A DNA stretch of 46,049 nucleotides, from the NCBI GenBank assembly GCA_017466345.1, contig JAFTUI010000009.1, positions 1 to 46,049 on the forward strand, given 5' to 3'. Below are positions 1-46,049 of the stretch, one piece after another. The notes beneath the pieces are model-generated. The model was given only the letters and a program-made list of their open reading frames with translations. It did no database searches and was not told the DNA's origin. The first letter of the stretch is position 1, and each line of letters begins with the position of its first letter. This DNA is from Tidjanibacter sp. GTDB lineage: Bacteria; Bacteroidota; Bacteroidia; Bacteroidales; Rikenellaceae. The position numbers and the translations under genes were made by a program.

Positions 1-194
1 GAGGACGCCGAGCGCAATTTCGACCACCCCTCCTATCCTCCCCTTTAATCCACCTTCGGTGGCTTTTCCTCCTACTTGCGGGGCATAGTTTGCAAGCAAC
101 CTCTGCTCCCGCTTCGGGCGTCGGTTCGTAGGGGAGGAACTTCTTTACAGACCTCTCCCCCGCTTCGCGGACCCTCCCCTAACTTAGGGGAGGG
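1..194. repeat. Intergenic paired-hairpin repeat, copy 1 (cut by window edge)
   Basis: No gene is seen here. Positions 1-45 match 28526-28570 almost exactly, and 126-194 match 28577-28645. The conserved part contains CTTTACAGACCTCTCCC, a small GC hairpin (CCGC-TTC-GCGG), then a perfect 11-bp hairpin with arms CCCTCCCCTAA and TTAGGGGAGGG at 172-194. Between the two matching parts sits extra sequence with a CCACC-TT-CGGTGG hairpin at about 51-62. The family recurs at 28483, 36671, 45347 and, inverted, at 45608. Confidence 0.8.
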
Positions 195-337
195 TGCAAG
201 GGTGGCAGGGATAACAGGGTATTAAGGACGTTAAGGTCATTAAGGTCATTAAAGTCATTAAACTCCTTAAATTCCTATAAGCCCTATATGCCCTATAAGC
301 CTTAGGACTATTGACGTTAGACCTTAGACGTTAGACC
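195..337 (+). repeat. 9-bp-period drifting array with TTAGGACT module, copy 1
   Basis: The stretch divides cleanly into 9-mers whose sequence changes stepwise: GGTGGCAGG, GATAACAGG, GTATTAAGG, ACGTTAAGG, TCATTAAGG (twice), TCATTAAAG, TCATTAAAC, TCCTTAAAT, TCCTATAAG, CCCTATATG, CCCTATAAG. It runs into the conserved module TTAGGACTATTGACGTTAGA (302-321), followed by 7-bp-type repeats of GTTAGAC. No gene is supported here. Similar arrays lie in almost every other long host intergenic gap. Confidence 0.85.
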
Positions 338-345
338 CTAAAACC

Positions 346-485
346 GCGAGTGGGTTTTGTGAGGTGATTTTTGTGCCAAACAAGCGAGCAACTCCGCAGT
401 TTGCTCAGCGCAAATGAGGAAGTTGCGATGCGCAGTTTGGTGCAAAAAGCACCCACAAGGCACGCTCGCCCACAAGGCACACTCG
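346..485 (-). terminator. Stop-anchored long hairpin with conserved core, copy E1
   Basis: A single long imperfect hairpin spans about 346-469. The outer arm GCGAGTGGGTTTTGTGAGG pairs with CCCACAAGGCACGCTCGC, a middle arm around TGCCAAAC pairs with GTTTGGTGCA, and an inner CAACT pairs with AGTTG. These enclose the conserved apical core CCGCAGTTTGCTCAGCG plus CAAATGAGGA at 394-420. A 16-bp partial duplication of the 3' arm (470-485) runs up to the TAG stop of the amidase at 486-488. Position and folding suggest the 3' end or terminator of the amidase transcript. Copies E2 to E6 lie elsewhere in the window. Confidence 0.7.
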
Positions 486-1616
486 CTACTCGGATTGTAC
501 TATATACGCCCCAGGGAAGTACTTTTCAGCCTCCTTCTTAATTGTCTGGGCATCAGCCTTATCCTTTGCGGGGATGAGGCAGCGCCACTTGCCACTGCTC
601 GTCTTTCGTTGTACAATCTTGCCGGCCCACTTGCCAAACTTCCTATCGGCAGGGTTGGACTCCTTCGAAAGGGTGCATATCTGCACATAGTATCTCTTCT
701 GGTCACTCTTCACACTCTCCTTTGCGACCTCTTTTGCGGGCGTAGAGGGTTTTGTGGTGTGCGTTGTGGTGTGCGTTGTTGCTGGTTTATTTTCGGTAGC
801 AGGAGTAACAACCACCGAAGCCTCCTCGGCCTTGGCGTTACACTTTGCCCTATACTCGCTGAAAGCGTCAAAGAGAGCCTTCACAACCTGCTTCTGTCCC
901 ACCTCGCTATGGAGATAGTCGCGGTCGCCCTTGTGCGTCATAAAGCCCATCTCGGTAAGCACCGAGGGCATTGCCGTGCGCCACAGCACAAGGTAGGGAC
1001 CCTGACGTGCTCCCCTATCCGTAATGGAGGTGTTCAGGGCGTAGTGCTTCTGCACCATCTGGGCAAAGACCATACTTTGCTCGGCGTGGGCATACTGCAT
1101 CAGCGAGAAGATGATAAAACTCTCTGCACTCGTGGGGTCGTAACCCTCATATTTCTCCTCGTAGTCGCCCTCCATAACAATCACCGAGTTCTCCCTCTGC
1201 GCCACGGCGAGGTTCTTTTCGCTCTTGTCGTTACCCATTATGTAGGTACTGCTGCCGTGCGCCTCGTTGTTGCCCACCGCATCGGTGTGGATGGAGATGA
1301 AGAGGTCGGCACCCGCCTTGTTGGCAATATCGCCCCTTGTGTGGAGTTCCACAAAGCGGTCGTCCTTGCGGGTGTAGATAACCGTCACATCGGGATAGGC
1401 CTCCTCAATCATAGCACCCAGCGCGAGCGCCACTTTGAGGTTGAGTTCCTTCTCGGTGCGGTTACCCCAAGTACACCCGGGGTCCTTACCACCGTGACCG
1501 GCGTCAATAACCACCGTGGAGAGCCTGCGCTCGGCAGCATCAATTTTGCCCTGTGCAAATACCACACTTGGCAAAAAGAGCGTTAATATGACGAACAAAC
1601 GAGTTGTTAGTTTCAT
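486..1616 (-). CDS. N-acetylmuramoyl-L-alanine amidase with C-terminal SPOR-like domain
   Basis: Zinc-dependent peptidoglycan amidase (Amidase_3 family) that would cleave the amide bond between MurNAc and the stem peptide in the periplasm during cell separation. The 376-aa product starts with a signal peptide (residues 1-22, ending VVFAQG). This is why the ATG at 1616 is preferred over an upstream in-frame start at 1655. Expected zinc ligands are visible: His41 in DAGHGG, Glu55 in RTEKELN, His110 in SIHTDA, and catalytic Glu222 in TEMGFM. A Thr/Pro-rich linker leads to a C-terminal ~75-residue segment (YYVQICTLSK to YIVQSE) resembling a SPOR peptidoglycan-binding domain. The gene is divergent from lptD, whose promoter overlaps its 5' end. 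Its stop codon abuts long hairpin E1. Confidence 0.9.
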   Translation of the reverse strand: MKLTTRLFVILTLFLPSVVFAQGKIDAAERRLSTVVIDAGHGGKDPGCTWGNRTEKELNLKVALALGAMIEEAYPDVTVIYTRKDDRFVELHTRGDIANKAGADLFISIHTDAVGNNEAHGSSTYIMGNDKSEKNLAVAQRENSVIVMEGDYEEKYEGYDPTSAESFIIFSLMQYAHAEQSMVFAQMVQKHYALNTSITDRGARQGPYLVLWRTAMPSVLTEMGFMTHKGDRDYLHSEVGQKQVVKALFDAFSEYRAKCNAKAEEASVVVTPATENKPATTHTTTHTTKPSTPAKEVAKESVKSDQKRYYVQICTLSKESNPADRKFGKWAGKIVQRKTSSGKWRCLIPAKDKADAQTIKKEAEKYFPGAYIVQSE

Positions 1617-1633
1617 TGTTTTTTGTATCTTTG
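1604..1633 (+). promoter_or_regulatory. Bacteroidetes-type promoter for lptD
   Basis: TTG at 1604-1606, a 19-bp spacer, and TATCTTTG at 1626-1633 match the TTTG/TAnnTTTG consensus of the Bacteroidetes primary sigma factor. It overlaps the first codons of the divergent amidase gene. Confidence 0.65.
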
Positions 1634-1684
1634 TAGGTTGATTATCGCACGCCACAGGCGGTGAAAATCACTTAGTTATGAGTT

Positions 1685-1705
1685 TTTGCCGACTTTGTCG
1701 GCAAA
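1685..1705 (+). other. Hairpin in the lptD 5' leader
   Basis: Perfect 8-bp stem TTTGCCGA / TCGGCAAA with loop CTTTG, lying between the predicted transcription start (about 1640) and the ATG at 1731. No T-tract follows directly, so it is more likely a leader structure than a terminator. Confidence 0.45.
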
Positions 1706-1730
1706 GTTAAGGATTTTTTGTGGATTTTTG

Positions 1731-4457
1731 ATGCGAAAAGGCATAAAATATACTCTTTTTTTGGTGGTGGCACTGATGTATGCTACCGCCCTCGGTGCGC
1801 AAACTCTCCCTACGGGAGCGGAAAATTTGCACACCACGAGAGATTCTTTGCCTCATTTGGGCAGTGAAGAGCGCACTATGCCCCACCCTTTCAGTCGCAA
1901 TTTCGCACAAGCCGACACACTCCACAGCGACACCAACAGATCCATTGACTCGCTCTTGGTATTGCCGAGCGACACAGCAGGCAGACGCAAGGAGCGCAAC
2001 TTCCTCGATGAGATCATTAGCGGCAAGAACAAGGACTCGCTCTACTATGACGTAAGGGGCAAGATGGTGCACATCTACGAGCAGGGCGATGTTACCTACG
2101 GCAATATGAACATCAAGGCTGACTATATGCGCGTGTCGATGGACTCGAAGGAGATTTTGGCATACGGTAAGGCAGACACCTCCGCCTACGGTCACACACG
2201 CCCCGAATTTACCGAGGCTGGCTCGACCTACACGATGGACACTGTGACCTACAACATCGACTCCAAGAGGGCGAAAATCTATGGCGTAGTGACCAAAGAT
2301 GGCGAGGGCTACCTGACGGGTAAGGAGGTAAAGATGATGGACGACAAGTCGTTCAACATCAAGGGTGGTGTCTATACCACTTGCGAGCATACCGACCATC
2401 CCCACTTCTACATCAGTATGACCAAGGCTAAGTTCATCCCCGGCAAGAAGATTGTATCGGGACCTCTCTATTTGGTCATTGCCGATGTGCCATTGCCCGT
2501 GATGATTCCTGAGATCTTCTTCCCGATGAATATGGAGCGTAAGACGGGTTTCATTATGCCCTCCTATGGCGAGGAGAACCTTCGTGGTTTCTATCTGAAA
2601 AATGGTGGATACTACTTCCACTTCAACGACTACATAGACCTTCAACTCACGGGTGGTATCTATTCGCTTGGTTCGTGGGAGATCAATGCCTCCTCTTCGT
2701 ATCGTGTGCGCTACAAGTTCAACGGCTCTATCGGTTTCAACTATGCCAAGACCATTTCGGGAGACAAAGGCTCTGCCGACTACCAAAATCAGAGCAATAT
2801 AAAGGTCACTTGGACCCACTCGCAGGACTCCAAGTTCAACCCCAACTCCACATTCTCGGCAAACGTCAACTTCTCCACACCGGGTTATAACAAGAATGCT
2901 TCGAACAACCTCTCGGAGTATCTTTCGGCGCAGACCAACTCCTCCATCTCCTACTCACACTCGTGGAAGGGTACGCCCATCAGTATGTCGGCGAATATGA
3001 ACTACTCGCAGAACTTCAACACGGGAGTGGTATCAATCGGTCTGCCCAATATGAACGTCAACGTGAGCCGCTTCTACCCCTTCAAACGTAAGGTTATGGT
3101 AGGTAAGGAGCGTTGGTATGAGAAGATTGCAATGACCTATAAGGCTCAGATACAGAATAGTATCAACAATGTCCAATACGAAGACCTGATGAAGCCAGAG
3201 ACGCTCGGACAGTTCCGAAATGGCGTAAAACACACCATCCCCATCAGTGCTTCGTTCAACGTATTGGGCTTCATCAACCTCTCGCCCTCTATCAACTACA
3301 ACGAGAGGTGGTATTTCCGCCGCATAAACCAGAATTGGGACCCCGAAGCAGGCGCTATCGTGCAGGATACCACACGCGGCTTCTATCGAGTCTATGACTA
3401 CAACGCCTCCGTGTCGGCAAACACCACCCTCTATGGTATGTACCAATTCAAAAATCCAAATAGCTACGTCAAAGCCATACGCCACACCATAAACCTCTCG
3501 GCGAGTGCTTCGCTGGCTCCCGACTTTGGTACGGATAAATATGGCTATTGGAAAGAGGTGCAGAGCAATGCCAATGGCACACAAACGCGCCGCTACTCGC
3601 CCTATTCGGGAGAGCTCTATGGTGTACCAAGCAGCGGACGCAATGCGAGTGTGTCGCTCTCGGTGGACCAGACACTCGAAGCAAAGGTGGCAAGCGATGA
3701 GGATACTACGGGTATGAAGAAAGTGAAGATTATCGACAACTTCTCCTTCTCGCTCAACTACAACTTCCTCGCTGACTCTATGAAACTCGCCAACATCCCC
3801 GTTAGGATACGCTCGAATATCATCAAGAATTTCGGTATCAACATCTCGATGACACTCGACCCCTATGAGGTGGATAAGACTACGGGTAAGCGATACGACA
3901 AACTACTCCTTAGGCGTGGTATCCCTGGTCGTATTGCCTCAACGGGTTGGTCGTGTGGCTACACGTTCCGCTCTTCGGATCTCTACACCGAGAGTACCAT
4001 CAACGACATCTCGAAGCAGTACCCCGAGTACTCCAACCCATATTTTTACGACCCCAACGACCCGTTGGATCCCGCACTGCGTAGGCAACTTATGACATCG
4101 CAGTACTACGACTTCTCGATGCCTTGGAACTTCTCGTTCAACTACTCAATAAACTACACCAACAACGGTATAAAGGCAAAAATTGTCAATACCCTCGGCT
4201 TCAACGGTTCGCTGACACTCGACAAGGACAAGAAGTGGGCTATATCCTATTCGGGCGGTTTTGACTTCGACAAACGGGAGCTAACCCCAGGTGTTGTAAC
4301 GCTCGTCAGGGACCTCCACTGTTGGCAGATGAACTTCTCGTGTGTACCGTTTGGTTATCGTAAGAGTTGGAGCTTCAACATCAGCGTCAAGTCCTCGCTC
4401 CTGCAAGACCTCAAATACGAGAAGAGTTCTTCGCACTACGACAATATGTATGAGTAA
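1731..4457 (+). CDS. lptD: LPS-assembly outer-membrane protein LptD (Bacteroidetes type)
   Basis: Outer-membrane beta-barrel component of the Lpt machine, which delivers lipopolysaccharide to the outer leaflet with LptE. The product is 908 aa. Residues 1-24 form a signal peptide (MRKGIKYTLFLVVALMYATA...GAQ), which decides the ATG at 1731 over a TTG at 1686. Residues ~80-250 form an LptA/OstA-like jellyroll with the repeated 'VTYNIDSKRAKIYG'-style strands. The rest is a long barrel rich in alternating aromatic and polar residues. PEIFFPMNMERKTGFIMPSYG is characteristic of the LptD insert region. The protein lacks a typical C-terminal Phe but ends after a barrel strand. The gene is followed by a 9-bp repeat array and then mutS2. 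The assignment rests on whole-protein character; the LptE partner is not in the window. Confidence 0.8.
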   Translation: MRKGIKYTLFLVVALMYATALGAQTLPTGAENLHTTRDSLPHLGSEERTMPHPFSRNFAQADTLHSDTNRSIDSLLVLPSDTAGRRKERNFLDEIISGKNKDSLYYDVRGKMVHIYEQGDVTYGNMNIKADYMRVSMDSKEILAYGKADTSAYGHTRPEFTEAGSTYTMDTVTYNIDSKRAKIYGVVTKDGEGYLTGKEVKMMDDKSFNIKGGVYTTCEHTDHPHFYISMTKAKFIPGKKIVSGPLYLVIADVPLPVMIPEIFFPMNMERKTGFIMPSYGEENLRGFYLKNGGYYFHFNDYIDLQLTGGIYSLGSWEINASSSYRVRYKFNGSIGFNYAKTISGDKGSADYQNQSNIKVTWTHSQDSKFNPNSTFSANVNFSTPGYNKNASNNLSEYLSAQTNSSISYSHSWKGTPISMSANMNYSQNFNTGVVSIGLPNMNVNVSRFYPFKRKVMVGKERWYEKIAMTYKAQIQNSINNVQYEDLMKPETLGQFRNGVKHTIPISASFNVLGFINLSPSINYNERWYFRRINQNWDPEAGAIVQDTTRGFYRVYDYNASVSANTTLYGMYQFKNPNSYVKAIRHTINLSASASLAPDFGTDKYGYWKEVQSNANGTQTRRYSPYSGELYGVPSSGRNASVSLSVDQTLEAKVASDEDTTGMKKVKIIDNFSFSLNYNFLADSMKLANIPVRIRSNIIKNFGINISMTLDPYEVDKTTGKRYDKLLLRRGIPGRIASTGWSCGYTFRSSDLYTESTINDISKQYPEYSNPYFYDPNDPLDPALRRQLMTSQYYDFSMPWNFSFNYSINYTNNGIKAKIVNTLGFNGSLTLDKDKKWAISYSGGFDFDKRELTPGVVTLVRDLHCWQMNFSCVPFGYRKSWSFNISVKSSLLQDLKYEKSSSHYDNMYE

Positions 4458-4599
4458 ATTGAGAGTTGAGAATTGAGAATTGAGAGTTAAGGTCATTAAA
4501 GTCCTTAAAGTCCTATATGCCCTATATGCCCTATAAGCCTTAGGACTATTGACGTTAGACGTTGGACGTTAGACGTTAGACGTTAGACAAACCAGAAAA
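4458..4599 (+). repeat. 9-bp drifting array plus 7-bp array between lptD and mutS2, copy 2
   Basis: After a short GAGAATTGAGA-type stretch (4461-4485), 9-mers TTAAGGTCA, TTAAAGTCC (twice), TATATGCCC (twice) and TATAAGCCT lead into TTAGGACTATTGACGTTAGA (4540-4559). Then come GTTGGAC and three exact GTTAGAC heptamers up to 4588. This is the only copy lying directly upstream of a co-directional start codon (ATG at 4600), so it forms most of the mutS2 5' region. No hairpin of the E family is present here. Confidence 0.8.
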
Positions 4600-7083
4600 A
4601 TGAAAAACATTGAGATAAAACTTGGTTTCGACAGGATACGCCGTCAGGTTGCCGACCACTGCTCTACGGAGGGCGGTAGGGATTTGGTGGCTCAGATGGC
4701 TTTTTGCACTGCTCCCAAAGAGGTGGAGTACAATCAAGCCATTGCCGAGGAGGTAAGGGTGGCTCTTATGATGGAGCAATACTTCCCCAAAGGCGAACTT
4801 GTGGAGTTCTCGAAGGTGGTGGCGAAACTTGCCATTGAGGGTACTTTCTTGGAGGCCGAGGAGTTGGTGGCACTGAGGGATGGTCTAAAATGCGTGGGCG
4901 AGGCCACAAAACTCTTTGTGGCAAATGCGGAACGCTACCCTATTATGGGTGCTCTTTCTGCCAAGACGGACCATTTCCCCAACGTCATAGGACATATCGA
5001 CACCATCATAGACCGCAAAGGCGAGGTTAAGGACGGCGCCTCGGTGGAGCTCTACGACATACGCCGCTCCATAAGGGCTCACGAGGGGCAGGCAGCAAAG
5101 AGGTTGCAAGCGGTGCTTTCGGCAGCCATCAGGGAGGGCATTGTCGATGCCGACACCTCACTCTCGATTAGGGAGGGACGTCCCGTTATTCCCGTTGCAG
5201 CGGTCAATAAGCGCAAACTAAGAGGTTTCATTCACGATGAGTCGGCAACGGGTAAGACAGTCTATATTGAGCCTGTGGAGGTTGTGGAGATCAACAACGC
5301 CCTGCGCGAATTGGAGTATGCCGAGCGCAGAGAGATTATCCGCATCCTCACAGCACTTACGGAGGAGTTGCGCCCGCTCAGCGCCGACATCTCCACCAGC
5401 CGACAATACCTCACACTCTTCGACTTCCTGAGGGCTAAGGCTCGCTGGGCGGTGGAGAATGGGGCTTATAGGGCTATTCTTTCGGAGGATGGTCTGCTGA
5501 GGCTTGTGGAGGCTCGTCACCCACTACTGTGGCAGAGCCACCGCAAGGAGAAGAAGGAGGTTGTACCCCTCGACCTTGTGCTGAGTGGAGCAAGGAGAAT
5601 TCTTGTGATTTCGGGACCTAATGCGGGCGGTAAGTCGGTCTGCTTGAAAACCGTGGGACTTCTGCAATATATGTTCCAATCGGGTATGGCTATCCCTGCC
5701 TCGGCAGTGAGCGAACTACCCATCTTTGAGGATATTTTCATAGACATCGGCGACCAGCAGAGCATCGAGAACGACCTATCGACCTACTCCTCGCACCTTA
5801 CCAATATGAAACAGATGCTCTCAGGAGCAAGTGCCTCAACACTCATCCTCATTGACGAGTTTGGTAGCGGTACCGAGCCCACCATTGGCGGTGCTATGGC
5901 AGAGGCTATGTTGGAGAGGTTTGTGGAGTCGGGCACCTACGGTATCATCACTACCCACTATACGAATATAAAATACTTTGCCTCGAACCACTCGGGTGTG
6001 GCAAATGGTGCGATGATGTTCGATGTGCAGAACATACGCCCCTTGTTCCGCTTGGAGATGGGCGAACCCGGCAGTTCGTTTGCCATAGAGATTGCACGCA
6101 AGATAGGACTTCCCGAGCAAATCATCCGTAGCGCATCCGAGAAGGTAGGCTCGGAGGTCATAAGCCTCGAACGCCAACTCCGCGAGGTGGCTCGCAACCG
6201 CAACTATTGGGAGCAAAAACGCGAACGCATACGCGTTGCCGACAAGCGTGTAGAGGAGATGGAGAGCGAGTATGCCTCGCGCCTTGCAGCACTCAAAGAG
6301 GAGCGTTCGGCAATCATCCGCCAAGCCAAAGAGGATGCCAAGGAGATTTTGGCTCAGGCTAACCGCACCATTGAGAATACCGTGAGGGTTATCCGCGAGT
6401 CGCAGGCGGAGAAAGAGACCACCCGCCTTGCACGCCGCGAGTTGGAGGCAGTGCGCGAGATGACCGAGAGCGAGGTGGACTACCTATCGGCAGAGAGCGA
6501 GAAGGTGGCTCGCGAGATGGAGAAGATAGAACGCCGCCGCCAGAAGCGTGCCGAGCGTAAGGCTCTGCGTGGCGAACAGGGCGAGCAAGCCCCACAGCCC
6601 GAAGAGCCCAAAGTGCTCCCAATCGTTGTTGGAGCTAAGGTGCGTATTACGGGGCAGGAGGGCGTTGGCGAAGTCATCAGCACCAAGGGCAAGAAAGCTA
6701 CGGTGGCTATCGGTCACATCACAACAACCATAGCTCTCGACCGCTTGGAGGCTATCAGCAATAGCGAATTCAAGAAGCAAACCCGCCCCACCACTGCCCG
6801 CACGGTGGTGAGCGTGGACATTTCGAGCCGCAAACTCGCCTTCAAGGACAATATAGATATTAGAGGTATGAGGGCTGCGGTGGCTATGGAGGTTGTGCAG
6901 GACTTCATAGACGATGCCATAATGGTAGGCATAGGGTCGGTTACGATTCTGCACGGCAAGGGTACGGGGGCTCTGAAAGAGGAGGTGCGCCGCTACTTGC
7001 GCTATATACCACAAGTCGCCTCTGCCACCGATGACCACCCCGACAGAGGCGGTGCTGGCATTACCGTAGTGAAGTTTAAGTAA
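4600..7083 (+). CDS. mutS2: Endonuclease MutS2
   Basis: MutS-family ATPase with a C-terminal Smr nuclease domain. Family members act on recombination intermediates or, in some bacteria, rescue collided ribosomes. At 827 aa it has the usual family length. It lacks the MutS mismatch-recognition domain. Core and clamp regions occupy about residues 1-320. The Walker A motif GPNAGGKS is near residue 340 and Walker B LILIDEFGSG near 417, followed by the signature STYSSHL and the ABC-type dimer region. A long charged coiled coil (~515-640) follows, then a KOW-like beta segment (~675-720), and the Smr domain with DIRGM (~752) and LHGKGTG (~784). All key motifs are intact. It is co-directional with lptD but separated by a repeat array. 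Confidence 0.93.
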   Translation: MKNIEIKLGFDRIRRQVADHCSTEGGRDLVAQMAFCTAPKEVEYNQAIAEEVRVALMMEQYFPKGELVEFSKVVAKLAIEGTFLEAEELVALRDGLKCVGEATKLFVANAERYPIMGALSAKTDHFPNVIGHIDTIIDRKGEVKDGASVELYDIRRSIRAHEGQAAKRLQAVLSAAIREGIVDADTSLSIREGRPVIPVAAVNKRKLRGFIHDESATGKTVYIEPVEVVEINNALRELEYAERREIIRILTALTEELRPLSADISTSRQYLTLFDFLRAKARWAVENGAYRAILSEDGLLRLVEARHPLLWQSHRKEKKEVVPLDLVLSGARRILVISGPNAGGKSVCLKTVGLLQYMFQSGMAIPASAVSELPIFEDIFIDIGDQQSIENDLSTYSSHLTNMKQMLSGASASTLILIDEFGSGTEPTIGGAMAEAMLERFVESGTYGIITTHYTNIKYFASNHSGVANGAMMFDVQNIRPLFRLEMGEPGSSFAIEIARKIGLPEQIIRSASEKVGSEVISLERQLREVARNRNYWEQKRERIRVADKRVEEMESEYASRLAALKEERSAIIRQAKEDAKEILAQANRTIENTVRVIRESQAEKETTRLARRELEAVREMTESEVDYLSAESEKVAREMEKIERRRQKRAERKALRGEQGEQAPQPEEPKVLPIVVGAKVRITGQEGVGEVISTKGKKATVAIGHITTTIALDRLEAISNSEFKKQTRPTTARTVVSVDISSRKLAFKDNIDIRGMRAAVAMEVVQDFIDDAIMVGIGSVTILHGKGTGALKEEVRRYLRYIPQVASATDDHPDRGGAGITVVKFK

Positions 7084-7240
7084 GCATAAGGGGGGGGCGA
7101 CTCGCCAAACTACTCGTCAGTAGAAAAACCGAGAGATAAGTGCGTGGGTTTCAAGAAATAGCAGGGGCAATTCTCAATTTATAGAGCGATAGATGCCAAC
7201 CGCCCACCTTGCGGTGGTCGTGGCAAGACGGAGTTTTGTA
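7084..7240. repeat. Intergenic stretch with AGATGCCAACCGCC hairpin repeat, copy B1
   Basis: No gene is seen. It holds a run of eight G (7090-7097) and, at 7191-7230, a 40-bp hairpin repeat: outer arms TGCCA/TGGCA, an internal loop, inner arms CCACC/GGTGG and loop TTGC. Copies occur at 41803-41842 (inner arms changed together to CTGCC/GGCAG) and 45672-45710. Confidence 0.75.
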
Positions 7241-7371
7241 ACTCCTGTCACTCCTATCACTCCTATCACTCCTATCACTCCTATCACTCCTATCACTCCT
7301 ATCACTCCTATCACTCCTATCACTCCTGTGATCCCTGCCACCCCTGCAAGAAGAACAAGAAGAACAAGGAA
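7241..7371. repeat. Near-perfect 9-bp tandem array (ACTCCTATC)
   Basis: ACTCCTGTC, then eight exact ACTCCTATC units (7250-7321), then ACTCCTGTG, ATCCCTGCC and ACCCCTGCA in the same 9-bp phase, ending in an AGAAGAACA purine repeat. This is the most homogeneous of the 9-bp arrays, so it looks recently expanded. Open reading frames through it only encode tripeptide repeats and are not considered genes. Confidence 0.9.
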
Positions 7372-7383
7372 AGCACCCCCATA

Positions 7384-7415
7384 AAAAATCGCGGGTATCT
7401 AAAAAGATACCCGCG
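7384..7415 (-). terminator. Intrinsic terminator of the glycan operon
   Basis: Perfect 10-bp stem CGCGGGTATC / GATACCCGCG (7390-7415) with a 6-nt loop. Read on the minus strand it is followed by a T-run (7383-7388). It lies 45 bp downstream of the last operon gene. The same stem recurs at 45547-45572 and 45716-45745. Confidence 0.75.
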
Positions 7416-7459
7416 TACAAGATGTGCAGAAAACCGTGTGACTATGTCTTGGTTTTTGG

Positions 7460-8485
7460 TTATTGTGGCAGCTGACCTATCTTTTCCAAGCCCCAGCTGT
7501 ATACTTTGTCGATGTTGGGAGTGGAGATACCTTGCTCTTTGGCGAGTTGCCAGATGTATTTCAGACCGTAGGGGAAGTCCTCGGTAAAATAGCGGCTCTC
7601 GAAGTCGGGCACCCACCCCTCGGTGGTCTGTTTCATTGGCGAGGTGATGCCCTTAAAGCCCTCTATTGATGACAACTTGTGTGCCAACGAGTGCGCATCG
7701 TGGCTCTCGTAGTAGTCGAGTATGGTGGGCAAGTAGCCCTCTGTGACGGGCAGTGTGGCGAGCACTCGAAAGAACTCCTCGTCCATCCTGATGAGCATAT
7801 CTGCCGCCTCCACAGTCCACTCCTCGTAGAACTTTATCATACGCGGATAGACTCTTCCCTCGTTCTCTCCGCCAAACATTGTATAGAGCCTCGATGTGTG
7901 CAATATGGGGTTACTATTTGTGAGGCTTGCTTCGAGGTAGTTTCTCAGCAGATAGACAGGGCGTTCAAACCAATCGGCAATCATCTCCGCAAAGGTCTGT
8001 TTGTCGGCTTCGGGGGTGTTCTCCACCGCAATATGGTAGCAGGGTTTATATCCCAACAAATTGGCAGAGCGACCATACTCCGCAACACGACTTATGAAAG
8101 GCACCCTTTGGAAGCCCCATATAGGTTGGGTGGGGTCTAAAATTTTCAGTGCCTCGAAGAAGAATCCCGTAGAGGAGAATACCGAGCCTACATAGGCGTT
8201 GGGCGCAAGGTGTGGTTTTATCCTCGTGAGTTCGGAGACTATCATAAAGCCTGGGTAGCAGAACAGCACCACATCCGACTGAGGTATCACATCTGCGGGG
8301 GAGCCACTGACGACCGAGAGCCTGCCCGCAATGGTGCGCGAGTCGGGAAGCATCAGCGTCACACTCTCGCCCCAACTCTCAGGTCTTCCGGTAAGCAGAT
8401 TGACCTCGGCCTTACCTTTTGCCGCGAGCCAGCCCGCAATGACGTGACCGAGCGAGCCGCCGCCACATATACATACTCTCTTCAT
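7460..8485 (-). CDS. NAD/NADP octopine/nopaline dehydrogenase family protein
   Basis: Probable NAD(P)-dependent dehydrogenase related to opine dehydrogenases, enzymes that reductively join an amino group to a 2-oxo acid. The 341-aa product begins with a Rossmann nucleotide-binding motif (CICGGGSLGHVIAGWLAAKG, residues 5-24). It ends in an all-helical region typical of the octopine-DH fold, including an ASLTNSNPILH segment with the Asn/His pattern used for catalysis in this family. It is the last gene of the minus-strand glycan operon, 4 bp after the nucleotidyltransferase-aminotransferase fusion. This suggests a role in making an unusual amino-acid or opine-like decoration rather than in free amino-acid metabolism. 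The family call is solid; the substrate is unknown. Confidence 0.75.
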   Translation of the reverse strand: MKRVCICGGGSLGHVIAGWLAAKGKAEVNLLTGRPESWGESVTLMLPDSRTIAGRLSVVSGSPADVIPQSDVVLFCYPGFMIVSELTRIKPHLAPNAYVGSVFSSTGFFFEALKILDPTQPIWGFQRVPFISRVAEYGRSANLLGYKPCYHIAVENTPEADKQTFAEMIADWFERPVYLLRNYLEASLTNSNPILHTSRLYTMFGGENEGRVYPRMIKFYEEWTVEAADMLIRMDEEFFRVLATLPVTEGYLPTILDYYESHDAHSLAHKLSSIEGFKGITSPMKQTTEGWVPDFESRYFTEDFPYGLKYIWQLAKEQGISTPNIDKVYSWGLEKIGQLPQ

Positions 8486-8489
8486 ATCC

Positions 8490-10304
8490 TTAGAATGTTT
8501 TCAGTGCCTCTACGAGTCGGTGGTTGTCCTTGCGGTCGCGGATGGCAAGGCGGATGTAGTTGCTACGGCTGAATGCTGCCTTGCCCGAACAATCCTTAAT
8601 GAGGATATTATGGTCTGCCAAGAGCCTTACAGCCAACTCCTTGGAGGAGAATTTGTCCGTCACAAGCTCGCAGAGGAAGTAGTTTGCCTGCGAGGGTATC
8701 ACGCGCAGGAAAGGCACCTCTTGCAGTTCGGCATAGAAGAGCGCACGCTCTTGGCGGAACATCTGGCAGGCTGCGGTGTAGTCCTTGTGGTACTTCTCGT
8801 AGATCTGCATATAGAACTCGCCAAAGGAGTTTATGTTCCATATTGCCACCTCCTTTTTGAGGCTTGCAATCATCTCTGTGTTGCCACTTGCCAACACTCC
8901 GAGTCGGAAGCCCGGCACTCCATAGGACTTCGAGATGCTCTTAACGACCACAAGGTGGGGGTTGTCGGCAAGGATGGAGTTGCTGAGTAGTGTATATTCG
9001 CCCTCCACATCCACAAAGTCTACAAACGACTCATCGACCACAAACCTCACACCCCTCTGACGGGTCCACTCAATCAGTCGCATCAGGTCTGCATAGGGGA
9101 TATAGTTGCCCGAAGGGTTGTCGGGGTCGATGAGCAGCAGTGTGTCGAGCTGCGTGTTGCCAAAGAACGCCATAATCTCGTCTGCATCGTAGTGCATATC
9201 GGCGTTGGTGGGCAGATAGGAGATGATGTTCTCCTTTTGGCTTCGGTTGGGATACTCCTCGAAGGTGGGGTATATGACTCCCATCTTGCCCGCATAACGC
9301 TCCACAAATGCCTTGATGAGTTCCGCTGCACCGTTGCCCACAACCACATACTCCTGCCTTATGGAGAAGTATTTGCCCGCCAACAGACTGTTTACCCTCA
9401 TACCCGATGGATACTCGCGCATCAGCACCTCGAAGCTCGCCTTTATCTCGTCTATCATCTGCTGTGGCGGGAAGTAGGGATTGACCAGGTAGCAGAAGTC
9501 CACAAGGTGGGGATACCTCCAATAGCCGCCATAGCGCGAGGAGATAGCCTTGTAGCGCATCTCGTCACTCTCCTCGAACATACCCGAGGCGATGTCCAAA
9601 TCCTGTATGTCGTCTATCTCGTACCACCTCTCGCCACTGAGCGGTAGCGCCCTCAGCGGGGAGTCTTCGAGCAGGGTTATGACCTTCAACACTTGCTCGT
9701 AGTACTCGTTTCTGCCCAGGGCGTGACAATATGCCTCCAAGAAGGGCACATAGTGAGTCTGGGAGAACTCCTTGCTGAACTTGTAGATGTTGACCGTCTT
9801 GTAGTATTGGTCTATGTCGGAGTATTTGAAGTAGTTTTTCGAGATGAAGTTGTTTATTCTGTTCTCCTCATCGAGCGTCACCACCGTTCCGTCCATCCAA
9901 CTCTCGTACTTATCCACCAGTGCTAAGTTGGGATAGTCGTTCTCCACCAATCGTCTAACTACGGAGGTCTCGTATATAAGGTCGGACTCCAACAAGAGGG
10001 TGTCCTCTGCCAGCAGATAGTCCTTAGCCAGATAGAGCGAGTAGATGTTGTTGGTTTTGTCGTAGATGGGGTTTTCGACATAGGTAATCTCTATGCCCTT
10101 GTACTTTGTGCCCACATAGTCGATTACGTTCTGAGCCTTGTATCCGACCACCATTATGAGCTTTGTCACGCCCACCTCGCTGAGGCATTCGAGCGTTCGG
10201 TCAATCAGCCTTACACCGTTGACACTGAGCATACATTTGGTATTATCGCCCGTCAGTTCGCCAAGCCTGCGACCCATTCCTGCCGCCAAAATTATCGCTT
10301 GCAT
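8490..10304 (-). CDS. Bifunctional nucleotidyltransferase / class I-II aminotransferase fusion
   Basis: Two enzymes in one 604-aa chain. Residues ~1-235 are a LicC/PntC-like nucleotidyltransferase with the start motif AIILAAGMGRRLG and a PKCM-like segment (TKCML), expected to activate a phosphorylated small molecule with CTP. Residues ~250-604 are a HisC/CobD-like PLP aminotransferase: DPDNPSG near 395, VVDESFVDF, and the PLP lysine in SISKSYGVPGFRLG near 454. The same order is known for PntC-type fusions that make CMP-aminoethylphosphonate, but no phosphonate-forming genes (pepM, ppd) are visible here. The product could instead be a CDP-linked amino compound. It is co-transcribed with LicD and Stealth transferases that could use such a donor. 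The domain calls are firm; the substrate is inferred. Confidence 0.8.
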   Translation of the reverse strand: MQAIILAAGMGRRLGELTGDNTKCMLSVNGVRLIDRTLECLSEVGVTKLIMVVGYKAQNVIDYVGTKYKGIEITYVENPIYDKTNNIYSLYLAKDYLLAEDTLLLESDLIYETSVVRRLVENDYPNLALVDKYESWMDGTVVTLDEENRINNFISKNYFKYSDIDQYYKTVNIYKFSKEFSQTHYVPFLEAYCHALGRNEYYEQVLKVITLLEDSPLRALPLSGERWYEIDDIQDLDIASGMFEESDEMRYKAISSRYGGYWRYPHLVDFCYLVNPYFPPQQMIDEIKASFEVLMREYPSGMRVNSLLAGKYFSIRQEYVVVGNGAAELIKAFVERYAGKMGVIYPTFEEYPNRSQKENIISYLPTNADMHYDADEIMAFFGNTQLDTLLLIDPDNPSGNYIPYADLMRLIEWTRQRGVRFVVDESFVDFVDVEGEYTLLSNSILADNPHLVVVKSISKSYGVPGFRLGVLASGNTEMIASLKKEVAIWNINSFGEFYMQIYEKYHKDYTAACQMFRQERALFYAELQEVPFLRVIPSQANYFLCELVTDKFSSKELAVRLLADHNILIKDCSGKAAFSRSNYIRLAIRDRKDNHRLVEALKTF

Positions 10305-10322
10305 ACGTCTATATTATATTGT

Positions 10323-11267
10323 TTAGAGAAAAAATCTTGCGTAAATCTTCGTTGCCCATTGGAATAGGAGGGGTGTGCGGTAGCCGCACCTTGCGCGGGC
10401 ACCCAGAACCGCCTCGCGGAGCCACGGAAACTCGCTCCACAGGTCGCACTTGTGAATGATGGCGTGCCAGCCCGCACGCAACACAAGTCCACCCCACACA
10501 TACTCAATGGGGCTTCCCTCCAAGTGGTCTTTATAGTGGGCATAGAGGTCGAGCCAATTGCGCGAGGATGCCAAGTGGCGCACACTGCGTTTTTGGGCGC
10601 AGAGCGAGTTGGGATTGTCTTTGCGATAGTGGTAGAGTACCTCTGGCAGGTGGACAATGCTCTTGGCGTAGAATATGATTTGAGCCATCAGGCACATATC
10701 TTCGTGCATCGAGAGCTTCGGGGTGTGGATATGGTTTTCAGTATAAATGCTTCGGCGGAAACACTTGGTCACTGTATAGCCGGGCGAACGGTAGTTGAAG
10801 ATGTTTGCAATATATTGCAGACGCATATCACCCGTATACTCCCTCTCGCGCTTGACGCTCTGTTTGTCGCCATACTCCTTCACAAGGTCGAAATAGATAA
10901 GGTCGGCACCGGTGCGCTCAATCTCTGCCACTACTTTGCCCAGAGCCCCCTCTGAGAGCCAATCGTCCGAGTCGGCACAAAGGATATACTCCCCTCGCGC
11001 AGCCAAGAAACCCGTGCGGCGGGCCTGCGGAAGCCCCATATTTTGCTGGTGCACGATGGTGATGTGTGGGCTGAGGTGGCTGAACTTGGACTCTATAACC
11101 TTCTCCAACACCTCCATCGAGCGGTCTTTGGTGCCATCGTTGACAAAGACAAACTCCACGCCCTCGCACCACTGCGCAAAGACGCTCTCGGCAAACTGTC
11201 CGATGTAGCGCTCCACACCGTAGATGGGCACCACCAACGAAAGAGTGTATTTGATATTATCGGTCAT
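10323..11267 (-). CDS. Family 2 glycosyltransferase
   Basis: GT-A fold glycosyltransferase acting at the cytoplasmic face on a surface-glycan precursor. The 314-aa product starts with the typical beta-strand YTLSLVVPIYGVERYI. It continues with FVNDGTKDRS and QARRTGFLAARGEYILCADSDD, the latter holding the DxD-type metal/UDP-sugar site. The ATG at 11267 is preferred because the upstream extension to 11375 would overlap the Stealth gene and has no family similarity. It lies 10 bp downstream of the Stealth stop codon and 18 bp upstream of the fusion gene, so it is an internal operon gene. The donor sugar cannot be told from sequence. Confidence 0.85.
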   Translation of the reverse strand: MTDNIKYTLSLVVPIYGVERYIGQFAESVFAQWCEGVEFVFVNDGTKDRSMEVLEKVIESKFSHLSPHITIVHQQNMGLPQARRTGFLAARGEYILCADSDDWLSEGALGKVVAEIERTGADLIYFDLVKEYGDKQSVKREREYTGDMRLQYIANIFNYRSPGYTVTKCFRRSIYTENHIHTPKLSMHEDMCLMAQIIFYAKSIVHLPEVLYHYRKDNPNSLCAQKRSVRHLASSRNWLDLYAHYKDHLEGSPIEYVWGGLVLRAGWHAIIHKCDLWSEFPWLREAVLGARARCGYRTPLLFQWATKIYARFFL

Positions 11268-11277
11268 AGATGAAGAG

Positions 11278-12156
11278 TTAGTTTTCGAATTTGGACTTTT
11301 GGGCAAAACGCGCCTCAAAGGCGTCAAGCAGTGTTTTGCGTAGCTCCACATAGCGCTCCTCTGGCAAGTGGACATCGTTGATGCAGGTCATCTTGCGAGA
11401 GGGTTTCTTTATGAAATCGCAAAGTTTTGCCACGGAGGCTATTGCCAGCGAGAAGTGTTTTTTGCTGATGCGTTCGGGCACAATCTTACCTTTCAGATAC
11501 ATATAGTTGAGGTAGATATATTGGGTGTAATTATGCTCTGTGCGCGTGCGCGATATTGCTTCCAAAATCTCCTGCTTGCAGGTCTCATACAGTTCCACAC
11601 ACTCACTTCTGAGCATTGGCGAACAGATGTGTTGAGGGCGCAAGAAAAGAGGACCACCACGCCTGCCCAGAGCCTTGTGTGCCAAGCGGTCGGAGTTGTG
11701 GCATATCTGTTTGTACATATCGTGACGCAATAGATGGTGGCTCATACCAATCACACCCTTGCCCTCGCGGAAAAAGTCCGTAGCCTTGCAGAGCAGCATA
11801 GGGAACATATCATCGTTGAAGTAGAGGTACTCCTCGTCCAAACCATCAATGCGATGCAGAAACATCTCTATGGTGTTGCTATTGAAGGTAGGCAGGAACT
11901 CCTCTGGGATAATATCCTTGTGGAGCACCACATTTACCTCCTCCCTGTTGATCCACTCTGGCACCTGGCTCTCGCCCGACACCACAAGGTGTACCTTGCG
12001 CACAAAGGGCATATTCTCCGCTATGCCGCGAAACAGATATGGCAGGGTGCCCCAATCGCGGAAACGCTTCTCCAAAATGGGGGTATTAGTGTAGCGCTCG
12101 TACTCTCTTTGCCACACTGGGTCGAGTCCATTTACATAGGTTATTACGACATCCAT
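11278..12156 (-). CDS. Stealth-family glycan phosphotransferase
   Basis: Stealth proteins transfer hexose-1-phosphate to build phosphate-linked capsular polysaccharides. The 292-aa protein shows conserved region 1 (VVITYVNGLDPVWQREYERY, residues 3-22). It also has the long region 2: RDWGTLPYLFRGIAENMPFV, then VVSGESQVPEW, then the NSNTIEMFLHRI and YFNDDMF blocks. A LCDFIKKPS...CINDV segment in the C-terminal part fits regions 3/4. It is spaced 6 bp from licD upstream and 10 bp from the GT2 gene downstream. This indicates a phosphodiester-containing surface polymer. Confidence 0.85.
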   Translation of the reverse strand: MDVVITYVNGLDPVWQREYERYTNTPILEKRFRDWGTLPYLFRGIAENMPFVRKVHLVVSGESQVPEWINREEVNVVLHKDIIPEEFLPTFNSNTIEMFLHRIDGLDEEYLYFNDDMFPMLLCKATDFFREGKGVIGMSHHLLRHDMYKQICHNSDRLAHKALGRRGGPLFLRPQHICSPMLRSECVELYETCKQEILEAISRTRTEHNYTQYIYLNYMYLKGKIVPERISKKHFSLAIASVAKLCDFIKKPSRKMTCINDVHLPEERYVELRKTLLDAFEARFAQKSKFEN

Positions 12157-12162
12157 AGCGAT

Positions 12163-12969
12163 TTACAATAAATCTTCTCCAAAAATCTCTTTGATATACA
12201 ACGGATAGTGCATCGACTTTCTTATCTGTTCTTCGCTGGGCAGCTTACGCCAGTCGCCGTAGATATTCGTGAGGTAGGCGTCAGTATTTCCCGGTACGGG
12301 GAACTCCACACCCTCGAACTCCATCTTCGAGAGCGGGAATATATCTTTCTTGTAGAATACACTCTTATAGAAGCCTGCACCCAGGCAGATGCGATATTGA
12401 TCCTTGGCGCCAAATTGTCCCACAAGGCGTGCAAAGGGAATCAGCAGAGCAAAATTTATGCCCTCGACCACCCTTACTGCCAAGTGGCGCAAGAAGCGGT
12501 TTTTGATGTATTGGGTGGGGTGCTGCATATTCTTGTAGAAGAACTTTGCAAGGTGGGCACCAAAGCGGGTAGAGCGCTCGATGTAGAAGACGTCCAAGCC
12601 CACACCCTGATACTTAAAATACTTCGACCTCGGGTCGGTAGCCAGCACTGGGTCCTTCTTTTTACGAAACTTAGCAAAGACATTGACGTGGTCAGGGTCG
12701 CTCTTGATGCTTTGGTAGAAGTAGTCATCACTCTCCATCTTCAAGAGCACGCGCTGCAACTTCTTGTAGTCCTTTTTGAGCATCGTCACATCCACATCAT
12801 CGTCCCAAGGGATAAACCCCTTGTGTCGCGCTGCGCCCAGCAATGTGCCCGAGCAGAGCCACCACTGTATGTTATTCTCCTCGCATATCTTGGCAAACGC
12901 CTCCAAGACTTTAAGCATCTCCTTTTGGTCTTTTCTCAAAGTAGAGCCTTCGGGGTTATACACTCTCAT
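12163..12969 (-). CDS. LicD family phosphotransferase
   Basis: LicD-type nucleotidyltransferase-fold enzyme that attaches phosphocholine or a similar CDP-linked group to surface glycans. The 268-aa protein has LCSGTLLGAARHKGFIPWDDDVDV (residues ~38-61), with the catalytic Asp cluster DDDVD at 56-60. It lacks membrane segments and would act in the cytoplasm. In this operon a LicC-like domain is fused to an aminotransferase two genes downstream, so the transferred group is more likely an amino-group-bearing phospho compound than choline itself; no choline-uptake or kinase genes are seen. It is 25 bp downstream of the GT4 gene. Confidence 0.85.
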   Translation of the reverse strand: MRVYNPEGSTLRKDQKEMLKVLEAFAKICEENNIQWWLCSGTLLGAARHKGFIPWDDDVDVTMLKKDYKKLQRVLLKMESDDYFYQSIKSDPDHVNVFAKFRKKKDPVLATDPRSKYFKYQGVGLDVFYIERSTRFGAHLAKFFYKNMQHPTQYIKNRFLRHLAVRVVEGINFALLIPFARLVGQFGAKDQYRICLGAGFYKSVFYKKDIFPLSKMEFEGVEFPVPGNTDAYLTNIYGDWRKLPSEEQIRKSMHYPLYIKEIFGEDLL

Positions 12970-12994
12970 AGTTTCGTTTTGTTCGTTTCTTCAT

Positions 12995-14167
12995 TTATTT
13001 CTTACCTACAAGCCCATCAAAAAGCACTCGCCACTTCTCGGCAATCTTCTCGGGACTATACTGCGCTCTGTACTCCACAGCGCGCTTTCTTATCTGCAAC
13101 CTCTCCTCTTCGCTCATCGCCGCAATCCTAAGCAGTTGTTGGGCGTACTCCTCCTCATCGAAGGCAGGGACTATAAATCCACACTCTCCGCTTGGCGAGA
13201 GCACCTCCTTGACGCCCGAAGTACAACCGAAAGCCACACCGATGCACCCCTGCGCTTGTCCCTCGGTGAGTGCCAAGCCCCACCCCTCGGTTTCGGAGGT
13301 AAGTGCCACAATAGATGCCCTGCGGTAGTACTCCGCCACACTCTTTTTGTGCCCCTCGAAGCTCGCCCTTTCGAGCGAGAGTTCCTCTGCCATACTCTTC
13401 ATCTTCTCGAAGTCCTCGCCATCGCCCACCAGCACCAATCGCCAATCCGCCATCTGGCGCTGCACCTTGCCCCAGATGCGCAACAATCGGTCTATTCTCT
13501 TCGACCAATTCTCGAAGCGACCGCAAAAGAGGACTATGTTCTCCTTGTCGTAATTGACATCTGCCACGGGATATTCGGGGTTCTCGATGGCGTAGATGTG
13601 GTTCTCTTCGGGGCTGATACCCAATCCTGCCGCCACCTCCGCCTTGTAGGGCTGACATAGCACCGTGTAGGCGTCCGAGCTCTCATACTCCCTGCGGGTG
13701 CGCTCCACAGCCTTGCGCATAGCCAACCCTCCGTCTGCATATCTTCGCTTATTGAAGAGGTGCCACATAACCCTCCTCACAAAGCCCCTCTGGCGGCGAT
13801 ATACGATAGCGTACCTCTGCCAAAAAGGCTCCCCGTGACACGCGACAATCGTTCTGACACCCGTGCGAGCCTTTATGCCCTCAATGCCCGCAAGAGCCTT
13901 ACCCACCTGAACGAGAATGTCGATACCATCTGCCACCACATACTTCTCCACCTGCTGAGCCCTCTTTGCGGGTACTGCTTGCAGAGGCAGCTGCCTGAGC
14001 ACAAAGGTTTCTGCCGCCTGCTCCGGCAGCAACTCCTCAGCCACTCTCGAAGCATAGACATAGACCTCGTAACCATCGCACTGGCTCAGATACTTGGCGA
14101 TGTCGATGGTCACTCTCTCGGCTCCACCGCTGGGGAAACGATTGTGTATAAAGGCAACTTTTACCAT
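12995..14167 (-). CDS. Family 4 glycosyltransferase
   Basis: GT-B fold retaining glycosyltransferase, the first gene of the minus-strand glycan operon. The 390-aa protein has the N-terminal FIHNRFPSGGAERVTIDIA glycine-rich acceptor-side motif. The C-terminal donor-binding block contains VLFCGRFENWSKRIDRLL, LVLVGDGEDFEKM, and the E-x7-E pattern in SETEGWGLALTEGQAQG. It has no signal peptide or membrane helix. It probably adds a hexose to the polymer later modified by the Stealth and LicD proteins. A TAnnTTTG promoter box lies about 25 bp upstream of the start. Confidence 0.87.
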   Translation of the reverse strand: MVKVAFIHNRFPSGGAERVTIDIAKYLSQCDGYEVYVYASRVAEELLPEQAAETFVLRQLPLQAVPAKRAQQVEKYVVADGIDILVQVGKALAGIEGIKARTGVRTIVACHGEPFWQRYAIVYRRQRGFVRRVMWHLFNKRRYADGGLAMRKAVERTRREYESSDAYTVLCQPYKAEVAAGLGISPEENHIYAIENPEYPVADVNYDKENIVLFCGRFENWSKRIDRLLRIWGKVQRQMADWRLVLVGDGEDFEKMKSMAEELSLERASFEGHKKSVAEYYRRASIVALTSETEGWGLALTEGQAQGCIGVAFGCTSGVKEVLSPSGECGFIVPAFDEEEYAQQLLRIAAMSEEERLQIRKRAVEYRAQYSPEKIAEKWRVLFDGLVGKK

Positions 14168-14191
14168 ACTCTCTCAGTTGGTTTTACATTG

Positions 14192-14218
14192 CAAATGTAG
14201 CACAATTAATAGGAACAA
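14192..14218 (-). promoter_or_regulatory. Probable promoter of the glycan operon
   Basis: On the minus strand TACATTTG (14199-14192) matches TAnnTTTG. An upstream TTG (14218-14216) is 16 bp away, slightly shorter than usual. It lies between the GT4 start and the upstream LRR gene stop. Confidence 0.5.
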
Positions 14219-15562
14219 TTAATGTTTAGGTGTCAGAGTCAGTTCGGTGCCAGATGCATATTCCGACAGACTATATGACACGCCATCAACAACAGCAATA
14301 TAGGCCATACTTGCGAAAGTGAATACGCTGCCATCCTGCTGCTGATACTGAACCGGAGTAGCAACAACCTCTTTACCACTACGCCCTACACAAACCATAT
14401 CGTAATTTGTGTGTACGCCACCGGCTGCGTCCAAACCCACCAAGACAACCCTTGATGCTACTTGACCATTGACAAGAGCGACATTGGTAGCCACATCTTG
14501 ACCGGCAATGTAAAAGGCGTCTTGCGCTGCGCAATACGAGGCAATAAGTTGATAGGGCTGGTCATTCCAACCGTCAATCACAAACAAGCCATCTTCGAGT
14601 TTTTGGGATATTGTAATATCAAACGACACATTTGTAGCTGTGACATAGCCTTGACCATCCTTCCAGCCCAAGCCTGCACCAGAAACAGTCCAATCGCCAA
14701 GCCAACTATCATAGTTGTCACTAACGGTTTCAAAATTACAACCAACGATATTGTCGGCATATGCATCCCAGCCAGCGGCCGCTTTATATTTAGCAACACT
14801 CGCAGAGGGAACGTAAATCACTGCATCTGCCGGAAGAGTCAGCATACCCTCCAATGCCGTAGGAGGTGTTTGTGGTTTGCAATAGATATACCTAAGGTTC
14901 GAGCAACCATCAAATACGGTTTGGTCCATCATTTCGACACTCTCTGGAATGGCAACCTCTTCAAGCCTTGTACAGCCAGCAAATGCCTCAAAAAGTTGCC
15001 TAATGCCATTCGGGAGATAGATGGTTGTGAGTGTGGGCTGGTTACTAAACCACCTGTCAAGAAACAAAACATTATCATCGAATGCCATACAACCTATGCC
15101 AGCGTCATAGGTATTTGAGAGCATAACAGCACCGGCATAGCTTGGGAACTGAGGAATTATTTTGCTACCACCGGATGTCTTGTAATAGATCTTTCTGCTA
15201 TCGTCAATTCCACCTACAACCGTAAGAGGAATGGTCACAACCGAACCGTCCGACATAGTAAAGTATGCATTATCCTCATCCCAATCAACAGCCACAATCA
15301 CACCCTCTGCACCGGCCACCTCATCATTGTCTTGCTTAATAGTGATGGTGGATTTGTCCGAGAAGGTTATAACATAACCCTCCTTTGTTTCGGTAATCGA
15401 CCTAATACTCAGATCGTTCGAGAGTGCATTGAGAAGTGCCTGCTGATTGGCAACTTTCTCGTTGAGTTTATCAATAGCATCCCACACCTGTCTATCGTCA
15501 TAGGTACAACCTATCATCAGCCCCATCAGGGCAATACTCAACATCAGGACAACTCTTTTCAT
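14219..15562 (-). CDS. Surface LRR (BspA-like) lipoprotein with DUF4988 N-terminus
   Basis: Predicted outer-surface lipoprotein of 447 aa. The lipobox MIGC places the lipidated Cys at residue 19. Residues ~20-115 form a short coiled coil plus beta segment (RSITETKEGYVITFSDKST) typical of DUF4988 in Bacteroidetes lipoproteins. Residues ~150-275 contain BspA/LRR_5-type repeats (LTTIYLPNGIRQLFEAFAGC, LEEVAIPESVEMMDQTVFDG), ending in IYVPSASVAKYKAAAGWDAY. This closing motif is also seen in the partial gene at the right window edge. The remaining ~170 residues are beta-rich and unrecognised. A TACCTTTG box lies ~47 bp upstream. Probably host- or glycan-binding; no enzyme motif is seen. Confidence 0.75.
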   Translation of the reverse strand: MKRVVLMLSIALMGLMIGCTYDDRQVWDAIDKLNEKVANQQALLNALSNDLSIRSITETKEGYVITFSDKSTITIKQDNDEVAGAEGVIVAVDWDEDNAYFTMSDGSVVTIPLTVVGGIDDSRKIYYKTSGGSKIIPQFPSYAGAVMLSNTYDAGIGCMAFDDNVLFLDRWFSNQPTLTTIYLPNGIRQLFEAFAGCTRLEEVAIPESVEMMDQTVFDGCSNLRYIYCKPQTPPTALEGMLTLPADAVIYVPSASVAKYKAAAGWDAYADNIVGCNFETVSDNYDSWLGDWTVSGAGLGWKDGQGYVTATNVSFDITISQKLEDGLFVIDGWNDQPYQLIASYCAAQDAFYIAGQDVATNVALVNGQVASRVVLVGLDAAGGVHTNYDMVCVGRSGKEVVATPVQYQQQDGSVFTFASMAYIAVVDGVSYSLSEYASGTELTLTPKH

Positions 15563-15608
15563 AGTGTTATTAAAGTTTTAGTTGTTAGTTTCTTGGACCT
15601 TACTTCCA

Positions 15609-15616
15609 CAAAGGTA
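15609..15616 (-). promoter_or_regulatory. Promoter -7 box of the LRR lipoprotein gene
   Basis: TACCTTTG on the minus strand preceded by AAAATTATTTC, a context shared with the promoter of the 1493-aa lipoprotein (25407). No clear -33 TTG at the right distance. Confidence 0.45.
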
Positions 15617-15767
15617 GAAATAATTTTGAACATTAATTACTCATTGCAGCTAAAAGTATACTACTCGGCACAAACATCTGTGGAATTTGATTAGATGTGA
15701 CACAGCACACAAGGCAACGCAATGATTTGACTTGTTGGTATCGGGATGATTATTGGGAGGGGGTTGA

Positions 15768-16034
15768 GGATTACTGCACCGCCTGCGGCGGCTTGTGATC
15801 CCTCCGCTGCCGCGGGCGTCCTTGCAAACTGACAAAATCGGCTATTGGCTCATTTTCGGCAGCAAAGCAGGGATTACTGCACCGCCTGCGGCGGCTTGTG
15901 ATCCCTCCGCTGCCGCGGGCGTCCTTGCAAACTGACAAAATCGGCTGTTGGCTAATTTTCGGCAGCAAAGCAGGGATTACTGCACCGCCTGCGGCGGCTT
16001 GTGATCCCTCCGCTGCCGCGGGCGTCCTTGCAAA
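15768..16034. repeat. 103-bp GC-rich tandem repeat, 2.6 copies
   Basis: Units start with GGATTACTGCACCGCC at 15768, 15871 and 15974, so the period is exactly 103 bp. The third copy stops after 61 bp at CTTGCAAA. Each unit contains compact GC hairpins (CCGCC-TGC-GGCGG) followed by CGCTGCCGCGGGCG and an A/T-rich spacer with CATTTTCGGCAGCAAAG. Copies differ by only a few bases. Minus-strand open frames exist, but 103 is not a multiple of three, so the frame shifts from unit to unit and coding is not supported. The array lies between the LRR gene and the integrated element. Confidence 0.9.
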
Positions 16035-16037
16035 TAA

Positions 16038-16167
16038 GCAAGAAAGCCTCAGTTCTTTTGGCAAAAAGAGTCTTTTTTATGCAACAAGGTGGCATTGTGA
16101 GCGAGCTCACTGCCACCTTGTTGCATAAAAAAACCTCTGCTTTCGCAGAGGTCTGAGGCTTTCTTGC
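16038..16167. other. Nested inverted-repeat structure next to the left attachment site
   Basis: Outer arms GCAAGAAAGCCTCAG (16038-16052) and CTGAGGCTTTCTTGC (16153-16167) are a perfect 15-bp inverted repeat. Inside are a second hairpin with a perfect 22-bp stem (16073-16094 with 16111-16132, topped by GTGAGC/GCTCAC) and the GAAA-loop terminator at 16133-16152. The whole can fold as a three-way junction. The T/A runs at the ends of the 22-bp stem would make it a bidirectional terminator. Confidence 0.8.
16127..16152 (-). terminator. Terminator of the ancestral tRNA-Ser transcript
   Basis: On the minus strand ACCTCTGC-GAAA-GCAGAGGT is followed by seven T (16133-16127). It lies ~20 bp past the left copy of the tRNA 3' end. 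Before the element inserted it would have sat directly downstream of tRNA-Ser(CGA). The insertion now separates the two by 12.1 kb. Confidence 0.7.
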
Positions 16168-16171
16168 CTTT

Positions 16172-16188
16172 GCGGAGAGACAGGGATT
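16172..16188. mobile_element. attL of the 12.1-kb integrative element
   Basis: GCGGAGAGACAGGGATT is identical to 28288-28304, which covers the discriminator base, the 3' acceptor strand and part of the T-arm of tRNA-Ser(CGA). It is the displaced tRNA 3' end left at the distal side of the integrated element. Confidence 0.85.
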
Positions 16189-16293
16189 AAATCATATATT
16201 TTGCATAATTTTGTTATAATGTGTAAATTATTGATATTTAATCGGTTTTTTGTTTTGTGTTTTGCGTAATTTCGGTGTGTTTTGCATATTATT

Positions 16294-16314
16294 GGCTTAT
16301 TTTTTGGCTTATTC
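16294..16314. repeat. Putative integrase arm-type repeat, left end
   Basis: GGCTTATTTTTTGGCTTATT is a direct repeat of two GGCTTA units 13 bp apart. A near-identical pair, same orientation, is at 28211-28231 near the right end. Confidence 0.5.
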
Positions 16315-16340
16315 AGTATTTGTATTTATCTTTACATTTG
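16304..16340 (+). promoter_or_regulatory. Probable integrase promoter
   Basis: TACATTTG at 16333-16340 fits the -7 consensus; TATCTTTA at 16327-16334 with TTG at 16304-16306 (20-bp spacing) is an overlapping alternative. The promoter overlaps the arm-type repeat, which would allow the integrase to repress itself. Confidence 0.4.
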
Positions 16341-16362
16341 AATAAACAAACACCAAAAGTCA

Positions 16363-17607
16363 ATGAAGTACAATCGCACCACTTGTCGCCATATCTCCTC
16401 GAAGGAGGAGTCTTGCCCCGTTCTTATTCGTGTGTCATTTGGCGGGAAAAGAGTTAATTTATATACGGGTATTTCTTGTGAAAAATCCAAGTGGGATAAT
16501 AAGCGAAACTGCATAAAGCACGGTAGCAAGGTGAAAGGTATGGCATACACCGCACTCAATGAACTACTCAGGCAGCAAGAGGATTTTGTTGATGACTATT
16601 TCAATAGTGCTGCATTTCGTTCACAACCTGCATCACTTGCAGACTTAAAGGAGCGACACAACTACAAGTTTAAGCGTTCACAGGGAGAGTTAAGTGATGA
16701 GTTTTTCTATCTTTTCGACAAGTTTATCAAGGAGCAAAGTTCGCAGAGGGGGTGGAACAAGTCAATGAATGAGGCGTTTGCTCGTCTAATGGCTTTGGTA
16801 AAAGAGTATAAGCCTAACATTACATTTGCTGACTTATCTGCATCAACTATGGATGGATTAAAGGTGCATCTTTCCCAAACTATGCTCAACGACACGCTTA
16901 TCAAGAGGCTATCTTACTTCAAACAGTTCATAAAGTGGGCGCAGAGCAAAAACTATCGTATACACGAAGAGTATTTTGGTTATTCTCCTAAACTCCCTAA
17001 GAATAAGATTGCAGTCAAATACTTGGAGAAGTCGGAGGTTGAGGCTATCTATAATCTTACGCTTGAACCATTCAGTACAATAGACATAGTAAGAGATGCT
17101 TTCATATTTCAATGCTTTACAGCACTGCGATATAGCGATGTGTCTGCCCTTAAACACGACAACATAATAAAGACGGATGATGGATATGATATTGACATCT
17201 TGACTGAAAAGGATGATGACAGAGTTAGGTATCCTCTCTCAAAGATTGCTATTGAGATTTACGAGAAGTATATGCCATACAAATACCCGAAGGGAGTTGT
17301 TTTTCCGCTTATCAGCAACCAAAAGTACAACAACCACCTCAAAGAGATAGGCAAATTAGCCGATTTACAGGGTGAGTGGATAGGTTATCATTATCGTCTT
17401 AACGAGAAAATTGTGGTGAAAACACCTAAGAGTGATTTGAGTAGCCATACCGCTCGAAGGACATTTATCACCCTTGCAGCACAAATGGGAGCCTCTTTGG
17501 ATTTGATTAGCCAAATCACAAGCCATAGTGAGGTAGCAGCAATGAAACCATACATTGCCAAGACAAGGGCAGGAGTAAAGCAGGTGATTGATGCTCTCGA
17601 CAAATAG
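16363..17607 (+). CDS. int: Tyrosine-type site-specific integrase
   Basis: Catalyses integration and excision of the element at tRNA-Ser. The 414-aa protein has an arm-binding N-terminus (residues ~1-85, with the Bacteroidetes-type LIRVSFGGKRVNLYTGI start). A SAM-like core-binding domain (~105-205) follows, then the catalytic domain (~220-414). The full catalytic set is visible: Arg256 (TALRYSDVS), Lys283, His362 and Arg365 (SHTARRTF), His388 (TSHSE) and Tyr397 (MKPYIAK). It reads inward from attL, the usual arrangement for tRNA-targeting elements. Confidence 0.93.
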   Translation: MKYNRTTCRHISSKEESCPVLIRVSFGGKRVNLYTGISCEKSKWDNKRNCIKHGSKVKGMAYTALNELLRQQEDFVDDYFNSAAFRSQPASLADLKERHNYKFKRSQGELSDEFFYLFDKFIKEQSSQRGWNKSMNEAFARLMALVKEYKPNITFADLSASTMDGLKVHLSQTMLNDTLIKRLSYFKQFIKWAQSKNYRIHEEYFGYSPKLPKNKIAVKYLEKSEVEAIYNLTLEPFSTIDIVRDAFIFQCFTALRYSDVSALKHDNIIKTDDGYDIDILTEKDDDRVRYPLSKIAIEIYEKYMPYKYPKGVVFPLISNQKYNNHLKEIGKLADLQGEWIGYHYRLNEKIVVKTPKSDLSSHTARRTFITLAAQMGASLDLISQITSHSEVAAMKPYIAKTRAGVKQVIDALDK

Positions 17608-17845
17608 GTTTACCACCTTTGCAATGTAGTTCCCAAACCCTCAAAATGGGGGCTACCTCCTGATTGGTAAGATGTTATAACTGTAATCCCCCTTAAATGA
17701 TAGGCTGAGGGGTAAGCATAAAAGGCTATACACAGTCGGTTGCGATAAGTTTACCTGAAAAATTTGAGATAAAAAATCAACCTACTACCCTTTTTTTGTT
17801 TACTTTTTCTGTTTTTCCTACTATTTATTATAAAAAGAATAAATT
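17608..17845. other. Noncoding gap upstream of the rep operon
   Basis: No gene is seen in 238 bp. It is A+T-rich at its right end and has a weak CCC-TCAAAAT-GGG hairpin near 17638. As the region just ahead of a Rep-like gene it is a natural place for a replication or transfer origin, but no nick-site motif could be identified. Confidence 0.3.
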
Positions 17846-18037
17846 ATGGAAAACAATTACAAAAGACAGTATCGTGAATTAGAAGATACAACAAAACAAA
17901 AAATCAGTCAGTCGCTCCGAGGGAGATGTAAATCGAGCACCCATAAGGAAAATATAGCAAATGGGATGCGTGAGTATTGGTTAGGCGTACCGAGCAGAAA
18001 TAATGGAGTTAAACCCTTAAACAATGAAGGGAAATGA
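17846..18037 (+). CDS. Small basic protein, NUMOD3-like helix motif
   Basis: Sixty-three residues, basic, with the repeating pattern KQKISQSLRGR...STHKENIANGMREYW. This resembles the NUMOD3 DNA-binding motif found in homing endonucleases (TKEKIS-x-LKGR-x-HS). It overlaps the start of the downstream rep-like gene by 14 nt, so the two are probably translationally coupled. It may be a DNA-binding accessory of replication or a small regulator. The motif similarity is by eye and weak. Confidence 0.6.
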   Translation: MENNYKRQYRELEDTTKQKISQSLRGRCKSSTHKENIANGMREYWLGVPSRNNGVKPLNNEGK

Positions 18038-18881
18038 GAGGCTTGGTACTGTTATCATTGACGAATTGAGGCTTTGTTACACGGCAAAGCCTCTGCTGCT
18101 TGATACACTGCGGGTGATTGATATGGGAGAACGGATATACCTCAATGAGTGTTCTCTACTACGCACGAAAGGGCAACATTTCAACTATCAATTTGTTCTA
18201 TCTAATGTTGAGGATTCCGAACTTGGTACATTGTATTTTGGGCAGTTCGGGGATGAGGATAGTTGCTTCATCTGGCTAAAAGTTGCTAACGAGGTACTTT
18301 ACAACACCGAGCAACTCACCCATACGCTCTCCCTCTGCGGGGAGTTGGGGATGTTGTTCCACCACATTACCGCCATAGACTTGGCTGTGGACTCAAAAAA
18401 GAATTTCGTTTCTACCATCAGGAAACTATACAAGGATAAAGGCATAACCACGATTATCAACGGCAAAAGTATTCAGGATAGAAAACGAATAATCCCTGAG
18501 ATATTTATATCATACAATGTTTCATTGGATAGGCTTTGCTCTCCTACATTCTATTGTAGGCAAAAGAAGGCTCTGCACGACAAAACCAAAGGAGTGTGCG
18601 TTTGTTCGTACAACAAGCGAGCGGAGATAGAGCAAGAGAGCGAGAAGGAATACATCTTGGACTTCTATGGACACCCCAAGAAACTTCATCGACTTGAAGT
18701 ACACCTCAACTCACAAGAGATGAGGGACTACTTCACATCTCGGAGATTGGAGCAGGAGTTAGATGTGGTGTTTAACAAGGAACTACTAACAGAGATGTTC
18801 TATTATCATTTGGGTGCAGTTATCCGATTTACAAACGGAAGAAAGAAGATAGATTGGAGAAATATAATTGAGGGCAAATAA
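18024..18881 (+). CDS. Replication-initiation-like protein (Rep_trans/RstA-type, putative)
   Basis: The 285-aa protein has the ordered motifs of rolling-circle initiators of the pT181/RstA group (replication initiation factor family). An N-terminal strand IIDELRLCYT comes first, then ITAIDLAVDS (residues 115-124), VCVCSYNKRAE (191-201) and LHRLEVHLNS (221-230). The last two correspond to the 'YNK..E' and 'R.E..L' signatures. In such proteins a Tyr nicks the origin strand. A Rep in an integrated element implies a replicating circular stage after excision. No partner coat, Zot or relaxase genes are near. Confidence is moderate because the family call rests on motif order only. Confidence 0.6.
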   Translation: MKGNERLGTVIIDELRLCYTAKPLLLDTLRVIDMGERIYLNECSLLRTKGQHFNYQFVLSNVEDSELGTLYFGQFGDEDSCFIWLKVANEVLYNTEQLTHTLSLCGELGMLFHHITAIDLAVDSKKNFVSTIRKLYKDKGITTIINGKSIQDRKRIIPEIFISYNVSLDRLCSPTFYCRQKKALHDKTKGVCVCSYNKRAEIEQESEKEYILDFYGHPKKLHRLEVHLNSQEMRDYFTSRRLEQELDVVFNKELLTEMFYYHLGAVIRFTNGRKKIDWRNIIEGK

Positions 18882-19166
18882 GTGTAATCGTAGGGCAATA
18901 TAACAACCACCCCTGCCACTGCATATCAAATCCTCGCAACTTTCTAAAAATTAAAAACTTCTAACCCAAATTTAAATAAATAGAAATAATCATTAGTCTA
19001 AATGCTATAATAAGCAATCAAAATAAATAGACTTCTCAAAAGTGTGTTAAAATAAAAATGTGTCAATTTAATCAACAAAGGGGAGGTTGTGAGCCTCCCC
19101 AATTGTATCAATGTAACCTAAAAGATTAAAACAGATATTTTATGTATAAGTTGTAAGAAATTTTCT
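18882..19166. other. A+T-rich noncoding gap
   Basis: No gene is seen. It is very A+T-rich between 18940 and 19075, and contains the 24-nt hairpin repeat at 19077-19100 about 200 bp after the rep stop codon. Confidence 0.4.
19077..19100. repeat. Terminator-like hairpin, left flank of the NADAR cassette
   Basis: AAA followed by a 7-bp stem GGGGAGG / CCTCCCC with loop TTGTGAG. The 24 nt are identical to 20192-20215 on the other side of the HTH-NADAR gene, in the same orientation. Confidence 0.8.
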
Positions 19167-19174
19167 TACATTTG
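19167..19174 (+). promoter_or_regulatory. -7 box of the HTH-NADAR gene
   Basis: TACATTTG fits TAnnTTTG. It lies 18 bp before the ATG at 19192, giving a very short leader and arguing against the GTG at 19174, which overlaps the box. Confidence 0.5.
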
Positions 19175-19191
19175 TGAAAACGCATAAAAAT

Positions 19192-20190
19192 ATGGAAGAG
19201 TTAAGAGTAAAAGAGATTTTGAATCAGAGAGGAATTAGCGTAAGAGAGTTCTCTAAAATGATTGGCGTTGCTCGTGAATACTGCTATGATTTGGTTAGTG
19301 GTAAACACGCAAGTCAGAAGAGCATTGAGAAGATGGCTCGTGTCCTCAACTTACCAATTAGGGATTTGTATGCTATCCCCTCGCCAGTAGCATCAGTTTA
19401 TAATCCATACGAGATTGTCTTTGGGCGGACTGAACATTACCAAGCAAACGATATTGTCACCTTTGGTAAACTAAATGGAGAGTGGGGTGCTTTCTCAAAT
19501 ATGAGTACCGAGTATCCCGTGGAGTGCTGTGGCTATAACTTCAAAACGAGTGAGCATTTGTTTATTGCTCTACGATTTAGCGGTTACCCCGATTTGCAAA
19601 AGGAGATTATGGATTACCCCAACTCAATGTACTGCAAAAAGATATTTGTCAATGGCGAGAAATACAAGCCGTTCCACCATCCAAATTGGCACGACAACTA
19701 TTTTGATGTAGAGGTAATGAAGTATATCGTTGCTCTCAAATATGCACAAAACAAAGGTTTTAGGAAACTATTGGCAAAAAGCAAGGGTAAGATAATAGTT
19801 GAGGACACCACCCAACAGAACACATCTAACAGCGTTCTACGATGGGGCTGTCAGGACTTGCAGAAAAAGGATTTAATCAAGGCTGTCCGCTCTGCTGCAA
19901 AGAAGGAGATAAGCGCAATAGAGAAAGAGGTTGCAGCAAAAACAGCCTCGTTGAAGAAACCCCGCTCGGAGGCTAAACAGCAGAAGGTAGATGCACAACT
20001 CAAAACCAAAGTTCAAGCGATGGAACAAATGTCTAAATTGTGTGAACGAGCCATTGCAGAACACTGCCACTATACCCTTGTGGGTGAAAACGCAATGGGT
20101 AAAATCCTAACCACATTGAGGGATAACGATGGTGTAATTGACTACAAAATAGAGTATCCGTTGTTCCTGTTTGAGCACGAGATAAAATAA
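19192..20190 (+). CDS. HTH (XRE)-NADAR fusion protein
   Basis: The 332-aa protein fuses an XRE-type helix-turn-helix (residues ~1-58: LRVKEILNQRGISVREFSKM, then IGVAREYCYDLVSGKHASQK) to a NADAR/YbiA-like domain (~95-220). NADAR hallmarks: WGAFSNMS (98-105), KTSEHLFIALRF with Glu121, and VLRWGC with Trp218. NADAR enzymes are N-glycosidases or de-ADP-ribosylases. Some reverse guanosine ADP-ribosylation by DarT toxins, others process riboflavin intermediates. A Lys/Ala-rich coiled coil (~225-285) and a C-terminal ~45-residue tail follow. No DarT-like toxin is adjacent. The gene stands alone between two identical hairpins. Role inferred: a DNA-binding sensor or antagonist of ADP-ribose/NAD-based toxicity, or a repressor gated by NAD metabolites. 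Confidence 0.75.
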   Translation: MEELRVKEILNQRGISVREFSKMIGVAREYCYDLVSGKHASQKSIEKMARVLNLPIRDLYAIPSPVASVYNPYEIVFGRTEHYQANDIVTFGKLNGEWGAFSNMSTEYPVECCGYNFKTSEHLFIALRFSGYPDLQKEIMDYPNSMYCKKIFVNGEKYKPFHHPNWHDNYFDVEVMKYIVALKYAQNKGFRKLLAKSKGKIIVEDTTQQNTSNSVLRWGCQDLQKKDLIKAVRSAAKKEISAIEKEVAAKTASLKKPRSEAKQQKVDAQLKTKVQAMEQMSKLCERAIAEHCHYTLVGENAMGKILTTLRDNDGVIDYKIEYPLFLFEHEIK

Positions 20191-20191
20191 A

Positions 20192-20215
20192 AAAGGGGAG
20201 GTTGTGAGCCTCCCC
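20192..20215. terminator. Terminator-like hairpin, right flank of the NADAR cassette
   Basis: Same 24 nt as 19077-19100, placed 2 bp after the HTH-NADAR stop codon within an A-run. It can serve as terminator for the cassette and for the convergent small ORF. Confidence 0.75.
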
Positions 20216-20228
20216 TTGTGTGTTATGG

Positions 20229-20510
20229 TTATTGTAAACCGATATAATCAAGCGCTTGTATGAGATTATCGCGTTGCACTTCATCAAACCAATCTTTCCC
20301 TTGCAAATGTTCTAAAACGGAAGAGCGAGATGCTTGCATAGGGTTGTTTGAATAGATAGGATAGTTGCTACACTTGCGATTTATATTTACAATATCTTTA
20401 TCATTACTTACAGCCCAATCTCCAAATATAGCAACACATTCTGCTGTTATGTGGTAGTAATCAAAACACGACTTAATACTTTCTTGGTTAGCCTCAATCA
20501 AATGTTTCAT
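20229..20510 (-). CDS. Hypothetical 93-aa protein
   Basis: Not recognised. Acidic to neutral, with no signal peptide or membrane segment. Features: an N-terminal helix (HLIEANQESIKSCFDYY), a Cys/Tyr-rich middle (NRKCSNYPIYSNNP) and an amphipathic C-terminal helix (DEVQRDNLIQALDYIGL). It lies 88 bp downstream of the 1493-aa lipoprotein gene in the same direction and is convergent with the HTH-NADAR gene. A hairpin at 20549-20576 precedes it. Coding is plausible from codon use and element context, but nothing in the sequence indicates a function. Confidence 0.55.
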   Translation of the reverse strand: MKHLIEANQESIKSCFDYYHITAECVAIFGDWAVSNDKDIVNINRKCSNYPIYSNNPMQASRSSVLEHLQGKDWFDEVQRDNLIQALDYIGLQ

Positions 20511-20548
20511 AATTGTAAAGGTTTTGGGTTAATAATTTAGTTTATTTG

Positions 20549-20576
20549 AGGTTGGTGGGGATTAAACCACCAACCT
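20549..20576. terminator. Hairpin after the giant lipoprotein gene
   Basis: Perfect 10-bp stem AGGTTGGTGG / CCACCAACCT with 8-nt loop, 22 bp past the lipoprotein stop. It lacks a clear T-run on the minus strand, so termination may be partial and allow read-through into the 93-aa gene. Confidence 0.5.
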
Positions 20577-20597
20577 ATTGATTAGTAAAACAGTTAA

Positions 20598-23500
20598 TTA
20601 AAAAGCAATGACAGCACGCACCTGGAGATATTGACTCTTTCCGCCGTAGCCGTAGCCGAGACAATCCCCATTGGAGAAATTGAGCACATACGCATAGGTG
20701 CTATTGTATTCCTCAGAAGACCAATGATATCTATTACTGAGAGTTGTATAGTCATTGGCAGAAAGAGTTGAGTTAATGGTTGATTTGTTCTTATAAATAA
20801 CTTCAAGTTCATCTATTGTTGGTAAATACCACCCCGTACCATAGTTTGAGCACCATTTTTTTGCCTCACTCCAAGTTTTGTCAGTTGAGGTGAGAGACAC
20901 CATCTTTATGGATGTATTGGAAGTTGTAAATACAATTCCTGTTTGAAGATTAACTGTAATCCAATCTCCAATTGAAGGGGTTAAGACATTACCGTTTATA
21001 TCAAAAATATCCAAACCCTTATCAATACTTATATGAGTCTTGTTGAAATCAAAATCGTTTGCACAAGTTAGTGTCGTGAAATTTGGATTTGTATGACATT
21101 CCAAATTTGTCAATGCCGTATTATTTACAATGTTCAACTCTCCAATAGCAAGACTATTACAATACAACTCAGTCAGTGCTGTATTGTACTGTACATCAAC
21201 CATTGACAATTCGGTGTTGTTATTTACATTGAGGCAAGTCAATGCAGTGTTGTTGCGAACATTTAATGCCGAGAGCAAATTATCGGCAATGTCAAATTCC
21301 TGCAATGCGGTATTGGCGGTAACATTGATTTTAGGCAGTTTGTTCTTGTTGCAGTAGAGTTTTACAAGCGAGGTGCTATTGCTTACATCAAGAGATGTGA
21401 GTTCATTCTCGGAGCAGACAAGCGAAGTGAGTGCCAAATTTTTGGTAACATCAAGAGATTGCAACTTGCATTTCTGAATGTCCAATGTTTTCAATGCATC
21501 CAATGTGGACACATCAACCCCCTCCAATGATGAGTTGTTGATAATAGTTGCATTTACTACGGGAGCCGAGAATGTGAGTGAAGTGAGCGCTGTGTTTGCA
21601 TCAACGGTAATATCTGTGAAATCGCCCACAAAGTTGAGCGCTGTAACATCCGATGTGTTTTTGAATGTAAATGAGGTTAGAGGTGTGTTCTTTGCGGAGA
21701 AATCAAAACTCTTTGCTTGCGAATAGCCACTAATAGAAATACCCGTACCACTCACTGCATTGGTACTACTACTCTGCAAGTTGAGAACAGAGAGGTTTTT
21801 GCAATTGTCGAGGTTAAGTTTTGTGATGGGGTTTCCGTAGCAAACAAGTGTACTGAGATTTGTAAGGGTAGGAAGGTTTATCTCTGCGATGGTGTTATTC
21901 GAGCAGTTGATGGTAGTAAGATTGGTGCAGCACTCCAAGCCTGTAATATCACTTACGCCCTTGCCGGCAAAATTAGCAGCCACAATATTGTCCGCTTCAA
22001 TAATGGAAATTTCACCATCGCCGTCATCATCGTAGTTATTCACGAGATATGCTTTCAGTGCAGCATCGGGGATTAGGATGCCACCATTGTTGTAGAAGAT
22101 GTTGGTTGAGGCATCTTTGGTGATAGCCACCGAGGCTGCTTGTTCCTCGTTCTTTGTCCACAGTTTCACGAGATTCTCGTTGTCCGAACAATCCACCGAG
22201 GTAAGAGCGGGGTTGTTGCTGATGTTGAGCATTGCAAGTGCATTGGAGGAACAATCGAGAGTTTGGAGTTTCTGAACGGGGATAATATCCAACGAAGCAA
22301 GTGTGTTGTTGGAGCAGTTGAGTTCTACCAGAGCCGAGCAACCCGAAACATCGAGCGAAGAGAGTGCGTTGCCAGAACAATCAAGGTTGGGCAATTTCGT
22401 GAGGTTGCCGAGGTAAAGGCGTGTAAGGGCATTGTCGGAGCACAAGAAATCTTCCAACAACTGAGTTTTTGTTACATCCAACTCAACAAGCGCATTTTTG
22501 GACACATCAAGAGTGGTGAGGGCTGTATTCTTGGTGAGATTCAACCTCTCGATGTTGTTGTTCGAGCAGTTGAGTTCCGTGAGAGCCAAAAGATTGGTAA
22601 CATCGAGCGAAACAAGTTCGTTGTTGAGGCAGAGCAACTCTGTTAGTTCCTTATTTTGCGAAACATTGAGCGAGCCGAGTTTATTGTTGGTAACATTGAG
22701 CGAAGTGAGGCTCTTCATTTTGCTAACATCAAGTGTCGAGAGTTTGTTGCCCGAAGCATCGAGTTTTGTTACAGTTGCGGGAACAAGAAGAGTGGTGAGT
22801 TGGTTTGTGCTCACATAAACCTCTTTCAATTTTGTGTTCTGCAACAGATTGAGAGAGGTGATTTTGTTGTAGGAACAATCGAGCACTTCGAGATTGGTGA
22901 AATACTCAATACCCGACAAAGAGGTAATCTGTGGAATGATAGCCGACACATCGAGCGATGTAACAGCCTCTGCCTCCTCCGCTGTAATCTCAAAGTCTTC
23001 GTTGGTGTCGCACAATTTAAGCAGTGCTGCTTTGAAATGCTCATCGGGGATATAGATGTTATCGGTTGTAAAAGGCACCATATTCACATACTCCGATGCG
23101 AGTTGGTTGTTGCCGTCCGAAATCTGCAAGCGCACATTTGCGGAAATCTCACTACGGAAGAACGACTCGTCCAAAGCATCGCCCGACACAACAACCGACA
23201 AAATACCATCGGTAGCCGTTACGCTCTCAATCGTTAAGTTTACAAAGGCTCCCAATGCTCGTGTTTGGGTATAAACAGCCTTAACGCTCAAAGCATTCTC
23301 CCAAACCTCAACGAGTTCTTCGGCAGTCGATGCGGGCTGCAACTCAAAGTCAAGGGTTGCCGATCCAGCGGTAATCACACCGTTGCTGTTGGTGTAGTAC
23401 ATTGTGGCTTTACCATCGGCATATTGAGGAACATAACTGATAGACTGAATTCGAGCCATAATCGCAGCAACCTGCTCCTGCAAGACTGCAATGTCGTTCT

Positions 23501-25079
23501 GAATGTTATAGATGGAAACTTTGATGTTCTTAACCTCCTTTTCGAGAGTGGTAACTCGTGCGGTAAGAGCCTCAATGGTTGCGTTTATTGTGGCAACCTC
23601 TTCGGCTAACGCATCACGCAACTCACCATTGAGAGTGGTGATGGCTTCCGAAATAGCGCTCTTATAGGCTGTGGTTATCTCCTTGGTGGTTTCAACCAAC
23701 TCCTCCTGCAAGGCTGCAATGTCCGCTGCGTTTGTGGTGATGGCTGCAAGGTTGTCTGCAATAGCCGAAGCGTTGTTTGCTATCGCCTGTGCGTTAGCAG
23801 CAATGTCCGCTGCGTTGTTTGCGATATTGGTTGCATTAGTTGCAATGTTGTCCTCGTTGGTGCCAACCCTCTCTTGCAAAGCAGTTATAGCCGATTGATT
23901 CTGCTTGATGAGATTATTGTTTTGGGAAATCAATTTCTTGTTTTCTGCGATAAGCGTTGCATTAGCCTCAATGTTTTCACTGTTGGCTAAAATTGCCTCT
24001 CCATTCTTCTTGATGTTATTGGCATTTTTCTCTATCGCTTTGGTGTTTGTGATAATTGAGTTCGCATTGGTAGTAACATCATCCGAAACCGAAGACAACT
24101 CCGAAGTAAGGCTCGTGATGAGTTTGCTATTGGCATCAATCTTCTTATTGATAGCGCTCTCCAAGTCGGCAATAGCCTCTTCCAAATATGCCTCCGAAGC
24201 AGCAATTTTGCTCTCCAAAGCAGTCTGCAAAGCCTTCAATTTAGCATCTGTTTCTGCGATAGTGTAATAGCCCGCCAATTGGGTGTTTACCCACGATTGC
24301 ATATCGCTCTCAACCGACTCAATAGCCTCTTGTATTGCCTTCTTATATGCGGTTGTTATCTCCTGGCGAGCGGTAGCAATAGCCTCTGTATAATCCTCTG
24401 CGATGTCGTTAGCCATTGATTCCAACAACTCATTTTTGATGGTTTCGATAGACTTTGAAAGTTCATCTTTTATTTTCGCACCAATGCTTTCTTCCAACTC
24501 ATCCAAAGACGCATTGATGGTTTCAATATCAACTTTCACGGTTGCAACCTCCAATGCAAGGCTGTTGTATTGTTCCAATGTTGCAAAGGTTGCCTCTACC
24601 CAATCCTCGGTAGATTTAAGTTCGCCGTTTACATACTCTTTGAGTTCCGCAATTTTGTTTTCCAAGTCCACATCTTTTGCTTGAAGTTGCTCAATGAGAG
24701 TATTGATTGTTGCAAGTTCTGCTTCGATTTCACTCTTTGCTCCCTCCAACAATGTAATGACACTGGCAACCTCTGCATCTATATCACCTTCTAGAGCCTC
24801 TTTCATCTCATCAATCTTGGTATTGGTAGCAGCGATAGACGCCTCCAAATCTCCCGCCTCCTTTTGCAAGGCAAGGATATAATCTTTCAAATCCAAGTCT
24901 GCCTTTTCCAAATTGGGGATTGTTGCACTGATTGCCGAAATTTGCTGTTCGAGTGTTGTGATTTGGGTGTTTTCAATGTCATCAACACGCCCTTCGAGGT
25001 TATCAAGACGCTCGTTGATTTCAGCACAACCTACCATCATTACCAATGAGGTAAGCAAAATAAAGTAAAGTTTTTTCAT
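20598..25079 (-). CDS. Giant surface lipoprotein: coiled-coil stalk, EF-hand/LRR modules, Lcl-type C-terminus
   Basis: 1493 aa. The lipobox VMMVGC puts the lipidated Cys at residue 18. Residues ~20-545 are a long stalk of coiled coil, including an Ala/Asn-rich repeat region (NATNIANNAADIAANAQAIA...). Residues ~550-680 form a beta domain common in Bacteroidetes surface lipoproteins. Two modules follow, each opening with an EF-hand-like loop (DTNEDFEIT near 690; DDDGDGEIS near 1016) and continuing into leucine-rich repeats of the LxxLDVSxNxxLTxL type (~705-985 and ~1035-1370). The C-terminal ~95 residues (WYLPTIDELEVIYKNKS... to RAVIAF) resemble the DUF1566/Lcl C-type-lectin-like fold. It is the largest cargo of the element, nearly 40% of its length. 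Likely an adhesin or receptor displayed on the cell surface. Confidence 0.82.
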   Translation of the reverse strand: MKKLYFILLTSLVMMVGCAEINERLDNLEGRVDDIENTQITTLEQQISAISATIPNLEKADLDLKDYILALQKEAGDLEASIAATNTKIDEMKEALEGDIDAEVASVITLLEGAKSEIEAELATINTLIEQLQAKDVDLENKIAELKEYVNGELKSTEDWVEATFATLEQYNSLALEVATVKVDIETINASLDELEESIGAKIKDELSKSIETIKNELLESMANDIAEDYTEAIATARQEITTAYKKAIQEAIESVESDMQSWVNTQLAGYYTIAETDAKLKALQTALESKIAASEAYLEEAIADLESAINKKIDANSKLITSLTSELSSVSDDVTTNANSIITNTKAIEKNANNIKKNGEAILANSENIEANATLIAENKKLISQNNNLIKQNQSAITALQERVGTNEDNIATNATNIANNAADIAANAQAIANNASAIADNLAAITTNAADIAALQEELVETTKEITTAYKSAISEAITTLNGELRDALAEEVATINATIEALTARVTTLEKEVKNIKVSIYNIQNDIAVLQEQVAAIMARIQSISYVPQYADGKATMYYTNSNGVITAGSATLDFELQPASTAEELVEVWENALSVKAVYTQTRALGAFVNLTIESVTATDGILSVVVSGDALDESFFRSEISANVRLQISDGNNQLASEYVNMVPFTTDNIYIPDEHFKAALLKLCDTNEDFEITAEEAEAVTSLDVSAIIPQITSLSGIEYFTNLEVLDCSYNKITSLNLLQNTKLKEVYVSTNQLTTLLVPATVTKLDASGNKLSTLDVSKMKSLTSLNVTNNKLGSLNVSQNKELTELLCLNNELVSLDVTNLLALTELNCSNNNIERLNLTKNTALTTLDVSKNALVELDVTKTQLLEDFLCSDNALTRLYLGNLTKLPNLDCSGNALSSLDVSGCSALVELNCSNNTLASLDIIPVQKLQTLDCSSNALAMLNISNNPALTSVDCSDNENLVKLWTKNEEQAASVAITKDASTNIFYNNGGILIPDAALKAYLVNNYDDDGDGEISIIEADNIVAANFAGKGVSDITGLECCTNLTTINCSNNTIAEINLPTLTNLSTLVCYGNPITKLNLDNCKNLSVLNLQSSSTNAVSGTGISISGYSQAKSFDFSAKNTPLTSFTFKNTSDVTALNFVGDFTDITVDANTALTSLTFSAPVVNATIINNSSLEGVDVSTLDALKTLDIQKCKLQSLDVTKNLALTSLVCSENELTSLDVSNSTSLVKLYCNKNKLPKINVTANTALQEFDIADNLLSALNVRNNTALTCLNVNNNTELSMVDVQYNTALTELYCNSLAIGELNIVNNTALTNLECHTNPNFTTLTCANDFDFNKTHISIDKGLDIFDINGNVLTPSIGDWITVNLQTGIVFTTSNTSIKMVSLTSTDKTWSEAKKWCSNYGTGWYLPTIDELEVIYKNKSTINSTLSANDYTTLSNRYHWSSEEYNSTYAYVLNFSNGDCLGYGYGGKSQYLQVRAVIAF

Positions 25080-25406
25080 TGTGTGTAAGTTATTTAGTTA
25101 TTGTTTTGTTTCTAATTAACTTACCGTACAACTCCTATGCGGTGGGTTATGTGCAAAAAGAAAGTGTGGAGTTGATTTCGTTTATCTGCAAGAAGGTTGT
25201 GGAAGAACCCGTAACAACAATAAACGATACAATGCCCCACACCTATGTATGATACACGATTGGCGTAGGTACACCAATGGCATATATACAAGGAATGAGT
25301 GCTGTTCGTTGTCCTGTTGTTTTTGAAAACTTCCACATTTTCTTGCAAGGACAGTGCGAAAACACTTTCAAATATGTTCATCCAACGAATAACTCGTTAG
25401 ACACCA
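25080..25406 (-). promoter_or_regulatory. Long 5' leader of the giant lipoprotein gene
   Basis: About 320 nt separate the promoter box (25407-25414) from the ATG at 25079. An 86-codon minus-strand open frame (25121-25381) fills most of it, rich in Cys, His and Tyr and not resembling a typical protein. A structured or regulatory leader is as likely as a leader peptide. Complementary CCTTG/CAAGG stretches near 25305-25355 could pair. Confidence 0.4.
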
Positions 25407-25414
25407 CAAATATA
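25407..25414 (-). promoter_or_regulatory. -7 box for the giant lipoprotein
   Basis: TATATTTG on the minus strand preceded by AAAATTATTTC. No TTG occurs at the ideal distance; the nearest is 22 bp upstream. Confidence 0.45.
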
Positions 25415-25504
25415 GAAATAATTTTCGCAAAACGAACAACACTCACCGTTAAGGGCATTGCATCATAAGGCAAAGAAACTCTCTTCACCAAGCAATGCAA
25501 GCCA

Positions 25505-25531
25505 TAAAAAAGCCCACCTAATCAGGCGGGC
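25505..25531 (-). terminator. Intrinsic terminator of the HTH repressor gene
   Basis: Minus strand: GCCCGCCT-GATT-AGGTGGGC followed by six T. It lies 9 bp after the repressor stop codon. Confidence 0.85.
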
Positions 25532-25540
25532 AAATATCTG

Positions 25541-25825
25541 TTACATCTTTTTTAGTAACTCCTCCAAATCCGTTTTGGACTTGATGCGGTAGATTTCTCC
25601 CCGATATTCCACAAAGCCATTCACAGCCTCCTCTGCGGGCTTGTCGCTCACAAACAAATCCGAGAACTCAACACCCAACGCCTCGGCAATCTGCTCCAAC
25701 TTTTGGATATTATTAGTATTCAAGAGCAAATTCACATTTTGCTTTGCCACCCCCATCATCTCCGCAAATCTTGTCTTGCTGATACCCTTCTCAACAAGGA
25801 TTTCGCTCACTCGTAATTTAATCAT
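25541..25825 (-). CDS. XRE-family transcriptional regulator
   Basis: The 94-aa protein has an N-terminal HTH (residues ~1-60: LRVSEILVEKGISKTRFAEM, then MGVAKQNVNLLLNTNNIQKL) and a short acidic C-terminal beta segment (GFVEYRGEIYRIKS). It is divergently transcribed from a five-gene operon carrying a recombinase and a winged-helix protein. Both promoters share a near-identical sequence around their -7 boxes, as expected for a CI-like repressor holding the element quiescent. Its HTH resembles the one fused to NADAR at 19192. It is monocistronic, with its own promoter and terminator. Confidence 0.85.
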   Translation of the reverse strand: MIKLRVSEILVEKGISKTRFAEMMGVAKQNVNLLLNTNNIQKLEQIAEALGVEFSDLFVSDKPAEEAVNGFVEYRGEIYRIKSKTDLEELLKKM

Positions 25826-25847
25826 ATTACCTCTATTTTTAATGATA

Positions 25848-25880
25848 ATTACAAAGGTATTACTTATTCCGAAAATTCAA
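25848..25880 (-). promoter_or_regulatory. Repressor promoter with operator-like half
   Basis: Minus strand: TTG (25880-25878), 18 bp, TACCTTTG (25859-25852). The box lies within AATACCTTTGTAATTA, which is nearly identical to the sequence around the divergent promoter at 25955. Confidence 0.65.
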
Positions 25881-25932
25881 GCAATAAAGTAATAAAAAAT
25901 TATACTAAAATAATAAAAAAGTATTAAAATAA

Positions 25933-25969
25933 TTTGCCCAAATAATAATTTATCATTACCTTTGTAATA
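25933..25969 (+). promoter_or_regulatory. Divergent operon promoter with operator-like half
   Basis: TTTG (25933-25936), 20 bp, TACCTTTG (25957-25964) inside ATTACCTTTGTAAT. This is an imperfect palindrome and an inverted copy of the site at the repressor promoter ~100 bp away. One repressor could bind both. Confidence 0.65.
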
Positions 25970-25985
25970 ACAAAAAGAGATAACA

Positions 25986-26180
25986 ATGAAAGCAGTTGAG
26001 GGTAGATATTTCTTCGGAAGGCACAGAAGGTGTTGGGGCATTTGGCAGTGGGAGTCAGTTGGTGAAACTTGCGCTGCGGGCAGATTTGTGAAAGATGTAT
26101 TTTCCTATGAAGATGCAGTAAAAGAGGTTTATCGCCTCAATGGTTGGGGCATTCCCAAAACCATCAGAAGAGAGTTTTAA
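25986..26180 (+). CDS. Hypothetical 64-aa protein
   Basis: First gene of the divergent operon, with the ATG 22 bp after the -7 box. Rich in aromatic and basic residues (RYFFGRHRRCWGIWQWES) with a C-terminal VKEVYRLNGWGIPKTI helix. No family is recognised. Its size and position (first gene opposite the repressor) match where phage-like elements place small antirepressors or Cro-like proteins, but it shows no HTH pattern. Confidence 0.65.
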   Translation: MKAVEGRYFFGRHRRCWGIWQWESVGETCAAGRFVKDVFSYEDAVKEVYRLNGWGIPKTIRREF

Positions 26181-26214
26181 TTTTATATAGAGTGTAATAA
26201 AAAATCTTACAACT

Positions 26215-26547
26215 ATGGGAACAATGGTAGTGGTAAACGGAATGACAGCACAGCGTGCGAATGTGATTATGGCTCGTACAGGCAGTGCAACAATGGGCGT
26301 TATCAAGTCGCAGATGATTGACTTGCTCAAAGAGAAACTTCGTAATGGTGTAGCGCACTTCCTCTACAAAAAGCAGAGTACAGGCGAAATTAGAGAAGCG
26401 TGGGGGACTTGCAACGGACAACTTATGAAGGCAACGCAGAATGGTAGGGGTTTGAGTGGAGATATGGTAAACACTGTTAAGTATTGGGATTGTGAGAAGG
26501 GCGGTTATCGCTCACTGAGGTATGAGAACTTAATCCAAGTGTTCTAA
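26215..26547 (+). CDS. Small DUF2693-like protein
   Basis: The 110-aa protein has a helical first half (GVIKSQMIDLLKEKLRNGV) followed by a strand-rich segment (AHFLYKKQSTGEIREAWGTCN) and a basic aromatic end (YWDCEKGGYRSLRYENLI). The pattern of residue type plus 'REAWGTC' resembles the DUF2693 SH3-barrel-like proteins common in Bacteroidetes mobile elements. An alternative ATG is three codons downstream. It is second in the operon, 34 bp after the first gene. Function unknown. Confidence 0.6.
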   Translation: MGTMVVVNGMTAQRANVIMARTGSATMGVIKSQMIDLLKEKLRNGVAHFLYKKQSTGEIREAWGTCNGQLMKATQNGRGLSGDMVNTVKYWDCEKGGYRSLRYENLIQVF

Positions 26548-26550
26548 TCT

Positions 26551-26859
26551 ATGGCAGAGTACATTTTGCAGATACTTCGCAGTCAGTTGATGGTGGTGTT
26601 TTCGTGGGGCTTTCATCGCCCCACAGCACTGCCCGATGATAGAGGGCTTTCGTTTCTCGTTGATGGCTTCAAGTATAAAGGTGAGGTGCAGGTGATATAT
26701 AATGAGGGTGTGGACTTGTTTGAAGTTGTGCTCACCAACACGGGAAAGAAGGTTGAGGATATCTATTTGGATTGCCTTGTCAATGTGATAGACGGACTCG
26801 TAGAGCGAGTGGATAACTACAAAAGGGCTGTGAATGACTTTTACTTTGTAGAAAAGTAA
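26551..26859 (+). CDS. Hypothetical 102-aa protein
   Basis: Starts 3 bp after the preceding stop codon, so it is clearly co-translated. Sequence features: a hydrophobic N-terminal stretch (YILQILRSQLMVVFSWGF), a GEVQVIYNEGVDLFEVVLTN beta hairpin and an amphipathic C-terminal helix ending FYFVEK. No known family is recognised. Proteins of this shape accompany DUF2693-like genes in Bacteroidetes elements, which is the only context clue. Confidence 0.6.
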   Translation: MAEYILQILRSQLMVVFSWGFHRPTALPDDRGLSFLVDGFKYKGEVQVIYNEGVDLFEVVLTNTGKKVEDIYLDCLVNVIDGLVERVDNYKRAVNDFYFVEK

Positions 26860-26934
26860 AAAGTGATTGATTATCAATGGGGTTAATAAAAAGCAGTTTT
26901 ACTTACATCAACACACATATATAAATAAAAGAGA

Positions 26935-27525
26935 ATGGCACTGAAAGGACAGACAACAACTGCCGATGCGTTGCAGTGGGAGGAGATGGTGAGTTTGGTA
27001 CATAGGCTGTACCGGGATGGTGATTATCGTATGAGCCTATTGGTGGCTACGCAGTCGATGTGGGGATTACGCATCGGTGATGAGTTGAGGTTGAGGTGGC
27101 AGGATATTGTCGGCAATGAGGAACTTGTGCTCCACGAGCAGAAAACGGGCAAGCGCAGGGTAATCAAGATAAACAAGGCTCTCGGCAAACACATAGAGGA
27201 TTGCTACCAAGCACTTAACTCTCCCGAACTGAGCGAGTGCATCTTCATTAGCAATCGCTTGGGTAAGGTTTGGAGCAGAGAATGGGTGAATATGCGCCTC
27301 AAAGAGTATCGAAAGAGATACCACCTCTCTATCAAGCATTACTCATCACACAGCCACCGCAAGACTTTTGGTAGACACATTGTCGAACTTGCGGGTGCTG
27401 ATGCAGAGAAGGCACTGATTAAGTTGTCGGAGATATTTTCACACTCCTCAACTGAGATTACACGAAGGTATCTCGGTTTGAAAGCAGAGGAGATTGCAGG
27501 AGTATATGATATGTTGGATTTTTAG
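26935..27525 (+). CDS. Short tyrosine recombinase (catalytic domain only)
   Basis: The 196-aa protein lacks the arm- and core-binding domains of the main integrase and matches the size of FimB/FimE-type invertases and XerH-like minimal recombinases. Catalytic residues are complete: Arg46 (WGLRIGDEL), a Lys in EQKTGKRRV (~70-75), His139 and Arg142 (SHSHRKTF), His170 (FSHSSTE) and Tyr179 (RRYLG). Position in the repressor-controlled operon, next to a winged-helix protein and 0.8 kb from attR, suggests a role in excision, dimer resolution or an inversion. No convincing invertible segment was found in the window. Confidence 0.85.
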   Translation: MALKGQTTTADALQWEEMVSLVHRLYRDGDYRMSLLVATQSMWGLRIGDELRLRWQDIVGNEELVLHEQKTGKRRVIKINKALGKHIEDCYQALNSPELSECIFISNRLGKVWSREWVNMRLKEYRKRYHLSIKHYSSHSHRKTFGRHIVELAGADAEKALIKLSEIFSHSSTEITRRYLGLKAEEIAGVYDMLDF

Positions 27526-27597
27526 GATAATCCCCATAATCTTTGCAGAATAGGCAAATAATGAGTAAGTTTGCTGAAAATGCAAAAATAAGTGGGT

Positions 27598-28191
27598 ATG
27601 GACATAATAAGTATGATAGTAGTAGCAACACCATTAAAACTTGGAACATTGGTTGATAGGATAAACAGGAAGGTGTTTGCCGAAAGCAACTATAACGACA
27701 TCGCTGTAAGGGCTACCTATGCTCCACTGATTGAAGCGATTGATATGGCTATTGCAGAAAACACTCAATACTTGTCTTTTGGACACGAAAATATGGAAAG
27801 TTGTGAGTCGGGTGGTAGTTATGTATACAATGTCCGTCAGGCAATAGCCAATCTCAAAGTAGCCAAAGAAGTTTTTTCCAACCCACCCCTCCCTTCACAA
27901 GAGCAAGTTGATGTGGTAGAGCAGGAAAAGGTAGAAGAAATAGAAAAAATATCTACATCCAATTCAACCGAATTAGAAGAGGTAATTAGAGGCGTAAAGG
28001 GGCTTTCAGAGTATTTGCATATTTGTACTTCTTTGGCACAGGCTGTAATCAATAGTAAGTTATTACAGGAAGATGGTGCTCAGTATAGTGCTGGAGGTAA
28101 GTGGTTTTTCAATCGTGAGAAATTAGATAGACTGTTAGCAAAAAAGCCTGAATTGCTAAAAGATGTTCACATACAAAGGCGTAAAAAATAG
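27598..28191 (+). CDS. Winged-helix/DUF3853-like protein, candidate excisionase
   Basis: 197 aa from the ATG at 27598 (a GTG lies two codons upstream, and another ATG is at 27613). The first ~105 residues are mainly helical and unrecognised, then there is an acidic Glu/Ser/Thr linker (~100-130). The C-terminal ~65 residues (EVIRGVKGLSEYLHICTSLA ... GGKWFFNREKLDRLLAKKPE) resemble the winged-helix of DUF3853/excisionase-type proteins: a 'GLxxYLxxxTSxAxxxI' recognition helix followed by a Phe-Asp/Arg wing. It is the last gene before attR, where recombination directionality factors often sit. The N-terminal extension is unusual for an excisionase. Confidence 0.6.
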   Translation: MDIISMIVVATPLKLGTLVDRINRKVFAESNYNDIAVRATYAPLIEAIDMAIAENTQYLSFGHENMESCESGGSYVYNVRQAIANLKVAKEVFSNPPLPSQEQVDVVEQEKVEEIEKISTSNSTELEEVIRGVKGLSEYLHICTSLAQAVINSKLLQEDGAQYSAGGKWFFNREKLDRLLAKKPELLKDVHIQRRKK

Positions 28192-28210
28192 CCATATCTC
28201 CATCTTTTAT

Positions 28211-28231
28211 GGCTTAATTTTCGGCTTATTA
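28211..28231. repeat. Putative integrase arm-type repeat, right end
   Basis: GGCTTAATTTTCGGCTTATT differs at two positions from the left-end pair at 16294-16314 and lies 57 bp inside attR. Confidence 0.5.
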
Positions 28232-28287
28232 AGAATGTGAAAGAGGCTCTAACTCGTTGGTTTACAACTTGTTAAAGCCTCTTTTCA

Positions 28288-28304
28288 GCGGAGAGACAGG
28301 GATT
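28288..28304. mobile_element. attR within tRNA-Ser
   Basis: 17 bp identical to attL at 16172-16188. They cover the discriminator, 3' acceptor strand and first part of the T-arm, plus one downstream base. Confidence 0.85.
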
Positions 28305-28373
28305 CGAACCCTGGATACCCGAAGGTATAACGGTTTTCGAGACCGCCCCGATCGACCACTCCGGCATCTCTCC
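28289..28373 (-). tRNA. tRNA-Ser(CGA)
   Basis: 85-nt class II tRNA. The acceptor stem GGAGAGA pairs with TCTCTCC, discriminator G. The anticodon loop CTCGAAA gives anticodon CGA (codon UCG). A long variable arm (TATACCTTCGGGTAT) and T-arm CAGGGTTCGAATCCCTG are present. No CCA is encoded. The 3' end is rebuilt by the integrated element, whose right attachment site (28288-28304) overlaps the acceptor strand and T-arm. The gene is therefore intact despite the insertion, but its native downstream region is now at 16.1 kb. Confidence 0.95.
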
Positions 28374-28482
28374 AAATCGGGTTTCAAGCATCCTTTCGGA
28401 CATTTGAGCGTGCAAAGATACATATAAAATTCAAAATGCAAAACGCAAAATGCAAATTTTTTCCAAAATGCAAAACGCGTGA
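28374..28482. other. Region upstream of tRNA-Ser
   Basis: No gene. It contains AAAATGCAAAACGC-type short repeats at 28432-28475. On the minus strand a TAnnTTTG-like box (TATCTTTG, 28423-28416) is well placed as the tRNA promoter. Confidence 0.5.
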
Positions 28483-28645
28483 GGCTTTCTTACAGACCTC
28501 TCCCCCGCTTCGCGGACCCTCCCTGCTCGGCGGGGACGCCGAGCGCAATTTCGACCACCCCTCCTATCCTCCCCTGTCGTAGGGGAGGAACTTCTTTACA
28601 GACCTCTCCCCCGCTTTGCGGGCCCTCCCCTAACTTAGGGGAGGG
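28483..28645. repeat. Paired-hairpin repeat, copy 2 (double)
   Basis: Two partial copies of the CTTTACAGACCTCTCCC element: 28487-28520 and 28577-28645. Between them is a stretch identical to window positions 5-45. The second copy ends in the perfect CCCTCCCCTAA/TTAGGGGAGGG hairpin at 28623-28645. Confidence 0.8.
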
Positions 28646-28764
28646 ATGCAAGGGTTACAGGGGTTACAAGGGTTGCAAGGATAACAAGAAAGAATTCCCC
28701 CTGCAACCCCTGTTATCCCTGTTATCCCTGGAACTCTTAGGACTATTGACGTTAGACGTTGGAC
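28646..28764 (+). repeat. 9-bp drifting array with TTAGGACT module, copy 3
   Basis: Units GGTTACAGG, GGTTACAAG, GGTTGCAAG and GATAACAAG are followed by their rough complement: CCTGCAACC, CCTGTTATC (twice), CCTGGAACT. Next come TTAGGACTATTGACGTTAGA (28737-28756) and GTTGGAC. The two halves could pair as a long imperfect hairpin. Confidence 0.8.
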
Positions 28765-28889
28765 AAAAAACGCAGATAACGCGATGGATGCAAGGCATAC
28801 GAGAAAGCGGCTCCGCAGTTTGCTTAACGCAAATGAGGAAGCCGCTTATCGAAGTATAACGCCGCAGACGCGCGTTAGATGCGTTTTTT
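28765..28889 (-). terminator. Stop-anchored long hairpin with conserved core, copy E2
   Basis: The outer arms AAAAAACGCA (28765-28774) and TGCGTTTTTT (28880-28889) pair. The inner arms AAGCGGCT (28805-28812) and AGCCGCTT (28840-28847) pair perfectly. They enclose the core CCGCAGTTTGCTTAACGCAA plus ATGAGGA. The TAA stop of the peptidase gene (28888-28890) overlaps the terminal run, so the transcript enters the hairpin directly from its stop codon and leaves through a T-run: a bona fide terminator architecture. Confidence 0.8.
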
Positions 28890-30870
28890 ATAGGTTGTCG
28901 TCAAAGTAGAGCGTAACCTTATCCATCAGATGCACACGGTCTTTGCCTCTAACATTGTGCTCGTGGCAGGGATAGGGGAAATAATCGACCTGCACGTTAT
29001 TGACCACACATTCGCGCACAAAACTGAGGCTATGTTGCCACAGCACTACGGGGTCTATGCCGCCCTGGCAGATGAGCAGTTTGCCTTTGAGATTATTCAC
29101 TTGGTTGATGAGTGAAGTTGCAGCATAACCTTCGGGGTTTTGTTCGGGGCGATCCATATACCTTTCGCCATACATCGCCTCGTACCACTTCCAATCAATG
29201 ACGGGTCCGCCCGCAACGCCCACCTTGAAGACCTCGGGATGGTGTGTCATCAGCGAGATGGTCATAAAGCCGCCATAACTCCAACCGTGCACGCCAACAC
29301 GCTCTGCATCTACCCACTCGTGAGAGAGCAGCCACTCCACACCCTTCATCTGGTCCTCCATCTCGCACTTACCGCACTGGCGGTGGATAGCCTTTTCGTA
29401 CTCGGCACCGTGCCAGAGTGTGCCTCGGTTGTCCATCACAAAGACCACATAGCCACGCTGTGCCATATACATCTCCCAGCGGCGCAGGTTTGCGAGGTAG
29501 GAGTTGTTGACCATCTGGCTGTGAGGACCACCATAGACATAGACAATGGCAGGGTATTTCTTTGCTGGATCGAAATCCAGAGGATAGATAAGGCGGTACC
29601 AATTCTCCCATTTACCGTCTGCGGTGGGTATGGTGCCGAGTTCTATGGGGGTGTAGTTGTAACCCTCGGTGGGGTCGGCAGCTGTCAGCAGGTTGCGCAC
29701 AACCTTGCCATCCTTGGTGGAGGCAAGATTTACAACGCGGGGTACATAGAGCGCTGAGTAGTTGTCTACGAGGTATTTGCCACAAGGGCTAATGGAGCAG
29801 TTGTGCCAGCCTGCCTCGTGCGTAAGCCTTACGCTCTTACCGCTCTTGGTGCTGACCTTTGCAAGGTGCTGCTCGGCGGTGGAGAACTCGGCAGTGTAGT
29901 AGTATACCCACTCACCACGCCTATCTAAGTAGGTCACATCAGCATCCACCTTGGTCAGTCGCTCCACATTCCAGCCTCCCTCTTTGCCACGCGAGCAGAC
30001 GTAGAGGTTCCAATAACCATCGCGCACATTGGTCGAGTAGATGAACTTCTCGCCCTCGGTGTCGAGCCACTGCAAGGGGTAGAGGGGCTCCACATAGCGG
30101 GGATCGCTCTCGGTGAGGATGGTTTCAACAAATGCGCCCGTGGCGGAGCAGTAACTGTTAAGGTGCATCTCGTTCTGGTCGCGGTTGAGCACCTGTATGT
30201 AGATAAGTTCGCCATTGGGGCTCCAAGTGATATTTGTGAGGTAGCGTTCCTCGTCAAAGTCGGTAACGGCGAGCCATACGGTCTGCTGGGTGCGACTATC
30301 CCACACGCCAACCCTCACACGCTCGGAGTCCATACCCGCCATAGGGTACTTAATCTCTCGAAGAGAGCCTGTGCGGGTGGTAATATCCAAGAGAGGAAAG
30401 GTGCCCACCTTGCTCTCGTCTTTCTGGTAGAAAGCCACCGACAAGCCATCGGGCGAGGGGAAGATACCATCCACAATACCAAACTCGTTGCGACTGACAA
30501 ACGAGCCGCTTACTATATTCTTGTCCTCATTGGCTGTTATGGCAACCCTCTCGCCTTCTACCTCGGCAAAGAGGTTGTTCTCCTCTGTGAAGTAGCGGGG
30601 TTTGACCACCTCGTCCCCTGTTTTGGGAGCAGGAGTTGCAGGATTGCCATTTGTGGGGTAGAACCACTCCACCTTTTCGGGGCTTGTGGCTGTGCCATAG
30701 ATGGTTTTGCCCTTCGAGTCTGCGCCCCAAAGAGTCGCAAGGTTCTCTGGCAGAAGTTCGCGCGAAAGGATTGTCTCTTCCATTGTTAGTAGTCGTTTTT
30801 CCTGAGCCTTGGCACCATAAGGGAGTGCAAGGCATACGAGAAATGCACAAAAAAGCTTTCTAAAATTCAT
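28888..30870 (-). CDS. S9-family prolyl oligopeptidase / dipeptidyl peptidase IV-like
   Basis: Periplasmic serine peptidase that removes X-Pro dipeptides or acts as an oligopeptidase. The 660-aa protein has a signal peptide (MNFRKLFCAFLVCLALPYGA...KAQ). An N-terminal beta-propeller (~80-420, DPPIV_N style) includes a WSPNGELIYIQVLNRDQNEM blade. The C-terminal alpha/beta hydrolase domain has nucleophile GWSYGG (Ser near 531), an Asp in GGIDPVV (~603) and a His in CHEHNVRG (~636). It is somewhat shorter than typical Bacteroidetes DPP IV (over 700 residues). It is divergent from apt with overlapping promoters and ends in hairpin E2. Confidence 0.87.
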   Translation of the reverse strand: MNFRKLFCAFLVCLALPYGAKAQEKRLLTMEETILSRELLPENLATLWGADSKGKTIYGTATSPEKVEWFYPTNGNPATPAPKTGDEVVKPRYFTEENNLFAEVEGERVAITANEDKNIVSGSFVSRNEFGIVDGIFPSPDGLSVAFYQKDESKVGTFPLLDITTRTGSLREIKYPMAGMDSERVRVGVWDSRTQQTVWLAVTDFDEERYLTNITWSPNGELIYIQVLNRDQNEMHLNSYCSATGAFVETILTESDPRYVEPLYPLQWLDTEGEKFIYSTNVRDGYWNLYVCSRGKEGGWNVERLTKVDADVTYLDRRGEWVYYYTAEFSTAEQHLAKVSTKSGKSVRLTHEAGWHNCSISPCGKYLVDNYSALYVPRVVNLASTKDGKVVRNLLTAADPTEGYNYTPIELGTIPTADGKWENWYRLIYPLDFDPAKKYPAIVYVYGGPHSQMVNNSYLANLRRWEMYMAQRGYVVFVMDNRGTLWHGAEYEKAIHRQCGKCEMEDQMKGVEWLLSHEWVDAERVGVHGWSYGGFMTISLMTHHPEVFKVGVAGGPVIDWKWYEAMYGERYMDRPEQNPEGYAATSLINQVNNLKGKLLICQGGIDPVVLWQHSLSFVRECVVNNVQVDYFPYPCHEHNVRGKDRVHLMDKVTLYFDDNL

Positions 30871-30892
30871 AAGTTTGATAATTTAGCAGGTG

Positions 30893-30922
30893 TAAAGTTA
30901 CAAAATTTTGTTATTTCAGCAA
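30893..30922 (-). promoter_or_regulatory. Promoter of the S9 peptidase gene
   Basis: Minus strand: TTG (30922-30920), exactly 19 bp, TAACTTTA (30900-30893), one mismatch from TAnnTTTG. It overlaps the divergent apt promoter. Confidence 0.6.
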
Positions 30923-30937
30923 AATACCCTACCTTTG
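30908..30937 (+). promoter_or_regulatory. Promoter of the apt-nagB operon
   Basis: TTG (30908-30910), 19 bp, TACCTTTG (30930-30937). It interlocks with the opposite-strand peptidase promoter, so the two cannot be occupied freely at once. Confidence 0.7.
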
Positions 30938-30974
30938 GGAAAGGTTTTATGACTAAGAAATACCTTTTATAGTA

Positions 30975-31565
30975 ATGACACAGAATAAAGTATCTCTCGA
31001 TGAGGCAAAAAAGCTCATCAAGTTCTATCCCAATTGGCCCAAGGAGGGCGTTAATTTCGTAGACCTGCTCCCACTGCTCAGCGATGCCGAGACCTTTGGT
31101 GTAATAATTGAGGAGTTGGGCAAGCACGTTACCACACCCAATGTAGCTGCTCCTGAGGCTCGCGGCTTCCTCTTTGCAGCACCCCTTTTGGTTACGGGCT
31201 CAAAGGCTCACAACCTTATTACCTTCCGCAAGAATGGTAAGTTGCCCGCCAATGAGGGCGACCTGCAAAAGGTGGCTATTGTTAAGGAGTATGGCGAGGA
31301 CAGCCTCTTCTTCCGCAAGAGCGATGTGCAGAATGCTCAGGTAACCAATGGCGTGGTGGAGATCTCCATCCTCGATGACATTTTGGCTACGGGCGGCACA
31401 GCACTCAAAATGGCAGAGCACTTGGAGGCTCTTACGGTGGAGAAGGATGGCAAGACTTATCCCGTAAAGGTCAAGGAGTTTATCTTCCTCGCAGACCTTA
31501 GTTTCCTCCACGGCAAGGAGCTATTGGAGAAGTTCGCTCCCGTCTATTCGCTAATTACATTCTAA
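30975..31565 (+). CDS. apt: Adenine phosphoribosyltransferase
   Basis: Salvages adenine to AMP using PRPP in the cytoplasm. The 196-aa protein is slightly longer than most APRTs (~170-180). It has the N-terminal FYPNWPKEGVNFVDLLPLL block, PEARGFLFAAPLL, and the PRPP-binding signature ISILDDILATGGTA (~residues 131-144). The ending DLSFLHGKELLEKFAPVYSL matches the family's C-terminal hood region. It is followed by nagB after 22 bp, apparently in one transcript from the promoter at 30908. Confidence 0.85.
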   Translation: MTQNKVSLDEAKKLIKFYPNWPKEGVNFVDLLPLLSDAETFGVIIEELGKHVTTPNVAAPEARGFLFAAPLLVTGSKAHNLITFRKNGKLPANEGDLQKVAIVKEYGEDSLFFRKSDVQNAQVTNGVVEISILDDILATGGTALKMAEHLEALTVEKDGKTYPVKVKEFIFLADLSFLHGKELLEKFAPVYSLITF

Positions 31566-31587
31566 CCGAAAGTAAAGAAATACAACT

Positions 31588-32379
31588 ATGAGATTATTGA
31601 TTCACGAAAATCACGAGAAAGGCTCGGCTTGGACCGCAAAGTACATTGCCGATGCAATCAACCGCAAGGCCGCCACAACCAGCGCACCTTTCGTGCTGGG
31701 ACTGCCTACGGGCTCCACACCACTTGGCACTTACAAGGAACTCATCCGCCTCAACAAAGAGGGCTATGTGAGCTTCAAGAATGTCATAACTTTCAATATG
31801 GACGAGTATGTGGGACTTCCTGAGGAGCACCCTCAGAGCTACCACTCCTTTATGTGGGACAACTTCTTCTCGTACGTTGATATTAATCCCGACAATGTGA
31901 ATATCCTCAATGGCAACGCCCCCGACCTGAAAAAGGAGTGTGACGACTACGAGAAACGCATCGAGAGCGCAGGAGGTATCGACCTCTTCCTCGGAGGTGT
32001 GGGCGAGGATGGCCACTTGGCATTCAACGAGCCCTTCTCCTCGATGAGTTCGCGCACGAGGATTAAAACCCTCACTGAGGACACCATCTTGGTCAATTCG
32101 CGCTTCTTTGATGGCGATGTAAATCAGGTGCCCAAACTCGCACTCACCGTGGGTGTGGCAACCGTTTTGTCGGCTCACGAGGTTATCGTGCTGGCATTTG
32201 GTCCCAAGAAGGCGAGGGCTGTCCGTGAGGGTGTGGAGGGTGCCTACTCGCACCAATGGACCATCACAGGTCTGCAAACCCACCGCCACGGAATACTCGT
32301 CACGGACGAGGCTGCGGCAGGCGAGTTGAAGGTTAATACTTATAAATACTTCAAGGACATCGAAAAGGATAACTTGTAA
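31588..32379 (+). CDS. nagB: Glucosamine-6-phosphate deaminase
   Basis: Converts glucosamine-6-phosphate to fructose-6-phosphate and ammonia, feeding amino-sugar catabolism into glycolysis. The 263-aa product is of family length (E. coli 266). Visible landmarks: GLPTGSTPLGTYKELI (phosphate loop), FNMDEYVGLPEEHPQSYHSF (catalytic Asp and signature), and LFLGGVGEDGHLAFNEPFSS (active-site Asp/His/Glu). It is the second gene of an apt-nagB operon and ends in a strong intrinsic terminator. Confidence 0.95.
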   Translation: MRLLIHENHEKGSAWTAKYIADAINRKAATTSAPFVLGLPTGSTPLGTYKELIRLNKEGYVSFKNVITFNMDEYVGLPEEHPQSYHSFMWDNFFSYVDINPDNVNILNGNAPDLKKECDDYEKRIESAGGIDLFLGGVGEDGHLAFNEPFSSMSSRTRIKTLTEDTILVNSRFFDGDVNQVPKLALTVGVATVLSAHEVIVLAFGPKKARAVREGVEGAYSHQWTITGLQTHRHGILVTDEAAAGELKVNTYKYFKDIEKDNL

Positions 32380-32386
32380 ACAATGC

Positions 32387-32420
32387 GAGCGGAGAGTTTT
32401 TGAAACTCTCCGCTCTTGTT
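32387..32420 (+). terminator. Intrinsic terminator of nagB
   Basis: Perfect 13-bp stem GAGCGGAGAGTTT / AAACTCTCCGCTC with loop TTG, followed by TTGTTTT. Confidence 0.9.
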
Positions 32421-32426
32421 TTGGAC

Positions 32427-32526
32427 TTTAAGGACATATAAGCCCTATAAGCCCTATAAGCCCTATAAGCCCTATAAGCCCCATAAGACTTATAAGACTT
32501 AGGACTATTGACGTTAGACATTAGAC
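32427..32526 (+). repeat. 9-bp array of TATAAGCCC with TTAGGACT module, copy 4
   Basis: TTAAGGACA, then a run of TATAAGCCC units (five nearly exact), CATAAGACT, TATAAGACT, then TTAGGACTATTGACGTTAGA (32499-32518) and ATTAGAC. It fills the convergent nagB-rpoD gap together with hairpin E3. Confidence 0.85.
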
Positions 32527-32652
32527 AAAAAAACGCAGAGAAGCGAGCGAGTTATAGGCGCACAAGAAAACCCCTGCCGAGTTTACTAAGCGTAAATGAG
32601 GCAGGGGTTTATCGCAGTGCAACGACTAAATCGCCGCTTATATGCATTTTTT
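32527..32652 (-). terminator. Stop-anchored long hairpin, copy E3 (rpoD)
   Basis: Perfect inner arms AACCCCTGCC (32569-32578) and GGCAGGGGTT (32600-32609) around core GAGTTTACTAAGCGTAAATG. The outer A-run/TGCATTTTTT end overlaps the TAA stop of the sigma-factor gene (32651-32653). It shares 3'-arm text (TCGCAGTGCAACG...CGCCGCTTA) with E4. Confidence 0.8.
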
Positions 32653-33511
32653 ATCCGAGGTAGGATTTCAAAAGCTTGCTCCGACTACTATGACGCAGAC
32701 GGCGAATAGCCTTCTCCTTAATCTGACGTACACGCTCGCGGGTAAGACCGAACTTCTCGCCAATCTCTTCGAGAGTCATCTCGGAGCAACCGATGCCGAA
32801 GAAGTACTTGATAATATCTTTCTCGCGGTCGGTCAGGGTGTCCAAAGCGCGGTCCACCTCGGTAGCCAGCGACTCATTGATAAGACCACGGTCAGCATTG
32901 GGCGAGTCGGCATTCACGAGCACATCCAGCAGGTTGTTGTCCTCGCCATCGGCAAAGGGTGCATCAACCGAGACGTGGCGACCCGACACACGCAGTGTGT
33001 CCGACACCTTCTCTTTGGGGAGGTTGAGCATATCGGCGAGCTCCTCAGGCGAGGGTGTGCGCTCGTTCTCCTGCTCGAAACGACCGAAAGCTTTGTTAAT
33101 CTTATTGAGCGAGCCTACCTGGTTGAGGGGCAAGCGTACAATACGCGACTGCTCTGCCAGAGCCTGCAAGATGGACTGACGAATCCACCATACGGCATAG
33201 GAGATGAACTTAAAACCACGAGTCTCATCGAACTTCTCAGCCGCCTTGATAAGACCCAAGTTACCCTCGTTGATAAGGTCGGGGAGCGAAAGTCCCTGAT
33301 TCTGGTACTGCTTAGCCACCGACACCACAAACCTAAGGTTTGCTTTTGTGAGTTTTTCGAGTGCCTCTTGGTCGCCTTTGCGAATGCGCTGGGCGAGTTC
33401 CACCTCCTCCTCAACCGTGATGAGTTCCTCTTTACCGATCTCTTGGAGGTACTTGTCGAGCGATGCGCTCTCGCGGTTGGTGATTGACTTTGTGATTTTT
33501 AACTGTCTCAT
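32651..33511 (-). CDS. rpoD: Primary sigma factor RpoD/SigA
   Basis: Directs RNA polymerase to the TTTG/TAnnTTTG promoters seen throughout this window. At 286 aa it is the short Bacteroidetes form lacking most of region 1.1. Region 1.2 starts at [16 protein letters not shown]. Region 2 has [20 protein letters not shown] and [15 protein letters not shown] (-10 recognition). Region 3 follows, and region 4 contains [20 protein letters not shown] (-35-type HTH). It lies 68 bp downstream of the HtrA gene in the same direction and may be partly co-transcribed with it. It ends in hairpin E3. Confidence 0.95.
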
Positions 33512-33579
33512 TTCTTACCTTTTATTTTTATCTTTCTCTTTTTGTTCGCTTCAAGACAGCCCCCACACAGTCCAATCGC

Positions 33580-35085
33580 CTACTCCACTAACGAGTAACT
33601 TGCGCCACGACCTGTCGAGGGGTAGATACCGTCTATGTTGGTAATCTTTTCGACCTTGCCGCTCTCCAACAATCGTTCGAGATCTGCCACGCTATTTACA
33701 GCCATTTCGTTGATGTGAGTAATCACAAAACCGGGGCGTACACGCGCTTTGGCAAGGAAGCCTCCCTCCTTCACAGCTGTAACCCTCACGCCGCCACTGA
33801 TACCCAGCTGACGAGCCACCTTGGGGGCCACATCCGCGAACTCTCCGCCGAGCGAGAGGAGTGTTGCGAGGTCCTCTTTGCTAACGGGGTCTGTCTTTCC
33901 TGCCTTATTACGCAGTGTTACCTCAAAAAGTTTCACTTTACCCTCTCTTTTTACCGAAATTTTTATCTTCTCGCCGGGACGTTTCGATGCCACCACCTCG
34001 CTGAGTTTTGCCGAGGAGTCAATCTTCTTGTCGTCTATGGAGAGGATGATGTCGCCCTTTTGTATGCCGGCAGCCTCGGCAGCTCCATCGGGAGTAACCT
34101 CTGCCACCCAAGCACCGCCAACCTCGCTGATGCCCAACTCTTTGCCACGAGCCTCCAAGAAGTCGGCATTAATCTCCTGATACTGAATACCCAGCATTGC
34201 ACGTTGCACAACGCCATACTCCTTCAAATCAACAACAACTTTCTTTACGATGCTGCTCGGAACAGCAAACGAGTAGCCCACATAACTGCCTGTGCGAGAT
34301 TGGATGAGGGTGTTGATGCCCACCAACTCGCCAGCGGTATTGACCAACGCACCGCCACTATTACCAGGATTCACTGCTGCATCGGTTTGGATGAAGGACT
34401 CCACGCTATATTGCGAGGGAATGGCTCCCAGGTTGCGTGCTTTGGCACTTACGATACCCGCAGTGATGGTCGATTGCAGGTCGAAGGGCGAGCCAATGGC
34501 AAGCACCCACTCGCCAAGTCTCAAATCGTCACTCGACCCAAATTTGAGGAAGGGGAAGCCCTCGCCCTCAATCTTCAAGAGTGCCACATCTGTTGTGGGG
34601 TCGGTACCGACAATTTTTGCGTCAAAGGAGCGACCATCGTAGAGTTTGACCTTTACCTTCGTGGCGTTCTCCACAACGTGGTTGTTGGTCACAACATAGC
34701 CATCGTCAGTGATGAGCACACCACTACCACCCATCTTTGCCTCGCGAGTGGAGGGGGCTCCATAGCCCTGAGGAATGCCGAAGAATTGGAGGAATGGGTC
34801 AAAAGAGGACTGCCCCTGAATTGTTGTGAGCACCTCTATATTAACCACCGCACCCACAGCATTCTCGGCTGCGTAGGTAAGGTCGGGATATTTTTCCTTG
34901 GTGTAGGATGTGAAGTGATTGAGCAAGGAAGAGGAGTTCAAATTCTCCTCGAAGTTTACCACCTCTTGGGAGATGGCAACCTGATTGTTCTCTTTCTGGT
35001 TGTTAAGTACGGCAGAAGCACTGAGGGCTCCCACCAACGCAGCCCCCACGAGGCTGCCAATGATTGTAATCGCCTGTTTGTTCAT
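33580..35085 (-). CDS. Periplasmic serine protease HtrA/DegQ family
   Basis: Envelope quality-control protease/chaperone. The 501-aa product starts at the ATG at 35085, where a membrane-anchor or signal segment begins (MNKQAITIIGSLVGAALVGA). The 32-residue upstream extension has no signal character. The catalytic triad is His136 (NNHVVEN), Asp166 (TTDVALL) and Ser243 (GNSGGAL). Two PDZ domains follow, about residues 290-390 and 410-500. The gene is upstream of and co-directional with the sigma-factor gene, and divergent from ffh. All catalytic residues are intact. Confidence 0.93.
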   Translation of the reverse strand: MNKQAITIIGSLVGAALVGALSASAVLNNQKENNQVAISQEVVNFEENLNSSSLLNHFTSYTKEKYPDLTYAAENAVGAVVNIEVLTTIQGQSSFDPFLQFFGIPQGYGAPSTREAKMGGSGVLITDDGYVVTNNHVVENATKVKVKLYDGRSFDAKIVGTDPTTDVALLKIEGEGFPFLKFGSSDDLRLGEWVLAIGSPFDLQSTITAGIVSAKARNLGAIPSQYSVESFIQTDAAVNPGNSGGALVNTAGELVGINTLIQSRTGSYVGYSFAVPSSIVKKVVVDLKEYGVVQRAMLGIQYQEINADFLEARGKELGISEVGGAWVAEVTPDGAAEAAGIQKGDIILSIDDKKIDSSAKLSEVVASKRPGEKIKISVKREGKVKLFEVTLRNKAGKTDPVSKEDLATLLSLGGEFADVAPKVARQLGISGGVRVTAVKEGGFLAKARVRPGFVITHINEMAVNSVADLERLLESGKVEKITNIDGIYPSTGRGASYSLVE

Positions 35086-35227
35086 AATCTTAAAGTGTGT
35101 TTTATACGTTCTTAGGAGGCGAATTTCTACATAGGCAAGGTCTGTTTGATGAATTGTTGCGAGAGAATAACGCCCACACATTTTATATTATTGTGACAAA
35201 TTTGGGAAAATTTCAATAGTTTCTTAT

Positions 35228-35235
35228 TATCTTTG
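35228..35235 (+). promoter_or_regulatory. -7 box of ffh
   Basis: TATCTTTG fits TAnnTTTG, 26 bp before the ffh start codon. The nearest TTTG is 23 bp upstream, longer than usual. Confidence 0.5.
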
Positions 35236-35260
35236 CCGCCAGAATAAGCCAAAGAACGCA

Positions 35261-36604
35261 ATGTTTGAAAATTTATCAGAGAAGTTAGAGAGGTCTTTTA
35301 AGATTCTCAAAGGTGAGGGCAAAATCACCGAAATTAACGTAGCAGAGACTCTCAAAGAGATTCGCCGCGCACTGATTGACGCCGATGTAAACTACAAGGT
35401 TGCCAAAACTTTTACCGATGAGGTAAAGCAGAAGGCATTGGGTCAGAACGTACTCACAGCCGTTAAGCCCGGTCAGATGATGACCAAAATTGTGCGCGAT
35501 GAGTTGGCGACTCTTATGGGTGGTACGGCTACGGATATAACCCTTGCCGGACACCCTGCTGTGGTGCTTATTGCGGGTTTGCAGGGCTCTGGTAAGACCA
35601 CCTTCTCGGGCAAACTTGCCAAATTGCTCAAAGAGAAACGTAACCGTAGCGTACTTTTGGTGGCAGGCGATGTCTATCGTCCTGCGGCTATCGACCAGCT
35701 CAAAATCCTCGGCGAGCAGGTGGGCGTAGAGGTCTACACCGAGGAGGGTAACAAAAACCCCGTAGAGATTGCCGAGAACGCCATCAAATATGCTAAGAGC
35801 AAGAGTATCAACACCGTAATTGTTGATACGGCAGGTCGCTTGGCAGTCGATGAGCAGATGATGCAGGAGATTGAGGCTGTGAAGGCGGCTGTCAAACCCT
35901 CCGAGACGCTCTTCGTGGTGGATGCTATGACGGGTCAGGATGCGGTGAATACCGCCCGCGAGTTCGACCAGCGTTTGGACTTCGATGGTGTAGTACTAAC
36001 CAAACTCGATGGCGACACCCGAGGTGGTGCGGCTATCTCCATCCGCTCGGTCGTAAACAAACCTCTGAAATTTATCTCCAAGGGCGAGAAGATGGATGCT
36101 CTGGATGTCTTCCACCCCGAGCGTATGGCAGACCGTATCCTCGGTATGGGCGATGTGGTGTCGCTTGTGGAGAGAGCTCAGGAGCAGTTCAGCGAAGAGG
36201 AGGAGCGCAAATTAAAGAAGAAGATATACCGCAACGAGTTCAACTTCAACGATTTCATCGAACAGATTGGTCAGATTAAGAAGATGGGCTCTATGCGCGA
36301 CCTGATGGGTATGATACCCGGTATGGATAAGGCACTCAGGGGCGTGGAGATTTCGGATGACGTGTTCAAACAGACCGAGGTTATCATCGGCTCTATGACC
36401 CCTGCCGAGAGGGAGCACCCAGAGATTATCAACCCCTCGCGTAAGGCTCGTATTGCGGCAGGTAGCGGTACTACGTTGCAGGATGTAAACCGCCTCTTGA
36501 AACAGTTTGAGGATATGCGCAAGGTTATGAAGATGGCGGCAGGCGCAGGCAACAAACGTATGCCTATGCGCGGAATGCCAATGATGCCCAAGCGCAGGAG
36601 GTAA
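35261..36604 (+). CDS. ffh: Signal recognition particle protein Ffh
   Basis: SRP54 GTPase that binds signal sequences on ribosomes and docks with FtsY. The 447-aa product has family length. N-domain about 1-90. G-domain motifs: [15 protein letters not shown] (G1, ~106), [13 protein letters not shown] (G3), [12 protein letters not shown] (G4/insertion), [20 protein letters not shown] closing the G-domain. The Met-rich M-domain (~325-447) ends in [20 protein letters not shown]. It is followed by a strong terminator. Confidence 0.96.
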
Positions 36605-36628
36605 TAATCCACAAAACGATACAAAAAC

Positions 36629-36670
36629 AGCGAGTGACCGAGGCAATGTTCGGTCACTCGCTGTTTTTTT
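36629..36670 (+). terminator. Intrinsic terminator of ffh
   Basis: Perfect 13-bp stem AGCGAGTGACCGA / TCGGTCACTCGCT with an 8-nt loop, followed by G and seven T. Confidence 0.92.
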
Positions 36671-36924
36671 CACAGGCCTCTCCCGCCCTAACTGTAACCC
36701 TACCTGACTCAGGGGATGGTTACAAGGGTTGCAGGGGTAGCAAGGGTTACAAGGATGACAGGGATGACAGGGATGACAGGGATGACAGGGTATTAAGGAC
36801 GTTAAGGACGTTAAGGTCATTAAAGTCCTTAAACTCCTTAAATTCCCATAAGCCCTATATGCCTTATATGCCCTATAAGCCTTGCCCTATAAGCCTTAGG
36901 ACTATTGACGTTAGACGTTAGACC
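36671..36924 (+). repeat. Degenerate paired-hairpin repeat and longest 9-bp drifting array, copy 5
   Basis: 36671-36720 is a decayed copy of the ACAGxCCTCTCCC element with CTGACTCAG loop. Then more than twenty 9-mers run in phase: GGTTACAAG, GGTTGCAGG, GGTAGCAAG, GGTTACAAG, GATGACAGG (four times), GTATTAAGG, ACGTTAAGG (twice), TCATTAAAG, TCCTTAAAC, TCCTTAAAT, TCCCATAAG, CCCTATATG, CCTTATATG, CCCTATAAG. One insertion precedes the TTAGGACT module (36896-36915). It shows the full gradient from GC-rich to AT-rich units in one array. Confidence 0.85.
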
Positions 36925-37052
36925 AAAAAAATGCATATAAACGAGCGTATTTTAGGCGCACAAGAAAATCCCCTCCGCAGTTTACTGAGCGTAAATGAGG
37001 AGGGGATTTGTCGCAGTGCAACGCCAAAGACGCCGCTTAGATGCATTTTTTA
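36925..37052 (-). terminator. Stop-anchored long hairpin, copy E4 (ferredoxin)
   Basis: Perfect inner arms AAATCCCCTCC (36966-36976) and GGAGGGGATTT (36999-37009) around core GCAGTTTACTGAGCGTAAAT. Outer arms AAAAAAATGCA and TGCATTTTTT. The ferredoxin TAA stop (37050-37052) overlaps the terminal T/A run. Confidence 0.8.
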
Positions 37053-37217
37053 CAGGGAGATTGCCTCGTTAGGGCAAACATCCGCACAACTACCGCACTC
37101 GATGCAGGTGTCAGCGTCAATAACGTAAACGTCACCAGCCGAAATAGCCTCTACGGGGCACTCGCCAATGCAGCTGCCACAAGCTACACATTTGTCGGGA
37201 TCAATTTTGTAAGCCAT
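37050..37217 (-). CDS. 2[4Fe-4S] ferredoxin
   Basis: Small electron carrier of 55 aa. The two cluster motifs are complete: CVACGSCIGECP (Cys10, 13, 16, 20) and CIECGSCADVCP (Cys38, 41, 44, 48). This gives two [4Fe-4S] clusters of the clostridial type. It starts MAYKIDPDKC. It is monocistronic, with a TATCTTTG box ~55 bp upstream and hairpin E4 directly at its stop codon. It probably serves pyruvate:ferredoxin oxidoreductase or similar anaerobic enzymes, which are not in this window. Confidence 0.95.
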   Translation of the reverse strand: MAYKIDPDKCVACGSCIGECPVEAISAGDVYVIDADTCIECGSCADVCPNEAISL

Positions 37218-37270
37218 AGTCTTCTTATTTGTTAAAAAAGTTTAATGTAATTGTTGTCTTCTTGGTAGCA

Positions 37271-37278
37271 CAAAGATA
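37271..37278 (-). promoter_or_regulatory. -7 box of the ferredoxin gene
   Basis: TATCTTTG on the minus strand, 54 bp from the start codon. No clear -33 element. The 138-bp gap to serS holds no other gene; a weak ACCTACC/GGTAGGGT hairpin at ~37325-37348 may end the serS transcript. Confidence 0.45.
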
Positions 37279-37355
37279 ATCATTTTTTGTTACTCGCCAC
37301 CCTTTGTGCAATTTATTTTACACAAACCCTACCAAATTATAGGTAGGTTGGTGTT

Positions 37356-38633
37356 TTATTTGCCGCTGATGAGGTCGAAGCCCAAGTAGGGGCGCAACAC
37401 TTCGGGGACTACAATACCCTCGGGAGTCTGGTTGTTCTCCAAGAGCGCAGCCACAATGCGGGGCAGAGCGAGCGAGGAGCCATTGAGGGTGTGGCATAGG
37501 TTGGTCTTCTTGTTCTCGGTGCGGTAGCGTAGTTTCAGACGGTTTGCCTGGAACGACTCAAAGTTCGACACACTCGACACTTCGAGCCACCTACCCTGCG
37601 CTGCCGAGTAGACCTCGAAGTCGTAGGTCAGAGCCGAAGTGAAGCTCATATCGCCGCCACAAAGCCTTACGATGCGGTAGGGCAGACCGAGTGCCGAGAC
37701 GAGTTTTTCAACGTGAGCCACCATCTGGTCGAGAGCCTCATAGGAACTATCGGGATGGTTGATGCGCACAATCTCCACCTTGTCGAACTGGTGCAGACGG
37801 TTCAGACCGCGCACGTCCTTACCATAGGAGCCTGCCTCGCGGCGGAAACAGGGTGTATAGGCGGTAAGACGGATGGGGAGTTCCTTCTCGTCCACGATGC
37901 AATCGCGGTAGATGTTGGTTACGGGCACCTCGGCAGTGGGGACCATATAGAAGTTGTCGAGCGTTGCGTGGTACATCTGTCCCTCCTTGTCGGGCAACTG
38001 ACCCGTACCGAAGCCCGAAGCCTCGTTTACCATAATGGGGGGCAACACCTCCAAGTAACCTGCCTGGGTATTCTGGTCGAGGAAGTAAGTAATCAGGGCA
38101 CGCTGCAAAGCGGCACCTTTGCCCTTATAGACGGGGAAGCCTGCACCGGTAAGTTTCACGCCCAACTCAAAGTCGATGATGTCGTACTTCGAGGCGAGTT
38201 CCCAGTGGGGCAGTGCGCCTTCGCCGAGAGTGGGTATCTCGCCACCCTGCTTAACCACCACATTATCCTCGGCAGTCCTACCCTCAGGTACGATTGCTGC
38301 GGGGAAGTTGGGGAGCAGTACTATCTCGGCATTGAGGCTCTCGATAGTCTGCTTCATTGCTGCTTCGAGTTCGCGGCTCTCCTCTTTAAGAGAGGTGGCG
38401 TGAGCCTTGATAGCCTCAGCCTCTTCGCGTTTACCCTGAGCGAAGAGTGCGCCTATCTGTTTGGCAGCAGCATTCTGCTCTGCCAAGTTTTTGTCCAATT
38501 TCTGTTGTTGTTCTTTGCGAGCGTCATCGAGGGCGATGATGCGGTCTATTGCCTCGCGTGCATCCACGCCTTTAACGGCAAGACGGCTGATGGCAAACTC
38601 CTTGTCATCGCGCAATTGCTTCAATGTAAGCAT
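37356..38633 (-). CDS. serS: Seryl-tRNA synthetase
   Basis: Charges serine tRNAs, including the tRNA-Ser(CGA) in this window. The 425-aa protein has an N-terminal antiparallel coiled-coil arm (~30-105, rich in Glu/Lys/Ala) that reads the long variable arm. A class II catalytic core follows: motif 2 around FRREAGSYGKDVRGLNRLHQF and motif 3 around NGSSLALPRIVAALLEN. The Ser-binding TAEVPVTN segment is present. Length and motifs are standard. It is divergent from the glutaminyl-cyclase gene. Confidence 0.96.
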   Translation of the reverse strand: MLTLKQLRDDKEFAISRLAVKGVDAREAIDRIIALDDARKEQQQKLDKNLAEQNAAAKQIGALFAQGKREEAEAIKAHATSLKEESRELEAAMKQTIESLNAEIVLLPNFPAAIVPEGRTAEDNVVVKQGGEIPTLGEGALPHWELASKYDIIDFELGVKLTGAGFPVYKGKGAALQRALITYFLDQNTQAGYLEVLPPIMVNEASGFGTGQLPDKEGQMYHATLDNFYMVPTAEVPVTNIYRDCIVDEKELPIRLTAYTPCFRREAGSYGKDVRGLNRLHQFDKVEIVRINHPDSSYEALDQMVAHVEKLVSALGLPYRIVRLCGGDMSFTSALTYDFEVYSAAQGRWLEVSSVSNFESFQANRLKLRYRTENKKTNLCHTLNGSSLALPRIVAALLENNQTPEGIVVPEVLRPYLGFDLISGK

Positions 38634-38664
38634 AGGGAAAAAGGTTTTTATGGTTTATTTGCCA

Positions 38665-38691
38665 CAAATATACCAAAAATTAGTATCTTTG
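38665..38691. promoter_or_regulatory. Overlapping divergent -7 boxes, serS and glutaminyl cyclase
   Basis: TATATTTG on the minus strand (38672-38665, for serS) and TATCTTTG on the plus strand (38684-38691) are only 11 bp apart. Polymerase binding at one should exclude the other. -33 elements are not at ideal spacing. Confidence 0.5.
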
Positions 38692-38714
38692 TAATCATAT
38701 GACGCATCTTTTTT

Positions 38715-39527
38715 ATGAAATATAGACTCACAATACTAATTTTCGCTCTCTCGGCTATGGCTTGCGGATGTGGTGGCAGGACTCAGAGGGGTAATTCTGC
38801 TTCCTCTGCGAGCAACTCCTCCACCGCACCGAAATACTACACATTCAACATCACAGCCGAACTTCCCCACTCCACTTCGGACTACACTCAGGGCTTCGAG
38901 TACTCCGATGGTATGTTTTGGGAGGGTACGGGTGGCTATGGCTCCTCGGTGCTGAAAACCTACGAGCCCACATCGGGAGGTGCAGCCCAAAAGGAGGTAT
39001 CGCTCCCACGCACCTACTTCGGCGAGGGCATAACGCTCTTGGGCGAGAAGATCTACCAACTCACTTGGCGCAAAGGGAAGGCTTTTGTCTATGACCGCCA
39101 GACGCTTCGCAAGGTTGGCGAGTATGACTACCAGGGCGAGGGCTGGGGTCTTACTACCGATGGCAAGGTGCTCTATATGAGCAATGGCACACACACCATA
39201 ACCCTGCGCGATGCTGCAACCTTCAAACCCATAGGCTCCATCAACGTGACGCTCGGAGGCAGGAAGGTTGAAAACCTCAACGAACTCGAATGGGTAGAGG
39301 GCGAGATTTGGGCTAATGTCTATCTCACCGACACCATTGTGCGCATAGACCCTGCAAGTGGCAAGGTGGTGGGAGTTATTGACCTTGCGGGCTTGCAATC
39401 GCCCGAGGATGTAAGTTACAACACCGATGTCCTCAATGGCATAGCCTACGACAAGGCTACGGGGCGCATTTGGCTTACGGGCAAGAATTGGAACAAGATT
39501 TACCAAGTAGAAATAGTCGAAAAGTAA
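38715..39527 (+). CDS. Glutaminyl-peptide cyclotransferase-like lipoprotein
   Basis: Plant-type glutaminyl cyclase family (five-bladed propeller) that converts N-terminal Gln to pyroglutamate. The 270-aa protein carries a lipobox (LSAMAC, Cys17), so it is anchored in the envelope. Signature segments: YTQGFEYSDGMFWEGTGGYG, EGWGLTTDGKVLYMSNGT and LNELEWVEGEIWANVYLTD, matching the family's QGL, DGWGL and NELE motifs. It is the first gene of a three-gene run with an M20 hydrolase (13-bp gap) and a TrmH methyltransferase. Confidence 0.88.
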   Translation: MKYRLTILIFALSAMACGCGGRTQRGNSASSASNSSTAPKYYTFNITAELPHSTSDYTQGFEYSDGMFWEGTGGYGSSVLKTYEPTSGGAAQKEVSLPRTYFGEGITLLGEKIYQLTWRKGKAFVYDRQTLRKVGEYDYQGEGWGLTTDGKVLYMSNGTHTITLRDAATFKPIGSINVTLGGRKVENLNELEWVEGEIWANVYLTDTIVRIDPASGKVVGVIDLAGLQSPEDVSYNTDVLNGIAYDKATGRIWLTGKNWNKIYQVEIVEK

Positions 39528-39540
39528 TACTATACCGACA

Positions 39541-40755
39541 ATGTATAAGGGAATAAACAAAATAACCGAAGAGGTGTTGGGCGACTACATTGGTCTGCTC
39601 TCCACCTACTACGACCTCCACTCCCGCCCCGAACTATCCTTCAAGGAGTGGCAAACTGCCGAGCGCCTATCGCTCCATCTGAGGGGCAAGGGCATTGAGC
39701 ATCGCCCCATAGCCCAAACCGGCATTTTGGCAAAAATTGAGGGTACAGCAGAGGGTGCCAATCTTAGCAGAGCGATAGTCTTGCGTGCCGACATTGACGC
39801 ACTACCCATCAGGGAGGCTAACGAGGTACCCTATGCCTCGAAGTGCGAGGGGGTGATGCACGCTTGCGGTCACGATATGCACGCCACCATTCTTTTGGGC
39901 ACACTCGGGTGGCTCAACGACCACCGCGAGGAGTTGGGATGCACCATCTTTGGACTCTTCCAGCCCGGCGAGGAGGTAAACCCCGGGGGTGCGAAGATTG
40001 TCTTGGACGAAAATCCCTTCGAGGGCTACGAGGTGGTGGCTGTGGTCGGCAATCACATAGAGCCCACACTCCCTACGGGCACTATCGGCATCTGCGAGGG
40101 GCAATATATGGCAGCGTGTGACGAGTTGCACTTCAAGATTGAGGGCAAGGGCGGTCACGCAGCGTTGCGCGAAAAAATCATAGACCCCATACTACCCACT
40201 GCTCGACTCATCGAGGAACTCTATCGACTTCCCGCCGCAGCACCCGAAGGTGCAGGGCAGACCATACTCTCCATAGGTAAAATTGAGGCAGCAGGCGCAA
40301 CCAACGTAGTGCCCAACGAGGTGCGCTTGGAGGGTACAATGCGCACTTTCGATGAGGCGTGGCGCGAAGAACTCAAAAGGCGCATAGATAGTGTGTGCGA
40401 TGGTCTTGCGAGTGAGTATGGCATTGACATAGAGAACAACTTTGGCAGTGGCTACCCATCGGTCTACAACAACCCTCAGTTAGCCCAGAGTGCAAAGGAT
40501 ATTTTGGGTGGACTCTTCGAGGTTGTAGAACTCGGTATGCGCCCCACAGGCGAGGATTTCGGATACTACACCGAGCGTTACCCCTCGCTCTTCTATCGCT
40601 TGGGTGTGGGCTATGCGGGCGAGGATTTCGAGGGTGGCAAGGCAGGCGCACTACACACACCTACGCTCTTGCCCGACACCAAAGCCATAGGCGTAGGCAT
40701 CTTGGCGATGGTGCTCCTTGCATTGGATTTTCAGAACCTAACATTCGGTAGATAA
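39541..40755 (+). CDS. M20-family amidohydrolase (N-acyl-amino-acid type)
   Basis: Metal-dependent hydrolase of N-acyl amino acids or short peptides. The 404-aa protein shows the M20D signature VMHACGHDMHATILLG (His-x-Cys-x-His, residues ~105-120), a catalytic Glu in FQPGEEVNPGG, and a dimerisation lid domain (~185-300). A C-terminal metal-binding region TGEDFGYYTER closes the core, with His in GALHTPTLLPD. It has no signal peptide, so it is cytoplasmic. Its stop codon is 1 bp from the trmH-like start, indicating translational coupling. Confidence 0.88.
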   Translation: MYKGINKITEEVLGDYIGLLSTYYDLHSRPELSFKEWQTAERLSLHLRGKGIEHRPIAQTGILAKIEGTAEGANLSRAIVLRADIDALPIREANEVPYASKCEGVMHACGHDMHATILLGTLGWLNDHREELGCTIFGLFQPGEEVNPGGAKIVLDENPFEGYEVVAVVGNHIEPTLPTGTIGICEGQYMAACDELHFKIEGKGGHAALREKIIDPILPTARLIEELYRLPAAAPEGAGQTILSIGKIEAAGATNVVPNEVRLEGTMRTFDEAWREELKRRIDSVCDGLASEYGIDIENNFGSGYPSVYNNPQLAQSAKDILGGLFEVVELGMRPTGEDFGYYTERYPSLFYRLGVGYAGEDFEGGKAGALHTPTLLPDTKAIGVGILAMVLLALDFQNLTFGR

Positions 40756-40756
40756 T

Positions 40757-41503
40757 ATGGTAACAAAGGCAGATTTTCAACTCGTGCGCTCGCTCGCAGA
40801 CAAGCACTCGCGCCTCGAACACGGACTCTTTGTTGCCGAGGGCGACAAACTCGTGGGCGAGATTATCGCCAACCCCGAGTGGCACATCGAGCGACTCTTT
40901 GTGACCGAGGGAAGCAAGGTGTCCTCATCGCAAGCAGAGGTGGTAAGTCCTAAGGAAATTGAGCGTCTTTCAGCACTCAAAAGTGCGCCACGCTCCATTG
41001 CCCTTGTAAGAATCCCCAAACGCAAAGCCTTTGTGCCAAGTGCCGATGAGTTGGTAATAGCGCTCGATGAGGTGCAAGACCCCGGCAATCTGGGCACCAT
41101 AATACGCACAGCAGATTGGTACGGCATAAGGCGCATAGTATGTTCGCCCACCACCGCCGACTGCTTCGCACCAAAGGTCGTGCAGGCAACAATGGGGGCC
41201 CTCCTGCGTGTAGAGGTGCACTATTGCGACCTCCCCGAGTGGCTCGGCATAGTACGCGACAAAGGGATACCAACCTACGCCACGACACTCGATGGCAAAG
41301 ACATACACACCGCACCTCTCAGCCGCGGAGGAGTGATAATAATGGGTAACGAGGGCAAAGGCGTAAGCCCCGCAGTGCAGGCAATGGTGGAGCACAAACT
41401 CTTCATACCACCCTACCCCGCCGACCGCCACGGTAGCGAATCACTCAACGTTGCCATCGCCACAGCCATAACGTGCGAAAATTTCAGAAACAAAAAAGGT
41501 TGA
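40757..41503 (+). CDS. TrmH/SpoU-family RNA 2'-O-methyltransferase
   Basis: SAM-dependent RNA ribose methyltransferase with a trefoil-knot fold. The 248-aa protein has an N-terminal RNA-binding segment (~1-90). The SPOUT domain has LDEVQDPGNLGTIIRTADWY (motif 1), IIMGNEGKGVSP (motif 2) and IPPYPADRHGSESLNVAIAT (motif 3), all intact. Whether it targets 23S rRNA or tRNA cannot be told. It is the last gene of the run, and the terminator stem overlaps its stop codon. Confidence 0.92.
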   Translation: MVTKADFQLVRSLADKHSRLEHGLFVAEGDKLVGEIIANPEWHIERLFVTEGSKVSSSQAEVVSPKEIERLSALKSAPRSIALVRIPKRKAFVPSADELVIALDEVQDPGNLGTIIRTADWYGIRRIVCSPTTADCFAPKVVQATMGALLRVEVHYCDLPEWLGIVRDKGIPTYATTLDGKDIHTAPLSRGGVIIMGNEGKGVSPAVQAMVEHKLFIPPYPADRHGSESLNVAIATAITCENFRNKKG

Positions 41504-41524
41504 GAACACTCTCAACCTTTTTTT
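41495..41524 (+). terminator. Intrinsic terminator overlapping the trmH-like stop
   Basis: Perfect 11-bp stem AAAGGTTGAGA / TCTCAACCTTT with loop ACAC, then a T-run. The TGA stop lies inside the 5' arm. Confidence 0.88.
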
Positions 41525-41552
41525 CTACACTTTTCATTTTGCGATTTTCTTC

Positions 41553-41591
41553 TCCGCTTTTTGTAAAAAGCGGAACCAAAAACTTTTAGTG
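41553..41591. repeat. TTTTTGTAAAAA hairpin repeat, copy G1
   Basis: Stem TCCGCTTTTT / AAAAAGCGGA (41553-41574) followed by CCAAAAACTTTTAGTG. A second copy at 42655-42694 has different but paired arms GCACC/GGTGC, with the same centre and tail. The rest of 41592-41740 holds no gene, only short hairpins. Confidence 0.7.
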
Positions 41592-41739
41592 TAGCCTTTG
41601 CGGTGGTGTGACTGCCTTTGCAGGCAGATTAGCAGTCGAAACATCAACCCTCTTCCAAACAAGTTTGAGAGGGTTGCTCTTTCGCCTGCCACTCTCCTTC
41701 GGAGAGCCTCACACCTCCCCGAAAAAGCATTCTCTCAAA

Positions 41740-42034
41740 CTCTCCTGTAATCCTTGTTACACCTGCTACCCTTGTTATCCCTGCAAGAAAAACAAGATAG
41801 GTAGATGCCAACCGCCTGCCTCGCGGCAGTCGTGGCAAGACGGACAGCAACAAAGGAGGTTTGTCTTATCCCATATCTCTCAGTCCTCCCATAACTCCCA
41901 TAACTCCCATAACTCCCATAAGCCCTATATGCCTTATAAGCCTTATAAGCCCTATAAGCCTTAGGACTCTTGACGTTAGACGTTATTCCGAGACCAAGCG
42001 CAATGCAGCAGATGCGGTGCGAGATGTGCTCGCC
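41740..42034 (+). repeat. 9-bp arrays, B2 hairpin and TTAGGACT module, copy 6
   Basis: CTCCTGTAA, TCCTTGTTA and CACCTGCTA units (41740-41785) precede hairpin repeat B2 (41803-41842: TGCCA/TGGCA outside, CTGCC/GGCAG inside). Then come CATAACTCC (four times), CATAAGCCC, TATATGCCT and TATAAGCCT-type units, TTAGGACTCTTGACGTTAGA (41961-41980), and a truncated E-type end with GCGAG-ATGTG-CTCGC next to the lemA stop. The E core is missing here. Confidence 0.8.
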
Positions 42035-42619
42035 TTAGAACTCTACGGCAGGAACACTCTCTGCGCCTTTGGTGCTCTCGAAGTAAACCTTAGCCTCGTA
42101 GCCGAACATATTGGCGATGAGGTTCGAGGGGAAGCGTTTGGTCTTGATGTTGTAAGCCTTTACAGCCTCGTTGAAGTCCTTGCGGGCAACAGCAATGCGG
42201 TTTTCGGTGCCCTCCAACTGAGCCTGCAACTCCATAAAGTTGTTGCTTGCTTTCAGCTCGGGGTACGCCTCGCCAATAGCCATAAGTCTGCCCAAAGCAG
42301 CACCCACAGCACCCTGAGCCTCGTTATACTCCGCCAACTGCTCGGCAGTGAGCCTCTCGGCATCCACCACAACCTGCGTAGCCTTGGCCCTCGCCTCAAC
42401 AACCTGCTCGAAGGTCTGCTGCTCGTGTGCCGCATAACCCTTCACGGTGTTCACAAGGTTGGGAATAAGGTCGAGCCTGCGCTGATACTGATTCTCCACC
42501 TGACTCCAAGCATTGTCCACCTTCTCACTGCGGGTTACAAAACCATTGTAGGTCGAAACACCCCACACAACAACGACTGCCACAACAGCCAATACAATCC
42601 ATAATCCTTTGTTTTTCAT
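42035..42619 (-). CDS. lemA: LemA family protein
   Basis: Membrane-anchored helical protein of 194 aa. A single N-terminal membrane segment (GLWIVLAVVAVVVVWGVSTY) is followed by the conserved LemA block VDNAWSQVENQYQRRLDLIP, then NLVNTVKGYAAHEQQTFEQV and long helices to the C-terminus. Its biochemical role is unsettled. LemA commonly neighbours a TPM-domain protein, as here (the upstream gene at 42982). The usual tight pairing is interrupted by 362 bp of repeats that include a terminator-like hairpin. Confidence 0.9.
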   Translation of the reverse strand: MKNKGLWIVLAVVAVVVVWGVSTYNGFVTRSEKVDNAWSQVENQYQRRLDLIPNLVNTVKGYAAHEQQTFEQVVEARAKATQVVVDAERLTAEQLAEYNEAQGAVGAALGRLMAIGEAYPELKASNNFMELQAQLEGTENRIAVARKDFNEAVKAYNIKTKRFPSNLIANMFGYEAKVYFESTKGAESVPAVEF

Positions 42620-42859
42620 AGCTTTATTTTTTTAAGTTTGTCTTTTCTTTTTTCGCACCTTTTTGTAAAAAGGTGCTGCCAAAAACTTTTCGTGCACCAA
42701 CCAATCGTAGTACTACCTACCGCCTTGCTTAGGAGTGGCTTCGGAACTCCCATTTCTCTCAGTCCTCCCATATCTCCCATAATCCCCATAAGCCCTATAT
42801 GCCTTATACGCCCTATAAGCCTTAGGACTATTGACGTTAGACGTTGGACCCTAATTCCA
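42620..42859 (+). repeat. G2 hairpin and 9-bp drifting array with TTAGGACT module, copy 7
   Basis: 42655-42676 folds as GCACCTTTTT / AAAAAGGTGC, followed by CCAAAAACTTTTCGTG. Then 9-mers CATTTCTCT, CAGTCCTCC, CATATCTCC, CATAATCCC, CATAAGCCC, TATATGCCT, TATACGCCC and TATAAGCCT lead into TTAGGACTATTGACGTTAGA (42822-42841) and GTTGGAC. This copy separates two co-directional minus-strand genes, yet the module keeps the plus-strand orientation. Confidence 0.8.
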
Positions 42860-42982
42860 GCGAGTGCATATCGTGAGGTGATTTCAAGGCTTGGTTTTGA
42901 TTTTGCTCCGGAGTTTACTCGCGGTAAATGAGGAAGCAAAATCAAAAGCATAACGCAGAAATCGCCCACGAGATGTGCTCGC
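42860..42982 (-). terminator. Stop-anchored long hairpin, copy E5 (TPM gene)
   Basis: Outer arms of ~24 nt: GCGAGTGCATATCGTGAGG with CCCACGAGATGTGCTCGC. Perfect 13-bp inner arms TTTTGATTTTGCT (42895-42907) and AGCAAAATCAAAA (42935-42947). Core CCGGAGTTTACTCGCGGTAA plus ATGAGGA. The TAG stop of the TPM gene (42982-42984) overlaps the last base of the outer arm, as in E1. Confidence 0.8.
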
Positions 42983-43893
42983 TAAAAGCGACCGCCGGCA
43001 CCACCGCCCCCACTAAATCCGCCGCCGAAGCCACCACCAAAGCCGCCACCTCGTCCGAAGCCTCCGCCGCCCATAATGATGGGACCTCCACCGCCCTTGC
43101 CACCGTGCGAAATATCGTCTGCCTCGTTGCGCCAAACGATATGCCCGCACTTATTGCACTTGAATGCCACTTTGTAGACCTTCTGGAAGGAGTTTTTCTC
43201 TATCTCCACACGGTCGGAGGTGCGCACAAGGGTGCCCTTCTTGCACTTGGGGCAACGGCTATAAAGGTGCAAGAGCAGAACAATGAGGGCAATGAACACT
43301 ATCGCCGTACCGATGAATATGGCAAGACCAATGAGGGCATCATTGTCCTCTTCGGCAGCGAGGTTTTCGGGCACCTCGGAGGTTGCGAGTACGCTCGCAA
43401 GAGCCCCAACACCCTCTGTCATACCGCCATCGAAGTCGCGCTCCTTGAAGCGGGGTATCATCACGCGCTCTATGATACGTTTGCAGAGCGCATCGGGCAA
43501 CGTGCCCTCCAAACCGTAGCCCGTCTCTATCTCTATTGCACCCTGCCCGAGCACCAAGAGTACCAGCAGACCATTGTCACGTCCCTTCTCGCCAATGCCC
43601 CAATGGCGGAAAAGCTCGGTGGCAAACTCGCGGGGCTCGGCGAAGCCTATGGATTCCACCGCCACCACTGCCACCTCAGCTATGCGCTCTTCTTTGAGCC
43701 TTAGGAGGGTGGTATCTATCTGATAGACTGCCTCGTTAGAGAGTATGTCATCGGGGTTGCTCACAAAGTGGCGATAATCAGCCACCTGCACATTGGGCAC
43801 CGTCTGCGGGGTATAATTCTTAGCCACGAGGCCCTGCGGAGCAAAACCTATCGCCCCGAGCACCATCGCCACTACAACTAAAAATCGCCTCAT
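42982..43893 (-). CDS. TPM-domain membrane protein with zinc ribbon and Gly-rich tail
   Basis: The 303-aa protein has a signal peptide (residues ~1-24), a periplasmic TPM domain (~33-165: DDILSNEAVYQIDTTL ... GYGLEGTLPD) and a transmembrane helix (~187-211). A cytoplasmic zinc ribbon follows (CPKCKKGTLV ... FKCNKCGHIVW), with a Gly/Phe/Arg-rich low-complexity tail (~270-303). TPM domains occur in proteins linked to photosystem II repair or respiratory maintenance, and in bacteria typically with LemA. The zinc ribbon between helix and Gly-rich tail is intact. Function in this organism unknown. Confidence 0.87.
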   Translation of the reverse strand: MRRFLVVVAMVLGAIGFAPQGLVAKNYTPQTVPNVQVADYRHFVSNPDDILSNEAVYQIDTTLLRLKEERIAEVAVVAVESIGFAEPREFATELFRHWGIGEKGRDNGLLVLLVLGQGAIEIETGYGLEGTLPDALCKRIIERVMIPRFKERDFDGGMTEGVGALASVLATSEVPENLAAEEDNDALIGLAIFIGTAIVFIALIVLLLHLYSRCPKCKKGTLVRTSDRVEIEKNSFQKVYKVAFKCNKCGHIVWRNEADDISHGGKGGGGPIIMGGGGFGRGGGFGGGFGGGFSGGGGAGGRF

Positions 43894-43920
43894 AGGTCAA
43901 AAATCTTCTTTGGGTTGAAT

Positions 43921-43949
43921 GCAAATATACATATTCTTTGTATATTTGC
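43921..43949. promoter_or_regulatory. Palindrome carrying divergent -7 boxes (TPM / MFS)
   Basis: Perfect 11-bp inverted repeat GCAAATATACA (43921-43931) / TGTATATTTGC (43939-43949). Each arm contains TATATTTG pointing outward, so one symmetric site may serve both genes. Confidence 0.5.
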
Positions 43950-43999
43950 GAATGCAGTGAGCAAAAAATTAACGTAAACTTTATAAAACTATTTTATCT

Positions 44000-45268
44000 A
44001 TGAAACTGAAAATCAGGTTGATTATTATGAACTTCCTGCAATATGCAGTTTGGGGTGCCTACCTTACGAGTATGGGACGCTACCTCGGAGGTGCAGGAAT
44101 GGCAGAGAACATCGGTTGGTTTTACGCAATGCAGGGCGTTGTATCCATCTTTATGCCCGCACTTGTAGGTATCGTTGCAGACCGTTGGATTCCCGCACAG
44201 AAGGTGTTGAGCCTCTGCCACGGTTTGGCAGGTGCTGCGATGTTGGCAGCAGGTATGTATGGTCTTTCGACCGCAACCCCCGAGTTCGGCATACTCTTTA
44301 CGCTCTACTCCATTAGTGTAGCCTTCTTTATGCCCACCATCGCACTCTCCAACTCGGTGGCATACTCGGCACTTAATGGTGCAGGTTTGGATACGGTAAA
44401 ACACTTCCCCCCAATCCGCGTATTTGGCACCATTGGCTTTATTTGCGCAATGCTCCTGACCGATGCTCTCGGCTTCCAGGCTAACGCCAAACAACTCGTA
44501 TTCTCGGGTGCTATCGGTTTGGTATTCTGCCTCTATGCGCTCACCTTGCCAAACTGCCCCGTCAATAGGAATGCAGAGAAGAAATCACTCGCGCAGACAC
44601 TTGGCTTAGACGCCTTCAAACTCTTCAAGGAGAGAAAGATGGCTATCTTCTTCATCTTCTCAATGTTGCTCGGTGTGTCGTTGCAGATTACCAATGGCTT
44701 TGCAAACCCCTTCCTCGGCAGTTTTGAGGCTATTCCCGAGTATGCCGGCACCTTTGGCGTACAGCACTCCAATATGCTCATCTCGCTCTCGCAGGTGAGC
44801 GAAACGCTCTGTATTCTTCTGATTCCCTTCTGCTTGCGCAAGTTCGGTATTAAGAAGGTTATGCTTATGGCGATGGTGGCTTGGGTATTCCGCTTTGGTT
44901 TGTTTGGTGTTGGTAACCCCGGTAGTGGCGTGTGGATGTTCATCCTCTCGATGATTGTCTATGGCGTGGCATTCGACTTCTTCAATGTCAGCGGCTCGCT
45001 CTATGTTGATCAGGAGACCAAACCCGAAATTCGTTCCAGCGCACAAGGTCTGTTTATGATGATGACCAACGGTTTTGGTGCAACCATCGGCACCCTCTCG
45101 GCGCAGGCTGTTGTGAACGCTTGCGTCAATAGCCAGCCTCACGGAGCAGCACAGGTTGCAGGTTGGAGCCAGGCTTGGCTCATCTTCGCAGCCTATGCAC
45201 TCGTTGTGGCGGTGTTGTTTGCTATCATCTTCAAGTACAAACACCAACCAAGCGCACCTCGCGAGTAA
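44000..45268 (+). CDS. MFS transporter, nucleoside:H+ symporter (NupG) type
   Basis: Inner-membrane transporter of 422 aa with twelve predicted helices. The first helix LIIMNFLQYAVWGAYLTSMG and the GRYLGGAGMAENIGWFYAMQ loop are typical of the Bacteroidetes nucleoside-permease subgroup of the major facilitator superfamily. A second-half MFS repeat begins near residue 215 (AIFFIFSMLLGVSLQITNGF). No partner enzyme is adjacent, though apt in the window also belongs to purine salvage. The substrate is inferred from family likeness. A hairpin of the E family follows in the opposite orientation. Confidence 0.82.
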   Translation: MKLKIRLIIMNFLQYAVWGAYLTSMGRYLGGAGMAENIGWFYAMQGVVSIFMPALVGIVADRWIPAQKVLSLCHGLAGAAMLAAGMYGLSTATPEFGILFTLYSISVAFFMPTIALSNSVAYSALNGAGLDTVKHFPPIRVFGTIGFICAMLLTDALGFQANAKQLVFSGAIGLVFCLYALTLPNCPVNRNAEKKSLAQTLGLDAFKLFKERKMAIFFIFSMLLGVSLQITNGFANPFLGSFEAIPEYAGTFGVQHSNMLISLSQVSETLCILLIPFCLRKFGIKKVMLMAMVAWVFRFGLFGVGNPGSGVWMFILSMIVYGVAFDFFNVSGSLYVDQETKPEIRSSAQGLFMMMTNGFGATIGTLSAQAVVNACVNSQPHGAAQVAGWSQAWLIFAAYALVVAVLFAIIFKYKHQPSAPRE

Positions 45269-45287
45269 ATTCCGCACCGCACTACTA

Positions 45288-45335
45288 TAAACCTCCTCCG
45301 CATTTACCCCAATGTAAACTGCGGAGGAGGTTTTC
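45288..45335 (+). terminator. Terminator hairpin with E-family core, copy E6 (MFS gene)
   Basis: Perfect 13-bp stem AAACCTCCTCCGC (45288-45300) / GCGGAGGAGGTTT (45320-45332), followed by T-rich sequence. The loop ATTTACCCCAATGTAAACT is, in transcript sense, the same core as E2-E5 (ATTTAC...GTAAACTGCGG), now on the plus strand because the gene is on the plus strand. Confidence 0.8.
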
Positions 45336-45346
45336 TTTAATACACC

Positions 45347-45446
45347 CTCCCCTAAGTCATAGGGTTCCTCCCCTACGATGAGGGGAGGAACTTCTTTACA
45401 GACCTCTCCCGCCCTAACTGGCACCCTCCCCTGACTCAGGGGAGGG
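45347..45446. repeat. Paired-hairpin repeat, copy 4
   Basis: CTTCTTTACAGACCTCTCCC followed by CCCTCCCCTGA/TCAGGGGAGGG. Compared with copy 1, the closing pairs change from TAA/TTA to TGA/TCA together, so pairing is kept. Confidence 0.8.
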
Positions 45447-45660
45447 TTACAAGGGTTGCAGGGATAATAGGGTATTAAGGACGTTAAGGTCCTTAAAGTC
45501 CTTAAAGTCCTTATAAGCCTTATATGCCCTATATGCCCTATACGAACACGGGTATTAAAAAAGATACCCGTGAACAAGGGGGACTATGTATGTGGGGATG
45601 GGGCGTGTGTAACCCTCCACTAAGTTAGGGGAGGGTGCCCGAAGGGCAGGAGAGGTCTGT
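45447..45660. repeat. 9-bp array, CGGGTATC hairpin and inverted paired-hairpin copy 5
   Basis: No gene. Units GGTTACAAG, GGTTGCAGG, GATAATAGG, GTATTAAGG, ACGTTAAGG, TCCTTAAAG (twice) and CCCTATATG reach 45540. The array lacks the TTAGGACT module. A hairpin CACGGGTATT/GATACCCGTG follows at 45547-45572. At 45608-45655 a paired-hairpin copy lies in inverted orientation, with its middle arms changed to TGCCC/GGGCA. Confidence 0.8.
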
Positions 45661-45805
45661 AAAAGAGCGGTAGATGCCAACCGCCCACCTTCGGTGGTCG
45701 TGGCAAGACGAAAAACTCGCGGGTATCTTTTTTGATACCCGCGAGCAAAATAGCGAAATTTCGTTAATGACTTTAACGCCCTTAATGACCTTAAAGCCTT
45801 AACGC
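45661..45805. repeat. B3 hairpin, terminator hairpin and short 9-bp array
   Basis: 45672-45710 is the third AGATGCCAACCGCC hairpin repeat. 45716-45745 is a perfect 12-bp stem CTCGCGGGTATC/GATACCCGCGAG with a 6-nt loop, followed on the minus strand by TTTTT; it probably terminates the gene at the right edge. 45763-45805 holds TTAATGACT, TTAACGCCC, TTAATGACC and TTAAAGCC units running up to the stop codon. Confidence 0.8.
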
Positions 45806-46049
45806 CTACTCAAACTGATAGGGTTCGATGTAGTCGGCATACTCGCTCCAATACTCAGCAGTTTTGTATGCCTCTACACTCTCGGTGGGTACATAAATTA
45901 TTGGAATATGACCTGTATGGAGGTCAAACATACCATCTTTACCAGTGTAGAGGGTGTATTTACCCTGAACAGTGATAACATCGCCTGCGTTCAGACCCTT
46001 TGCAGTCCAATCCACATTTGCACCACTCTCCTCTTTAAGACCGTAGATA
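45806..46049 (-). CDS. Partial surface protein with LRR_5/BspA-type C-terminus
   Basis: Only the last 80 or so codons are in the window; the frame is open to the right edge, so the true start lies beyond 46049. A segment KGLNAGDVITVQGKYTLYTG looks like a small beta-barrel repeat. The final residues IPIIYVPTESVEAYKTAEYW then SEYADYIEPYQFE match the closing motif of BspA-like LRR proteins and echo IYVPSASVAKYKAAAGWDAY in the lipoprotein at 14219. Probably another secreted or surface protein. Confidence 0.65.
   Translation of the reverse strand, partial: IYGLKEESGANVDWTAKGLNAGDVITVQGKYTLYTGKDGMFDLHTGHIPIIYVPTESVEAYKTAEYWSEYADYIEPYQFE

Follow-up and report, generated by a model that had tools for sequence, protein, structure and literature searches.

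A family of long palindromic hairpins behind stop codons in Tidjanibacter that may spread as DNA at the replication fork

The window analysed here is a stretch of 46,049 nucleotides from a Tidjanibacter sp. genome (GenBank assembly GCA_017466345.1, contig JAFTUI010000009.1). Six genes in it, from an amidase gene near its left end to a nucleoside symporter gene near its right, are each followed by a copy of one hairpin element (Table 1). All six sites had been reported in an initial annotation as a single family, E1 to E6, and all are present. With a covariance model built from 12 copies, E1–E5 among them, the first five score 98–117 bits and are full copies, whereas E6 is only an apical remnant, its core symmetrical since the usual CCTCA/CTGCGG mismatch is now paired. 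The orientation relative to the preceding gene is constant, as had been claimed, with E1–E5 placed after minus-strand genes and E6 after a plus-strand gene. In the orientation in which the copies were first described, which is used throughout, it is the right-hand end that meets the stop codon.

Table 1 Copies of the hairpin element in the window and the genes that they follow.
Feature	Position	Strand	Score or basis	Gene side
E1 full copy	345..465	+	116.8 bits	Stop 486-488 of minus-strand amidase gene, fragment 466-485 in between
Extra right-arm fragment outside E1	466..485	+	pattern search	
E2 full copy	28765..28884	+	113.5 bits	Adjoins stop 28888-28890 of minus-strand DPPIV/S9 peptidase gene
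E3 full copy	32528..32647	+	98.6 bits	Adjoins stop 32651-32653 of minus-strand sigma-70 factor gene
E4 full copy	36926..37046	+	113.9 bits	Adjoins stop 37050-37052 of minus-strand 55-aa ORF with ferredoxin-like cysteine pattern (by eye)
E5 full copy	42859..42978	+	98.1 bits	Adjoins stop 42982-42984 of minus-strand TPM-domain gene
E6 apical remnant	45274..45343	-	25.7 bits; model positions 34-99 only	3' of stop of plus-strand nucleoside symporter gene 44000-45268

Each of E1–E5 is one end-to-end hairpin of ~121 nt in which nearly all bases are paired. The hairpin is layered, comprising an outer stem, a middle stem with conserved irregularities, a variable inner stem and an apex, which in the mRNA sense reads CCTCA-TTTRC-GCTNA-GYAAA-CTGCGG and is normally asymmetric by virtue of the CCTCA/CTGCGG mismatch. 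The 8–13 bp stems quoted in the initial annotation are indeed paired, but they represent only the inner part of the ~121-nt hairpin, and the middle and outer stems covary too. Length is nearly constant, as 128 of the 135 model matches in this genome, hereafter the full copies, measure at least 111 nt, and the matches listed span 112–124 nt. A G·T pair next to the apical stem, located on the strand complementary to the mRNA, is fixed in 125 of the 128 full copies. By contrast with this internal regularity, neither end, read by eye, carries a fixed sequence or conserved boxes. A search of the window against Rfam 15 at the gathering score returned tRNA only, with no match to the element, and six loci searched at E ≤ 1 gave one weak, unrelated match and nothing relevant. 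Searches of the open-licence literature likewise found no description of the family.

The initial annotation had made its case depend in part on further copies with paired, diverged stems, and a covariance-model search of this and related genomes found them. The 1.82 Mb genome itself holds at least 135 model matches, a count that may be low because only 150 of 648 candidates were scored; four pairs of copies whose inner parts and 60-nt flanks are identical are probably assembly duplicates. The exact core pattern occurs at 27 places in the whole genome (0 for a reversed control pattern) and in 4 of 61 genomes, this one included. Within the genus, 17 of 24 genomes, again including this one, have model matches, and copy number per genome runs from 0 (seven genomes) through one weak match (G011) to the at least 135 found here. 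At least 98 stretches were found in a scan of a species-genome collection, the metagenome-assembled genomes (MAGs) among the matches listed being assigned to Rikenellaceae, Alistipes, Tidjanibacter and Bacteroidaceae, and the viral contigs contained 0 exact matches to the core. The model also matched 24 of 25 loci from other Bacteroidales and a deep clade of the genus, loci that were chosen rather than sampled, those beyond the genus having been fetched for carrying the exact core; one of the 25, L066, has three copies in tandem. The genomes are MAG assemblies, many of them incomplete, and genes were called by a simple longest-ORF caller.

Considering open frames of at least 60 codons, the right-hand end falls within −14 to +10 nt of an ORF stop in 85 of the 128 full copies and 11–30 nt from one in 16 more, while the same stop test at the left end succeeds for 12 of 128. 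A minus-strand gene lies downstream of 103 of the 135 matches, its stop at most 10 nt away in 58 and 11–30 nt away in 12. The host genes are scattered, housekeeping genes without cassette arrays. Fourteen neighbouring copies stand head-to-tail within 25 nt, several with different stems. By a pattern search, 7 of the 128 full copies, E1 included, carry an additional right-arm fragment at the stop codon, suggestive of the replacement of an older element. In other genera both TAA(A/C)AAG ends could be located in 37 of 100 copies, and in 0 of those 37 did the outer TTA serve as the stop codon for an ORF of 60 or more codons, showing no strict anchoring; a minus-strand gene lies downstream in 38 of 50 copies tested there.

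The position invites comparison with intrinsic terminators, which are also hairpins after stop codons. At least four A residues stand at the left end, a U-run in the mRNA sense, in 59 of the 128 full copies, and because this is the anatomy of a terminator, termination is plausible for those copies. An RNA effect of this kind is thus plausible for about half of the family, perhaps as a by-product. However, 69 of 128 copies are without the run, as tested, and the ~121-nt hairpin has conserved internal irregularities and a conserved apex. The proposal of a conserved family that is more than an ordinary terminator is supported, as are its constant orientation relative to the gene before it and the existence of numerous further copies with paired, diverged stems.

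The covariation is strong. When the 12 copies were aligned without reference to structure, 91.7% of cells were paired and 28 of 41 pairs showed double changes, with a covariation score of 0.557 compared to 0.199 for shuffled controls and at most 0.120 for slid partners. For 128 distinct copies, in an alignment fitted to the model, the score was 0.572 compared to 0.186 and at most 0.136. The mismatches do not look like those of a selected RNA. An RNA is expected to accept G·U pairs on its own strand more readily than A·C pairs, and in 31 distinct tRNAs from the fetched loci, used as a control, there were 52 GU versus 0 AC among 669 cells. The inner stem of the element, on the model's strand, has 14 GT versus 13 AC among 1528 cells (reversed in mRNA), showing no wobble excess on the RNA strand relative to this tRNA control, and the outer and middle stems have 128 GT versus 90 AC among 2853 cells on the same strand, which falls short of symmetry; the comparison is only indicative, because fitting to the model tends to produce GT on the model's strand and the tRNA finder prefers standard pairs. 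Among the 21 closest pairs of copies, single changes outnumber double changes by 18 to 7, indicating that ordinary mutation contributes and comes first.

The copies also share an orientation along contigs. On contigs C8, C12 and C25 of this genome, 10 of 10, 11 of 12 and 12 of 13 copies point the same way, and tested against gene direction on the 11 contigs that carry five or more clusters the polarity gave a Fisher P of 8e-8. In genome G005, for which 93 of 112 matches (those listed, less one antisense duplicate) were used, 70 of 78 copies on contigs carrying four or more share the prevailing direction of their contig, and the comparison with gene direction gave P 7e-7 on the nine contigs fetched. 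Orientation further follows GC3 skew, with r −0.78 (Spearman P 0.0016, 16 contigs) in this genome and r −0.95 (Spearman P 0.03, nine contigs, C7 left out) in G005. Polarity is absent or mixed on C19 and C26 of this genome and on C7 of G005; one part of C19 and the end of C10 run against the skew, and on the window's own contig, C29, five of five copies point one way at a mean skew near zero (−0.007). The leading strand is usually G-rich, and if this rule holds here the copies follow genes transcribed with the fork.

Stems appear to be replaced in blocks. In 71 of 125 copies the inner part (~87 nt) reaches a score of 0.93 or more against that of a copy whose flanks are unrelated, and among these 71 the same inner part sits inside differing, still paired outer stems. 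The copies at C12:49746 and C8:128800 are identical inside, with outer stems that are unrelated and each paired, an arrangement that stepwise compensation is unlikely to have produced. At a few loci the distal arm is an inverted copy of neighbouring sequence, namely the end of the gene. The rpsU coding end is GAC GAA GAG TAG here and GAG GAG TAG in most relatives; the element begins right after TAG, and its distal arm contains the complement of GAAGAGTAG, the local version. In the G017 ortholog of C11:26667, AAAAGAAGTAATCTGACG, stop included, is mirrored without mismatch. The coding end is also mirrored at C22:44116 and, with one small difference, in the G005 ortholog, each hairpin matching its own gene; the distal arm at C19:15664 likewise mirrors the coding end of its gene. 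Beyond the outermost model pair, pairing with a score of at least 6 extends in 17 of 124 copies compared to 15 of 742 shuffled pairs, and the mirroring there is mostly short. The asymmetric apex has turned symmetrical in two copies, E6 and L289. Judging from the sequences, the mirrored gene ends fit template switching and may have arisen in one step.

Orthologous loci give a view of turnover. The sigma-factor gene has a long hairpin at its stop codon, with different stems, in this genome, G013, G014 and G018, and a diverged long hairpin in G006, G008 and G012. In the latter three the apical stem is a different one, CATAC/GTATG, as read by eye and from a single-sequence fold, and covariation thus extends to the apex. 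In G022, G005, G020, G023 and G010 the hairpins at this gene are short and ordinary, and in G022 this is so even though the protein is reported as 100% identical. Either the hairpin position at this gene is common to these genomes or it has been used more than once, and turnover of the sequence behind the stop codon is rapid. No clean empty site came to light. G005 also has an element-like hairpin directly behind the rpsU stop codon, and thus rpsU is no simple case of presence and absence. An NqrM-like gene has a C-terminal tail that varies among species and in several of them overlaps with hairpins that differ, so this gene does not separate the models considered below.

Our leading reading, held with about as much doubt as confidence, is that the hairpins are a dispersing family of DNA palindromes, in which copying takes place at the replication fork and template switching homogenises the copies; about half of them are possibly terminators as well. 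An exposed or nascent single strand at the fork would switch template at the hairpin. Fold-back copying would then rewrite the distal arm from the gene-side arm, would keep the stems Watson–Crick perfect while their sequence changes, and would sometimes pull the last codons of the gene into the stem. A switch to another copy, or gene conversion, could carry the inner part from one locus to another. Recognition by some factor, for spread or for function, would preserve the asymmetric apex, and copies with an A-run/U-run may double as terminators. Copying at the fork would explain the perfect but unrelated stems, the mirrored gene ends and the polarity, and it seems to us the most economical account, template switching itself being a step that we infer. 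It leaves the dispersal of the inner part and the survival of the apex unexplained, for which a recognising factor or trans-acting enzyme is needed. Indeed, homogenisation should erase the asymmetric apex, yet the G·T pair beside it is kept nearly throughout, so recognition or selection must act there. Also counting against this reading are the surplus of single over double changes in the closest pairs, the GT excess of the outer and middle stems, the shortness of most mirroring beyond the outermost model pair, the contigs that depart from the polarity or the skew, and the result of 0 of 37 for strict anchoring in other genera.

Quasipalindrome template switching shows strand bias in E. coli (PMC7202029), and template switching can create and repair perfect stems and give multi-base compensatory changes (PMC8794818). 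The element resembles the hairpins described in PMC8794818 in its perfect stems and in multi-base compensatory changes attributable to DNA replication; the examples described there lie in RNA genes (rRNA, microRNA), whereas the element is dispersed and some of its copies absorb the neighbouring gene end.

Movement of a non-autonomous element as single-stranded DNA, by a dedicated transposase or recombinase acting in trans, is a doubtful alternative. The polarity would here reflect exposure of the lagging-strand template, and the near-identical inner parts in unrelated flanks, the range of copy numbers in one genus, the head-to-tail neighbours and the conserved asymmetric apex all speak in its favour. 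Its weakness is the enzyme, as well as the lack of any fixed sequence at the ends. Y1 (IS200/IS605-type) transposases number 0 in this genome (95.6% complete) and occur in 1 of 24 genomes of the genus, G007, which is itself copy-free; a RAYT-type partner was accordingly rejected for the genus. Reverse transcriptases, present in 4 of 24 genomes, do not track the copies, and a partner of this type was rejected too. REP/RAYT systems (GTAG and CGTC families) are alike in being high-copy extragenic palindromes of patchy distribution, and for GTAG REPs the presumed agent of movement is a transposase that recognises single-stranded DNA (PMC3733652). However, REPs as described there measure 20–40 bp and have a fixed terminal tetranucleotide, whereas the element measures ~121 bp and, by eye, shows neither GTAG nor CGTC at one end. 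It also differs in that its genome has no Y1 transposase, in that it is mostly anchored to stop codons, and in that its stems are replaced while the core is kept.

Fixed terminal inverted repeats of the MITE type were not found, the outer stems differing between copies with identical inner parts. ERIC, RPE and similar families are palindromic repeats of 100–150 bp, dispersed and near genes, whose members have a stem sequence in common. The element is like them in size, palindromy, dispersal and gene proximity, but its stems frequently bear no sequence relation to one another. Another reading considered and rejected was that the element inserts into the loop of a terminator already present, as the elements mostly begin at the stop and the ordinary hairpins of relatives lie at varying distances; such insertion would account for variable outer stems. 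A somewhat bolder version of the preferred reading, fork-copied DNA palindromes, is that the hairpin represents a new class of mobile DNA, which spreads at the fork with no transposase of its own and whose terminal inverted repeat is copied from the last codons of the host gene. We regard this as tentative and rather improbable; if true, copies acquire different, gene-made stems.

A functional RNA is usually proved by covariation, which the initial annotation took as strong evidence for selection on an RNA or cruciform structure. A selected RNA element in 3′ UTRs, be it a terminator, a stabiliser or a protein-binding motif whose need for a folded mRNA drives the covariation, would account for the strength of that signal, for the ORF stop at one end of two-thirds of the copies (85/128), for the U-runs, for the conserved asymmetric apex and for hairpins with different stems in the same place behind the sigma-factor gene of several species. 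Against this, in the mRNA sense the inner stem has 13 GU versus 14 of the reverse among its 1528 cells, which is no excess, and the outer and middle stems have 90 versus 128; the polarity exceeds what gene direction gives; and close relatives such as G022 have a short ordinary hairpin at the same gene. We consider selected RNA unlikely. The step from covariation to RNA selection is not supported; the strand-symmetric mismatches of the inner stem, the polarity, the block replacement of stems and the mirrored gene ends point to a process at the DNA level, and the cruciform that the initial annotation allowed in passing comes nearer.

Integron-like attC recombination sites, which are likewise imperfect palindromes right after stop codons, with structure conserved over sequence and a strand-specific asymmetry, are a far-fetched identification for copies that, by eye, have no conserved boxes at their two ends and lie behind scattered housekeeping genes instead of in cassette arrays.

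If the reading of fork-copied DNA palindromes is right, strong covariation across more than 100 copies in one genome looks DNA-made, which would be a warning for RNA-discovery pipelines. The family would then also allow template switching to be followed in a natural bacterial setting, and would suggest how terminators and protein C-termini might come to be rewritten.

The window holds further dispersed repeats besides the ~121-nt hairpins that mostly lie directly behind stop codons. One family consists of tandem 9-base units resembling CCCTATAAG and terminating in TTAGGACTATTGACGTTAGACGTTAGAC; its arrays frequently adjoin the hairpins, immediately on their left side. Another is a hairpin family resembling CTCCCCTAACTTAGGGGAGGG, with ACAGACCTCTCCC as its neighbour. 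Three 103-nt direct repeats are also present, and these lead into a 60-nt imperfect inverted repeat.

Additional repeats in the window
Feature	Positions	Remark
9-base tandem units	253-335, 4465-4573, 28699-28770, 32424-32532, 36750-36936, 41868-41994, 42747-42855	4465-4573 and 41868-41994 without hairpin
CTCCCCTAACTTAGGGGAGGG-like hairpins	126-195, 28577-28650, 45377-45447, 45612-45663	
103-nt direct repeats / 60-nt inverted repeat	15768-16076 and 16038-16167	

Within the window's own genome, copies of the ~121-nt family on separate contigs (C17/C26, C19/C27 and C25/C28) have identical 60-nt flanks, which suggests that contig ends are duplicated in this assembly.

At locus L229, from another genome of the genus (G023), the ortholog of the minus-strand DPPIV/S9 peptidase gene (stop codon at 28888-28890) is followed by a near-perfect palindrome of great length. 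Other long near-perfect hairpins were found at several further orthologs of this gene; growth of palindromes may be general in the window's lineage.

In an NqrM-like gene, named by eye, from compared genomes (L323-L334), the residues C-terminal to the conserved Cys-rich motif vary between most species, and in several species the coding end is overlapped by different palindromic hairpins. Hairpin turnover may rewrite protein tails.
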